Shown: positions 1 through 64,000 of the stretch, one piece after another | Layout: each line of letters starts with the position of its first letter | Position numbering within the stretch: the first letter of the stretch is position 1 | Assembly: GCA_006384855.1 (NCBI GenBank) | Contig: VCJN01002346.1 | Coordinates: forward strand, 124,001 to 188,000 | DNA from: Tetraselmis striata | Taxonomy: Eukaryota; Chlorophyta; Chlorodendrophyceae; Chlorodendrales; Chlorodendraceae | Reading direction: 5' to 3' | Length of the DNA: 64,000 nucleotides | The notes under the pieces: model-generated | What the model was told of the DNA's origin: nothing | Databases searched by the model: none | The model's input: the letters and a program-made list of their open reading frames with translations, nothing else | Program-made: the position numbers and the translations under genes

Positions 1-575
1 ATTAGTCGCATTTCAGTGTATCCTATGACTGTCATGTATTTTAATAAATAAGATATTGGCATAAGTAAGATATTGCCATAGATTTACGGGTGTGATATAG
101 ATACATAGTGATTTAGGGCCACTCGGATGTATATCATTGTTTTAGGATCTGCGGTTCTCATTAGAAAAGAACAAAACGTAGAGAGGGGGGCATTTCGGTC
201 CATGGGGGGCAACATTGTTGTTGAACACCCAAACCGTACATAAGCTCCCGTAATGGCAGTATATATCTCATCCGAAAGGGCCAGCGGGATATCCTTGGCG
301 ACCGCGCGTGTATATATACATATGGGAGTATCCAATGCTACATACAAAGCACAGATAATATATCCCAACATGCCACATAAGTGGACGACACGTACCGCAA
401 CGGTATACGAGCAAGCTATGGCAGTGTGTGTGCTTCAATTTCTTGGGATAAGACTGCCACGACCAACATTAAGGAGCTGCCGTTGTCGCGCCTAGTTTCC
501 GCCATTTATATACATGCATCATTAGCAGCGCCCCCAGCAGTCAAGGCGTGCATACAACAGTAGTTGGTGGATACA

Positions 576-941
576 ATGGACGACGACTACCACTACCTCT
601 GCATGCAACCATTCGACGCTGACCACCTCTTCTACGGAGTGCTTGTCACCCGCAACATGCTCACTTGCGCATCACCTGTGGAAGATGATGAGTACTACAC
701 TCACCAATGGAAGGCCGTCAGCTGGTTCAACCCAACCCTTCGTGCTTACTACGCCGGCATTCACGATCGGGATGGCGATGTGGATGCCGGCCTGGCCGGG
801 TCTTATCACACATTCTTACATGTTTGCCTTGATTGTTCAAGCCATGGCGAATAATGCCCCTTAACTCGTCAGCAAATCCGGAATGCTGTTGCCAAGCAGA
901 GAACCAAAGCCACGAAGGCTGCTAGGGCTGCGAAGCACTAA
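576..941 (+). CDS. possible small two-exon gene, unknown function
   Basis: An ATG at 576 opens a frame with an acidic, aromatic-rich N-terminus (MDDDYHYLCMQPF). A GT at 822 and an AG ending at 872 would remove a 51-nt intron in phase 0. They would join it to a lysine/alanine-rich tail ending KAARAAKH at 941. The product would be about 105 residues. The basic C-terminus looks designed, but I recognise no family, the intron is very short, and another frame is open over the same stretch. This is a weak call that may be chance coding. Confidence 0.25.
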
Positions 942-1565
942 GCAATACGATAGCGAGCTGGAGAAGGACAGCCATCTTGATGTGAACAGCCGCGCAGCGG
1001 GGCCACCCGCCAACAACCAACAACCTAAAAAAATGGAGGATCGTGAAGCTGGTCACTTCGTCTACTCCCATGAACAACACCCGCAGCCAACAAACGGCCA
1101 CGGGGAGCAGGCACCCGCTTTCCCACAATCCCCATGCGCATTGGTACCGTAGATTTATGGTCGCCGAGAGTAGATATACAATCGAGTACATGCGGTTGTA
1201 GTGATCAATAGCAAGTAGTATGTATGGCAGATTGCCAAGCAAGTGGCGGGGGGATCGGGGGTTTTATCATGTACCGTTTCATACATATTCAATTCCAATC
1301 GTTGCGCATTCCGAAGTGTCCCTCCTTTAGGTAGCGCAGCACCAGCAACATGCCCATAACCCCTTCCATGCTCCCCCTTGAGGCTGCAAAGCACCAACAA
1401 GACGCAAAAGGCACTCGAGGGCCACTTACACTTGGATAACAGACAAAAACAACATGGTTTGGGGACTCAAGCAGTCAAGTAAGGGGCCCAAATATTAGGG
1501 GGGGGCATCTAAAACAACTATATACTTCTGACTGACCTAGAAGATAAATAGGTACACAATATATA
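942..1565. other. spacer without a recognisable gene
   Basis: Only short overlapping reading frames on both strands with no familiar motifs are present. I see no gene, repeat or RNA here. Confidence 0.5.
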
Positions 1566-1603
1566 GTCATCGGGGCCTCGACGCGGGCGGAGGCCCCGAT
1601 GAC
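1566..1603. repeat. perfect 14-bp hairpin, GC-rich
   Basis: GTCATCGGGGCCTC at 1566-1579 pairs perfectly with its reverse complement at 1590-1603 around a 10-nt loop. There is no U-run after it and no CTRR end as a Helitron would have. It could be a transcript end, a relic of an inverted-repeat element, or an extrusion-prone site. Confidence 0.7.
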
Positions 1604-1995
1604 AAAATGCGTCAGTGGATAATGTCATCCCGGGCCGTCATATATAGCTTAGCAATAGCCATCGACGTGGCGCGCTCTTGTGCGAGTGGTATCCTATATG
1701 ACACGAGTAACCCATGGCAAGAATGGCCGTAGGAAATAACCCTTCGTGCACAGCACCACCAAATTACAAGTTCCATAACCGTCTTCTGTCATTCAAACCC
1801 ATGTTAAAAGTTCACCCCGTTAAGTTCGCCCATATTAAGTTCGCCCCGGGGCATGGATAGAAGCCGCCCCATCGCCAACACTTGACCGCTTGCGCCAACT
1901 GCAGTCGTAGATTTGGCATAGTCATTCGAACCCCGAAGAGCTAATGCATCAACCAAGAAAACCCGGGACACGGGCCCGGTTGATGTTGCTTTGAA

Positions 1996-2070
1996 CCGAC
2001 AAAGCCGGCGGGAATCGATCCGGGGACCTCCCGCGTGGGAGACCACCGCTCTATCGCTCTACCGAGCGTA
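1996..2070 (-). repeat. tRNA-derived relic (tRNA pseudogene or SINE head)
   Basis: On the minus strand the segment carries a D-arm/A-box-like GGTAGAGCGATAGAGCGG, an anticodon-like CTCCCACGCGGGAG that resembles tRNA-Gly(CCC), and a good B-box GGATCGATTCC. The acceptor ends do not pair, and the anticodon and T stems carry mismatches, so it is not a working tRNA. It is best read as a tRNA pseudogene or the head of a short interspersed element. Confidence 0.45.
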
Positions 2071-2145
2071 CAGAAAGACGAGGCATGTATATTGGATGAT
2101 TATTATAACATCCGTATGCCCTACAAATAACATGGTACGGGTATT

Positions 2146-5100
2146 GTTCTAAAATAGTTAATGTGGTTTCTGTAAGTGGACGGAATAGTCCTTGCGCGGC
2201 GCCCGTAGCGGGCCTGTGTGCGTGCCTGATTACGAGGGCCGGTCATGGCCACCACTACCTCCCTCCACGGCGGAATCGAGCGCACCACAGCAAAATTGCG
2301 GCAATTTTTGCCGTTGCGTGCAGGGTGCCGGTCTTCCGCTATCGTACCACGTACGGTGAGCAAGCCTTTCGCCTCCCCCCCCCCCCCCCCCCCCCCCCCC
2401 CCGGGGGGGGGGGGGAACGTTACGGTTTGTGTGGTTACTGGACGCGCGCCGCTTGCGACGCGCTAAGTACTACCCGCGAACGAGCCGCTGATTACTCGCC
2501 CCACGCGCGAGGAGAGGACAAAGCCGCAGCACTTTCCCACTCAGCGGACCAAGTTCCAAGCACAACACTTCCCGCGGTAACCCGTACGATATTGCGAAAA
2601 CTTCCCGCATTCATGATCCGATACGCGGTTCGCGCCATTAGGAGAGTGTGCACCTGCGGCAACGCGACGCGCACATCGCGCGGCCCATTGCCCATGCTCT
2701 AGCCTCTAGCAAGCCCACGACTGTCAACCACCGACACCGTGACCGCCCGTAGCGCCAGAAGTACCTCTTTATACGGCGATGGTCGGCGGGTCGCGACCGC
2801 TATGGCCGCGCAGGCGGCGTGCTGCGGGATCTCCGTGCCGACCCCGAAGCAAGCGATCTGCGCGCCGCCTCGACCACAAACTTCGCACCGATGGCACGGG
2901 CTCCGTTGGATGACTAGGTCACAAGGTAGGGAAAAACGTACACTATTTATGCCTTCTATTTTGACTAACCTGTCTTTCCATTCGAGCGGTTGTATTTGGC
3001 CCTAAAGGCGTATGGTGTTAACAAAACGCGAATCAATGATGGGGGTGGTCAATCGGGCGGCAGTCGCGAGGCTGGACCTCTTGGCCGCCGTCCCGGGACA
3101 TACCGACATATATGCACCCCGAGCTAGCCAAGATCGCCATGTGTCCTCAAAGGGGGCAGGAGGTAGGGCTACGGGGTGGGCGGGAGCTGGTGGGTTGGAC
3201 GGGGGTGTGCTTGTGGATGTATGATTCGCCGCCAGCGGTGCCGGGCGGGTACTTTGGGCGGCGCGACGCGGATCCCGCGACGCAGGGGCGCGGCGAGCGC
3301 GGACAGATTATTCGAACCGTATTCGGATCGCGAATTTTGTACGGGTTACTGCGGGAAGCGTTATGAGCTCTTCGACACGTGTCGACCAACATGTATTTAA
3401 CCGTGGCTGCCCCTCCCGTGTAGGCATGACTCGATCCGAACTTGCCCCTACTCGGCGTAATAGGTGCCGAGATGCGCTCCGATTGGGGCGCATGCCGACG
3501 CATGTCCGTCGTCTAGTACAAATTCAAGTACAAAGTGACACTACACTGCTAGTGGCCAAGCCAACGTCCAGTGGTACATGGCTACTCCCACGCCGCGGCA
3601 CTTGTTCTACTGCGCCGCGAACCGTGGACCCTGACGCCGGCCCGGATAGGGCCAATAGAGCGACATGGCGCTCTGCTCGCCCGCCTCGCGACATCTATCG
3701 CGCCGATTCCTGTACCCTCGACTTACCCCTTATGAAACATCGCGTCCGTCGTGATCTCGGCAACTGGCAAGCTCCTGCTCGTGCGAATCGCAGTGTTCTC
3801 AACAGTATCTCTATAGGTGTACGCGTTCCGATTTTTGACGGGCTTACCCCCTTCTTTTCATCACGGGGTGTCAATGGAGGATGCTTCTCCGGCCCAACTG
3901 AAGTTTATGGACGGCAAATTGGCTCGCTTCCTGGCCGTTGGGGCATGGGAGCGAGGCTACTACGCAAAATGGGTGTCCCGGCTGTTCTCGGTTCCTAGCC
4001 CTGGAACGAACAAATGGAGGCTCATGATTGACCTTCGCCCCCTGAACCGCTACTGCGAGACGCGGGATCTTTCGTTCGAGATGCTTTCGCATTTGCGCAA
4101 TTTGGCGCGCCCTGGGAATTAAATGTTGAAGATGGACATGCATGATGCGTTTTACGAGGTTTGAATCGCCCATGAAGATATGGACTTTTTCACTTTCGAT
4201 TACCGCGGCACCATGTACCCGATTGGTTGCTGGTCTTTATTGTCCCCTTACTACTTCTGTCAATTCATTAACGTCCTCACTAGGGCATTGCGTCGTAACC
4301 CGACTAAAGCAGGCGGGGCACCGGTCTCCTGGCGACGATTTGGCCTACGCATTTTATTGCCCGGCATGGACGATTTCTTGTTTCTAGCTCGGACTCAGGC
4401 TGAGGCCATCTGGCAACGCAACTACATAGAACGCCACCTCTCGGGGTTTGGTCTGTTGCGCAACCCCAACAAGGGCGTTTGGGAGCCCATCCATGAGCTC
4501 GTGCACCTAGGGTTAAAAACTGACACGTCGGGGTCGCGCCTACTCTTCGTGCGCATGTCGAGAAACTCGCCGCCATTGCTCGCGCGGCAAAACGCTTGAT
4601 CTTTTTCCCAACGAGCGAAACGCGACCGTCGGTGGTTGCTAGCTCGCGAGTTGGCCGCCCTCACGGGCAAGTGCCAGTTTCCCTACTTGGCCATCGCCCT
4701 TGCCCGTTTCGACCTCCGTGAGCTGCATGATGTGCTCAAGACTCGCGATTCTTGGTCCTGCCGCGTCAACTTTACCCGCCAACTCGAACGTGATCTGCAG
4801 TGGTAGGTCGGCGTGCCACCCAACACAACGGCCGCGCACCACTAATCGCCCCGTTGAAACCGATTGCTTGCACGTCAACAGTTCGTCGTACGGTTGGGGT
4901 GCCGTTTTGAACGAACACCACGAGGCTCGGGGTTTTTGGTACGACGATTACAGCGCACATTACCCGAAAAGAGCTCAAAGCCGCATGTTTGGCAATTGAG
5001 TCCTCCTTTCCCATGCTCCGCTACCGTCCCATGCGCTTGCACGATGGTAACCAAGCAGTTGTCGGCATCCTCACCAACCTCACCTCTCGCTACTTGCGCC

Positions 5101-5942
5101 TCATGGCCGAGTTGTGCAAAACATGGATGGCACCTCATGGACACGCACGGTACTACCCTTTGTGTACGCTACATCTGTTCCGAGGCGAATGTCTTGGCTG
5201 ACCGCCTCAGTCGCGAGATCGACTGCGACGCGAGTGGCAGTTCAACCCGCGTCGATTCGGCTCGCTCACTGCTAATAAGTGAGGCGCATGCACCATCGAC
5301 CCGCCCGCGCCTCTCTGATCGATGCTGCACGCTGGCGTTGCGAACGTAACTGGTGTAAAACCCCCATGGAACCTCATCGGCAATCTTGTCTCCAAACCGG
5401 AGTCAAGTGGTGCGCCAATTATCGTCATTGTTCCCTACTGGCTTGACAAACGTGGTGCCCGCTCCTCTCGGAGATGTGCTCCGACATGCGCTCCAGGAAG
5501 CCGCGCCACGACTTCTTCATTCCTGGCCGTACTGGCGAACGCCTTCCCGCTGGCCTGTTGTCGCTATCAACATTCCCGCCCGTCTCTGACCCCCGCCCGT
5601 GGCCTGCTGCGCCTGGCATTCTCTAGTCGGCAAACCAGACGTTCCTTGTAAATGTTCTAAACTAGTTCATGTGGTTTCTGTAAATGTACGGGATAGGCCT
5701 AGCGCGGCGCCCGTAGCGCGCGTGTGTGCGTGCATGATTACGGGGGCCGATCAGGGCCACCACCTGTCTCCACGGCGGACTGGTCACTCTCCTTTGCTGT
5801 GGCATGCTCCATCGAGCGCACCACAGCCCCCCCCCCCCCCCCCCCCCCCCTTGGTGTGGGCTTGTTTGCCTGCAAATTCCTGAGTATCACAATATGTAAC
5901 CAGACCTGTGATTCTTCGGCATATTAGACGTTCCTTGTGAAA
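2146..5942 (+). mobile_element. fossil tyrosine-recombinase (DIRS/PAT-like) retroelement, RT-bearing, broken
   Basis: A degenerate repeat of roughly 145-175 bp begins at 2146 (TGTTCTAAAATAGTT) and recurs at 5653 (TGTTCTAAACTAGTT). A second, shorter repeat related to CAGACGTTCCTTGT lies just before the internal copy (about 5626-5654) and again after it (about 5914-5942). This A1...B1-A2-B2 order is the split direct repeat layout known from PAT/Ngaro-type YR retroelements. The interior holds recognisable reverse transcriptase and RNase H remains. No YR domain is visible. The element is broken, with several breaks (of the order of five or more). Divergence between its own repeats suggests an old insertion. 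Runs of C (from about 2379 and about 5828) sit inside both A repeats. Confidence 0.7.
3837..5300 (+). pseudogene. reverse transcriptase / RNase H remains of the fossil YR element
   Basis: Recognisable blocks in order are a palm segment (KWRLMIDLRPLNRY), a strand around MDMHDAFYEV, a catalytic-type PGMDDFLF block equivalent to the YxDD box, a downstream VHLGLKTD block typical of DIRS-type enzymes, and RNase H-like remnants ending in YICSEANVLADRLSRE. The order and motifs match DIRS-group RT-RNase H rather than LINE or telomerase. The region is a fossil with multiple breaks. Confidence 0.7.
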
Positions 5943-6459
5943 CTCCATCATCAGCAAGACCATTCAATCATGCAGGGTACATGTCATCCGACATGTCGTC
6001 CGACGTGGCGCGGAAATTTTGATACCTCAACTTCTTCCCAGTACTTACCGGTATTGTGTGCTGCCAGCTCACCAGCACCAATCAAGGAAGATTGCTGAAG
6101 CGCCAGCGGCCCTCGCCCCCGTTTGGTGTCCGCCTCCTTGCTTTCCCCAGCCGCCACCGCAGCTTGGCGGCGTTCCCTCACTCTTTCACCACCATCTTTC
6201 ACCACCACTGATCCTTATAACGCAAGGACGGTACGCCAAAACGGCATTGCAACTTTCCAGCTAGCTTCCGATCGTTGCTGCGCAGCGTGCTGCTCCTGGA
6301 CCCCCCCCCCCCCCCCCCCCACCCCTCCCGCCCGCCCGAAACCCGGCGGCGAGTTCCTGCACCGGCGTGCTGCCTGAGGTCAGTGTTCAGCACTTCTACA
6401 CCAGTACCCGTACCCGCAACCAAAGACCACATTCATCTGCTGAAGGCTGCAGCGTAGAC

Positions 6460-8319
6460 ATGGGGATCCTGCAGGGCTCGGCGCCGGGAGAGGCTCTGGA
6501 CTCTGGCAGCCGGAAGACCCGGGGCTTCTGGACGGCCGTTGTTGACGTCCTACCTCTTCAGCATCCGAGGCCGCTGCCAGGCCTGACGTTGAGGCCGAAC
6601 GGCGAAGCGGCAGGCAGAGCGCTCACCACGCGCCGTCCCAAGGTGTGATTTGCTGCGGGTGGCAGCGGCGTCGAAAGCGGTTGAGCTATCGCAGGGGGAG
6701 GCCCGCGCAGTGGGCTTTCGTTCCCAGTCACTGATTGCTCTGTGCTGCGTGCTGTTCGGTTCAGGCGCTCTTCGCATGCCAGTCATTACAGGCCACCGAC
6801 AATATCAGGCAGCCTGTGCAGTTGTCGAAGCGCGAGACGGAAAAGCAGAGCAGACAGGCAAGACCTTGACATGCGGTGGTGGCGGAGAGGGCTGGGGGCC
6901 CCGCGGGGGGGGGGGGGGGGGGCTTGGCGAGTGCTGTACGGTCCAGCATTCGCGTGATACCCACGATGTGGTGATTGGCCCATTCCCAGGAGATGCAGAA
7001 TGCTGCGAACGACGAGTTGTCCCGTATGTGGATGTACCGTGACCCCGAGCTAAAGCGCCGAGCGAAGGACTACTTTCAAACAATGAAGGATCCCGGCTGG
7101 AGGTGACCCACTAGTTTGCTGTTTCCACATGCAGGATGAGAAAGCCCGTTCCGATCCTAAGCGTGTGCCGGCTCGTGTGCATCACCTGCTTCAGGCTTGT
7201 ATCCGACAAGGACGGCACGCAGGTGTGGCGACTTCCGGGCGAGAAGGTCCACCGCATTATGGGCGTATCCAATGTGAACAAGCCGCCCGCGTTGTGCCTG
7301 GAGTATTTCAAGGTATGCTTGCAAAAGTGTTGTTTTGGAAAGCACAAGTCGCGGCTATCCACGCCGACTGAGGTGACCGCATTTCGCACATTGCAGGACC
7401 CGAAGCAAGTCTTCACGCGTATCTTCCCGCGGATAGATAAGATGTTTGTTACTGGAGAGGTGTGTGGCATGCATGTTTCTCCCCTCACTTCCCCCCACTT
7501 TCAATGCCACGGACAAAGGCTGCAGTGTCAAAATGATCCGGCGCACCAGGCGATTCATTCTTGACTCTTGCTTTTGCTGTGCCTCGCTTATGCAGGTGCT
7601 GAGCTCCGATGCGCGGCGGGGCTACTCGCTGTGCCAGGGCCAGTTCCGGCTGCCCAACCCCATCGGCGATGGCGCTGCTCGCGGCTTCCCCGCGCGAGAC
7701 ATGGTCTGGGAGCAGGTGCGAGGGGGGCTGTGGGTGCCCCTGCTCCTCCCGCATGGACTGTACGCAGCGAATGCGGGAGCGCGTCCTGATCCATGTGCCA
7801 TTCTTCCGGCTCCCAGCTGGTGGCCAAGCTGCCCACAGGAAACGTTCTTGTCACTGCAAAGTCCTCTGCTGAGAAGGACAAGGCGATCGCGCCAAAAACT
7901 GGCACCGTCAGGGGGGAAATCTTAACCTCTGGATACTATGGGCGGTGCGTCGCTGGCATCAGCTTGCTGGTGTCTTGTGTTTGATGGCGCCTCAGCTGCT
8001 CATTACTTTTGTGTATGATATACTGAGACTGAGATATGGCTGCAGGGCCATCCCATCGGAGCCGCGGTGCCGGGTATGGTATATCGTGCAGGCCGACCCT
8101 AAGGGAATCTTGCCAAAGTGGCTCGTGAACCTGGCGGCCACAAAGCAGGTACCAGTACGCAATCTGCACATTAATGTCCGCCATACATTGGCAATTGCCG
8201 CCTACTTTGTAGTGTGCACATGCGCCAGAGTGTACACTGACAGGATTCCGTGGCGGCGACTGTTGTGCCTGTCGCAGGCAGCCAATGTTACCAGACTTGC
8301 GGAGATGTTCCAGAAGTAG
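6460..8319 (+). CDS. START-domain lipid-binding protein
   Basis: Nine exons fit: 6460-6642, 6765-6857, 6990-7102, 7195-7312, 7397-7459, 7596-7715, 7817-7944, 8046-8148 and 8278-8319. All phases close, giving about 320 residues. The START fold fills residues ~115-320: GWRLVSDKDGTQVWRLPG, then a DPKQVFTRIFPRIDKMF segment, FPARDMVWEQ, the VRGEILTSGYYG core strand, VWYIVQADPKGILPKW and the C-terminal helix NLAATKQAANVTRLAEMFQK. START domains bind a single lipid or sterol in a hydrophobic tunnel and carry or sense it between membranes; the ligand cannot be read from sequence. The first 90 residues are less certain. The intron after 6857 would use a GC donor (CAG|GCAAGA) and contains a poly-G run near 6905-6921. 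Upstream 5943-6459 holds only a poly-C run (about 6301-6320) and possible promoter sequence. Confidence 0.85.
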
Positions 8320-9110
8320 AGTGTTTTCAATACATTTCATCGGCGCAGTCAGGACATAATGCGCAATACAGAGGCGGGTGCGTCGCCGAAATATGCTATC
8401 GCTAGCAGGACTTCATTATGGCATAGAATCACCCTTCTCATTTTAAAAGGCGAATTCGCTGCGATTGGGTTATAAATTGACTGTTGACACTTTATAGACC
8501 ATTTAGGCCACGTGTCGTCCATCAAAGGGAAGGCCCGTTACAACATGCTTTCCTGACATTGCACTCTAAAGACACATGGGACTGCATACACTGGGGAAAA
8601 GTGGAGTAGGACATTGGACATGTGCCGCATGCAGCAAACCATGTTTGTGCGGAATACCTGCTATATTTGGGTTAAACACTGTCATCATACAGTGTTTAAT
8701 TACTCCTTCCCTCAAGGTTAGCCTGGCGTGATCACATACAGTACTTAATGACATGAAAAGGCAATACCACACCGCACGTCCATGCTGACGTGCCTGTCAA
8801 TGGCAGTGATAATGCGCTTGCGTAGGGATGACCTGTACCTTCAATTACTCAAGTACAACCAACTACACAGGTGCATTATAATCCATGATGGCGTGCGAAA
8901 GAAAACTCTAAGAAATGTTCATATCAATATACGGGTACATATATATTTATTTTTCATACAGGCTTGTTATATTTTTATGTTGGATTAGTACATTGATATA
9001 ATTAATCATATCCCCTACTCGGCGATCCCAGGTGACCATCCGCGACTCTGAATAGAATAAATTGTACCCGCCTGCTACGGCGGTACGAGTGCCTGGTATC
9101 GGTGCAGGGT
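8320..9110. other. AT-richer spacer with one hairpin
   Basis: No coding signal is visible. An inverted repeat TTAAACACTG (8672-8681) / CAGTGTTTAA (8690-8699) encloses 8 nt and could be a transcript-end hairpin or a transposon relic. Confidence 0.5.
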
Positions 9111-9170
9111 ACCGGTACTTGATTTTCTAATTCTGGGGAACTGCCCTTTTTGTAATTCACACCGGTACTT
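9111..9170 (+). mobile_element. 40-bp LINE 3' tail insertion with perfect 10-bp target duplication
   Basis: The 40 bases at 9121-9160 match the last 40 bases (49203-49242) of the large LINE at 45.5-49.2 kb. They are bracketed by a perfect direct repeat ACCGGTACTT at 9111-9120 and 9161-9170. This is the signature of target-primed reverse transcription that stopped after 40 nt. The small size with a full duplication fixes the 3' terminus of the LINE family at ...GTAATTCAC. Confidence 0.85.
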
Positions 9171-9285
9171 GTAGGTGACTCGAATTCCGCGGGTCGGCGC
9201 GCCTCGAGTAGCGTTTTATGGTTTTGGGTTGTGTTAGGATTTGTCTGCCAGGCCCGGGCGTGCGGCGGGCGGGCTGGCATTGTCT

Positions 9286-9470
9286 GATCTAAACTAGTTT
9301 ATGGGGTTTCCATCCTTGACCTAACCGCTTTTCAGCTACAAGTGCTGCGCAGTGGTACGGGAGCTAGTAACTGTTGTTGCGCCCTTGTTGGGTGCAGCAC
9401 GAGTAGACATAAAAGCAGCCAGAACAGCTGAGCCTGCCATCTTCCAGTTTTCGCTGCGTTCCACGCAGCG
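9286..9470 (+). repeat. split direct repeat A1 (second copy A2 at 12181-12365)
   Basis: The two 185-bp copies start GATCTAAACTAGTTTATGGG and end in the small palindrome CGCTGCGTTCCACGCAGCG. A2 is followed by 93 nt of different sequence before B2. The terminal palindrome may fold into a hairpin during replication of the family. Confidence 0.9.
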
Positions 9471-9583
9471 ATGTAAAAACTGTCTCGTAACCCGTTGCGA
9501 GCAAGGTCACCCCAGGTTGTTCAAGACCACACCCGGCTCGCCATCCGAGTGTGATATTCTCGTCCGTACGTCCGTGCGTTACT

Positions 9584-10438
9584 ATGTCAGATGGAGAAGA
9601 ACCCGTCGTTGAGCCGACGCTCACGTCGTTGCAAGCAGATGTGCGTGCATTGGCTACAGCTGTGGCACAATTGACGGCTCGTGATCGCGCTGTTGATGGA
9701 GAAGGGGCACATGGCTCCGGCTCCGGGCAGCGCTTCGCGGGACAGCCGACAGGCAGCGGGGGAGCCGCAGAGCGCCCCGACTTGCTAGAGCTAGCCCAGA
9801 GCGGCCGTGTCGGAGCAAAATCCGTGAGTGCCGAGGATGATTACCTCGCGGTGCCAGAGCTACTGCAGAGAGCAGAGTCTGGTTACGAGGCCGTTCGACC
9901 GGTCAGCCGAGTGCCTGGACTTTTCCCGTTGAGCACCGACCTAACGAACGAGTACCTCAAGCAGGATGACCGGCGTCTGCCGGCCCAGGAGGAGTACTTG
10001 TGGATGTCGTGTTTCGGGGCTCACATGGCCGCCCTTTTCGTGGCGCTCGACGAGCTGCTACCTTACGTCCCCACCACTAACCAGGACTTCACCCCCTACC
10101 TCGCGAGAGCTCGGAATCACGCCGAGGCCATCGACAAGGCGTTTCGTTTTCGTCTAGCCTTCCTGCGGAGGCTGAATGAGATCAAGCGTGTGCACGGTGA
10201 CCAAGGCGTTCTGGATGTGCTGCGAGCTCAGCATTTTCAGCCCGCTGCGGAGCATCTGGGTTCTGCGATTTTTGGGGACCTGATGAGAGACTACGAGCGT
10301 CGTGTCTTCGAGGCGACCGTTGCCAGCAGTGCCAAGGCGACCGCTACTTCTCGAGTAGCGGCTGCAGCTGCAGGTCGCGGGCGTGGGCGAGGACGTGGTG
10401 GTGGACGTGGACGCGGCCGCGAAGGTGAGCACGAATGA
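9584..10438 (+). CDS. Gag-like protein of the fossil YR element
   Basis: The frame from the ATG at 9584 encodes about 284 residues: an acidic N-terminus (MSDGEEPVVEP), a helical middle containing LWMSCFGAHMAALFVALDELLPY, and a C-terminal run of alternating Gly and Arg. A helical core followed by an Arg/Gly-rich tail is the usual form of nucleic-acid-binding Gag-like proteins in YR elements. Assignment rests on position and composition, not on a conserved motif. Confidence 0.65.
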   Translation: MSDGEEPVVEPTLTSLQADVRALATAVAQLTARDRAVDGEGAHGSGSGQRFAGQPTGSGGAAERPDLLELAQSGRVGAKSVSAEDDYLAVPELLQRAESGYEAVRPVSRVPGLFPLSTDLTNEYLKQDDRRLPAQEEYLWMSCFGAHMAALFVALDELLPYVPTTNQDFTPYLARARNHAEAIDKAFRFRLAFLRRLNEIKRVHGDQGVLDVLRAQHFQPAAEHLGSAIFGDLMRDYERRVFEATVASSAKATATSRVAAAAAGRGRGRGRGGGRGRGREGEHE

Positions 10439-10474
10439 TGGCGTGGGGCGCCGCTCGTCGGAGCTGCAGGAGCC

Positions 10475-12100
10475 TTGCGAGGCCACCTTTCGGTGACCGC
10501 CGCAAAACGCACCCTTGCAGCTCAACGGCGGGATGAGCGCCCTGTGTCAGGACCTGACCCCCCCACCTTACAGACTTCATTTAGACCTTCCTCGGTGCGG
10601 CGCTTCTTACAGCTACAGCCGAGTGCGGCTCAACCATCCGTACACCTGCACATGGCGGCTCAACCATCCGCCTTTCTTACAACCCCATCTCTGCGTTCGT
10701 CGGTTGTTACACTACGTGTTACAACCGGTTCGCAACGACCAAGTTTCGCGCGTGTACGTTACGCACGGGACAGGCGCTACGAGCGCGACGGGCGCGCGGG
10801 GCGGCCCTCTTACCTGAACCTAGCCCCGCAAACCCGTACTGAAGCTACTGCAAACCCGTCCAGCAACTACCGGCCAACCGCCGGGAACCTAACCGCTGCT
10901 GCCGAGTACTTTGCGAACAGTAGCCGTGCCAGTGGAACTCTGTCAGTAAAACGACGCACTTACGTAATCGACGAGCCCGCAGCTATCGCTCCATGGGCTG
11001 CGTCACTGCGATCTCGGCTGCAAGACGCTTTCGGCTCAGACGAGCTAGGCCAGCGGACGCTGGACCTGCTCTCCAGCTCCCTCAGCGCGCAAACCCTCAA
11101 GAGCTACGCCGGCAGACTGTCTCAGTTCGCTGAGTTCTGCCACGACTCCGAGAACATCAGCCCGCTGGAGGCGACTACTGCTACTGTTGTTCGGTACGTT
11201 GCCTGGATCGGGGAGCGAGGTCACATCGCAGCTAAGTCGCTGCAGCCCTACCTGTCTGCCATCAACACCTTCTTCGAGCTGCACAACCTCGTCCCGATCG
11301 CCAAGGACAGCCTACACCTCACTTCGGCAAGGCGTGGGTTAATGTTGCGGCAGCGCCGGCTGGACGCTGCCCCCTTGCGTGTCCCTCTGCCTGCGGATGT
11401 AGCTTACCGCTTCGTCTCAAAGGCCGAGCTAATTGTGTCTGCTCCTTATCCAGAGTCCCACCTCGACTACCGAGCCCTCTTGGCTTCGGTTGTCAACTTC
11501 CTGTTCTTTGCCAGGGGCCTTACTGGCGTCTCCTGTCGAGCGCAAGATGTACATGTCGACACCTACAACATCACCTTGCAGGTCTACCGCGAGAAGGGTC
11601 GCGCTGGCCGTCGGGGACCCGACGACCTGCGCGTACTGCTCCTTCCGGTGTCCGAGCACCCTCGAGTGGCACGACTCTTACGCTACTTCATCGACAACGT
11701 CCAGTCTGTCCCCCTGGTTACTGTTGGCTTGGCTGCCTCCAACTTCTGGGCTGTAAATGTGGCTGAGCAGTCAAAACCTTGGACTGCGGCTACGATGTCA
11801 GACTGGTTGTCTACAGCCGTCAACCTAGTCAACGCAGCCCCTCCTGCTGGCACTTCCTGGACTTCACACAGTCTGCGCAAGGGCGCAGCCTCTGCTGCAA
11901 ACGCCATCGGAGCGCCACTGTCCCACATCCGCTACCAAGGCGGTTGGGCCACTAACTCCGATGTCGTTTTGGACTACATCGACCCCAACGTTCTTCCTTC
12001 TCCTGGCGCGTGGTTCTTCTTTGGACACATCGCCCCCCTCCGCCACTTCCAAGTCCAACAGGACTCCGCAGCGGTGGCCTTCCCAGTGCCTCCTTCATGA
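10475..12100 (+). CDS. tyrosine recombinase of the fossil YR element
   Basis: The frame starts without an ATG shortly after the Gag-like frame. After a variable N-terminus it shows a SAM-like core-binding domain (LSAQTLKSYAGRLSQFAEFC ... YLSAINTFFELHNL) and a catalytic domain. The catalytic set is visible: Arg in FLFFARGLTG, HxxR in TSHSLRKGAA, a GGW block at the second His/Trp position, and the Tyr in VVLDYIDP. The enzyme family inserts circular cDNA by recombination. Related YR elements in green algae (Kangaroo, TOC3) also carry RT, which is missing here. Confidence 0.85.
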   Translation: MRGHLSVTAAKRTLAAQRRDERPVSGPDPPTLQTSFRPSSVRRFLQLQPSAAQPSVHLHMAAQPSAFLTTPSLRSSVVTLRVTTGSQRPSFARVRYARDRRYERDGRAGRPSYLNLAPQTRTEATANPSSNYRPTAGNLTAAAEYFANSSRASGTLSVKRRTYVIDEPAAIAPWAASLRSRLQDAFGSDELGQRTLDLLSSSLSAQTLKSYAGRLSQFAEFCHDSENISPLEATTATVVRYVAWIGERGHIAAKSLQPYLSAINTFFELHNLVPIAKDSLHLTSARRGLMLRQRRLDAAPLRVPLPADVAYRFVSKAELIVSAPYPESHLDYRALLASVVNFLFFARGLTGVSCRAQDVHVDTYNITLQVYREKGRAGRRGPDDLRVLLLPVSEHPRVARLLRYFIDNVQSVPLVTVGLAASNFWAVNVAEQSKPWTAATMSDWLSTAVNLVNAAPPAGTSWTSHSLRKGAASAANAIGAPLSHIRYQGGWATNSDVVLDYIDPNVLPSPGAWFFFGHIAPLRHFQVQQDSAAVAFPVPPS

Positions 12101-12153
12101 CTTGGCGCTACCCCTTCTCCGTCAATCCACCGCTCTCTACGTTCGCTCAAGAC

Positions 12154-12485
12154 TGGCAAAACCAGACTCAACTTTGAAATGATCTAAACTAGTTTATGGG
12201 GTTTCCATCCTTGACCTAACCGCTTTTCAGCTACAAGTGCTGCGCAGTGGTACGGGAGCTAGTAACTGTTGTTGCGCCCTTGTTGGGTGCAGCACGAGTA
12301 GACATAAAAGCAGCCAGAACAGCTGAGCCTGCCATCTTCCAGTTTTCGCTGCGTTCCACGCAGCGCCCCCCCTGACTCCGTTTTCCCTCCACGCTTTTCG
12401 CTAAACCTTCCTGCCAATTTCGGCTCTTGACCGTGTAAAACAGCCTGCGCGACCTTTTTGGCAAAACCAGACTCAACTTTGAAAT
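12154..12485 (+). repeat. B1-A2-B2 terminal block of the fossil YR element
   Basis: B1 (12154-12180) and B2 (12459-12485) share 27 bases that begin TGGCAAAACCAGACTCAACT. B1 abuts A2 exactly. The same arrangement, with a related B sequence, closes the older element at 5.6-5.9 kb. Confidence 0.85.
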
Positions 12486-12681
12486 CGACTTAAAAACAAG
12501 AAACGAGTAGTCGCTACCTGTACCTGGCACCTGGTAGCAAAACAATGCGGTACTAACGCAATTAATGTAATTGTGCTTTGATCCAAATTATTCTACCCGT
12601 ATTTCCGCGGTGAGGGGAACAACCGGGTACTGTCCGTACGAATACCGATCATTTGCTTTTCTAACTTTATGATTACTACAG

Positions 12682-12805
12682 GGAGAGCGTCAAGAGAATG
12701 CACGGAAAGTACTGGGGAAGGAAAAAGCCTACATTTAAGCAGAACCTTTTCTACGAATGCCGAATTGTCATCGAGGAAAGACGAAGACTAGCAGCACGTG
12801 ATTAA
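12682..12805 (+). CDS. possible orphan 3' exon
   Basis: A good acceptor (TTACTACAG, ending at 12681) precedes a frame that runs to a TAA at 12803-12805. It encodes a basic, helical tail including MHGKYWGRKKPTFKQNLFYE and ending RRRLAARD. It looks like a terminal coding exon. No matching upstream exon is visible, and the fossil YR element lies directly 5', so the exon may have been cut off from its gene, or it may be spurious. I recognise no family. Confidence 0.3.
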
Positions 12806-13009
12806 TCGATCGAACATTCTCAGATCGCAACCACTATCTGTTGCATCCTGAAGTGATTTCGGGATTGACAATCATTCACGAAATATATGAATATTCGATT
12901 CGCAATAATCACGGAACTGTCTATGGGCAGCAGCTAGAACTGTTGGACACGTGACAGTCATCAGAGGCGCGTGGTGGACGGCGGTGGGGTCATCACGGGG
13001 TCAGTCGCG

Positions 13010-13671
13010 ATGGAAGGATCGTCCGGAACAGACGTGTGCCTGGCTGTGGAAGCGAGCACTACCGGTACCACCAGGTAAGGATCCTTACACGCCCTCGGGA
13101 GGAAAGGCGGGATGATACCAAAGCAGCAACATGCCGGGAGAGAAGTGGCTCTTCACACAGCCAGATAGAAACCTTACACATAAGGGCGTATTCTTAGATA
13201 GACGACGATCTATGCATATATTTACACGTCCCATAAACCACGGCGTGATAGCTCTACTGCCCGTACATGGGTAACTGAAGCAGAAACATATGATAATCTC
13301 CTTCCCCCCCCTACTGAGCGAGCCTGGGGCGCAAAAGTGACGCTGCACCGATGACTTCCGGCTCAACTGCGGGGGGTGGCCCAGCGGCAACTGCCCCGCC
13401 CACCGGCGAGCCCCGCGTGATCACGTTGGGAAGCGTAAGAGACAGCGGCACGCGGACGGACGGCGTGCTGGCGTGCCTGAAGTTCCTTCACGAGCAGGGC
13501 GATCGCTTCGGCGGCGCGGCGCGCGAGCTTCAGCGCGAGAGCGGCCTCTTTTTTGACAGCGCCGCCTTCGGGGAGCTCGTCGCTTGTGGTCGGCTAGACG
13601 CCGCGGATCACTACCTTTGCGGCTTCACAGGCAAAGACGAAAACCCCGTTAGCTTGAAAATGTTTTTCGAG

Positions 13672-13706
<35 letters not shown>

Positions 13707-16700
13707 TTCTCCTCGTACCTCTGCTGCGTATGTGTATATGACGCGCCCGCCCGACCACTGCAGCCAGCGAGGCAACAGCTAACTTCCGGTTGGTGTGCCC
13801 ACTGCTGTGGCGCCAGTTGCGGAAGCAGAAGTACCTCGAAGCCCTCGATGGCAACCAACTGGAGGCCGCAGTGCGCATATTGCGCGACGAGCTGCGCGAC
13901 TTCCGCGACGTCGCCGCCGCGACTTTCAGCAAACTCTGCGCGTTGCTTGCCGAAGACCGGTTCCGTGACCACCCTGAGCTGGCGGGTTTTGGGACGATCA
14001 CCGAGAGCCGCGAAGCGCTGCGGCTCGAGCTGCTCCGACTGACGGATGCCAACCCCGATCTGCGCGAGCGCGTCTCGCTGCCTGGCCTGCCTGGCGTTAC
14101 CGACATGCGTGCCGCTCCTGCTGGCGGTGGCAGCAATCCCGCCACAGCTCCGAATGCACTGGGCTCATCGGGCCAGGGCAGCCCCGGGAGCCCATTTCAG
14201 CCCTATAGCGCTATACAACAAGTAAGTAATTGCATACATTCAAGGCAGGAGCCGCTGCACTTTATGACCCCGGACCTACAACTCTTGCCATGAATGTAGC
14301 CGCCAATGACCCCATATGGAAATCCACCCTTTTTGCCAGCACTCTGCCCCTTCCCCTTTTGCCATAGTTTAGTCTCCTGCTGTGAAACAAGGCGACTGAA
14401 ATTTCAAGGCCATGCCATTTGCTGACGCCGTGTCCTGTGGTGACCGCAGAAGGCTGACAACACCAGCCGCCCAACTGGCATGTCAGGAGCGCAGCCCAGT
14501 CTGGTGGTTCCCACACCTAGCCTTGGCAAGATGGATGTCGACGCCAGCGGGCAGCCAGCAAGAGCCGGAGGGTTGCAAGGAGAAGCCTCCCTGCAGAGCT
14601 GGGCACATCCGCCAGCCGTGCCGCCCTCTCCACACCCCGCCAACGACGTCATTCCCTCACTCCCCTCCGCTGCCATTGCCATCCAGTCACGCCCTACCGC
14701 GCTGTGCTTCCACCCACTCATCCCCACGTTGCTGCTGCTGGGCACCGCGGCGGGCAATGTGAGCCTATGGGCGGTGCCACAGCCGGAGAGTCTCTTTGAC
14801 ATCCCATGTCAATCGAGCGTCATGCGGTCGGATTGCGCCGCCACTGCCATCAGCTGGTCCCCTGTCGGCGGCTGGTTTGCAGTTGCGTTCGCAGCGTACA
14901 AGGGCACTGGGTGCATCCACTTGTACCATCTGGAGGTGAGTGGAGACGCAGGGGTACACAGCATAATAGAGGCCTATGCAGGATCCCACGTGCTATGCAG
15001 AGAATCGCTGCTGCGGCAGTGGTGTGCCATACCCTGGGGAACCATTTACCGGTGCTATTCCGGACTCAAGCATGTTCCAAACTTATCACTAGTAGGCATG
15101 CCTGATAACAAGAAGGGTGGATGTTATTCAGGGTGGTGTTGGTGTTTTTTTTTTTTGGGGGGGGGGGGGGGGGCATATTTAATGCGGTGGAACTGCACCT
15201 CAGTGGCTTGCTGGTGAGAGAGTTGGTGAGCACAATGTATATGACGTACCTGGTGCCAGACTGCTCTTTGCTCATTGGACTTTTTTATGGTAGCACTTGT
15301 GCAGCCTCACCACGATCTGTCATGTTACAGGGTGGCAGCAGCGTCATTTCTTCCCGGATAGAGGTGGCAGCCCATGACGGCGACGTTAATGATGTGGCGC
15401 TGGCACTAAAGTCAGATACCCCGGTGCTGGTGTCCGGTGGCGCAGACGGCGCCGTGAAGGTAAATGCCCGGATTGTCTGAACATGCAGAGCATGTATACA
15501 GTGAATATCACATGTCAGTGGCGAAGGCTGGGCGACATGGACCGCTTGCGGCCTGCAGGTGTGGGACATGCAGGGCAAGCCGCTGGAGTGCTTCCTTGGG
15601 CACCGCCAGGCAGTTTGCAGCCTGTGCCCGCGAACACGAGGCACCGTCAGCTGTGTGTTCTCCACAGCCATGGATGGCCGCATCAAGGTGCCTGCCAAGA
15701 TTCCTGGGACTCTCGCTTCCCGGCTCCCTGACATCGCAATCACGCCCAAACACAGGGCTGCGCCTTTCCCATGCCCAAACATGTCACTGAGGGACAGACA
15801 CATTTGTAAGCGCATGGGACCACAGCCAGGATTGTGATGAGCCACTCGTGTCGTCTCTCCAGGCATGGCTATACGGTGACCAGGGCAGCTGCATGGACTA
15901 CGAGGCGCCCGGCTCGCACTGCACGCGGCTAGCCTGCTCCAGCGACGGCGCACGACTGTTCTCCTGCGGCGTGGCTGACCCCCAAGGTTCTCCTGCCATT
16001 GCTGATAATGGCACCAAACAATGCATTTCATGCCAACTCTTCCAAGCGCCTCAACCATGCTCAACAATGTCACTGTTTGAGTTTTACAGTGATCATTGGG
16101 CGCCATGCAGGGGGGTCAACGCTGGTGGAGTGGGATGATGTCAACGGCAATGTGAAGCATGTCTACGAGGGCTTTAAGAACCCGCGGGGCGCCGCGGCAA
16201 GCCTTGACACAACTAGTGGATACATTATTGCCGGTGACGAGGGACTCATCAAGGTGGACCACTAAATGAGAGGGACATGGTGGAAGATCAGGCGGAGGGC
16301 AGGGGGTTGAGAGGGGGGGGGGGGGTCGCACAGAGGCCTGAGTCGAGATGTTGATGGCACCCGTACAGGTATGGGAGATGGACAGCCCTGAGCAGATGAA
16401 GATTGTGCCACTGCTGGACATAGAGCTAGCCGACATGCCAATGGTGCGCGTCAATGCGCTGGGGAATCTTATGGTGGCGACCACAAAGCAGAACCAGCTA
16501 CTGGTGTTGGCGACACCGGGCGGGCAGCAGCTGCTGCTGGAGGCCCTCTGCCGGCCAGTGCCCTCTGTGGAAGTTGCACCCCACCTTGGCACATCTGGTG
16601 CTAGCTCGCCGGTACGGATCCATCGTACAGTTGCGCGTCATTCAGGCCCTCTTGCAAGCCGTCGTTATGAAGTGACAAACAACCCTTGTGCTACAGGAAT

Positions 16701-18896
16701 GCAGCGGCAGCGGGACAAAGCGCAGAAGGAGGAACTCAAACAGCGACGAGGTTCAGGTGCTTTCCCGCTCTGCGAAGCACTGGCCTCGCCTCTGCTGCTA
16801 CGTGGGCAGTGCACATTCGCATCACATGGGGCGTGTGCTGGTTGCAGGCGGCACGTGATGCCAAGTCAGGGACAGGCGCGGACTCCACAGCAGGTGTCAG
16901 CTGTGACGGGGCGCCGTTTGGCGGTCTTCCTTTGTCTGGCAACCTCAGCTGCATTGCCATGCCGGCCGCTTCCTTGCAGCAGGTGTGCTCCATCAGCACT
17001 CTTGTGCATGGGAGTGGCCGTTTGTCCAGTCCTTATGGACAACTATGCAGCAGTGTAGCATCAAATCAGTCAGCGAGTTCCTTTCATGTGAAAGTAGCAT
17101 CAACTTTCACTCCTTCCTCGTCTCCCCAGAGCGACGCCTATCCGGTCCGAAGACTGCTGTTCACCAATGCCGGCCAACGCCTGTTGGCCCTCTTCAGCAA
17201 CGGCACCCATGCAGTCTGGGACACGACTGCTACTCAGTCTGGAGGCATGGGGGAGTCAAGCTGGAGCATCTGCCATCAGGCTTCTGCAGACTTGGTAAAT
17301 GAAATCCTTGAGGAAGGCGGAGACCAGGTGAGTGATAGTGATCGCTTGGATTGTGATGCGACAGCCATGTATGCAGAAACGGGCCGGGCGCTCAATTGCA
17401 TGCAGGAAAGGAATGAGGCGCCCCCCACCAGTTGGGAACAGCACACAGTCTCAGCGATTCTGTTCCAAATTGTCATGCCACAGGCTCCATCAGCATTGGC
17501 ACCCGCCTGCCTCGCTGTCTCAAGCAATGACGGGTACATGCTGTCGGGGTCCGGTGGCCGCGTGTCGCTTTACAACCTGCACAGTTTTCAGGCAATGAGC
17601 CGTTTCCTGGCGCCCCCGCCTGCCGTCACGGCGCTTGCCTTCCACCCCAAGGTACTGTGACACAAGAGTCACCTGCCCCATTGCTACACATACCTATATG
17701 CCACTGCTTATCGCCACTGCTTGTCCGTGCCATGTTCATTACCGTTTTAGTATGTGACTCACCCATCTCCCATGCTGGGCTTGTTCACAGGACAACAATG
17801 TGATTGCGCTGGGGCTGGACACCGGGTCCATCGCCATCTACAACGTTCGCTCCAGCAGCTGCGACCACACGATCTCGGCACATCGTGACCGAGTGACCGG
17901 GCTTGCGTTTTGCAACGGCGGCTGTGTCCTTGTCTCTGCCTGTGTCGCTGGCAGTGTGTTCATATGGGGCAAGGCACGTGCCTGCAGCGCAGCGCCCCCC
18001 TCATCGCGGGGGTGGTTGGCGATGTTGGCATGAAGTCGGAGCGCAAGAGAAACCCAGGAGCAAGGCCGCGGTACGGGTATCATCTTGCTTCAAGCTGACA
18101 CATCATGCTGTTGTACTCCTGCAGGAAGATCAGCCGGAGGACTATGGGTCACGGATGGCGTTGCAGCTTAAAGACGGTGCCGGTTCACCGCTCTCCCGTG
18201 CCGAGGTGCGCGTCCACAGTCAACCAACTCAAGGCACCGCCTTCCTCACTGCGCACCCCGGGCAGCTGTCGATCTACAGCGCGTCTAGCGCCGCCCAGCT
18301 TGCAGTATGGAGACATCCCGGTGGCCCGGCGGGCGGCGCAACGCCACTAACCGCCGCATGCTTCTCCGCGGATGGCGAGCGCTGCTACGCCGCCGCGCGC
18401 GATGGATCCATGGTCGTGTTCAGCTCCGCGACCTTGACCCCAATTGCACGCATTGATCTGCCGAGTCCGTGTCATGAGGTGCTGATCCCGGAACAGTCCC
18501 AACTGTAACCCTCCCTCACTGTCACTGTCGCATCACGGCGCAGTAAACGAGACTTACTGCGTCGTCAATGCGTGTCTGGCTGTCAGTGTCCTTTCTGTCG
18601 CTGCTTTGGGAAGGCCTTGCAGTGGTGGTGTGGCGACTGAGTCAGCCTGCCGCGTTGTTACTCTCCCCTCCCTTACGCAGGGCCCGGAGGCTCATGTTAC
18701 AGCCTTGGCTTGCAGCCCAATACCGGACTCGGTCAGTAATGTGGCTATTGGGTTGTCAACGGGGAAGGTGGTGATTTTGGGGGAAGCCCTCGGTGGCATG
18801 ACACACGAGACCAGGAGAGTCTCGACGAAGTCAGGCGCCCGTTTGGCGGGGGCAAGGAGCGGCCTTCAGCTGCCCCCCCGCAAGGCGATGAGGTGA
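13010..18896 (+). CDS. TPL-like: TOPLESS/Groucho-type transcriptional corepressor
   Basis: Fifteen exons from the ATG at 13351 (13351-13671, 13817-14221, 14450-14935, 15331-15459, 15559-15687, 15863-15986, 16111-16253, 16369-16611, 16697-16750, 16848-16982, 17130-17327, 17484-17651, 17791-17973, 18125-18478, 18681-18896) give about 1,095 residues with all phases closed. Plant TOPLESS proteins have about 1,130. A further 5' exon (13010-13074) could join in frame at 13323. The N-terminal LisH/CTLH region (residues ~30-185; GVLACLKFLHEQGDRF, SLKMFFEVLRKQKYLEALDG) is the part that in plants binds EAR-motif repressors. Two WD40 propellers follow, with plant-like blocks AWLYGDQGSCMDYEAPG, GSTLVEWDDVNGNVKHVYEG, GGRVSLYNL and DNNVIALGLDTGSIAIYNV. 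Expected role: nuclear corepressor. The middle linker contains a basic TKRRRRNS stretch. The intron after 17973 would use a GC donor. Introns at 13672, 14936 and 16254 carry long C or G runs. Confidence 0.9.
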
Positions 18897-19865
18897 TTTG
18901 GTGTAGTTGCAAAGGCATGGATGACCCACCGATGGAGGCGGACTCAATCTTGCTGTGCGCCGTGCACGCGACAACATTGGGCTGCGGTAAAGTGTGATGA
19001 TTGGAGAGCGAATATGGATAGCGGAATAATGTCTCATAGAGCGACCAGCTACGCCTGGTGTGTTGGAGATGTTGTTGAGGATGTCTACAGTGCTTGGGTG
19101 GGCTTCATGCTACGGGATGCCAAGCCACCAGAATGGCGCAGCACCCAGCAATTCCGGTCGCCTACGTAGCAGCAGCTTGACTGCAAAAGTAAACGTGATG
19201 AGAAGCAATTCAATGTGAATGTACTTCTATGAATGTAATGAACGAGTGGAGAAGTCAGGAACCAGTCCTGATCCAGTAAGCATCACTGCAGTGCTAAACG
19301 GCAGGCGCTGCTCTTTCCATCCGCAATAATGATGCTCAGGTCATTTCAACCTTAATGCATTGCTTTATGAATTACAATGGTATAACAATAATGCCCTGCT
19401 CATTCTACTGGCATCATTGTTGCAGCAAAGACAATAATCATCAGCACGCTGTTATACATGGTGGCAATACTCTCTGGCTATACAAGTCAAGGCATTGCAG
19501 CTACATATATACATACATATATAGATATAGATATAAACATATATTTACCTACTGATCTATATGGACAGGGCATACATATACGGCATGCATAATGAATACA
19601 ATCTTCTACGGCACAGCGATTCCTCGTATTCTCCGCGCCTCTTCGCGCGACTTTAATTTCATCAGAGGCTAGAGTAATAGTACTTAACAATACATCGTGT
19701 GTACCAGTAAATACTCGGAGTAAATAATATATCTACCGGTACTGCCCCCTCATTCCCCGGGCGTTTCGTTACCATACCTATTTTCTGCGCTGGTCCATCA
19801 CTGCGACGCTCCAGTACGCGTTACAGTGATGTACGCCAGCTCAGCGCCCGCCAGTAATATCGACT
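18897..19865. other. spacer after the TOPLESS gene with an AT microsatellite
   Basis: This is probably the TOPLESS 3' UTR and a spacer. A TATA/GATA-type microsatellite lies at about 19500-19550. No further gene is visible. Confidence 0.5.
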
Positions 19866-20162
19866 ATGATTTTGACCGAGGACGCGTTTCGTGTACGCGT
19901 ACACATGACTGTACCTGGCCGTGGTTTTGATGCAGCCACAGCACTCGCGGATAACAAAGACTACGAGGTTTTTCCGGGGCTGCGTGTCTCCCTCCGAGAC
20001 TACTGGTCCATTGTTGACCGATATTTTCATACCGGTGCAGCTCGTGGTCCGGAGCGGGGAGTCACAGGTCGAAAAAAATACCGGATAAGACGACGACTAC
20101 GGCAGTTTCGTAGCAGCGCAGCAGCTACTGGCCGCCACAACATCTGCGACGCCCTGTCGTAA
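19866..20162 (+). CDS. uncharacterised ORF, possibly a 5' exon of the next gene
   Basis: A 98-residue frame from an ATG (MILTEDAFRVRVHMTVPGRG) contains GLRVSLRDYWSIVDRYFHTG and a very basic KKYRIRRRLRQF segment. It lies just upstream of the coiled-coil frame on the same strand and could be spliced to it, but I could not settle a donor. No family is recognised. Confidence 0.3.
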   Translation: MILTEDAFRVRVHMTVPGRGFDAATALADNKDYEVFPGLRVSLRDYWSIVDRYFHTGAARGPERGVTGRKKYRIRRRLRQFRSSAAATGRHNICDALS

Positions 20163-20228
20163 CCAGTGTCGGCAACTCACTGCAACACCACCTCCCGCGC
20201 GTGAACCCCCGAGCGACCACCTACTAGC

Positions 20229-21845
20229 CCCGTACCCCGTACCTCAAGCATCGTCGGCAGGTAGCGACAGCTGATGCAGCGACAAAGCAAGCGTTTTATG
20301 TCGTTGTCGCTACTTTTGTTGTCGGCGCCATCCTGCCGCAGTTCCGCCCCCGCCACGTCACTCTCGCGACAGCCCAGCCTAGCCGCCCTGCACCGGGGTC
20401 GTCTACCGTCGAGCCTGCTGACGAGGCCGCTGCCCGGAACGTTACAGGTCTAGAGCTCCCGGTCGCTGCCCCGCCGGCCAACGGCAACGCAGACGGGGCG
20501 GGACTCGGCCGGGATACCAAGCATCGAAAGCATCGTCGCCTAAGACGCCCCCCACTTGACAGCGCTAACATCAGGACCCAGGCGCAGTACGTACACGGGT
20601 TTGAACGAGCAGGCTACGTGCCTCTCACTCAGTCACCTCCGGAAACAGCATCTCCGACGCCAATCGCGGACCTGTCGGCTGATCAGCTTCGTGCCCGCGC
20701 GGCGGCTCTGGACGGGCAGCTGGAGAAGCAGCGCGAGGCGACGAGCCAGCTGCTCGATTATTGCGATAGTTTCCAGTTCGTGCTCGATGCCCGCGAGAGA
20801 CAGCTCGGAGGCCAGCGACGTGCGCTGTCAAGGCTTCACAGCAGTGGGGGCGCGGAGCTCGCTGCTGCTGAGCGTCGAGCTGACGAGGCGGAGGTGGCTG
20901 CGACTTTTTTACAGCAGCAGGTGGACGACCTATCCGGCAAGCTGGCGGACAGCGAGGCAGCAGCCACCGCTCGCGTGGCCGACCTCGCCAATGAGCTCAA
21001 GCAGGCGCGCGAGCTAAAGGCAGCGTCCGAGCGCCTGGCTCATGAGGTCACCGATGCAGGCGACGCTACCATGTCTGAGTCTCACCAGGTGGGTGCTCTC
21101 CCCCGTGCGCGTTGTTGAGCTGCGGAAGAAATCCATCAAATATTCAAATATAATATTCACTGGAATCATATAGCAGCCCCCCTTCCATACGTCTGCAATA
21201 GCTCAGACCTCACCCAGGGCCTATTTACAGCCCATACTAGTGGGCTATGAGGTTTGCTGCAATTTATAGTCCACCCGTCAAACAGGCGCGCGGCTGGCTG
21301 ACACCCAGCTGCTGCAGCAAATATTATCAGTCACAGCAAATCCTAGTTATATACCCCTGCTGGAACCATATAGCAGCCCCCCTTCCACACATCTGCAATA
21401 GTTCAGACCTCACCCAGGGCCTATTTACAGCCCATACTAGTGGGTTATGAGGTTTGCTGCGATTTATGGGTCAGCCGTCGAACAGGCGCGCGGCTGGCTG
21501 ACACCCAGCTGCTGCAGCAAATACTATCAGTCACTGCAAATCATAGTTATATACCCCTGCTGGAACCATATAGCAGCCCCCCTACCACACATGTGCAATA
21601 AGTCAGACCTCGCCCCGGGCATATTTACAGCCCATACTAGAATTGTTGTTATGCAGAATCCTGATGTGGTATTGAGTAACACTAAGGGCAAAGTTCATGG
21701 TGGTGTGCTGGAGAGCAAGCAGATTAATCGAGGACATTTGGCCAGCAACCAGCTGGAAAAGAAGCGCAAGTTTCAGCAGGACTGCTTGGGCTGGATGCAT
21801 GAGATCATGCGCAAGCATGATGAGAACTGTCCCCCAGCTCTTTAG
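20229..21845 (+). CDS. membrane-anchored coiled-coil protein, unknown function
   Basis: An open frame from about 20229 to 21088 encodes a hydrophobic segment (AFYVVVATFVVGAILPQF), a proline/basic linker with KHRKHRRLRRPP, and a heptad-rich region from about 20660 (LRARAAALDGQLEKQREATS ... LANELKQARELKAASERLAH). A consensus donor at 21089 and an acceptor ending at 21656 join in phase 0 to a last exon, 21657-21845, ending MRKHDENCPPAL. The order of one membrane span, a linker and a long coiled coil suggests a tethering or organelle-surface role, but no named family is recognised. The true start is unresolved: the first ATG in this frame is 20618, yet the frame is open far upstream. A TGTAA motif 13 nt after the stop could be the poly(A) signal. 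Confidence 0.6.
21158..21640. repeat. 200-bp tandem repeat, about 2.4 copies, inside an intron
   Basis: Landmarks recur at exactly 200-bp spacing: GGAAYCATATAGCAGCCCCC at 21162, 21362 and 21562, and TATGAGGTTTGCTGC at 21246 and 21446. Copies differ by only a few bases. The array fills most of the 568-nt intron 21089-21656 of the coiled-coil gene. Confidence 0.9.
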
Positions 21846-22433
21846 GTTTCTGAAATGTGTAATAATTCCCATTATAATTATGTCTTGTCCCATGCACCGT
21901 TTAACACTCTCATATGTAGTTGTGCATCCTAGATTTTAATTGAGGGTTTCTGTGTGCAAGCGGGCGGGGCGCACTCAGACGCAACAACGTTAAGACATGT
22001 CAGAGTGTTCTTTTACATATTGCATTATAGCATATGCAACATCATTACTATATGATTATGCAAATAATTGGAGGAGGCTGTCTGTTTGCTGACACATTGA
22101 TCGCTGTGTTAACTTCTATATATTCAGCGCATGGCAACTTGTCAGAAGATAATGGCAGTTGCTATAGTGTCAACTCACCACAGTCACATCAGATCGTGCG
22201 GTTGTGCCATGCGTCTCCACAGCCGGAAGCAACAATCTTATTAAACAAATGATGCAGTGTCTGGTAACATATTCATACATTAACACCATAATATGTAAAT
22301 ATCTCTCAAGCCGGTGCGCTGAATGCAAACATACAATATGGCATGCACATGAAATGCACCGACATGGATGAGCGCATGAGAACAGAAAAGAATTCAGGTC
22401 CTATTATTACACAAAAAAATTACACAACAAGTC
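21846..22433. other. AT-rich spacer between convergent genes
   Basis: This spacer lies between the stop at 21845 and the convergent minus-strand gene ending at 22434. It probably holds both 3' UTRs; no gene is seen. Confidence 0.5.
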
Positions 22434-23691
22434 CTATGCTGCCTCCTCCCCTTGCTGCTGCTGCTGTAGGTAGAGCTCATGCTCTGCCAGCAGCTTCCTG
22501 TGAAGCTCCCCTGTGGCATCTTCAATCCGAGCTAGGGGCAGCACCTCGCGCCGCGGCCGCTTCCCACTTCCGCGCGCCAGAATCTCCCAGGGCTCCATGC
22601 AACCTGTAATCTGGCCGCTAAGGTGTGGATGCATAGACCCAACCCAACTAGCCCTCTCTGGCAGGAAACCGGGGTGGGGGTGGGGGTGGGGAGGGGCAGT
22701 GAGGAAGGAGTACACACGCTGACCTAGCACCTGCTGGTAGCGTGCAGGATTCGCCAGCGCCGCCCGCTGGGCCTCTGTCAGCTCCATGCCCTGTACACTG
22801 AGGAGGTGGGTCAGATAAGCAAGATGGTAAAGTCACATACAGTCATGAGGTCAGGGCCAGGCAGGCGGTGGGCTCACCTCGTGGTTAGCAAAGGCGGGCA
22901 GGACCGGGACGCGGTTGTAGTCCAGCATGGACAGGTCGCCGTCGGGGGGGTTGTGGTCCAGCCAGACAGGCGTGAGGCCCATCGGCAGCTGGTCGCCCTC
23001 TGGCCGCTAGATACCGGTGCGGAACTTCCACCGCACCTTCCCCAGGTCTCCGACTTTCTGGATCCAGGTGCCTACTAGGGGGCCGAGGATCTGTATCACG
23101 TCGCCGGTCCGGGGCACACGCGACGGAACTGGTCCTGCCCGAATTCCGGATCGATTGACTGGAACGACGCCACCCCCGCTATCTGTCTGCACAGCCAGAC
23201 ACATAGACCGTGACACGATAAGACAGAGGGTGGGCTATCCTGCGTCTATTCAGGCCCGCTATTGGCGGGGGGTATTCTTACCTAGGGAGGAAAAAGGTGG
23301 CGGAGAAGGTCTTGTGGTTGATGACATGGCCCTCGCTGTCCCTCTTGACGTGATGCTTCCACACGGGCCGCCCCTTGAAGCATGCCCCCCGCCACGGCTC
23401 AGCGACCAGCTCCGCCCTACTGGCCTCCGCCCACGCCGAGTACATCCGGCACAGCTCAAAGAACGCGTCGAACTGCATACCCGGTACGGTTGCTTCGGCT
23501 GATAGGTTCGGAATTACGCGGGTCGCCCGAGAGTCGAGAGTCGCCCTCCACAGGGTAAGGGAGGTCAGTCGCGCGAAATGCTCCGGTCCCACGGTGACCC
23601 ACGGCTGACCCCCCCGAAACGTGCGCCACTGCTGCCCTGGCTCCACAGGACCGAGCGATAGCGCATGTGGCTGGGACGGGGGCTGAGTCAT
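22434..23691 (-). CDS. conserved-looking protein of unknown function, five exons
   Basis: Minus-strand exons 23691-23282, 23186-23120, 23006-22878, 22790-22718 and 22603-22434 join with all phases closed into about 282 residues. Donors include GTAAGA and GTGAGC. The start ATG gives MTQPPSQPHALSLGPVEPGQ. The middle contains MQFDAFFELCRMYSAWAEAS, FKGRPVWKHHVKRDSEGHVI and MGLTPVWLDHNPPDGDLSML; the end is helical and Gln-rich (LLAEHELYLQQQQQGEEAA). It has no signal peptide or membrane segment. The regular exon phases and non-repetitive composition argue for a real gene, but I do not recognise the family. Confidence 0.6.
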
Positions 23692-26600
23692 CTTCACCTA
23701 TAGCTGTCAGATGCGCCGGGCGTGGTGGTGGACTGGTGGGGTGTGACTATGTGTCAGTGACTGCGACCGCCTGCGCTGGCGGCTCGCGAGTACCATTAGC
23801 GACTAGTACCGGTAGTCGCTAGTTCCATCACGACGTCAAAATTATATTGGCATAACGCTTTCGAAATTGCGCCTCTCTGCCGGTTGACCCGCGGCATATC
23901 GGTGGCATAAATTTAGTTCACTTTAAATGGCTTTGGCGCGTTAACGATCGGAGGTGCGAAACCCGCGGTTGGCTCTCGACTCTTTATTAGTATTAATTCT
24001 GCATAAATAGCATATGCGCATACGGCTAGGTACAGGGTGTCAGTAACATCACTGGCACATAGTACACTGTGGCACGTATACACGAGGCGTACGCGCTGAC
24101 GTGTAGGGCATGTACCATCAGCGGGTACGCGTGGTATCCGAATACTTCCTTAGGTGCGAGGCCGCGCCGGCAGGTGACTAATGTGAGCATCGGGTACTCG
24201 TAAGGATTATTTAAAGGCGACGAGCCCCGTACACCTTAGCATTGTCTTCCATTTTTGCAGCAGTAAATATTTTGTACGGGTTTGCATTACGAGGAATCGC
24301 TGTGGGAGGCAGTATCATTACTGCGTTGGGGCACGGCATGTACCCAAGTATTAGTGCTGTAAGTGTTTTCCATATACCGTTGCATGCTGCATTCTTGGAG
24401 CATGTACTGTCCCGGCGGTGGCAAGGTAATATTTCAGCAGCAACCACCTTCTACTGGGCCATATCTACATATTTCTATATCGCGGTATCCACTGTGTGAT
24501 GCACTCTCACATCAAAATGAGTACTGCTGTTCCACATATTCCATACTGCTACAGGTACCTCTGCTCTATATAAATGCTGATGCATACGGGTACCAGGTAG
24601 GAAAGTCTGCTACCTCTGCTGCTATATAAAATCCTTGCTGTGCGCTGCTGATGCAAAAAGCTCTGCCACTGCGCTCGACAAACATCCTTGCTCGACAAAC
24701 AGTCCTTAGCGACTGTAGTTGGTCGTCGCTCCTGCTATATATATGGGTACCGGTATTCCATTGTCGCTACTATCTGTACCAGTACCATATATTTCGAGTA
24801 TACAGTCGCTATAATGTGCATTGTCCGCGCTCTACTGGCGGTGCAGCGGCAGATTTTTCTTGTACTCGTATAGTACAAAAGATGTAACGAGGGATACATA
24901 AAATATGGCGGCAGACGAAAACCGTGCTGAGTCATCCTGCGCGATGGCCCTTCAATTCGTGTTCGCGTGTTCGCATTACCGCCACTGTCAAAAGTACTAC
25001 TGCGAGTCAGGATTATACGTGCACTGCAATGCTCGAGCTACTGTATTAGTTAGTACTATTAATTTTTAATTCATACCGTTAAACGGGCGGGTGTAACGGT
25101 GCGTCACATGACCATAAACTAATGGACGACCGACGACGACGACAGGTGGCGGCCAGACATACAGTAGCCGAGCGCAGTACCTCGTACTCTGCCAAATTTT
25201 AGCGAGTAGTCGTAGTTAAAGTAAGTGATAATCTGCTGTGCCCCGTTTACCCGGACAGTTTCACAGCACTTCGGGTCATTGCCGTTGAATAAAACGAATA
25301 CTACAACTGTACCTCGTAGCGACTACATGTCGATTACCAAGCGCGATGTCTGAACACCGGGTTTGGATCCCTACGACGCGCTAGGATATTGGGGTGTGGT
25401 GTGTCATTGTGGTTCACTCGCTGCTTCAACCCCCCGCGCCCCAGCTGGTCGAACAAGCGCTATTAGCCGGCCGCCACCGCTTAGACAGCCCTCCCTCGCC
25501 CGACTACACTGCAGTAGGGATAGTCGGTGGGCAGCTCTCGAAAGGTATGGATGGCTCTCGCCGCATCCTGCGCGGAACGATATCGTGTTTGCTGTCGCGT
25601 AATCCCCCATCGGCCACCGCTCATCAACGGCCGGGGCGTCATCTCGTATCCGCCGCGCGTCCCATCGCGAATAACGTCGTATAGTCGCTACTACGAGTTC
25701 CTGTATTCCTACGGCGCCGCCGCGCGATTCCACCGACTGTAGCAAGACAATATGGGCTGTAGCGACCCACCCCGGTGCGGACTGCCGCACGTTATCACAC
25801 CGTCACCGCGCTCCTCTCGTAGCAGCGACTATCTGCCCTCTCGACTCGGCCTGCCATCGTCCTATCGCTTGCCGCTTGCACCTAGGTCGCGCGTGCTCAC
25901 CCTCCGCCCCCTTGCCGCCACAAGTACAACCGCTCCTGCCGTACCGGTACGCGCTTCCTCCGACGAATACTGTCCCGAGTGCAAAAAAAATAATGTAAAG
26001 CGCGACGAGGCCGGGCACTTGATACCGCGGTTGTTGCATACCTGTACCTCGGCTACATTCGGGTACCTCGTATATGTAGACAACGCCAATTTTACTGCAG
26101 CATCACACTGTGGTGAGCTGCAGCACCTCATCAGTCAGCGGGGCGAGCCGGCCGGGGCGTCTTGCGCGCGAGAGGGCCACCTCCCGCACAGCAGCCCGTC
26201 CGTTGGAGGCGGCACTCAGTGTGACCTCCGTGCCGTGCGCATGCCAGGGACTGCGAGCTCCAGGGGTTGCCGTCGCGCTGTCGTCATTTCGTCAAGCGCT
26301 GTGTTGTGCTACATCTTGCAGCCGGCGACGGTAGTGCGCCGAGCCGGTCAAACATCAGTTTTAACCAGAGGTAAGACATGGCGCGACCGCCATTTATCCC
26401 CCGACTACCAGCAGCCCAGCAGGTACCTGGTACACGGCTCGCGCATGATTTTGAATGCCTCCCCAGTCCCCTCGCCTCCAAGAGCGTTGGCCCATAGCGG
26501 GCGCGCGGCGTGCCACAGCCCTCCGGGATCGTATAGCCTCTCCGCGAGAAGCCCGTTGACAGCTTGCAGATGAACGTCGCCGCTACGACGCGCCACGTGC

Positions 26601-26745
26601 TGAATGCGCGCTGCTTGGCGGCAGGCGCAGGCTGGTGTCCTGTAGCCGCACCTGCGGGGCACGGAGGGCGGCGACACGACAGGGCATAACTCCCCTGGTA
26701 TGCACGGCTCGCACTGAGTGACGAGGGGACGCGAGTCGGAGCAAC
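23692..26745. other. 3-kb spacer with dispersed short motifs, no supported gene
   Basis: Short frames only. The longest, 25752-26573 plus, is rich in Ser, Arg and Pro and shows one CPEC...C cluster, but codon use and lack of homology-like blocks argue against it. The octamer TAGCGACT/AGTCGCTA and GGTACC/GGTACT-type motifs recur through 23.8-25.8 kb, suggesting decayed repetitive DNA. Confidence 0.45.
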
Positions 26746-29700
26746 ATGCGGGCGAAAGCGGGGCGTCGTGGCGCCATGGTGGTGGCGCTGCTAGCGATGC
26801 TGGCGCTGCATGTCGCGCGGGCAGGGGCGTCCAGCGTGGGTCAAAGCCAGCGTAACCTTAGAGGCTACGGCTGGGTTCCCTCACCTGACACACAGTGCGC
26901 TGGCCCCGCCTTCCCAACCCTCCTGCTCACTCCGTTGAGAACACTCACCGCCCCGGTTCTCCTCCGCCACTCCAAGTATAACCAATGCCGGCCAGTCGCG
27001 CCTGTGTGCAACGACCTGTGTCGCCTGTTGTTGCTGCATTTTGTACTGTCATTCGTTTCGGGTTTAACCAACACCGCGCCGCCTGAGCCCAACCCCCTCT
27101 TGGCGGGCGCAGGGTAACGATGGACACCTGCATGCGGCTGTGCGGGCAGATCATCGCAGAGCAGCAGGCGGCGGTCACGGACTTCCTGATGCGGGGCGAT
27201 GAGGTCCTGGTAGCGGCCAGGGAGGGGGAGCCCGGGGCTGCGACCCCACCTGCGGTGGACGCGGGGTCGGGCGAGGAGGCTGTGATGCAGCGGGGCTGGG
27301 AGGCGCCATCCTGGAGCACCACGCCGCCGGCACAGGGGACAGCGGCGTCTGACGAGAGCGAGGGCGAGCTGCTGGACATGCTGACTGTCATGATGGAAGG
27401 GCAGGATGAGCTGGTGGCAGCAGCGCCATCGCCAGGCGGCGGTGATGATGTGTTGCCCTGGTCAATTGACGAGGAGGATGTGGGGCCGGCATTTGCGCCT
27501 GCTCCGGCGCCTGACAGCGGCAGCGTGGAGCTGTGGGAAGAGGACGGCATCTACCATGACAACGAGGAGTGGCCCCTGGAGGAGGCAGACATAGCAGCAG
27601 GGCCAGCTCCAACGCCGGACAGCGATGACCACGATCCGGAGGCAGCGGCACCAGCTCCGGTGTCTGGCAGCAATGACTACGATCTGCGCGCAGCAGTAGG
27701 CACCACGATCGGCGCTGCCTTGACAACGGCTCCCCCTACCACCACCAAGGCTGACTCGACAACGGCGATGCCAACGTCCACACCAGCGGCCTCTCCCACA
27801 CAGGCTGCCACGACAACGGAGCTGCCAACAACTACAGCAGCACCCTTAAACACAGAGACGGCCATGACTACAGCGGTGCCGACAACCACCCAGGCAGCCA
27901 ACACTACCTGGACTGCCGCAACAACGGCGTTGTCAGCAACCTCCCTAGCGGCCACAACCAAACAGACTGCCACGCCAACCTCGTCGCCAACAACCAGCCC
28001 AGTGGCCACAACCACCGAGACTGCCACGACCACAGCGATGCCGACAACCACCCAGGCGGCCACAACAACGGAGCTGCTATTGACCACCCCACCTGCAGCC
28101 ACAACCATTGAGACGGCCACAACCACAGCGGTGCCGACAGCCACCCAGGCGGCCACAACTACATTGCTGCCAATGACCACCACCCCAGCAGCTACAACCA
28201 CTGAGGCTGCCACATCCACAGCGGTGCCGACAACCACCCAGGCAGCTACAACAACATCGCTGCCAATGACCACCCCAGCGGCCACAACCACTGAGGCTGC
28301 CACATCCACAGCGGTGCCGACAGCCACCCAGACGGCCACAACAACGTCGCCGCCAATGACCACCCCAGCGGCCACACCCACTGAGACTGCCTCGACCACA
28401 GCGGTGCCGACAACCACCCAGGCGGCCACAACAACATCGCTGCCAACAACCACCCCAGCGGCCACAACCACTGAGGCTGCCACATCCACAGCGGTGCCGA
28501 CAGCCACCCAGACGGCCACAACAACGTCGCCGCCAATGACCACCACCCCAGCGGCCACACCCACTGAGACTGCCTCGACCACAGCGGTGCCGACAACCAC
28601 CCAGGCGGCCACAACAACATTGCTGCCAATGACCACCACCCCAGCAGCTACACCCACTGAGGCTGCCACGACTGCAGCGGTGCCGACAACCACCCAGGCG
28701 GCCACAACAACATCTCTGCCAACAACCACCCCAGCAGCTACAACCACTGAGGCTGCGACATCCACAGCGGTGCCGACTATCAGCGCTCAGGCGCCTATGG
28801 CAGCGGAGCTGGCCACAACCGCCGCCCCAGCATCCGCAACCACTGAGGCTGCCACAACCACAGCGGTGCCGTCAACCATCCAGGCGGCTGCAACAGCATT
28901 GCCGCCAACCACCCCAGCGGCCGCAACCACTGAGGCCGCCACAACCGCAGCGGTGCCGACAACCACCCAGGCGGCCACAACAACATCGCTGCCAACCACC
29001 ACCCCCGCAGCTACAACCGCAGCGGTGCCGACAGCCACCCAGACGGCCACAACAACATCGCCGCCAACCACCACCCCAGCAGCTACAACCACTGAGGCTG
29101 CCACCACCACAGCGGTGCCGACTATCAGCGCTCAGGCGCCCATGGCAGCGGAGCTGCTCACGGAATCCCCGGATACCTCCACCACCCAGGCGCCCACCAC
29201 CACTCCGCTGCCCACAACCACCGATGCGCCCACCGCGAACGATGCCCCCATGACAACATCACTGCCCACAAACGCCAAACCAGCCACCCCCACTCCCACT
29301 GCCACTCCCACACATGCGCCGATTCCCACAATGACTCCGGCGGTCACCACTGCCACCCGGGTCGCCACCACCACAGTGCTGCCGACAACTACCCACGATG
29401 CCACAACAACTGCGGAGCTCCTCCATGCCGCAGCAGCTGCGCCAACGTCGAGCGCCGAGAGCTACAGCCCGGCCCACGCAGGTGATGGAGCCGGAGCCCC
29501 GTTGGCGACCGCCTCTGCACCCAGCAACAGCGAGGAGGAGGCGCTTGACCTCATGCTCAAGGCGTGGGAGGAGGGCTCATTGGGGGACGACGAGATCGAG
29601 GACCTGATGGAGGAGCTGGCGGCGTCTGATGGCGATGGCTTTGTGCTCCCTGCCTGGGCAAGAGGGTCGCACTTCGCGGAGGAGGATGCAGCTGATGAGG

Positions 29701-32700
29701 AAGCTCTCGCAGCGGTGGCTCCCTCGCCTGACGCGGACGGGAATGAGCGAGAGGACTACGGAGGGTCTGAGCTCTGGGCCGGAGCTCCGCTGGCGGGTGA
29801 TGACTTCCTTGACAGCGAGGAGGAAGAGGCCATGCCAACGGGCTGGGAGGAGCAGGATGGGGAGGACACGTGGGAAGGTGCCCCGATGGCTGAGGAGGAC
29901 GGCGATCTGGACGTTGCCTCTGAGCTTTCGGCGGGCGCTCCCTTGGCGGGTGATGACTTCCTTGACGGTGAGGAGGGGGAGGCCATGCCACCGGGCTGGG
30001 AGGAGGAGGTGGAGTGGGAGGGCACACCCATGGCTGAGGAGGAGGAGGATCTGGACGTTGCGTCTGAGATGTGGGTGGGCGCTCCCTTGGCGGGTGATGA
30101 CTTCCTTGACGGTGAGGAGGGGGAGGCCATGCCACCGGGCTGGGAGGAGGAGGTGGAGTGGGAGGGCACACCCATGGCTGAGGAGGAAGAGGATCTGGAC
30201 GTTCCCTCTGAGATGTGGGTGGGCGCTCCCTTGGCGGATGTTGACTTCCTAGACAGCGAGGAGGGGGAGGCCATGCCACCGGGCGCGGAGGAGAAGGAGG
30301 AGTGGGAAGGTGCACCCATGGCTGAGGAGGAGGAGGATCTGGACGTTGCCTCCGAGCTGTGGGCGGGCGCTCCCTTGGCGAGTGCTGACTTCCTTGACAG
30401 CGAGGAGGGGGAGGCCATGCCACCGGGCTGGGAGGAGGAGGCGGAGTGGGAGGGCACACCGATGGCTGAGGAGGACGGCGATCTGGACGTTGCCTCTGAG
30501 CTGTGGGCGGGTGCTCCCTTGGCGGGTGACGACTTCCTTGACAGCGAGGAGGGGGAGGCCATGCCACCGGGCTGGGAGGAGGAGGTGGAGTGGGAGGGCA
30601 CACCCATGGCTGAGGAGGACGGCGATCTGGACCTCGGTTCTGAGCTGTGGGCGGGCGCGCCGCTGGCGCATGATGACTTCTTTGCTGGCGGGGAGGGGGA
30701 GGCCATGACACCAGGCTGGGAGGAGGAGGAGTGGGAGTGGGAGTGGGAGGGCACACCGATGGCTGAGGAGGATGGGACGCCCGAGCCGACGCCGGGGCAG
30801 ACAACAACCCCAGCGCCGATGCCGCCCGCGGCGATGCCAGCTGCGACAGAGGCGGCGACCCCTGGCGCGGAGGCCACCACCACCCCGGCGGCAACTACGT
30901 CTCCCGCCGCCACTGTCATGCCTGAAGGCAGCGAGGAGTTGCTGGCCGGCGTTTCAACAAACACCCCTGTGCCGACATATACCTCACAAGAGCCGCGTGC
31001 CCATCCAGAAGAGGCCACGCCCAGTGCTGCCACAACTTCCGTCGATGTTGCGGACCCCCGAGGCCAGGACCCGGTGACGACAGCGCTGCCGACGACTACC
31101 CCAACGGCCACAACCACGCAGACTGGCACAACAGCCGAGCTGCCGGTGACCACCCCAGCTGCTACCACCACCTACGTCAACACCAGGGCGATGCCGACGA
31201 CCACCCCAGCCGCCGCCGCCACCCAAGTCGACACCACGGCGATGCCAGCGACGACCTCAGCGGCTACCACCACGTGGACCGACACGACGACAGTGCCGGT
31301 GACAACAACTCCAGCGGCCACCACCACCCAGGCGCCCACGACAACGCAGGTGCCAACAACCAGCCCAGCAGCCGCAAGCACTGACACTGCCACAACAATC
31401 GAGCTGCCGACAGCGACCCCGAGCGTCACCACAACCCAGGCTGCCACCATGATCTTGACGCCAACCACCACCCTAGCGGCCACTACCACCCAGACACCTG
31501 TGGCGACATCACTGCCGACAACCACCCAACCAGCGACCCCCATCTCCCCTGTTACTCCCACGGCTGCAGCCCTTCCCACGACGACACCATTGGGCACCAC
31601 CATGTCGTTGCCTACAACTACCCAGGCTGCCATCACCACCGCAATTCCCCCAACTACCCAGGCGGCTACAACAACAGCGTCACCAACTGCAACGGCGACC
31701 GCGGAGGCAGCGACCACCGCCAGCTCGGCAACGCTCACAACTAGCTCGGAGCCAACAACAACTGCCACGCCAAGTTTCACAACGCTGATACCCGCCACTA
31801 CCGCGGCGCCGACACCTGTGGCTACTACCACCTCGGGGGCGACAAGCACCCCAACAGCCACACCTGTCCCCACCATCATCGTTGACCTTGACACGCCGGT
31901 TGGGATCAGTACCGATTCAGCCACTGCGACGCCACTCGACGCATCCACCCTCTCGCTCAGCTTCACATTGCCGCAGCTAGATATCTCGCAGTTCGCCGAC
32001 GCCGCCTTCCAGGTGGAATTCGAGCGCGCAGCGATGGAGAATATTTCCGCCGCCCTGTTCGAGGCGGCGGGCAGCGGCACGACCGCGACGCAGTCGGTCC
32101 CGGCCCGCTTCTCTTATGTCGCGGGAAGCGTGCGCGTGGGCGCCGACGTGAGCGTCCGGGGTGAGCTGGCCGCTGCCGCTGAGGCTATTATGGCTGAGGG
32201 CGCCGAGGGCTTCTTTGACAACGGGTTCGAGGCCACGTACGGGCCGATCGACGACATCTCAGCCGAGTGGACGACCCCTGGAACTGGTTTCGAGGGTGCA
32301 ACTACGCCGTCGGCCAACACCACGCGCGAAGAGCCGTCGCCGAACCTGGGTGCCGAAGCTGTGCCGCCGAGCGAGGGCTCTGGTCCCATTAAGCGCCCGG
32401 GTTCGGCTTTCGCAGTCCAGCCGCGCGTCGAGTTTGTGGCAGAGTTTGATGCCGCCGAGCTCGCGCGGCGCGGGGGCAGTGTAGCGGCGCTGCGCGAGGC
32501 ACTGCCCCTATCGATGCCGCCCGTCCCCGCCGGCGCGACGGTTATCGCGTCGTCGTTGCCAGCGACCACCGACTCAGAGGTTGCCTTCAAGGTGAGCATC
32601 GATCTGACGGGCGCTGCCGAGCCGGAGGACGCGATGGAGCTGCTTGTCGGGTCGCTGCTGTTCAACCCACAGGCGCTGCTCGACGAGGCTTTCGTCGAAG

Positions 32701-34559
32701 CCTTCGGCGAACCGACGCTGCGCTCCGTGGCAGTCAGCGGCGGAGAGCCCCCGGCACTCAGCGTCCCTCCCTCACCGCCTCCCTCCGTCGAGGACGCGAT
32801 GCGCGTGCTGGTACAGTTCGCGCTGGTATCGCCGTGGGGCGACAACGTCCCGAGTGCGGGCGAGCTGCTCGCGATCCAGGCGGCGCTGGACGAAGCGGTG
32901 ACAGTCATCCTGGCGCGCGTGGCTGCCCCGAGCGCGCCGCCACACGTCGAGGCGCGCCTAACTGGCGCCGAGCTGAGCGACGCGGCCCTGCACCTTGACG
33001 TGGGCATCTTGTTCCCGCGGCCGGGCACTGCGGGCGCGGGCGCGTATTCGCGCCGGCTGGCGGCGGAGCTGGTGGAGGCACTGTGGCTGCCGGGCGTGCT
33101 GCGGGCGGAGCTGGCGGCCGCCGGGCAGAGCGAGCTGTCTACACTGTCGGCCAAGCCTCGCGTGGCGCTCGTGCCGGCCAGCCAGCCGCTCGCAAGCACA
33201 ATCCCGGCCTTCAGGCTGACGCGCCCCGGAGCGGATGACACCCCGCTGCGCGACCCAGACGTGCCTTGGACGGGTCTCACCGCAGCTGTCCGCTTCTCGC
33301 TGCTGCTCTCTGACATCGACGCCGTCGACGAAGTGGAACTTCAGCGCGAGGTGTCGGCCGCCGTGGCCGAGATGTCGGGCTCGACGGCCGCGACGACGGC
33401 GCTGAACGTGACGATGCAGCCCAGCGGCGGGGCCGTGGCGTTGGACGGTCGCGCCACCTTTGGCGACCCGTCAGCCACAGAGGAGCAGGGTCCCGCCGCG
33501 CGCCTCTTCCTCGCACTCGCCGCCGCGCAGGCGTCAAACAGCACCCAACCGCTGGGCGTCGCCTTTGGCGTGGCTTACGGGCCCGCGCTGGTGGTGAACG
33601 CTGGCCTGGACGCAGAGATGGCTGGCCGCTTGGGTAGCTCGGCGGCCGCTGCTGCCAACCCTCCGCCCGCTGGAGAAATGCTGGAGCGTGGGGTGGTGGA
33701 GCCCGAAGGCCAGCAACCGATGGAGCCCATCACCGGCACCGGGTACAGCACCAGCAACACCGGGCAAACAGTGGCGGTGGCGCTCGCGGCTGTCGCGGGG
33801 GCGGCGCTGCTCATCGGCGTGGCGTTTTTCAGCGTGCGGTCGCACCGAGCACGTTCGCGCAGCACCCCAGCCGACATTACTGGCCCCGGGAACCTGTACG
33901 GCGCCGAGGAGGGAAGGGGTGGCATCGGCGCCTTTATGCCGCCAGAGGACATCCCGCCCGTATCGGCCGAGAGCAGCGGGGAGGTGGGGCAGTTTCAGGA
34001 TCCCGGGCTGCCCATTCACGCGGCGGCGCTGCCTCGGCAGAACTTCCGGCGCGAGTTTTACGGACCGCCCGGCGTGCTCTACAACGAATCAGACGAGGAC
34101 GGCGCGCGGTCCGCCACTCCGTTCGATAACCACTTTACGGCGGCCCAGCAGCAGCAGTACCAGCCAGGACTGGCGCCTAATGTGCCGCACGGCGGGGGCG
34201 TCGCCGCGATGGCCGGCATGGCGCGCCCGCCCGCCTACACGCCGCCGCCGTACCGACGCCCGTCGCACGGCTTCAAGAGCCCGCCGCTGAACCGGCAGGC
34301 GGCCGCCGGCACATACTCGTCCACTCGTGCCGCGGGCTATATGCCGCAGTCGTCGGCCGACAATCCCATGGGCGCGGTGTCGCCCCCGCGGTCACGGCAT
34401 CCCTCGATGGGGTCGACCCAGTATCGCAGCGCGGATACACTCGCGCTGCCGCAGTTGCAAATGGGCAGGACGGCGACCCGCGCCTCCGATCCCCTCACGT
34501 TCGTCCCGTTACGAACCAAATATGGCCTGGGCCGATCGGCCACGGAGCAGAACCAGTAG
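26746..34559 (+). CDS. giant mucin-like type I membrane protein
   Basis: An exon at 26746-26894 encodes a signal peptide (MRAKAGRRGAMVVALLAMLA, then LHVARAGA). A donor at 26895 and an acceptor ending at 27112 join it in frame to one huge exon, 27113-34559. Numbering from the ATG at 27120, the protein shows: an acidic stretch (to ~198); a Thr/Pro/Ala/Ser domain (~199-770) of mucin type, rich in TTTxAATTT and AVPTTTQA; seven acidic ~48-residue repeats (~882-1218); a second Thr-rich domain (~1221-1585); about four related globular units (~1586-2165); one membrane span (~2218-2240, VAVALAAVAGAALLIGVAFF); and a 240-residue cytoplasmic tail with PPAY and PPPY motifs that could bind WW domains. Expected location is the cell surface, with a heavily O-glycosylated ectodomain. 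The function (adhesion, mating, wall or sensing) cannot be told from sequence. Confidence 0.8.
27715..29420 (+). repeat. Thr-rich mucin-type repeat domain 1 (coding)
   Basis: Imperfect repeats built on ACN codons encode units such as AATTTEAATSTAVPTTTQ, with a longer period of about 40-45 residues between AVPT(T/A)TQ blocks. Reverse-strand frames over this stretch (VVVAAGVVV-type) are shadows of the biased codons. Confidence 0.85.
29764..30775 (+). repeat. seven acidic repeats of about 48 residues (coding)
   Basis: Each unit reads approximately SELWAGAPLAGDDFLDSEEG followed by EAMPPGWEEEVEWEGTPMAE and a short acidic link. Spacing is about 141-152 nt. Copies are highly similar at DNA level, implying recent expansion or gene conversion. 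The conserved Trp and Pro positions within an otherwise Glu/Asp-rich unit suggest a folded or metal-binding motif rather than plain disorder. Confidence 0.85.
30780..31860 (+). repeat. Thr-rich mucin-type repeat domain 2 (coding)
   Basis: A second Thr/Pro/Ala/Ser-rich block (for example TTPAAAATQVDTTAMPATTS) follows the acidic repeats and leads into the globular units near 31880. Its repeats are less regular than in domain 1. Confidence 0.8.
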
Positions 34560-36874
34560 CCACGCGCAATGATCCGGAGTGCTCCCCCTCGCGCAGCGGC
34601 CCATTCATCGAACAGCGCCCGGTTCCTTGGCGTAGACGGCGCTGATGTCAAGAACGGCGTGCAGTTGAACCAGCGGCGATCCGGATGATCTGCACACGTC
34701 TCTGCCAATATATACGTACATAATTTCCAGGTTGGAATAGAAGCCACCTGTAGCTAATTTGAAGCAGGCAGCCCTGACGCCAAACAGCTACGTCAGGCAC
34801 AGCCGCCATCGAAAGTGTCATTCCAACTCTCTGCGTGCATGCTGAGGGCAGGGAAGGTAGTTGACTGGAGATAATCAAATTTTAATGATGTCTTGATGAT
34901 GACGCGGTCGCGGGGATATCAGCACGCGCTAGTAAGCCGGCGCGTGAGCCCACTGATAGCGACAGCGCTGGGGGGCCGCTACCTGACTGAGCCTCAAACT
35001 GAGCCATTGATGAGATGGCGTGTTTTGTGCACATGGCGCGTTCCTCACAGAGTGCCGCGATCTTATCCTATTGCCGTTACCCAGACATCACTCTGGGGTT
35101 TGAAGAACACACTATCGTTATGCACAACGATTTATTTTGTGTCGCCGGTCGTGGCCTGTGTTGTTGCACTCATGAACTGCCAGCACCGTGGAGCGCCAGG
35201 GGACGGACTGCTGTACCACTGAGCTGTTGAACACTTTGCTGCACACCCGTGGGTGTGGCACATACTCACGGATTGTGTCGGCCCCTGCGGCGGAGGGTGG
35301 AACACTCTCCGCACTCTGATTACTATCATCTACGTGCCCATCGCACAATGCACTAATCACCCCGAACCCATAATGGAAGTAAACTCACATGTATCCCGGC
35401 AGTATGGACATGTAGTGATATGGGCATGTAGTATCCTACATGTACCATGCACCTAAATGAGCACCAAATGACTGGTATGTCATGTCTGGCGCTGCTGCGG
35501 CTGTTTTTTCAAGATTGTCAACACGAGACACCTAGAATCTCAAGTTTAGTATTGCTACTAAGTGTGCCGACGCGGTAGTAAGAACATTGCGCATACGAAC
35601 CTGCGCTACCTGCGAGAGGTGAAATGTTTCTTAGTACAGCAAATGTTCTTATAAGTTGGATGCAAGCCCACCTCGAGGGGGTGTTATGATAATAAGGGTT
35701 CTCATTGATTTATTATTAGAGGTAGATATTCTTAATGGCTTTCTGAAACAATATAAGGGGTGATATTCACTGCGATTAATTCCGCAAAGTGCACAAAGTC
35801 ACAGCGAACAAACATTGTAGGATTGCCGGACGTTACTGTTGCGCACGGCAGTTGCTGGTGACACCCGTATTGCGCTGCGGATGTTCAGCCACAGTGGCAC
35901 AAGAAGAGCTCATGAATACAGCTGGCGCCCTATACACGCTTCCAAGCGTTCCCCTTTGTGCAGGTTTGGCTATATGCTACAGGCGGCTTGGGAGCGCAGT
36001 GCACTTGTTGTGGGAATAATATGTAAGTCGAAACTAATTCTAGGCATTACTATATCACTATTCTAGGCATTACTATATCACTATTCTAAATATGCTGGTA
36101 TAAATATACCAGCATGCGTTATATGTTACTACCAGTATCCTGTATAGATGGGAGTCTATTCTGCGCCAAACTGTTTTGTATCAGGTTCACTCTGCTCAGC
36201 AGCGCGGCGAGCAACACATTGAATTCATCTGGCACCGGGTATTCTGCTAGCATTAATATATAATGCGCAGTCACCGCCGGTACAGCAGCAGCGGCAGCAG
36301 CAGCGGCAGGACTCCACCAGAAGCAGCACACATCACGGCGAGTCACAATACCTGGGCTGTTGGCAAAGAGATCAACCTAGCGAGCTCACTGAACATCTGG
36401 CTACACATAATAATGTGTGCATTAAGGTGAATGATGTCACACAAGGCACTGACCGATCTCTACCCGTACGATCGCTTTGACAGACGATTTAGGGCTCTAG
36501 CTGGTTACCCAACTGGGAGGCGGTGATGTCTGTTAACTACCTGCAGCTCAAATGGCATGTCAGGTTTCTCTCCCCCCCCCCCCCCCCGCCTCCCCCCCCC
36601 CCCCCCCCCCTCTCTCTCTCTCCCCGCCCGCCCGAACAGAAGTGGAAGATATTGTGAACAAATGCCGAAACAAACATCACAATGAACAGTACGAGTGCGC
36701 AGGCACGCTGTCGGTACATGTTGAGTCCGCGGCGAGGCGCACGCGGCAGCAAGAGATCCATGACACTGCCGCCGGGGGACAACAAAACTGATAATATTTA
36801 CACGCGAGCTGAAATGGCACACGGGGGGCATGAATGAGGAGGGGGGCGCCGAAAGCGGCTCGCGGCGGCGCCCG
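34560..36874. other. spacer with tandem repeat, palindrome and C-runs
   Basis: No gene is supported. A 23-bp tandem repeat (ATTCTAGGCATTACTATATC plus ACT) starts at 36037 and 36060. A palindrome ATGCTGGTATA/TATACCAGCAT with 2-nt spacing lies at 36092-36115. C-rich runs fill 36572-36610, followed by a short CT microsatellite. Confidence 0.55.
36037..36115. repeat. 23-bp tandem repeat plus 11-bp palindrome
   Basis: Two full copies and one partial copy of a 23-bp unit run straight into an 11+11-bp palindrome at 36092-36115. The pairing of a tandem repeat and a hairpin may mark a transposon end or a replication slip site. Confidence 0.75.
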
Positions 36875-39590
36875 TCAATGGTGCGGATGGTGCGCGGGGC
36901 TGCCCTGCTCCGCGCTCCAGGCGTGTAGCATCGCCTCAAACTCCTCCACCGCCATGCCCGGCACATTGAATGTCGACACCTGGCAGCAGAGGCGGGAACG
37001 TCGGCCACGGCCCGCTCTTCAGTCCCCCCCCTCTGCTTTTGCAATCCGCCGATACTTCACCCCCGGGCGCAACGACCTGCTATTTGCTATTATTACCTAC
37101 TACAACATGCAATAACTTAACTGCGGGCACAGTCAGTCCATAATACTGTCGGTGAGGGCCAGGTACAGGTCCCTCACTATTGGTGCACCAGACTGACTGT
37201 GACGCAGCAGCTACCGGTAGGGTGCAGGTATTGCGAGCCGCCTCTGTCTGCGGCGCCGACGCGGTGACAATGGGACAGAGAACAAGAACAATGGGATAAC
37301 GCTTTAAGTTATGGGTTCGCGCAGATAGGTGCGCGGAACACCACATGGCGGCGTAGATTTTCAGCTGCGAGCTTCCGCAATTTCTCCCCGAAAGCCGACA
37401 TTTCACGAGCTGGGACACACAGGATGGATGCTGGGTGGCATGTGGGGACTGATCCCCCAGGGGCCCGATTATGCCGCAAGACTACTGCATGCTCCTGCTT
37501 GCCCAACTCAACCGACACACAGCGTGCCATGCGTTTACCCTCGCAGGCATCCCCTGCCTGCCCCCCCCCTCCCCCCCCCCCCCCCCTTATCCGCCCTCAT
37601 CGTGGAGGACCCGGGCATCTCTCACCGAGTGACAATGCACACCCATGCCATCACATCAAGTGTTGATTGGCCGGCACGCTGATGCGGGGATGCAGGGATG
37701 CAAAGGGGGGGGAGGGGGGGGGGGGGGGGGGCGCGCACCCTCGCGCCCTTGGAGAAGGTGATGACGGCAACGTCTCCCTCCGCCTTGAGGCTGTCCATGC
37801 GCGTGATGCGCGGGGACGATGCATGCGGCTGCGGCTGGCGGTGGTGCGGATGGTGCGCATGGTACTGCGGCTCGGCGTCAGCGGCGTAGTGGGGCTGCCC
37901 CCCCAGGGGCGGAGGCGTCTGCGGCGACATGCCGGTGCGGCCCGCGCCGGACGGTTGCCGGCTCAGCGGCGTGCCGCGGGGCTCCTCGCGCCCGCGGCCG
38001 CCGGAGTGCTGCCGGCTGTACCCGCCTGCGGGGCTCATTGGCTGGCTGGAGGGGGGCCTGGGAAACGCGCAGCGCGGCCGCAGCCTGTCAGCTCCCCTCC
38101 CGCTCAGCCCACCAAGAGCTCCTTCCCTCTGCAGCATAGCAGGCGGCAAAAAGGGGGGGGGAGGCAGGCGAGCCGACCGCACCTGCCAGCCTTGCGGTCC
38201 GCCCGCTCCCACCACTCCTCCTCGCGATTGGCAGGGGCGCGCATCGGTGAGCGCAGCGCCTCCTCCTCCTTCATCTCGCGCAACCACTGTTCGCGGTCGC
38301 GCCCCACCGACTGAGTGCAGCAACGGGCGGGTCAGCGTTTTGTTCTGGGAGGGGGGAGAAGGGGCGGGGGGGCACAGCTGTTTGACGCTTCTCCACCCAG
38401 CACCTGAGGCAGCGTGGGGTGCCTCTGAGCTCACCTCTGTCAGTGCTTCGCGCAGGTCGGTCACCACGTTGCCCATACGGTCCCGGACGGGATCTCCGCC
38501 GCCGCCGGCTGCAGCATATGAAGCAGTGGCATCAGACGTCAGCCCTGATCCCCCCCCACCACCACCACCACACCCCAACCCCCAGCCACCAGCCACCACC
38601 CTGCCGTCCATGGCAACCACGGCATCGTCCTACCCCAACCCTTTCTGCCACAATCACACGGCGTTCCCAGCCCACGCTGCGGCACGGTGTCCATCAGCAG
38701 CGGGAGGGTTCGCGAAAGGGAAGGGGGAGCGAAAAAGCGGGGAGGGTGGGGGCTGGTTACCGATACGCCCAATTGTGTTCTCCCAAGGAAACACCTTGTG
38801 CGATGGTGTGCTCGGGTAAGAGTCCTCTGCTTCTGCGAGAACCAAGAGCAACGGAGGAGGGGAAGGGGGGGGTGGGGGGGGGGGGGGGGGGGGGGGCGCA
38901 GCTGTCAGTTGGTCATACGAAAATCCCTATGAATAGGCCATCTCGAGCGTTGCCCCTGGAATATTGTAGCTGCGAGTATGAAACTCCATGGGATGAGAGT
39001 CGCCGCACCTCGCTGCCGCTGCACCGCCTTTTGCATCTCCTTCTCTCGGATCTGCTGCTCTAGCTGCGATGACATCCAGCTGGGCGCGTCAGTCTGCGAC
39101 ACTTTCGACATGTGGGTGCAACCGGCGGCCGAGTCGGTGGTGCAGCTGGGGCGAGAGCGGCCGACCGCGGCTCTGCACACTGCCGCACCTCCAACGCCCC
39201 AGCGGAGACACTTCACCCTAATATGAGCGATTGCAGAGATGCGAATATATACGATTCTACAAGGGTACTAGCCTGATACCCCAAAAGGCTGAGGGGGGGG
39301 GGGGAGGGGCTCGAGCAGCAGCAGCAAAACCAGGGCGACGAGGCCCGGGTCGGCGGCGCGACGACGCTCACCTCGTGCCGATACTGCTGCTGCGCCGCCG
39401 ATTTGCGCGCCCCCTCGCGACGCGTTGCCGAAGTTAGCCGACTCTTTGAACCGCGCATCTGCTCCATGGCGTCGCGAATGCGGCGTTCGCACTCGGCCGC
39501 GGTGTGCGCGGTGTGCAGTGGGGCAGCTGGCGGGCTCGCGGGAGACAAAGCGGGCGCAGCAGATGCAAACCCGCTTTCCGACCCCGAGTG
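36875..39590 (-). CDS. coiled-coil protein with disordered C-terminal region (partial model)
   Basis: Minus-strand exons 39590-39372, 39093-39009, 38508-38435, 38310-38183 and 38057-37739 join with matching phases. A short exon near 37682 (AGQSTLDVMAWVC) and a terminal exon 36979-36875 (VSTFNVPGMAVEEFEAMLHA) probably belong too, but the joins between them are unsettled. The encoded order is a helix with ECERRIRDAMEQMRG and AAQQQYRHE, SSQLEQQIREKEMQKAVQRQ, DLREALTESVGRDREQWLRE with EEEWWERADRK, then a Ser/Pro/His-rich stretch. QLEQQIREKE-type helices occur in centrosome and basal-body proteins of the CSPP1/CCDC66 kind. That resemblance is suggestive only. The 5' end lies upstream of 39590. Several introns carry C-runs on the coding strand. 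Confidence 0.6.
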
Positions 39591-40499
39591 CTGAATGCCC
39601 CGTCGACTAGGGACTGCCTCGCTGGCGGCTCGCAGGCGACGCCGACAGTAGGTCCCAAGTTGCTATGGTGTGTAATCTTGCCGTGGCGACAAGCTGGGCC
39701 ACGGTAGTGAGTGGCTGTGCAACGGCTCGACGCTGCTGAAATAGAACCGTCAGGGGCGTCAGCAGCTGTGACTGAGGGTGGCTCCTCGCCGACCAGCACG
39801 CGGCATGCCCGCGTCACCAGCACCGGCCCGCCGCACAAGCGGGCCGGCCCGCCGCCTCAATTCTGATAGTATTATTACTATTTATTACATTATGTAAGGA
39901 CGATTAACAATAGTTTCACAACATTGTCTACTATTAGATCCTTATCCTGATACTAATATTATTGATGCGTGGCGCCGCCGTTTCTCCTTGCTCATCAACA
40001 TGGCACATGCAGACAACGTTCTTGGCGCGGTCGCGGCCGCGCGTGCGGCACGTGATGGTGCTCCTGCGCCTGCGTCGCGTCGCTCGTCGGCATGTGTTGC
40101 TATGACCCGGGTCATTGGTTGCAAGCGTCCTCGCCGCGCCTGATAGCCTACCCCGGGGCGGGGGTTCCTTGAGTTCCTGGCAGCTAAGTGACTTCGTGGT
40201 TCCCTTGGCTCCTTCTTGGTTCTTGGCTCCCTGTCCTCGCTCCTGCTCGACCTTGGTTTCAGGCTTATGTCTCTCTTTGCTGGCAACCTTTCATAGTTGC
40301 TGTTAGTTCTGTTGTAGTGCGCTTTTGTGAAAGCCCTGATGTAATTTATTAATATTATTGATGCCGCGGCTGCCCCCAGTCACTCGGTGTTGGCAGTGAG
40401 CCTTCTTTGACTACGACGCCAACCTGGTCGGCAATGGTGACGGATTTTCGCTTGCTACGTGGGTGGCCCCGTCCGCTTTAATTTGCCGCCGTTGGATTA
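39591..40499. other. spacer; probable 5' end of the minus-strand gene and LINE flank
   Basis: The proximal part may hold the first exon(s) of the minus-strand coiled-coil gene. The rest is AT-richer and lacks a recognisable gene. Confidence 0.4.
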
Positions 40500-42307
40500 A
40501 GCGTCACCGTTCGCAAACGACAAGCATATTGTCAGCTTCATTGGCTCTCAGTCGCCGTTCGGCGCCGTTCCTTTTGGGCATTTGTTGCATGGTGTTGCAA
40601 CCTCTTCGTCCGGAATCCAGGTGCTTGGTGCCCCTGTAGTGGCCTCGGCTACTTTCGCCCGGGACCTGTTGGACAAAACAGTCGAAAATTTTCATTAATT
40701 TGGCTCCCGGCTTACTGGTTTGGCCGACCAGGCACTTCCACTCCCACACCGCTACTCGTTTGCTGCAAGTTTGCGGCCGCAGTTTCGGCCACCACCTCCG
40801 CTCCACGCCTCGGGGTATGGGTCGCTCTAAGGGGTATGGCGACACTATTACGTCCTTCCTCGAAGATGCAGACGCCGCCGCGTTTTCAACGCTCGCCGGC
40901 ATTTGGGGTGTTGCCCCGACCTCTTGGATACGCCCTACTCCATGCGCACGCAGTTGTCCCTCCCGGTCATGTTTGCGGCCTCGGCGCATGGGCGATAACG
41001 TGGTTATCGCAGATGCCTCCCACGTCGGCGCTGCGGCCCGTGTGGTTGGTCAAGCTGTGACTTTCCTCCATGCTCAACACACCACCATAAAGCGACGCCG
41101 GCGGGTTCCTTTCCAAGCCGTAAGGCGTATCCATCCCTCATAGTCTCTACCTTGTTGGGGCGTCCTCGATTCACCAGGTTTTGGCCACTCCAGCGTTGGC
41201 GCCCGATGCCAACGCCAACGTGTTGGCGCCGATGTCGGCTGTCGAGCTTCGCGCTGCTCATACACGTGTCGTTGACGAGTGTGGAGACGCGGTGCTCGAG
41301 GATCTAGCGGGCCCGTTGGCCTCTTCCCTAAAATTGCTCCCCTTCAAGCGCTCTCACGTTGCCCGTGCGGCCTGCTCGGCCGCTGGGGCTGAGCCCGCGT
41401 CTGCGATGCACTCGGCGGCCGACCTCCAAGCTATCCCGGCCGCAGTACTCGGACTTATTCCCCTTGCACTCCATGCGGAAAGTCCAGGAAACCCTGAGCC
41501 ACCGCATCCACACGGTCCGCTTTGCAAAGCTTGCTGCGCGTATGCCTACAAGCGGCCGTACATTAACCGTTTCCGGGGCCGCCTCTTACGCGTTGCGACA
41601 ACGTTCCCGGTGACTGATCCTCCAAGTGAGGGTCGCCTTGCTTGGTGAAGTCCGTGAGCGTTGATTCCCCTGAGTCGTACTACGATTCCATGTTCCGCGC
41701 ATTGCCGCTTGCCGCCCATTTGGCCTTCCGGCGGCTCATGCCCTCTCCCTCGGCGAGCCCTGCCCTTGTGCTTTTTGCTCCTTCTCGGTACAAGGCATGC
41801 TGACCCGTTTTGACGCTGCTTGCGTGGAATTCGGTCCTTCGGCTTGGGCGGTCGCGTACGTTGATCACGTTGCACGTTTGCTCTGGCCGGGGGCGACTCC
41901 AATCACGCCGCACACGAGTGGGCGGCACATGGCCTTTCCGACGTTTGCCACGACGTTAAGTCCGCCCTAGGCGCGGGTGTCCACATCCTCACGGACCCGT
42001 CGGTGTTTGTTTCTCTTACAAAGGGCAGCAACGGCCGTCCGGCCGATGTTGGGCTTTTGGGTATGGTGGTATCCGCGGGAAGACGGTTGCTTTCGATACC
42101 TCCATTGCCCCTATCCTTGGCGTGTCAAGCTCGGATCCAACGACTGCATTGCGGGCCGCAGAGCGCCACAAAATCCAAAAGGATGACGAGGGTGTACGAA
42201 TCGCCGCTCGCATGCTTCGCTCTATTCCTTTCGCCATCTCCGAGTTCGGCTCGCTGGCACCGCCGCACGCCGAGGCCTTCTTGGTGGAGCTCGCGAGCGA
42301 AAGCTAG
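40500..42307 (+). mobile_element. degraded LINE fragment, thumb to restriction-like endonuclease
   Basis: Blocks in several frames follow the order of an RLE-type LINE protein: MRTQLSLPVMFAASAHGR (post-RT GGLGLR-like block), QETLSHRIHTVRFAKLAARM (thumb-like helix), ALGAGVHILTDPSVFVSLTK followed by GRPADVGLLG (nuclease RPADV block), and PTTALRAAERHKIQKDDEGV with SIPFAISEFGSLAPPHAEAF (C-terminal helices). The fragment is crossed by many frameshifts and stops and lacks the RT palm. It differs from the LINE at 45.5 kb, so it is another family and an older insertion. Confidence 0.6.
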
Positions 42308-42832
42308 CCACACGCACACTGGCACCAGCGAAGGATGGGTAGCGACCTAATGTTCTGCATAGCGACTAGGACCTCGTTTGAATAACGCGCTCGAAGACCT
42401 TTAGCGGTAGCGACTAAGTTACTCATTCATGTCGCACATTAGCATATCGTGCACATCGCTTGGTCGTTTTATTATATGTAATCCTTGCTACGGGTACGAA
42501 CGAGTACAGTATGTAACTCCGGCATGCCGCGCGCCGATATTGCCACCCCCACCCGGCCGACCAACAAATTCATGCGACTAGGGTCGGGCAACCTGGACCA
42601 GCGTGCAGCGACCTTAATTGTTGCCTGCCGCTCCGCCGTATCAATAGCAGACCCGCACCTGTCACCACCGCACAGCCCACTCCTGGCGTATTAGTATACG
42701 GAGGACCGGCTACGTCCAGTTTGCCCGTCGGCTCGCCGCTCGGTCTCTATCGGAGTCGGCTCGGCCTATCGGACTCCGCTCCTGCCGTGCGTGGAGGAAG
42801 TGCGCGTGAGCGGTCTGAGAGAGCAAAGGGGC
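42308..42832. other. spacer, likely promoter of the receptor-like gene
   Basis: This is short AT-richer sequence followed by GC-rich 5' leader; two TAGCGACT motifs occur near 42346-42415. No gene is seen. Confidence 0.4.
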
Positions 42833-44889
42833 ATGGCTGCGGGGGAGTCCCCGGTAAAAGCCGCGTGGGGGCGGACGTTGTCCGCGGGGGAGGACGCTGC
42901 GGACAACGCAACCTCGCTGGCCGCCTGGGACCCAGATGGCGACTCCTCAAGGCAGCCGCCAGCCTGCACCGCTGAACAGGCTAGCGATGTGGAGGCGGCG
43001 CTCTACCAGGGCGGCAGCATCTCCCGGCTTCTGCCAGCCAATGTCCGGCACGTGATGTGGAACGCACTCACGACCACACAGCAAAAAGGCCAGCTCGACG
43101 GCATCCTCCGCCCGCTGTGTTACATGTGCTTGTTTCAGGGCATGGGAGGCGTGCTAGCTTCACGGGAAGGGAGAGCCATGGACAATGATAACGAGCATTC
43201 AAAGGGGCGGCGGAGGCAGCGGTCGTCTCTCCGGTCAGTGGGAGCTGCTGCGCCGTGGATGATGCTCGTGCTCATGTGTATATTCAACGCCAAAGGAGTG
43301 GCGCTCCTGGGCACCATCGGCCGAGGAAACTTTCCATGGGTGCTGGCGCTGTGTTATCTGCTGTGGTGGACCATGAACGCACTCAAGGCCGCGCGCTGGC
43401 TGTACTGCGGAGGATTTGAGACGATGGTGCATGGGGTGCTAAAGGTGCAGGCGTGGTACCCTGCTCAAAAACCCTACATGCCCATATGTTCACCCCCCCC
43501 CCCCCCCCCTTCCTCTCCCATGGTAGGGGAGGCGTCACGTTTCCGGCATGCTGTTGGTGACTACATGCATGTCGTTTGCCAAAACATAGGCGGCTGCACC
43601 ATGTGCGCAGGGCGCTGGCTGCCTGCTGACAGTCCGTCCCCCGCTGCATCGGTGGGCCGTTCAGGAGTTGCACACAAACGACCTGTATCTCACGACGGAC
43701 GCTCACTTCAAGGACCTGGCGAGGTTCCTCAAATGGACCATGTGGGTGGGAGTGGCCATCACGTGGATCAATACAGCGGTGCGGACCACGTGACTGACCC
43801 CGCATCGTGAACCAGCAGTGCACATGGGCCGATTGAGCTCGTTCACATATCTTCATGCCATTTACACTTCATGCCGCCACACACAAATTATAACAGTACC
43901 ATTCAGCACCTTCATGGGCGCGACTGCTAAGTGAGAGATCCTGCGGCCATGCGCTGCAGTTGCTCCCCATATTTCTATTCGTGAAGAGCGCGGGCGCTTC
44001 CGAATCCACGCGCCAGATCATGTGCTATCCGATCGAAAGCGAGGGGAGCGCCTGCACGGCGGTGTCCGTCATCGCCATGGTGCTCGCGGTGACGTTCAGT
44101 GGCTACTGGGTCCTCTCTACCGTGAGCTTCATGGTGGTGTGTCATACCTTTCGACGCGCCTTCCAGGCCCTTGCCCAGGAGCTACCCAGCAGGCTCCACT
44201 GGGCGCGCACCAGCCCGAGCGCAACTGACCCCAAAGGCGTAGTCGCGACCGCGATGCTGCGGCATCAATCACTGAATGATCACGTAGCCAAGGTACGGGC
44301 AGCTCCCAGCCTGTGATTGCCGCCCCGGGGCAGGTGGCCCACGCCTACCCTGCCAGCCTCGCTGCGCAGCATAGGATCCAGACATGCCTAACTTGACGTG
44401 TTGTCACACATGAACTGATGTAGCGATGTTGGTGCTCTCCCTTGGCAGGCGGCAAAGTTGTGGAACGTGTGGATTACCGCGGCGCTCTGCCTCTACATAC
44501 CTCTAGTGGTGTTCATCCTGTACCAAATGCTGAACATGCTGAGCGGAGACAGCAAATTCGGGGCCATGTACTTTGCGACCTGTGTCGTGTGGACCATCAA
44601 CGGCGTCTCTCACCTGTCAGCCATTGCCCTCAGCGCCTCGAGCGTCATGGTGGCAGCCCACAACATCGCCCACATGATGTTGGCACCCCGCATGCAGGGG
44701 CTGCTCGGCAACGACAGCGGCATTCAGACAATGGTGCTTGTGTTCAACAAGTACGTTGACGAGGAGCCGACATGCTTCCGGATCCTGCACCTCAAGCTGA
44801 CGCAAGAGATGGTCGGCTCGTTGTTCTCCCTCAGGAGATGGTCGGCTCGTGCTCTCCTTGGCTATATCATTGTCATGGCTACACTCTAG
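42833..44889 (+). CDS. multi-pass membrane protein, gustatory-receptor-like candidate
   Basis: Four exons (42833-43444, 43665-43778, 43960-44292, 44449-44889) join in phase 0 into about 499 residues. The first ATG in frame is at 42833. A ~130-residue hydrophilic N-terminus precedes hydrophobic segments: PWMMLVLMCIFNAKGVALLG, FPWVLALCYLLWWTMNALKA, FLKWTMWVGVAITWINTA, TAVSVIAMVLAVTFSGYWVL, LWNVWITAALCLYIPLVVFI, MYFATCVVWTINGVSHLSAI and a short C-terminal ALLGYIIVMATL. About seven spans, a long cytoplasmic-type N-terminus and a short tail fit the gustatory-receptor-like (GRL/DUF3537) superfamily found in algae and plants, ion channels in animals. The family call is inference from topology; the gene itself is well supported. 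A 29-bp duplication lies just before the last span. Intron 1 carries a C-run near 43493-43509. Confidence 0.7.
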
Positions 44890-45519
44890 ACAGCGGCAAT
44901 CAAGCAAAGGCTGACGGGGGCATCAGGCATCAGATGGCCTACCATTATCATGTAGTGTGAAACTTGGCGAGCGCCTCCCTGCCTTTGCCACTGTATGTGG
45001 ACCATATACATACCATAGATAGGTACCTTTATAGAATTTAAAATTGGAATTTCTTCAAACTAAATATATCCTGGGCAAACCAAGCCAGCTGTCTCACGGC
45101 CTGACTACATGAACCCGCATAGGGTTGGCTGCTCCCGTTGGAACCGACATTGCCCGTAGCATCTAGTTCTCTGAAGGCATTGCAGGTTCCCGTAGTCAGT
45201 CACAGCGGCTGAGATATTTGTGCTTCTGTGAATTTTTTTGTAAGCAACCTCACTACGCCAGTCCCGTAGTAATGTGATATTGCAGCAGGGAGAAACAACG
45301 GCGTATGGGCACGCCCACGAGATCTTCGAGTTACTTACGGTCAGTAATGCTACGACCACCGCTGCATCGGATCCAGCAGCTGGTACTACGACCCGTACGG
45401 GTACGAGCACTAGCGGAGGATTGCGCGTCACCACATCTCCGCCTTTTACGGCCACTCCTCTTGGAGTTGGTACTGGTGAGGCCGCCTCTGCTGCGCAGCA
45501 ATTGCTTCCTATCGGTGGT
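44890..45519. other. spacer before the LINE
   Basis: No gene is supported. The last 250 bases hold an open frame rich in Thr/Gly with GTAC-type motifs, the same low-complexity sequence into which the LINE inserted. Confidence 0.4.
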
Positions 45520-48500
45520 ACCAGTACTGCCAATACTGGTACGACGGGCGCGGTACCCTACACGACTGGTGCGACCCTACACGACTGGTACCCTACCCTG
45601 AATACTGGTGCGACGGGCGCGGCAGGCTACACGACAGCGGGCCGGCGCGGCGGGGCGTAGCACCGGCAGCGGCTTGGACAGTCGCCGACGCGCTTTCAGT
45701 CGCTGGCGTCGCCGCGGGCGCCGCGTGGGCGCCGAGGATTGACGCCGCAGCCAGGTCGCTCCAGCCCGCCCGCGTCAGGCACCACCCGGCCGATGTGCTG
45801 GCTTTCACCGAGGTCGCCGCCGCGTGGCTAGCCAAGGCGCGCGCCGTGTTGGCCGAGCGGCACCGCCGTCGGGGGGCGCGCCGCGCCGGTGGAGCTGGAC
45901 AATCGTCGGTGCTGCCGTCGCCCGCACTGCCGTCCGTCGCTGCGTTCCGGGGCGTCGCAGCGCCCCCGGTTGTTGCCCCCACGCCGCCAGAGGGCCCCGA
46001 GCCGAGGCGGACGGCGGCGGCTGCAAGCCTTGGCGTGGCGCTTCCGCGCTTTCGCGGAGAGGCGCATGACCGAACTCGTGCGCTCATGGGACGACGCGCG
46101 CACTGAGGCGTTCTACGCCGGACATGCCCGCCAGCGTCGGACGGACGCCGATCTCTTTGCGGCGCTGCTCGTGGGCACCGCGGACACCGTTGTGGCGTTG
46201 GTGGAGGACGGAGAGCTCTCCCGAGCGGCGGGCCGACTATCTTCTAAGGGTATGGGCGACTTGTCCGATCCTGCTATCCTCGCCCAGCTGCGCGACAAGC
46301 ACCCGCCCCGTACCCACCCGATCCCAGACGCCGCGTATGACATTCCGGTGGATGAGGCCGCCCTGACGGTGGACATGCGCGTGCCGTACCAGCAACTCAA
46401 GCAGCACGTGGCGGCGGGGCCCTCAGGCATGCGCAACGAGTATCTCCGCTGCTTGGTGGGCGAATACGCCCCGGCGTCCGGGCCCGCGGCAGTCCGCGCC
46501 ATGTCGGAGGTTGCCTCCATGTACCTCCAAGGCCGCCTGCCCGGGTGGTTCAACCGGCTCTTCGCCTCTGCTAGGCTCGTGGCACCTGTCAAGAAGCTAG
46601 GCGAGGGGAGGGCCCCGGACGTGCGGCCTGTAGCAGTCGGGGAGGCGGAGCGGCGCGCAGCGGAGCGGGCAGTGGTTGACAACATGAAGGAGGCATACGT
46701 GTCGGTGCTCGCTCCATCTCAGCTCGGCGTTGGCATTCCCGCGGGCGACTCTGTGCTCATCCACGGCGTCCGGCTCATCGCCGAGAAGCTTGGCCCACGT
46801 GCCGTCATCGTCCACACAGACCTTCGCAACGCTTACAACGAAGCATGGCGCCGCACCATCATTGCTCTCCACTACACCCTGTCATCCCTGCGCTCCTAGC
46901 CTCCCTCTCCACGGACTCGTATCTGGTCGTGGACGACCGGTCCGCCCCTCTGCGGTCGGAGGACGGCGTGCAACAGGGCGCACCTTTGGCCACGACTTCC
47001 TTTTGCGTCGCGATTCACCCCGAGGTGCAGCAGTGTGATACCACGTTGGAGGTCAATGACGGGGCGGCGCGCTTCAACGCCGACGATGGAATTTTGGTGG
47101 GCCTTCCGGAGCACGTTTGGCCGGCTCTTCACGCCTTCCGCACGTCCATCAAGGCGTCCGTGGGGCTTGAGGTGCGCTTCGACAAGATTCAGGCGTACAG
47201 CGCAGACATGGAGGCGGCGCGGCGTGAGGCTCCGGCCGACATCGAGTGGCCAGAGCTAGATGGCCATCACGGCATCGCGGTCCTCAACGTGCCGCTCGGA
47301 TCGCCAGAGTATGTGCAGGCGTACATGCGCGGCAAGGCGGAGGAGCTACGAGAGGAGGTGGACGCTAGCCTGAGCAAGCTTCTGTCTGCCAAGCCCAGCC
47401 GTCGGTACACCCACGCCTTGCATCACCACGCATGGGCCCTGCTCAAGCATTGCATGCAACACAAGGCGGGGTATTGGCTCCGCAATTGTCTTCCGTCCGA
47501 GGTGGAGGCCTTTGCGGAGGCGGTGGATGCCACCATCCTCGCGGCGGTCGAACGGGTGCTAGGGGTCTCTTTTGATCCCTCCACGTACGGCACCGACACC
47601 AATCCGGTGGTCACCGATTTCTTGGCGGAGCTTTTGCACGACCCCGACCCCATGGCAGCGGAGGTGGCTACCTTGAGCGAGGATGCAGTGGCCAGGGCGC
47701 GCAGCAGGCTTCACCTCCCCACTCGATTGAAGGGAGCTGGCATCCGCCGCATGGCTACCGTTCGTGATGCCGCCTTCATCGGCTGCATGAACGCCATCCT
47801 CCCAAGGTTCCTGACTAGGAACTCCGGCACCAACACCCCCACCCCTGGTTTCTTCGACCCACAGCTCGGGTCCGTACTTGGCCGAGGCAGCTTCAACGCA
47901 AATTCTTCCGCCCGCCAGTATGACCACTTCCTCAACGATGCTCATGGGTCGGACAGCTACGCCGCGGAGATGCGCGAGGCGTGGGGCCGCCTCCAAGCGG
48001 CTACTGCTGGCCATCTCGGCGACGCAGATGCACGCCAGATGGAGCGGGAAGTGGAGGCTGCGTCGGGCTCGCAAAAGGAGCTGACGGCATTTCTAGACCA
48101 GGCCAACAACTCCCGGCTTCGAAATGAGGTGTGCGCTCTCCCTGCCACATGTAGGGAACGGATCTTGTTCAACCAGCTCGACGCGGCGTCAGGCATGTGG
48201 ACAGTGGCCATCCCCACCGCGCGGACAGCCATGACTCCGCATGAGCTGCGAGAGGTCGCTGCCGGGTACTTCTTTCTGCCTAGCCCGTGCTTGGCCCCGG
48301 TGGTTGGGTGCCAGATTATTCTGCCCTCGACGGAGCACAACCCCGTCATTGTTGATCTATACGGCGACGCGCTCATGAACCTCCCGGCGCCTTGAGACGC
48401 TCACTGGCGTGTACAGCACGACGCTATCGCAGATGCCTTCCGCGATCACTGTGTTCACGACCTAGGTATCGCGGTACGGCGGGAGGTGGATGACTTGTTC

Positions 48501-49259
48501 CAGCAGGCAGTGCCTCTCGGCAACACCGTACCCCAGGATGAACTCAAGGACCTAGTGCCGGACGCAGAGCTCTCCCTTCCGGCGTTCAACGTCGTGACCG
48601 GGAGCTATGATCCCCGGAGCTTGAAGTCCACGCTGCTAGAGTTCAAGACTATGCGGTACGGGGTCAAGTACACTTCGGTGCCCCGGGCCACAGCTGTGGA
48701 TCGGTTTGAGCGCTCCCTGTTGGGCGACATACAACGGGGGTTGGCTGCGCGGGACGCGGCGTGGCACAACACAGAGCCCGGACAGAAGGGTCCTCTTCGA
48801 GACATCCTGGATATGTCGGAGTACACGGGCATGGTCTTCGGCACAGTGGGTGAGGTGAGCAAGGGGGTGCACCGCACAGTGCGTGGTATCGCATGCTTGG
48901 CTGCGGACCAGGGTGCCCTCTCATCGCGGGGCACTCGGTGCATCACCCGGGCTCACCAGGAGGCCTTGCTCGCAAGAGATTTCCTCGGGGTCCTGAGCTT
49001 GGTGGCCGCTCGAGAGCGTGCTCGCTGCCTCATCAGACGGCGCAGATTCGTCTCCCATCCCGTTGCTGAAGCTGCACAGCACGTCCGAGGATCACCTACA
49101 CACACACGTGCTCGCGTGGCCCGGACTCTGAACCGTGTGCGCATCACTCATCCATCCCGCCTTATGCGGGATGCGGGCCGCTTTTAGGCGGCTTGCTGTG
49201 TTGATTTTCTAATTCTGGGGAACTGCCCTTTTTGTAATTCACACCAGTACTGCCAATAC
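45520..49259 (+). mobile_element. near-complete LINE with restriction-like endonuclease and 17-bp target duplication
   Basis: The direct repeat ACCAGTACTGCCAATAC stands at 45520-45536 and 49243-49259 and brackets the element (45537-49242, about 3.7 kb). The 5' leader has two related ~68-bp units (TGGTRCGACGGGCGCGG near 45537 and 45605). One long coding region follows, then a 55-bp 3' end that closes ...TTTTTGTAATTCAC without poly(A). The exact 3' end is confirmed by the 40-bp insertion at 9121-9160. The layout (single ORF, C-terminal nuclease, no poly(A) tail) is that of early-branching R2/CRE/NeSL-like LINEs, which usually have specific targets. Confidence 0.85.
45795..49187 (+). pseudogene. 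LINE protein: reverse transcriptase plus PD-(D/E)XK nuclease
   Basis: The RT starts around 46080 with AAGPSGMRNEYLRCL (RT0-type), then LVAPVKKLGEG, DVRPVAVGEAERRAAERAVV, HTDLRNAYNEAWRRT, GVQQGAPLATTSFCVAIHPE and the catalytic FNADDG (about 47072-47089; Phe-Asn-Ala-Asp-Asp in place of the usual YADD). The thumb and linker run to 48395. The nuclease carries VPDAEL (about 48555) and LLEFK (about 48633), the PD...ExK pair, then MVFGTVGEVSKGVH. Two defects are seen. The frame shifts once at about 46866-46882, between the AYNEAWRRT block and VIPALLASL. One in-frame TGA stands at 48393-48395, after which the same frame continues with DAHWRVQHDAIADAFRDH. A third shift near the poorly conserved N-terminus is possible. 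So few defects imply a young copy. Confidence 0.8.
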
Positions 49260-49311
49260 CGTTACTACATGCCCTTTTGTAGCTCTGAAGATACCGTGGC
49301 CGGGCGAATTA

Positions 49312-50518
49312 GTGGCACACCCTCCGTCAGCAGCGACTGTTTCCCTCCCAGAATCGCTGCCAGGTTCTACTGCTCCGCCCTCGGGTACAGGTTCGGGTGC
49401 GACCTCCGATGATCAACCCACGACCATGGTTGTCCAACGCCACCTCAGCCGTGCGATTCGCTTGCGTGACTTCGTGGCCCTCGATCTCAACTTCCAACGT
49501 ACTGGTGCAGCGGCCTCGCGACTTGATACCCTGCGCCTGTACAGCGCGTGCGGGCCGGGCTCCCTATCGTTTTTTCAGTCGGATCACGAGTCCGCCCGCA
49601 AGATTCCCCATGTTGCATATTCGGCCGCCGCTGCGCGGGTACTGGGCCTTTGCCCGCGCGGAGCTTTCGCGCTTGTCACTTGCCCTGGCCCAACGAGCGT
49701 GTGGTATTGATCCCTTATGGCTTCGCTCTACGGATGGCTCGAACCGGAGCGCTACAGATTTCATCGTGGATCATCTACCCATATGCCCCGTAGCGAACTA
49801 CAAGCACCGCATGCATACCGCTTTGAAGAATCTGTGGGCATCTGTGGCAATTGATGCGGGGGCGGTGCTTGACCGGGACCGCTCGGGAGCCGGCGACTTG
49901 ACCCTTGAGACGAGTGGGCTGCGCCCAACGGACCGCTCGCGGCCGTCGGACCTGACGCTGGCGGGGTGGGGGGGGGGGGGGGGGGGGGGGGCGGCGTGCG
50001 ATTACATGATCGACTTCGCGTGCGTGTCCTCCACGACCCCCACTTGGAGCAACGACCCCCGCTGGTGCATCCCGGGAATCGCGGCGACCGAGGCGGAGCA
50101 TGCTAAGTTGGCAACGGACCGGGCGTCTTCCGCCCCAGTGGAGGGTGTTCACCGGTACTACCCTTTTGTGGTTGAGGACCGCGGCCGTCTCGGGAAGTCC
50201 GCTTTGACGGTGGTCTACATCTTCGCGGTGCTGTTGGCTGTGCGCAACTTCCTTGGCGGTCCTTCCGCCCCGACCTCTTGCTTTCTTCGTGGTCAATCCG
50301 TTCAGGCACTTCGAAACTTTGTCGCCAGCCAACCTGCTGAGTTCCGCCGTCACCTGTCGCTCACACGGCGGGGGCTGTTGCAGCGGGTCTCGGCTTGCGT
50401 GCATGGTACCCTGGGCGGCATTCTCTCTGCCGGTGTACATATGGCCAAGTCTGATGCGTGTGCTCGTGCCCACTCTGCGTCTTGTCATGTTACTGCTTCC
50501 ACCCCGCAGTCGCTGTAG
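49312..50518 (+). mobile_element. degraded LINE 3' part of another family
   Basis: Frames here show the tail of an RLE-type LINE protein: NYKHRMHTALKNLWASVAID, SRPSDLTLAGW then ACDYMIDFACVSSTTPTW (nuclease core), IAATEAEHAKLATDRASSAP, and HRYYPFVVEDRGRLGKSALT with a hydrophobic helix. A run of G at 49968-49991 has expanded inside the nuclease region, in frame as Gly codons. The frame 49397-50518 is open, but the part before 49700 needs frame changes. The 3' flank includes ATGTAATTCAT near 50580, faintly like the 3' end of the neighbouring LINE family. Confidence 0.6.
49968..49991. repeat. poly-G run inside LINE coding remains
   Basis: Twenty-four G in a row (flanked by GGGGT and GCGGCG) read in frame as Gly within the nuclease domain of the LINE fragment. 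Confidence 0.9.
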
Positions 50519-51204
50519 AGGACCTTTCTGATTGCGTTTTATTTTGGTGATTTCCGATATCGCCTTCTGCTGCTAGCTCATGTAATTCATAAGCAGGGAG
50601 AAACACACTACTTCATGGCTACGAACGATAGCACCCGCCCTACCGTACCATCCGCGCTATTTGCAGAAATGAATAATTGATGATAAGAGATGACCTCGTA
50701 TTGAAACTCATACAGGGTACAGGTAGCTGTTAAGTGTATGCTAGAGGTTGGGCTGCCCCTGCTATAATTCACTGGTGCGCGCGGTGAGCGTGCACCGCGC
50801 GCAGGCTTCCGCCGGCCCCTTGTGCCATCCCTGGACCTGCCGTGCCGCCCCTTGCATGTCTGCCTCTACCCCTGTTTCGCTTTGGTGCGCACAGTACTCC
50901 TTCGATAACCTTCTCTCACCCTGATGTCTATCATGATAATGTCCGTGCCCTTGGTTGGATTCGGCTCATGTTTAATTTCTTTGTGCCTTAGGCCCTACAT
51001 AGTGCCACTTTGTGCTACACAGGCCCCGTCGTATAGGCGTTTTTTTAACTTGTAGCGGACCCTATGCGGGTACTGTAGTTGGTCAGGGGCGGGCCCTGAT
51101 GCTGGGTAGTAAAGACGGCTTGTCAAGGCGAGAAATTTATTCAATTGTAACAAATTTAAAATTTAATCAAAATTTACCAGTGTTAGTGCCCCGCCGGCCA
51201 CGGC
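50519..51204. other. spacer between LINE fragment and inverted-repeat element
   Basis: Mixed composition with AT-rich stretches near 51130-51180; no coding or repeat signal beyond the LINE 3' flank. Confidence 0.4.
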
Positions 51205-52020
51205 TTAGGCCTATATGACACGGGACGTGCTCTACCGGTAGACCGCTCTACCGCCGTTATTTCTACACGCACAGCGCGCCACGTCGCAAAAAGTGCGATT
51301 CGGCCGTAGAGCGGTCACCCCTAGAGCGGTAGACCGGTCTAGCATTTCGGCGGTAGGGTAGTGGCATCGGTAGCTACCGATGCCACCCCCCGCCCTACCG
51401 CTCTACCGCTCTATTTTGAACGCGGCACCCTGTCGCTGGGGAATCTATTCATCGCGCTACCCCTCGCCCGCCGCTCCATGTAGTCCCACCGAAACTTCGC
51501 GCGGGCGGTACACGGATTCCACGCCTCACGGCCATGGCTGCGCGCCCGGAATCGCCCCGCAAGGCGCCACGGGCGGCCAGTCAAGCGGCCAGTCAAGGTG
51601 TATGGATCCTTTCGAGCGCCGTGTGCGCCGGGCGCCTTGCCGTTGTCCCAGCGGCACGTCTCGCCATCCGGTGTTTCTACCGGAAGGGCATCGCCCCGCC
51701 GCTGGCCTCGCTGACCCATCTCCATCTGGATCTCATGTCGCGGGCGGACAGCGCTCAACCGACTTGAGCCCAGGAGACCGAGCAGCAAGTGCGGCTGGTC
51801 CTACGATGCTCGGTAGGGCGGTAGCGGCTAGCTTGACCGGTAGAGCTGTTCCCGTGTCATACCGTTCTGAGGGCTGAAAAAGGAATTGAAAAAGTGAAAA
51901 TACTACATGGGGATTGGCTAGTCGCCATTTGCTTTTTGCGACGTGGCGCGCTTAGCGTGTAGAAATTACGGCGGTAAAGCGGTCTACTGGTAGAGCATGT
52001 CCCGTGTCATACAGGCCTTA
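51205..52020. mobile_element. PIF/Harbinger-like non-autonomous element with 86-bp terminal inverted repeats
   Basis: The element spans 51208-52017 (810 bp). Its first 86 bases (51208-51293, beginning GGCCTATATGACACGGGAC) are nearly the reverse complement of its last 86 (51932-52017). It is flanked by TTA on both sides (51205-51207 and 52018-52020), matching the TWA target duplication of PIF/Harbinger elements, and the GGCC... ends fit Tourist-like elements. Subterminal regions repeat GTAGAGCGG/CCGCTCTAC several times, as transposase-binding arrays do. No transposase is encoded; the interior frames are not protein-like. Confidence 0.85.
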
Positions 52021-52670
52021 TTCGGATCGGTTTGACCGTTTGAGCACACCATGTGTTGGGCGACATGCAGCGGGGCCGGGCAGTCCGGGATGCGGCGTGG
52101 CACAGCACGGAGCCGGGACAACATGGCCCATGCTTCGAGACATCATGGATATCAGTTCTATATCATATTTCGGAGTTCACGGGTGCGGTCTTCGGCACAG
52201 TGGGTGAGGTGAGCAAGGGGGTGCGCCGCACTACGGTAGCAGCTTGTTGTCGCGTGCCTGGCCGCGGATCCGGGCGCCCTCTTATCGCCAGGAACTCGGT
52301 GCGTCTTCCGAGCTCATCAGGGTGCCTTGCTTGCGGGAGCTTTCATCGGGGTGCTGAGCTTGGTGGTAGCTCAAGGACGTGCACGGTGCCTCATTAAGTG
52401 CGGTAGTTTCGTCCGACATCTCGTTGCCGAAGTTGCAAAGCGCTCCCAAGGATCACCCTCGCCTACGCCTGCACGGGTGGCCCGGGCTCTGCTTAGCGCG
52501 CATCCTTCAGCCGTCGTGCCTCGCGCGGGTTGCAGGCTGCTTTTAATATAAAAATAAGCCGCTTCTAATATAAAACTAGGTGGCGGCTTTTGGTGTTGAT
52601 CTCCTAGTCATGCTTATCAGCTTATGGCCGTGGAATTGTTGCTACCGCTTTGTATAATTCACACGAGTAC
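52021..52670 (+). mobile_element. 5'-truncated copy of the 45.5-kb LINE family
   Basis: From about 52025 the sequence follows 48697-49242 of the large LINE (for example GGATCGGTTTGA, CACAGTGGGTGAGGTGAGCA and the GGGGTGC that follows). It carries the end of the nuclease domain with many changes, frameshifts and stops. Its 3' end, ...TGTATAATTCAC at 52662, is followed by ACGAGTACTG, again the target motif. The copy is clearly older than the 45.5-kb one. The inverted-repeat element lies directly at its 5' side. Confidence 0.75.
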
Positions 52671-53532
52671 TGTATCCCCACCATCCATTACCACCACCAC
52701 CACTGTTGAGACTACCACCACCACCGCCATCACTGAGGACCACACCACAGGACAGTACGAGGTACTGTCTCAACAACCACTACCACCTTCAGGAATAGCC
52801 GCTGACCCCTGTCAGTGTTACACGAGTACAGGTGTGAATTTCACGAGTACTGGTCTGGGGGATACCGGGTACGGGGTACTACCCACGGCCGATCCCGCCA
52901 GCAGTACCGCCGCCCGTGGTCGCGTCGTGCCGCCGCGGCCCGCCGGCCCAGGCGCGGCGGCGCTACTCAGCAACGCAGCTACTCAGCAACGGGTACTCAG
53001 AGCGCGCAGCAATAGTGAACATCGCGCTTGTGAGGGTGTGTCCGACACACTCATCACGGAAACACTGTACATCAGAGGGAAATTGCTCGGAATAGTAACG
53101 ACGCTTGATTTACGTCTCCACGCGGGTAGAGGTGCCGTCAGTCCGCTGTATAATTTGGCCAGGATTCGACGCATGCCCTGTATTGAGCGATTAACGTTAA
53201 GTCGGAGCCGCCCGATGCTTCCTCTAAGGAAACCCGAGATTTTTTATTCTGCAGGTACTCACCCGGCCAGATAAAAAGTGAGTCTACATCAGTCCGAATA
53301 CTTCCGTCCTCGCGAGGTTGTTGTGGGGACTGACTGGCTATGCCGAGCGACAGACGAGCAGAACTCGGGCGGGGGCCCGCGCGGCGAGGACCTATTCCTT
53401 ACGGGCAGTGGGCCGTCACACCGTGTCGTCAAGCAAGCGCACGGATCCACACCATCTTTGCAGAGAGGCCCCCATCATCGGGCAGCTTTCCGACATCTGA
53501 CCTACGCAGCTAAAGACGCGGCCATCGTGACA
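52671..53532. other. spacer with low-complexity ACC/GTAC repeats
   Basis: A frame at 52624-53274 is open but is built from CCACCA-type microsatellite and GTACT-rich sequence and has no domain. It is probably not a gene. The last 250 bases are likely the promoter and 5' UTR of the kelch gene. Confidence 0.45.
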
Positions 53533-55429
53533 ATGCCCAGCGTTCAGTGGAAGCAAGTCGCCCCTGCTGGCCCGGTGCCGCTGGCTCGGTCCAGCCATGG
53601 ATGCAGCTGCATCCACAACACGCTGTAAGTCCACACCGCACCCCTATGGAGAGCGAGATAGCCCTCCTGCTGCTGCAGCGCCCCACCTCTTAAGTTCCAC
53701 CTCTGTACATGTCTCCAGTCCATTCAGGCGAGGTTGGTCGGGCAACTTGCCGGCGGCGCCACGTCGTAAGTTGATTAACGTACACCAACACAGACATTGT
53801 TGCAGCGCCGACGGCAGTACACAGCACATGCCACTGCATTTGTGAGCGATTGGCGCGGTGCAGACGCTGGGTTACTATCCTTTGCGTCCCGTGAATGTCT
53901 CTCTCTAGTGGCAGGGAGGGCCTTCTCTTTCGGACTGCTTTGTGGAGCACAGAGAGGGGTTCCTTTAGTGCATAGGCGGCCACAGGGGGCACGCAGATGG
54001 CACGAGTTGGAGCTGATGTATGAATAGTTAAATACTGGCACATCACTTTGACGATGGCCAGATTTTGATTGACACTTTGATTGCCCGATCGATGCACAGG
54101 TATGTGATTGGAGGGGAGCACAAGGCGCGGCACCCCATTGGGTCTCAGGTCCATGCTCTTGACTTGAAGACAGGCAAGTTGCGGAGCTGAGTGCATGCAT
54201 GGCTGGAGGGAGAGAGTTTTTTGTCTTTTTTCTTTCGAGATGTACTAAAAAACTGTCTTCCTCCCAGGGAAATGGGAGGAGGTGGCCATCAAGGCCGGGG
54301 CCGCGCCAGAGCCCAGAATAGCCCATGCCCAGGCGGCGGTGGGGAGCAACATCTACTGCTTCGGCGGCCGCGCTTCGGTCACCATCGAGGAGGCCCCAAT
54401 GGCCGACCTCCATGTCTTCAACGCCGACGAGTGCAGCTGGTCCGAGGTGCCGTCCACGGGCACACCCCCACCGCCGCGGAGGTAGGGAGCACGTACCCCG
54501 CCAGCGTGCATCCACATCTCTGTCTTCTGGCGGTCCCCAGTGTCTCGAGTTCTCAAACCTACTGCATTTCCTCAAAGAGGCAATGGCGTCATCACTATCC
54601 CAAGCAATACCTCCGCATGGTACCCCAGCCGGCCACGGCACCACAAGTGCGCTGTCCGATTCGTTTCGGCATTTAAACCATTTCCTTCATCCCCCCCCCC
54701 CCCCCCCCCCCCCCCCCGCTTCCCCTCTCTCTTTCTCTCGTGTGTATCCCAAGCATGTAGTCGACAGTGTGACGGCGCCTTGCCTATCCTGACAATACTG
54801 GGCAGACTTGCTAAGCACACAGGGTGCCGCCTCCCTGCAGCTTCCACAAGATGGTGGCATCCGGCGGCAAGCTGTACGTCTTTGGCGGATGCGGCGCCTC
54901 GGGCCGCCTGGCTGACCTCCACGAGTTTGACATCGCCACCAGCGTGTGGCGGGAGCTGCCCGCCGGACCCATGGAGGGCCGCGGGGGCGCCACCTTTGCC
55001 GCCTCCGCCGACGGAAGCAAGCTCCTGGTCGTGGCTGGCTTTGCTGGGCGAGAGACAAACGACGCCTACGCGTTTGACATCGGCTCTGAGACCTGGGCTG
55101 CCATCCCGTCGGAGGGCCTGCGCCCGCGCTCTGTGTGCTCTGTCGGCACACTGCCGAATGGCACAATCGTCATCTTTGGCGGCGAGGTGGACCCGAGCGG
55201 GAAGGGGCACGAAGGCGCCGGAGGGTTTGCCAATGATGTCGTTCTATTCAACTCGGCTGGCTACCTGGAGAGCATCCCCGCGCCCAGCGAGGGGCCGGTC
55301 CCGGTGGCACGCGGCTGGGCCGACATGGACGTGTCCCCGGAGGGGCTGGTTCTCTTTGGTGGTCTGACAGGCGACGACGCGACGCCGGAGCGGCTGGACG
55401 ATGTGTGGATCCTGACAGTGACCCCCTAG
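53533..55429 (+). CDS. kelch-repeat protein of the plant nitrile-specifier-like family
   Basis: Exons 53533-53624, 54100-54173, 54268-54481 and 54841-55429 join in frame into 322 residues, close to the ~330 of plant homologues of the At3g07720 type. Five to six kelch blades are visible by their Gly-Gly and spaced Tyr/Trp: YVIGGEHKARH, IYCFGGRAS, LYVFGGCGASGRLADLHEFD, LLVVAGFAGRETNDAYAFD, IVIFGGEVDPSGKGHEGAGG and LVLFGGLTGDDATPERLDDVW. The RSFHKMV start of blade three and GGEVDPS...GHEGAG are hallmarks of that family, in which some members direct glucosinolate breakdown. An alga lacking that chemistry probably uses the fold for something older, so function is unknown. Intron 2 (from 54174) needs a GC donor (ACAG|GCAAGT), fixed by frame. 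Intron 3 holds a 27-nt C-run. A TGTAA motif 36 nt after the stop may be the poly(A) signal. Confidence 0.85.
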
Positions 55430-56254
55430 CTCTGCTGGGCCGCAGTCCGCCATCTCAGGATGGCATGTAACCAAACATGTCCTGGACTCATCCTGAATTT
55501 ATGCAGCAACACTTGTACGCCTTACCCCAGCTGCAGTAGGCACGTCTCACATGTATTTACTCATACATAGGCGCAAAAGGGCAGCTGGGGGGGGCTGTAA
55601 TGGTAGGAATGGTGCATGTCGGGGTCCACGACCGTTCGAAACAAGGACAAGTAGCACGGGGAAGCGCAGCCGCGCAATTCCGGTGCCCCCTCCTCCTGGC
55701 TGATTCAATGCTCCGCCTCGTGGTGGGGGTCGATTGCTTACCTTACCGTTGTCAATCAGGTGGCCCCTCACTCGCCCACGCGTTCAGTGGCATGAGCAAA
55801 GGCTATATTCAGGGCATTCATTTTAGTCATCGTCATCATCTGCTTCCCGAGCAAGCACTGAGACATTCTCTCACATGATTCCTTTCTTTTGGAATCCACC
55901 TTAGATGCCAATTTTCCTCTTGACTTCTGATGTAATCCGAATGAAACCACCGTTATACGCAGAATATCTGTCTCGACTTCTGAGTTACAATACCAAAATC
56001 AGACCAGTTCCCTTGTGCGACCCAACTGCAATTATTGCAGTTCCACTGTGAATAGTGGTATCATCGGCACGCCACTGCGCAGGGGAATTGCTAGATGTCG
56101 CTTCTACCCGCTTGCTGAAACAAGGCCGCCCCACAGGACAACGCGCCCTCAACTTCCAGGTGTATGGGATATCCTGCACCTGCTGCGGCATCTGCCGGCT
56201 GATAAGCTGATCACGACGCCATGGCAGGCGGTCATGCAGGACAATTGTGTACTT

Positions 56255-56288
<34 letters not shown>

Positions 56289-56625
56289 CTTCAAGGGGAT
56301 CACGGTTGCGTAGCCCACATGAAGCTGGAAAATACCCCGCTCGATGGCACTCAATTATGCCCCTACCACAATGGCCGAGCAGGCACAAACAGCGCAGGAT
56401 GGGGGGCTTTCGGCGCAGGGTTTCTGGGTTGAAGAAGTTGTTACAAGGAGGGCAAGCAGCCAGCATATGTCCGCCGCGCTGCGCACATCCCCTGTAGGCG
56501 ATTTGGCTCCCATCAGCCCTGCCGACAGAGCACAGCGTTAGATTCAAGCTTGAGCCGGTCTGAGCGGTAAGGATGGGGCGCAGGTGGGTAGGAAGGTAGG
56601 CAGGCAGGTGGGCGCTCACCACTGC
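55430..56625. other. spacer with a 33-nt poly-G run
   Basis: This spacer lies between two convergent genes. Poly-G occupies 56256-56288. The remaining frames are shadows with no recognisable product. Confidence 0.5.
56256..56288. repeat. poly-G run, 33 nt
   Basis: This is the longest uninterrupted homopolymer in the window, in an intergenic stretch between convergent genes. Runs of this kind are G-quadruplex-prone. Confidence 0.9.
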
Positions 56626-57127
56626 TTACAGAAGTCCCTCCTTGATGATATCGTAGGGGATGGCCGTGATGGTCTCCGGCTGCACGTTCTCCAGGGTGAA
56701 GCCTTCGCGGGGGCTGATGGGCATGCGCTTCAACTTCGGCGCGGGCGCTGTTGACGTCGGAGGGAGGAGCGGGCTCAGCCAAGCGAAAACAGCGGCCGGT
56801 CACGAGGCCAACCGGTCCATGCAGGCAAGGGGAGCAAAGACAACCAAACATGGGCAGCGGTGGCAGGGCACGCACCGCCCTTCTCCTTAGCCACATGCTT
56901 GGCCTCGTCGTTGGACTTCACCCGGTTCAGGAACTCGTCGCGGCAGCGGGAGGGGTGCACGTGCTCGATGCGCACGTGGATGCGCTTGGGGATGATGCGG
57001 CCGTTGACCTGGATGAAGCAGGGAGGCAGGGGCGGAATCAGCAGAGCACCAGCACAACAGCAAGCAAGCAGCTAGCATGGGTCATCAAGTCTTTAATTTC
57101 ACAAATGTTCATTCAACCCTAAAACCT

Positions 57128-57163
<36 letters not shown>

Positions 57164-57679
57164 ACAAGAGACTAGATAGAGAGAGATCGTCCAGCGAAAG
57201 CAAAAAAATCAATGGCATGATGTCGGAATTCGTCATAACACTCCCTGATTTCTCATTCCCTTGTACGGATTTCATGCCATCCGCCTCGTGTGACGGTGAT
57301 CTTCATGGGCCCGCCCAGCATGTCATGTTTCGCCTCCGGGCCCAACCCGCCCCCATCCGCATGCCTAATTGAATCACACGCCCAGGTGTGCCGTCACATA
57401 TTCCCTGGCCCCTGGCTGCACAGGATTGCGCACGGGCCTCACCTCCTTGTTGACCTCCACACCAACGGCGCGCTTGGTGACGTTCCAGATGACACCGGTG
57501 CGGCCGTGGTACACCTTGTGAGGCATGCCCTTCAGGACGGCGGAGTTGACCTTGATGTCCACATAGTCGCCCACCTTGAAGTTGCGCAGGTAGGTGGTGA
57601 GCGGGATCACACCCTTCTTGCGGAAGGCGCGCGAGAAAGAGTCGCGCGTGCGGCTGCGAAGACCCTTAGCGCGACCCAT
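56626..57679 (-). CDS. RPL21: 60S ribosomal protein eL21
   Basis: Minus-strand exons 57679-57443, 57008-56876 and 56747-56626 join (phases 0 and 1) to give 163 residues, the usual eL21 length. The sequence follows the family end to end: [40 protein letters not shown] then [40 protein letters not shown], and the closing [16 protein letters not shown]. It is a structural protein of the large ribosomal subunit with an SH3-like core contacting rRNA. The start is fixed by [13 protein letters not shown]. Intron 1 (57442-57009) contains a 30-nt C-run (57132-57161). Upstream on the same strand side, a telomere-like AAACCCTAA box lies about 1.06 kb away, farther than usual for a promoter box of ribosomal genes. 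Confidence 0.95.
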
Positions 57680-59748
57680 TGTGCCTACTTGTTACACCTG
57701 GAGGGGAGACAGCGGGGAACATGCGGCATCAGCCTCCGCCACGGAGCCTGGCACCCTGCCAGCCAAGCGCCTAGGTTACTGAATATAAGGCGCCTAAGAG
57801 GTTAGTAAATATAACAATCATTTATCCAGCTACCGACACCGATCGGCCATTCCCAACATCACCCGCGGGCCGCCGAAGCGAGGCACTAGGCGGCACGCCA
57901 AGCCAGGTCTCCGAGATGCACGGACTGCGGGAACTCTGACCGCCAGGTACCGTCGCGAGATCCCAAACCGCCGGGGCGAACAGCGGGCACTGGGCGGGAG
58001 CGCCGCCGCACTTCGCTCGCGCAGGGCCGGTAGGGCGTTGGATAGTCCATATGTACTGCGATGCAAGGCGGGCGCGCAGGGCCCAGCCAGGCACCAGCGG
58101 GCGGAACGAGGCACCAGCCTTGACATTCGCCCGCATAAACCACCTACGGGAGCTTGAGAGACTAACCAGCCTAGTCGATGACCGAGAGGAGTCGAGAGCT
58201 TGGCGGTGGAAATGGCGTGCGCGAGGGTGGCGGTGCTGGCGGCGGCGGCGGCGCGGAGTTCCCCTCCTGCAGTACTCTTATTGCCGCGCCAACTGTACAG
58301 CGAGAACCGCACGCGCTACACCAGATGCCGCAGCCAGCCCAGAGCCGCGCAACCTCGGGCAAAACCGCTGCCACTGAGAAGACCTGTGCTCTCTGCTGCT
58401 GGTACAAGGGTGGATGGGATGGGGAGAGGGGGACCTGAACGGCGGCAGGGGGTGTGCTGGAGGGGGGAGAGGGAAAAGTTACGGCGGCGGCGGCGCTCTT
58501 GGGGCGGGCTCGCTGCGCGCTGGGGGAGGGCGCGTGCGGACCGCGCCCGTCCATCGGCGGCGCGCAGTACCCTGTCGCAGCCGACGCGGAGCTGCGGGTG
58601 CGATTTCGCGAGCATATTAACTGTTTGTATTCGTTTAATATTCGTTATTTCCTTTTCTACTACCAGGTACTGATACACAGCATGCGCAGCACTACCTTTT
58701 AAATGTCTGCGATACGAGTACTCGTACGTAAAAAAAAACCCTAAACCCTAAACCCTGTACGATCCTAGGGCGGGGGTAGGTTTAAAAATGACGGCAGGTT
58801 TCGAGATGACGGCGGGTAATACATTTTGTATTGTCAAGTATTAATCCTTAAACCAGTGGTGATGTTGAAGCTGAGAGCGGAAATGTGGAACTTCGTGAAA
58901 AGAAAACCTGCTGGACACGCAGACTCGCTGAATCCAGCCCGGGGATTTCTATGCAGACAAATGAATCAATATTCCAGGCTGGGGATTTTGCGGCAGGACT
59001 GGTGCGGGAACGGTGGCGTGCCCGGCACAAGTGCGCAGAAGCGATGAATGGGAAAACTCAACTCGGTGTTGCTACATATGGGAACTTGCTGAATCAAAAT
59101 TCGGGGGAAGCTTGCAAAACATTGGGCGGCGTTGCGCGGTGGGATTTCTACAGTTAGTGCAGTATTGAGGTGAGTGTGAGGATGCGTCAAGTCAAAATAG
59201 TACCTCCATCCTCCGACCTGACGCAAAACTGACCCCGCGTGCGTCCGGTTTCTAGATGCTAATGATTCAACCAAGACATGTGCGTGTAGCTTGACATACT
59301 TTGCTTATATATTACGATGACCAAACACTGCTTCACATTTAGAGTAGGACATGCTAGCATTCAATTGAGTATTAGTTACTACATCTATGAACCGCGGCGT
59401 ACTATTGTTACCTACTTTTGCCCAACTGATCGTGGCAACCTGCCTATCAGTTTCACGGAGGACTTGGTGTCTACCGGGAGCGGATGCAGGGGGGGGGGGG
59501 GGGGGGGCGGCAGCACGCAGCAAGGAGGAGAGGCCTTCATCCAATGCTGGTCGCACAATGCCGCAGCTGTGAGCACACCCGCTTACACTTCGGCCAACAG
59601 GGTGCCCCATGCTTGCGGCCGGCATGAATTATGATGAGTCATCACGTCATGATTATGGTGTCTATCATTCCGCGCAGTGCTGGTCTCCCTCTATCAGTCC
59701 CTGTCCCTGGCAATAATGTGTTGCACTGAGAGTGTAGTGGTCTGCCTT
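57680..59748. other. spacer with possible short first exon and telomere-like motif
   Basis: This is promoter space of eL21 and sequence of unclear role. A GC-rich open stretch at about 58209-58370 (MACARVAVLAAAAARSSPPA) looks like a targeting peptide, but no continuation is found. A 90-residue frame at 58885-59157 is open without motifs. Poly-G lies near 59490-59508. Confidence 0.4.
58737..58756 (+). repeat. interstitial plant-type telomere motif
   Basis: AACCCTAAACCCTAAACCCT is about two and a half units of CCCTAAA following an A-run. Short copies act as telo-boxes in plant promoters of translation genes, or mark repaired breaks. Confidence 0.85.
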
Positions 59749-60009
59749 TCAGGCCTGCGCATCCTCCCTTTGCTTGGCCTGCTCATACGCCCGGCGCTGC
59801 TCTTGGCAGTTGTGATACCCGTTCAGGAAGTCCATCAACGTGCCTGACATCCCAAAATACATCAGCGGAGCATAGGACTTGAGCCGTACCCCAACCGGCA
59901 CGGCCAGCGCGATCCCGAGAGTGCACCACTTGTAGGACGAGTCCAGCACGCATTCCACCAGCGCAGCGCGAGCCTCGTTGGCACTCGGCTCCTTGGCCTG
60001 CTCACTCAT
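59749..60009 (-). CDS. small membrane-associated protein, unknown function
   Basis: A single-exon minus-strand frame encodes 86 residues: a polar N-terminus (MSEQAKEPSANEARAALVE), a hydrophobic stretch CTLGIALAVPVGVRLKSYAP, a second LMYFGMSGTLMDFLNGYHNC, and a charged tail QEQRRAYEQAKQREDAQA. Two short membrane segments in under 90 residues recall small inner-mitochondrial-membrane proteins such as Mic10/MICOS-type subunits, but the Gly motifs of Mic10 are not clear, so this stays a topology comparison. The lack of introns and clean composition support a real gene. Confidence 0.65.
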   Translation of the reverse strand: MSEQAKEPSANEARAALVECVLDSSYKWCTLGIALAVPVGVRLKSYAPLMYFGMSGTLMDFLNGYHNCQEQRRAYEQAKQREDAQA

Positions 60010-60991
60010 CGCCTGCCCTGGAGCTGTGCCTGTGCACGCAAGCTCAACACAGCTGCCCGATAGGTACTAGCAGTCTGCTCTGGGGGTCTCAATACAAGGC
60101 GGAAGGATTCAACTGCCGCGGTGTCGGAGACCTGCCCTGCTCTTGGATTTCACTGGGGCGGCAACCCCCAGTCATACAGGGTAAGGGCAACAGCAGCTGG
60201 CGCTAAGCAATTATCCAGTTCGCCATCACCTGGCAGCGGAGGCGCCACGAAACTACAGGGTATCCACTGTATAGGCAAAAGACCAAATGTGCACTCCCTA
60301 AGAGACAACACTCCTAGGCACAGGAGACAACACTCCCAGCTGCGACTGGCCGGTCGAAGACCTGCACCCTGTGAAGGCGGTCACAACTGGCACATAAGCT
60401 GATAGTTCCGGCGGTGGCGTCGCTGATGTTCATCAGCGCAGCCGAATAAATAAACGCGGCGCTCAAATGCCCGCCCTCGCGGGTTTCCAGGTGCGATTTC
60501 GCTCGTCTGTCGCGTGACATGTTGGATACAAGTATTCGTCACGTATCCGTATTATAATCGCTCGTGATCCACAATTGTTCAGCACGCAGCACTTCGCGAG
60601 CGATGACATATGTACTTGTCCGTGCACCGGCGACTAGGCGGCTGCGGAGCGATCGAACGCGCGATGGTAGTAGACCACCACTGAATCCTCGAACACAGCA
60701 GAAGGCACACAGGCTCATGCGCAGAGCGACAACAAACAGGTGCAAGACCTGAGCCGTGTCCGTCCGCAGCCGCAGCCTCGTACACGTCACTCATCAGTGC
60801 TGTCAGCACAGCAGAGGACGCATCAGCAGCAGCGCCGTCGGCCACTGGCCAAACGTGTCGCATCAACAGTCCCGCTACCGGGCTGCACCTCTGGACGTGG
60901 AGTAGGGGCGAAACTCGCTTGCCGGCCCATCCGCCGAGCACACATACCCTCAGTAGCCTAACTTCCCTTTGGGGGTGAACAGCTCGCCACC
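60010..60991. other. divergent promoter region
   Basis: This lies between the minus-strand small gene and the DRG1-type gene. Frames here, including a long minus-strand one that overlaps the DRG1 first intron, show no protein-like features. Confidence 0.5.
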
Positions 60992-63447
60992 ATGGGTATC
61001 CTAGAAAAGTACGCGCCCAGCCCCTCTCTACACATCCTCGCACCCACATACACAGACACATACAGTCCAGACACGGAGATAGGCGGGCACACACGCACAC
61101 ACGCCCCCGCACATGCAGTCGATAAGGCACTGCCCGACACTGACCACACGCACATGCACGCCCGCACGCGCGCAGGATCAAGGATATAGAGCTGGAGATG
61201 AGTCGGACCCAGAAGAACAAGGCGACAGAGTACCATCTGGGGCAGCTCAAGGCCAAGCTGGCCAAGCTGCGCACTGAGCTGCAGGCGCCCAGCAAGGTGA
61301 GCGCCCGCCTCTGCTGCTTGCGGCACTCGGGAGAGGTGGGAGGCTGGCACCCAGGCGCTAAGTTGAGCTAAGATGAGCTTATCTGCCCCCCCCCCCTCCC
61401 TCCCTTTCCGCTCCACCACCTCCGCCCCCTCCCACTCCTGCTGCCTCCTCCTCCGTAGAGCGGCGGCCCTGGAGAGGGCTTTGATGTCCAAAAATATGGC
61501 GATGGCCGTGTGGCGTTGATTGGTGAGTGCGCAGGGGATGGCAGGCGGGGTGGTTTCTGTGGGTGTTGGGCGGATGGCCTGCGGGGCGGATGTGCTGATG
61601 CGGTGGGTGCGGGAACCGGCCGTGCCGGACAGGGTTTCCGTCCGTCGGCAAGTCCACGCTGCTCACGCAGCTGACGGGCACCAAGTCAGAGTCTGCGGCG
61701 TACGAGTTCACGACGCTCACGTGCATCCCGGGCGTCATCCACTACAACGACGCCAAGATCCAGCTGCTGGATCTGCCGGGAATCATCGAGGGCGCGGCGG
61801 CGGGCAAGGGCCGCGGGCGGCAGGTGCGCTCCACCGTCCCTCAGCGGGAACCGGGCTCCCCAGCGTTGCAGGCCTGGTGGGGTGTGCTAACCGTCCGCAT
61901 GCTTGAGCTATGGGACAGGTCATTGCGTGTGCCAAGAGCTCAGACCTGGTGCTGATGGTGCTGGACGCCTCAAAGAGGTGACCTCCTCCCCCCCCCCCCC
62001 CCCTCCCCCATCCTACCTCTGCGTTGGCTGCTGCTGAGCGGCCTGCATGCGGCGTCCCGCGCAGCACGGGGCACAAAGAGATCCTGACGCGGGAGTTGGA
62101 GGCGGTGGGCATCCGGCTCAACCAGCGCCCGCCGGATGTGTACCTGAAGGTCAAGAAGACGGGCGGCATCCACTTCACGGCGGTTGTGCCGCTTGAGAAG
62201 ATTGACGAGAAGATGGTGCTGCGCATCCTGCAGGTAGTCCCCCCCCCCCCTCCCCCCCCCCCGCGGGGCACCCCTTTCCAAAATGAAATCGATTTGCACT
62301 GCCAGAGGCACCCGCTGTGCCTGCCTGGTTCAACTTCCTGATCGACAACACATTGAAGTCTGCTATCTATGCCACATAGCTATATACTCGGAACACTCTT
62401 TTGGTTTACGTATTTCTATAGGTAGTGAAGGATTGCCGTGATGTGGCAAAGCAATTTATGTATTTTGGGACCCGCCAACCCAATCAAATGGTATGAGTAT
62501 ATGTACGTATGAATGTTGACGATACCTTTGGAATGCACCACAGGAGTACAAGATCCACAACTGCGAGATCCTGCTGCGCCAGGACATCACAGTGGACCAG
62601 CTGATCGATGTGATTGAGGGGAACCGCAAGTACGTGCGCTGCCTATACGTGTACAACAAGATCGATGTGTGCAGCATGGAGGAGGTGGACGCTATTGCGC
62701 GCACGGCCAACAGCGTGCCCATCTCTTGCTACCAGGAGCTCAACCTCGATGGGCTGCTGCGGGAGGTGCGTGGTATCTCTGCATTTGCCGAGACACTGCC
62801 GGCGCCTGAAGTGGCGTGGATGTCTAACCTCGGCTGTGCTTCCCCCCCCCTCTCTTGGTTGCAGATGTGGGACGCGCTGGCGCTGTGCCGCGTGTACACA
62901 AAGAAGCAGGGCGGCAAACCCGACTTTGACGAGCCGGTGGTGCTGACAGCTGACCGCGGTGGCAAGACAATGGCCAACTTCTGCAGCCACCTGCACAAGA
63001 CCCTCAGCAAGGAGTTCAAGTATGCGCTGGTGTGGGGCACCTCCACCAAGCACTACCCCCAGAGGTGGGCCGCACTGGAGGCCCGCCTGTCCCGTAGAGC
63101 CCCCCACCCCACCCCGCACCCCTTGGGAATGTGGGGATGTGTTACAAGCATCTGATGCTGTTCACTAGCATCCTCGCATCCATGCGGCATGAAGTCATGC
63201 GGGGGATCCCTCCCCGCTTCACCTCATCCTCTGCGTACTCATCCACCCTCACCTTCCCTGGCCTCTCACACTCCGAGCATTGCGGCGCAGGGTGGGCCTG
63301 GCGCACACGCTGCAGGACGAGGACGTGGTGCAGATTGTGAAGGACAAGAAGGCTCTGGGCGAAGACGGACGCGGCCGTTTCAAGACGCAATCCGATGCGC
63401 CGCTGCGAATCTCGGACCGCGTGAAGAAGGCCGCCCTGAAGACATAA
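60992..63447 (+). CDS. DRG1: DRG1-type developmentally regulated GTP-binding protein
   Basis: Nine exons (60992-61008, 61176-61296, 61459-61522, 61633-61823, 61919-61977, 62065-62233, 62544-62765, 62865-63064, 63291-63447) join in frame into 399 residues. The N-terminus [20 protein letters not shown] is diagnostic of DRG1. G motifs: G1 [10 protein letters not shown]2/G3 region [20 protein letters not shown] and [21 protein letters not shown]4 VYNKID, G5 near [10 protein letters not shown]. The TGS domain covers the last ~90 residues ([36 protein letters not shown]). DRG1 is an OBG-clan GTPase acting on ribosomes and stabilised by the partner DFRP1. Intron 1 contains a CA-rich microsatellite. 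Introns 5 and 6 have C-runs starting within about 12 nt of the donor. Confidence 0.95.
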
Positions 63448-64000
63448 GCAGCAAGTGAGCGGCCGGGGGTTACAACCTCAGTCACAGTGTTTTGGTATTA
63501 ATTCAGATTTGGAGGCAGTTTGGCGCACTTCTGGCTAACTACGCATCTGTCATTTTTCAGGGCGTGCAGTATGCGATGGTGCAACTATCTCTCTGCTGGC
63601 ATTACCATGAGATAACTCGGTGTATTTCTGATTTTAAGTGATTGTCAGTGTGGCAGCAATGTTAGTGAGGGCTGCTGGCCGCCTGCGGGGCGCTGTTACT
63701 GGATGCCGCCTGCCTCTATTGGTGGTGACCGTGGTAGTCTGTCCAGTCTTGTCAGAGCACACGCTGGAGAGCATCCTGGGAAAAGCAGCCGCCATTCTGC
63801 GCTGTCTTATGTATCGCAAAGACGGCAGGCATGGCTGCGATGATCCCTTATAACTTACGTGGTTACACAAACCTACTTCTACCCGATGTTGGCCTACACC
63901 ATCTGTACGGATGCTACCACCTTGGCATCGCTGTCCTTTGCTGCGGGGCATATAGCAGGTATGTGCAGAGCGTGTGCTCGACTCTCTAGCGCGTGGTCAA
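63448..64000. other. 3' flank of the DRG1-type gene
   Basis: This is a likely 3' UTR and spacer. A 64-residue frame starting at the ATG 63659 (MLVRAAGRLRGAVTG) is open and hydrophobic but unsupported. The window ends without another recognisable gene. Confidence 0.4.

Follow-up and report, generated by a model that had tools for sequence, protein, structure and literature searches.

LINEs of the restriction-like-endonuclease class are thought to persist hidden in multicopy genes or simple repeats. R2 and R4 in the rDNA and CRE in the spliced leader share the plan of the LINE described here, with a reverse transcriptase (RT) followed by a C-terminal nuclease; unlike the present LINE, they are confined to one site in a multicopy gene. 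R4 and CRE are reported to make target duplications, as seen here (PMC3636483). The microsatellite-targeting families Dong, HERO, and Togen likewise belong to the restriction-like class and use a short repetitive target; however, the targets described for them are tandem repeats, whereas those considered here are mostly dispersed single palindromes (PMC4640811, PMC3636483). The crocodilian Utopia families likewise display dispersed junctions with a short motif and a loosened site preference, although the Utopia motif comes from a U2 snRNA gene and its duplications are described as rarely recognizable (PMC4640811), while no Rfam family was found in the DNA analyzed here. Non-site-specific R2-like elements are treated in PMC7650587.

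The closest precedent is the EhLINE1/EhSINE1 pair of Entamoeba, which belongs to the same LINE class and has a short dispersed target word. The EhLINE1 endonuclease, a restriction-like enzyme, is reported to prefer nicking at 5'-GTATT-3', and EhSINE1, the SINE partner, is described as intergenic and flanked by target duplications (PMC3118788). That word has 5 nt and is asymmetric (PMC3118788); in contrast, the putative target described here is a palindrome of 8–10 nt that is in excess in the surrounding sequence.

Here we describe a LINE in a 64,000-nt stretch of the Tetraselmis striata genome (the window) that, judging from its insertion sites, appears to prefer a palindrome dispersed and abundant in the surrounding sequence, TACNNGTA (core GTACCGGTAC), over random sites or one special gene. 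A host-abundant dispersed palindrome would add a third type of refuge to those of restriction-like LINEs. No LINE targeting TACNNGTA is described among the matches listed in a search of open papers only, so one may already have been published.

Copies of the family and their 3' junctions

The preliminary description of this DNA claimed three insertions of one family with a shared motif starting at the 3' junction, and direct reading of the junctions confirms this. The three copies (A, B, and C) have the 3' end TAATTCAC in common, which abuts ACCGGTACT at 9161 in copy A, ACCAGTACT at 49243 in copy B, and ACGAGTACT at 52663 in copy C. With a caret marking the junction, the longer reads are TAATTCAC^ACCGGTACTTG, TAATTCAC^ACCAGTACTG, and TAATTCAC^ACGAGTACTG, respectively. 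LTRs are absent, the 3' end is fixed while the 5' end is truncated, and two of the three copies carry duplications, as is characteristic of a LINE.

Copy B (45537–49242, plus strand), the longest, spans 3706 bp and opens with ~100 bp of repetitive, GTAC-rich sequence. Copy A was first delimited as 9111–9170: the insertion stands, but its element part shrinks to a tail of 39–42 nt (from 9119 or 9122 to 9160, plus strand), the 42 nt of LINE 3' end being identical to the copy B tail. Copy C (52021–52662, plus strand, its start kept as first given) is a diverged 3' piece of at most 642 bp; 52038–52545 aligns to copy B with 73.5% DNA identity over 510 columns. Its 3' flank ACGAGTACTG (52663–52672, plus strand) was read directly, its 5' end adjoins an 812-bp inverted-repeat element, and a search for a 5' duplication at copy C found none.

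Two scans of the window place these tails against chance. Searching for ATTCACACSRGTACT gave 8 matches at three or fewer mismatches (three exact, one with a single mismatch, which is candidate D below, and four with three) against a mean of 3.27 and a largest count of 7 in 100 shuffles. In the tail scan copy A scores 36, with a null maximum of 13 in 40 one-strand simulations; copies B and C likewise score 36, but both served as queries. One possible tail at 50763–50772, followed by TGGTGCGC and not by the motif, scores 12, as do three other places, against an expectation of ~0.95 places scoring at least 12. With its score near the null and an excess that is slight, though not nil, we rejected it as chance and do not count it as a further copy that breaks the rule.

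Outside the element the flanks of the three copies show no mutual match (blastn of the window against itself, blastp of the frames), so these are distinct loci rather than duplicates of a single one; homologous contexts for copies B and C were rejected on the same searches. Nor do the copies lie in one multicopy gene, as the flanks are dissimilar and the window contains no Rfam family and no tRNA (ARAGORN). One host gene we take to be DRG.

Target duplications and the palindrome

Duplications starting at the motif had been claimed for two copies, and both are borne out. In copy A, ACCGGTACTTG (11 bp, plus strand) stands at 9111–9121, with GGT just before it and a 3-nt overlap (TTG) with the element tail, and again at 9161–9171. 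In copy B, ACCAGTACTGCCAATAC (17 bp, plus strand) stands at 45520–45536 and 49243–49259; an alternative reading extends this duplication to 26 bp, at the cost of 3 mismatches. Since both duplications begin exactly at the motif, the motif is part of the target. The rebuilt empty sites of A and B both read GGT^ACC(G/A)GTACT; each contains TACNNGTA, placed at offset -1 relative to the junction and in the same register (T^ACCRGTA). The near-palindrome with a GTAC core that had been proposed is supported, and T^ACNNGTA within GTACCGGTAC describes it more sharply. When the copy B flanks are joined, they form a single 247-codon open frame, an outcome that phase alone allows in one case out of three.

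A probable fourth insertion, candidate D, lies on the minus strand at 52854–52821. It would consist of a 5' duplication ACCAGTACTCGTG (52842–52854), an 8-nt insert AAATTCAC (52834–52841) whose last 7 nt match the LINE 3' end, and a 3' duplication ACCTGTACTCGTG (52821–52833), the 13-bp duplications being alike at 12 of 13 positions and the junction reading AATTCAC^ACCTGTACT. Its tail is below the length that the tail scan can see, and its rebuilt site, GACCAGTA, is without TACNNGTA. Candidate D sits in a stretch that repeats at the protein level too. Duplication length varies among insertions (11, 17, and 12–13). The putative target preference is drawn from four junctions: A and B, known on both sides; copy C, which has just its 3' side and cannot be scored; and the probable candidate D.

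The palindrome itself is enriched in the window, unlike GTAC. Spacers rich in GTAC had been reported, but GTAC occurs 253 times against 233.6 expected. TACNNGTA occurs 39 times, at spacing 2, against 8.2 expected. At gaps of 0–12 its half-sites count 7, 9, 39, 16, 11, 15, 12, 12, 13, 18, 16, 11, and 13, and gap 2 is the top outlier among 64 inverted trinucleotide pairs at 13 spacings. ACNNGTAC is seen 86 times against 28 expected on both strands. If the six sites associated with copy A, copy B, or the inverted-repeat element are set aside, 33 of the 39 are left; with the insertions excised, ACCNGTAC (35 against 6.7 expected) and TACSNGTA (54 against 6.9), counted over both strands, remain in excess. 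The spaced palindrome is over-represented three to five times in the window. None of the 39 sites falls in any of three long ORFs, where local composition predicts 0.10, 0.34, and 0.17, an expectation so low that this absence is not meaningful.

The encoded protein

Copy B is broken by one frame change and one stop, and its coding sequence is read in three pieces on the plus strand. The first (45889–46899) holds the N-terminal part and the RT motifs to HTDLRNAYNE; the second (46845–48395) holds the remaining RT (GVQQGAPL, NADDG) and a linker, and ends in an in-frame TGA; the third (48396–49184), in the frame of the second, holds the C-terminal domain. A reverse transcriptase domain is supported by these motifs, which were assigned by eye, and by a Pfam RVT_1 match at 46615–47201 (plus strand, read across the frame change) with E=1.4e-4 and 22.1 bits, below the curated cut-off of 29.6 bits. 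Other Pfam families were found neither in the N-terminal piece (E≤1) nor in the read-through (E≤10), in a scan from 45889 onward, 352 bases into copy B; an N-terminal apurinic endonuclease is expected to be absent in restriction-like-endonuclease LINEs.

The C-terminal domain, which presumably resembles algal and dinoflagellate LINE proteins, is presumed to be a restriction-like endonuclease from its position and from PD-X25-EFK (48558–48647, plus strand), a candidate nuclease core. PD-X15-D and KTMRY are also present as candidate motifs; that the copy B protein has another PD-type match in a different place makes the PD motif weak as evidence. The domain has no Pfam match to a nuclease family and no relevant PDB sequence match, and an AlphaFold model of the last 780 residues of the protein, its C-terminal two thirds, was uninformative (mean pLDDT 36.3). 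In restriction-like-endonuclease LINEs a CCHC knuckle, CX2-3CX7-8HX4C, is reported to precede the nuclease (PMC5678591); a loosened-pattern search of broken copy B found none, which is weak evidence in a decayed copy.

Protein scans of viral_contigs yielded no confirmed relatives (middle ORF, 0 of 1 stretch; C-terminal alignment A1, 0 of 14; N-terminal ORF, 0 of 1). The 20-nt LINE tail has no match in viral_contigs and two in genome_contigs, both in bacterial MAGs and rejected because their flanks are unlike the element. The pattern TEPGQxGPL hit 10 stretches, but tblastn at E≤1 matched none of them to the element, and the 23 viral_contigs stretches with AATTCACACSNGTACT were judged chance (upstream agreement with the tail at 11–17 of 36 positions, including 7 that the pattern itself dictates).

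Proposed insertion mechanism and competing readings

Our main reading, to which we give a probability of roughly two in three, is that this LINE, which most likely belongs to the restriction-like-endonuclease type, initiates target-primed reverse transcription within the dispersed palindrome. The junctions, two duplications, the shared motif, and the palindrome's enrichment in the window are seen directly; the nuclease, the nicking order, and a preference in living cells we infer. The LINE protein would nick the bottom strand opposite T^ACC; the exposed ...GGT-3' end would prime copying of the RNA 3' end (...TAATTCAC), and the top strand would be cut 11–17 nt downstream. These steps would produce both motif-led duplications and 5' truncation, at times so severe that little of the element is left (42 nt in A, probably 8 in D, and at most 642 in C). 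Because the 5' duplication retains the whole GGTACCRGTACT site, insertion would leave the target unspent.

The target could instead be a repeated, degenerate hexamer, (GGTACN)n, that in many places encodes Gly-Thr or Thr-Ser-Thr stretches, which would make this a microsatellite-targeting LINE like Dong, some HERO, and Togen. Such LINEs of the restriction-like class are known (PMC4640811, PMC3636483), GTAC is raised at period 6 (GTAC..GTAC 18 against 2.1, both strands), and the open frames around B and D encode many Gly, Ser, and Thr residues (TSTANT, TSTGVNFTSTG) and contain several GTAC. However, few of the 39 TACNNGTA sites overlap or neighbor another, there is little flanking signal beyond GTACNNGTAC at these sites, and a tandem-repeat search found no array at the copy A site; we regard this reading as unlikely.

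Less likely still is a LINE endonuclease of little specificity of its own, tethered by a host protein that sits on the palindrome, which does resemble a site for a dimeric protein. Also in its favor, this word, as ATACCGGTAT and GTACCGGTA, is reported to occur upstream of genes in oomycetes (PMC10031896). Against it, tethering usually yields scattered insertion points, but all four junctions fall at one exact base.

The weakest reading, that the motif is the element's own 3' end or a shared ancestral flank and that A and D are slippage products, may draw on the small number of copies, the shortness of A and D, and the protein-level repeats around D, but is very improbable: the motif stands upstream of the element too in A and B, its variable bases differ among copies whose flanks are otherwise dissimilar, and ACSNGTACT, found 17 times over the 128,000 positions of both strands (1.3e-4 per position), would meet three junctions by chance at ~2e-12, a naive figure, as these very junctions served to define the motif and the 17 occurrences include insertion sites.

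Returning to insertion within the palindrome, a natural insertion enzyme that reads a short palindrome would aid comparison with R2-based gene insertion. HIP1, the highly iterated palindrome of cyanobacteria, is likewise short, dispersed, and strongly over-represented, but it is prokaryotic and described as tied to methyltransferases (PMC4390886), whereas the palindrome here is eukaryotic. More tentatively, and with the odds against it, a restriction-like LINE may have adopted a highly iterated eukaryotic palindrome (GTACCGGTAC) as its landing site, one whose surplus of scattered sites exceeds the number of insertions and which might serve the host in regulation. On this tentative reading each insertion, its 5' duplication retaining the full target, would leave a site open to reuse, and inserts down to 8 nt would seed spacers with motif-flanked micro-insertions. 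The three- to fivefold excess of this host palindrome is in itself a separate lead.

Junctions, duplications and empty sites

Three insertions of one LINE family had been described as joined to a shared motif, and direct reading of the sequence bears this out: the LINE 3' end, TAATTCAC, runs directly into ACCGGTACT at 9161 (copy A), ACCAGTACT at 49243 (copy B), and ACGAGTACT at 52663 (copy C). With up to three mismatches allowed, the joint pattern matches eight times in the window (three exact, one with one mismatch, four with three); 100 shuffles averaged 3.27 and never exceeded 7. ACSNGTACT occurs at 17 of 128,000 positions in the window, a rate at which three such junctions would arise by chance with a probability of about 2e-12—a naive figure, since the motif was taken from the same junctions. 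Searches of the window against itself revealed no other mutual similarity between the flanks of the three copies.

The motif is part of the target, not of the element. Two duplications beginning at the motif were claimed in the preliminary description, and copies A and B do each lie between two identical target copies. Copy A (9119/9122-9160) consists only of the 3' tail, 39-42 nt that match the tail of copy B exactly, with ACCGGTACTTG on both sides; copy B (45537-49242) is flanked on both sides by ACCAGTACTGCCAATAC. GGT precedes the upstream duplication copy in both cases, and the empty sites are therefore GGT|ACCGGTACTTGTAGG and GGT|ACCAGTACTGCCAATACCG. Joining the flanks of copy B yields one open frame of 247 codons, which shows in-phase flanks only, because each flank is open separately. 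Copy C (52021-52662) is diverged (73.5% over 510 aligned columns), and no target duplication was found for it; its 5' end adjoins an 812-bp element (51207-52018) with 87-bp inverted repeats, 92% alike, that contain TACCGGTA and TACTGGTA.

A fourth insertion of the family, candidate D, is probable on the minus strand at 52854-52821, where the sequence reads ACCAGTACTCGTG-AAATTCAC-ACCTGTACTCGTG. The two strands together have 86 ACNNGTAC sites; upstream matches to TAATTCAC number 8/8 at A, B and C, 7/8 at candidate D, and 6 at the next best. If real, it amounts to about 8 nt inserted. Its rebuilt site starts with GACC rather than TACC, and it may instead be a protein-level repeat, because it lies inside a Thr/Ser/Gly-coding stretch. 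The evidence base is one 64-kb window with two complete sites, one half site, and one probable micro-insertion.

One more tail may lie at 50763-50772, with TGGTGCGC after it in place of the motif. When the copy B and copy C tails serve as queries in a 3'-anchored scan, this tail scores 12, a value that three other places also reach; copy A, the sole hit not itself a query, scores 36. From 40 one-strand, order-2 simulations, in which the highest score was 13, about 0.95 places scoring at least 12 would be expected over two strands—we take this tail, like the other 12s, as chance, with a slight excess over the null remaining.

The element and its proposed insertion mechanism

The coding region of copy B falls into three ORF pieces (45889-46899, 46845-48395, and the C-terminal 48396-49184), interrupted by a single frame change and a single in-frame TGA. 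Taken singly, the pieces gave no meaningful Pfam match; read across the frame change, copy B matches RVT_1 at E 1.4e-4, with 22.1 bits, under the curated 29.6. The C-terminal piece contains PD-X25-EFK, and a CCHC knuckle of the spacing published in PMC5678591 (as excerpted) was not found there. The protein has no relevant PDB match, and its AlphaFold model was unusable. On this evidence we are confident that the element is a LINE, and infer from its plan and motif that it is of the restriction-like-endonuclease class. Six scans of viral_contigs and one of genome_contigs found no relatives.

Target-primed reverse transcription would account for copies that share one 3' end and vary at the 5' end, as well as for duplications that start at the junction. 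In this model, bottom-strand nicking opposite T|ACC within TACNNGTA would come first, followed by a second nick 11-17 nt downstream, and a complete GGTACCRGTACT would be left by the duplication on the 5' side of the insertion. The word may be read either by the LINE enzyme or by a tethering host protein.

A dispersed palindrome as the probable target word

The spacers had been thought rich in GTAC, but GTAC stands at its expected level in the window (253 vs 233.6). The excess lies in a longer, gapped word. With low-complexity parts masked, TACCGGTA ranks first among gapped 4+4 words, followed by TACC-N-GTAC and GTAC-N-GGTA. One strand has 39 copies of TAC-NN-GTA where trinucleotides predict 8.2, the top outlier among 64 inverted trinucleotide pairs at 13 gaps; with any other spacing between 0 and 12, TAC/GTA occurs 7 to 18 times (mean 12.8). 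Of the 39, four are linked to copy A or copy B and two lie in the inverted-repeat element, which leaves 33 others. With insertions excised, the excess persists (ACCNGTAC, 35 vs 6.7; TACSNGTA, 54 vs 6.9; both strands counted). Across the whole window, the palindrome TACNNGTA (GTACCGGTAC) is in three- to fivefold excess, for example at 9110, 24748, 25942 and 37212. There is little flank signal outside GTACNNGTAC, so the word appears bare, without a longer repeat around it. Outside three long ORFs the count is 39 (8.45 expected, simulation maximum 18) and inside them 0; composition predicts so few there (0.10, 0.34 and 0.17) that gene avoidance is not demonstrated.

Restriction-like LINEs are grouped in the CRE, R2, R4, NeSL and HERO clades; most of them insert specifically into multicopy genes, and some families target microsatellites or are non-specific (excerpts of PMC4640811, PMC3636483). 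For a short target word that is dispersed, the closest parallel is EhLINE1: its endonuclease prefers to nick at GTATT (PMC3118788, in part). A palindromic word in excess around the element would be a new variation on such targeting. The same word is described upstream of oomycete genes, as ATACCGGTAT and GTACCGGTA (PMC10031896, in part).

Other features of the window

A tyrosine-recombinase element (9285-12365) carries two ORFs between 186-bp direct repeats (9285-9470 and 12180-12365, 100% identical). One ORF is Gly/Arg-rich at its end and the other has Phage_int_SAM_1 (E 5.7e-8); in Pfam searches neither ORF shows a reverse transcriptase, unusually for a DIRS-like element. No Rfam families are present in the window. 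A tandem-repeat search returned a 200-bp unit repeated 2.4 times (21160-21640, 92% matches) and eight homopolymer runs (C or G, 27-39 nt; 2375, 13675, 36572, 38865, 49963, 54691, 56256 and 57132). Recognisable host genes are a Kelch-repeat protein (54815-55426) and a GTPase C-terminal exon (62520-63152; MMR_HSR1_Xtn, TGS), and the gene at 62 kb has shorter C runs between exons. An open frame of 2490 codons (27087-34556) encodes Thr-rich repeats, across which long antisense frames are also open. At 58714-58761, three interstitial AAACCCT telomere-like units and an A run, with GTACG direct repeats on either side, directly adjoin the palindrome ACGAGTACTCGT.
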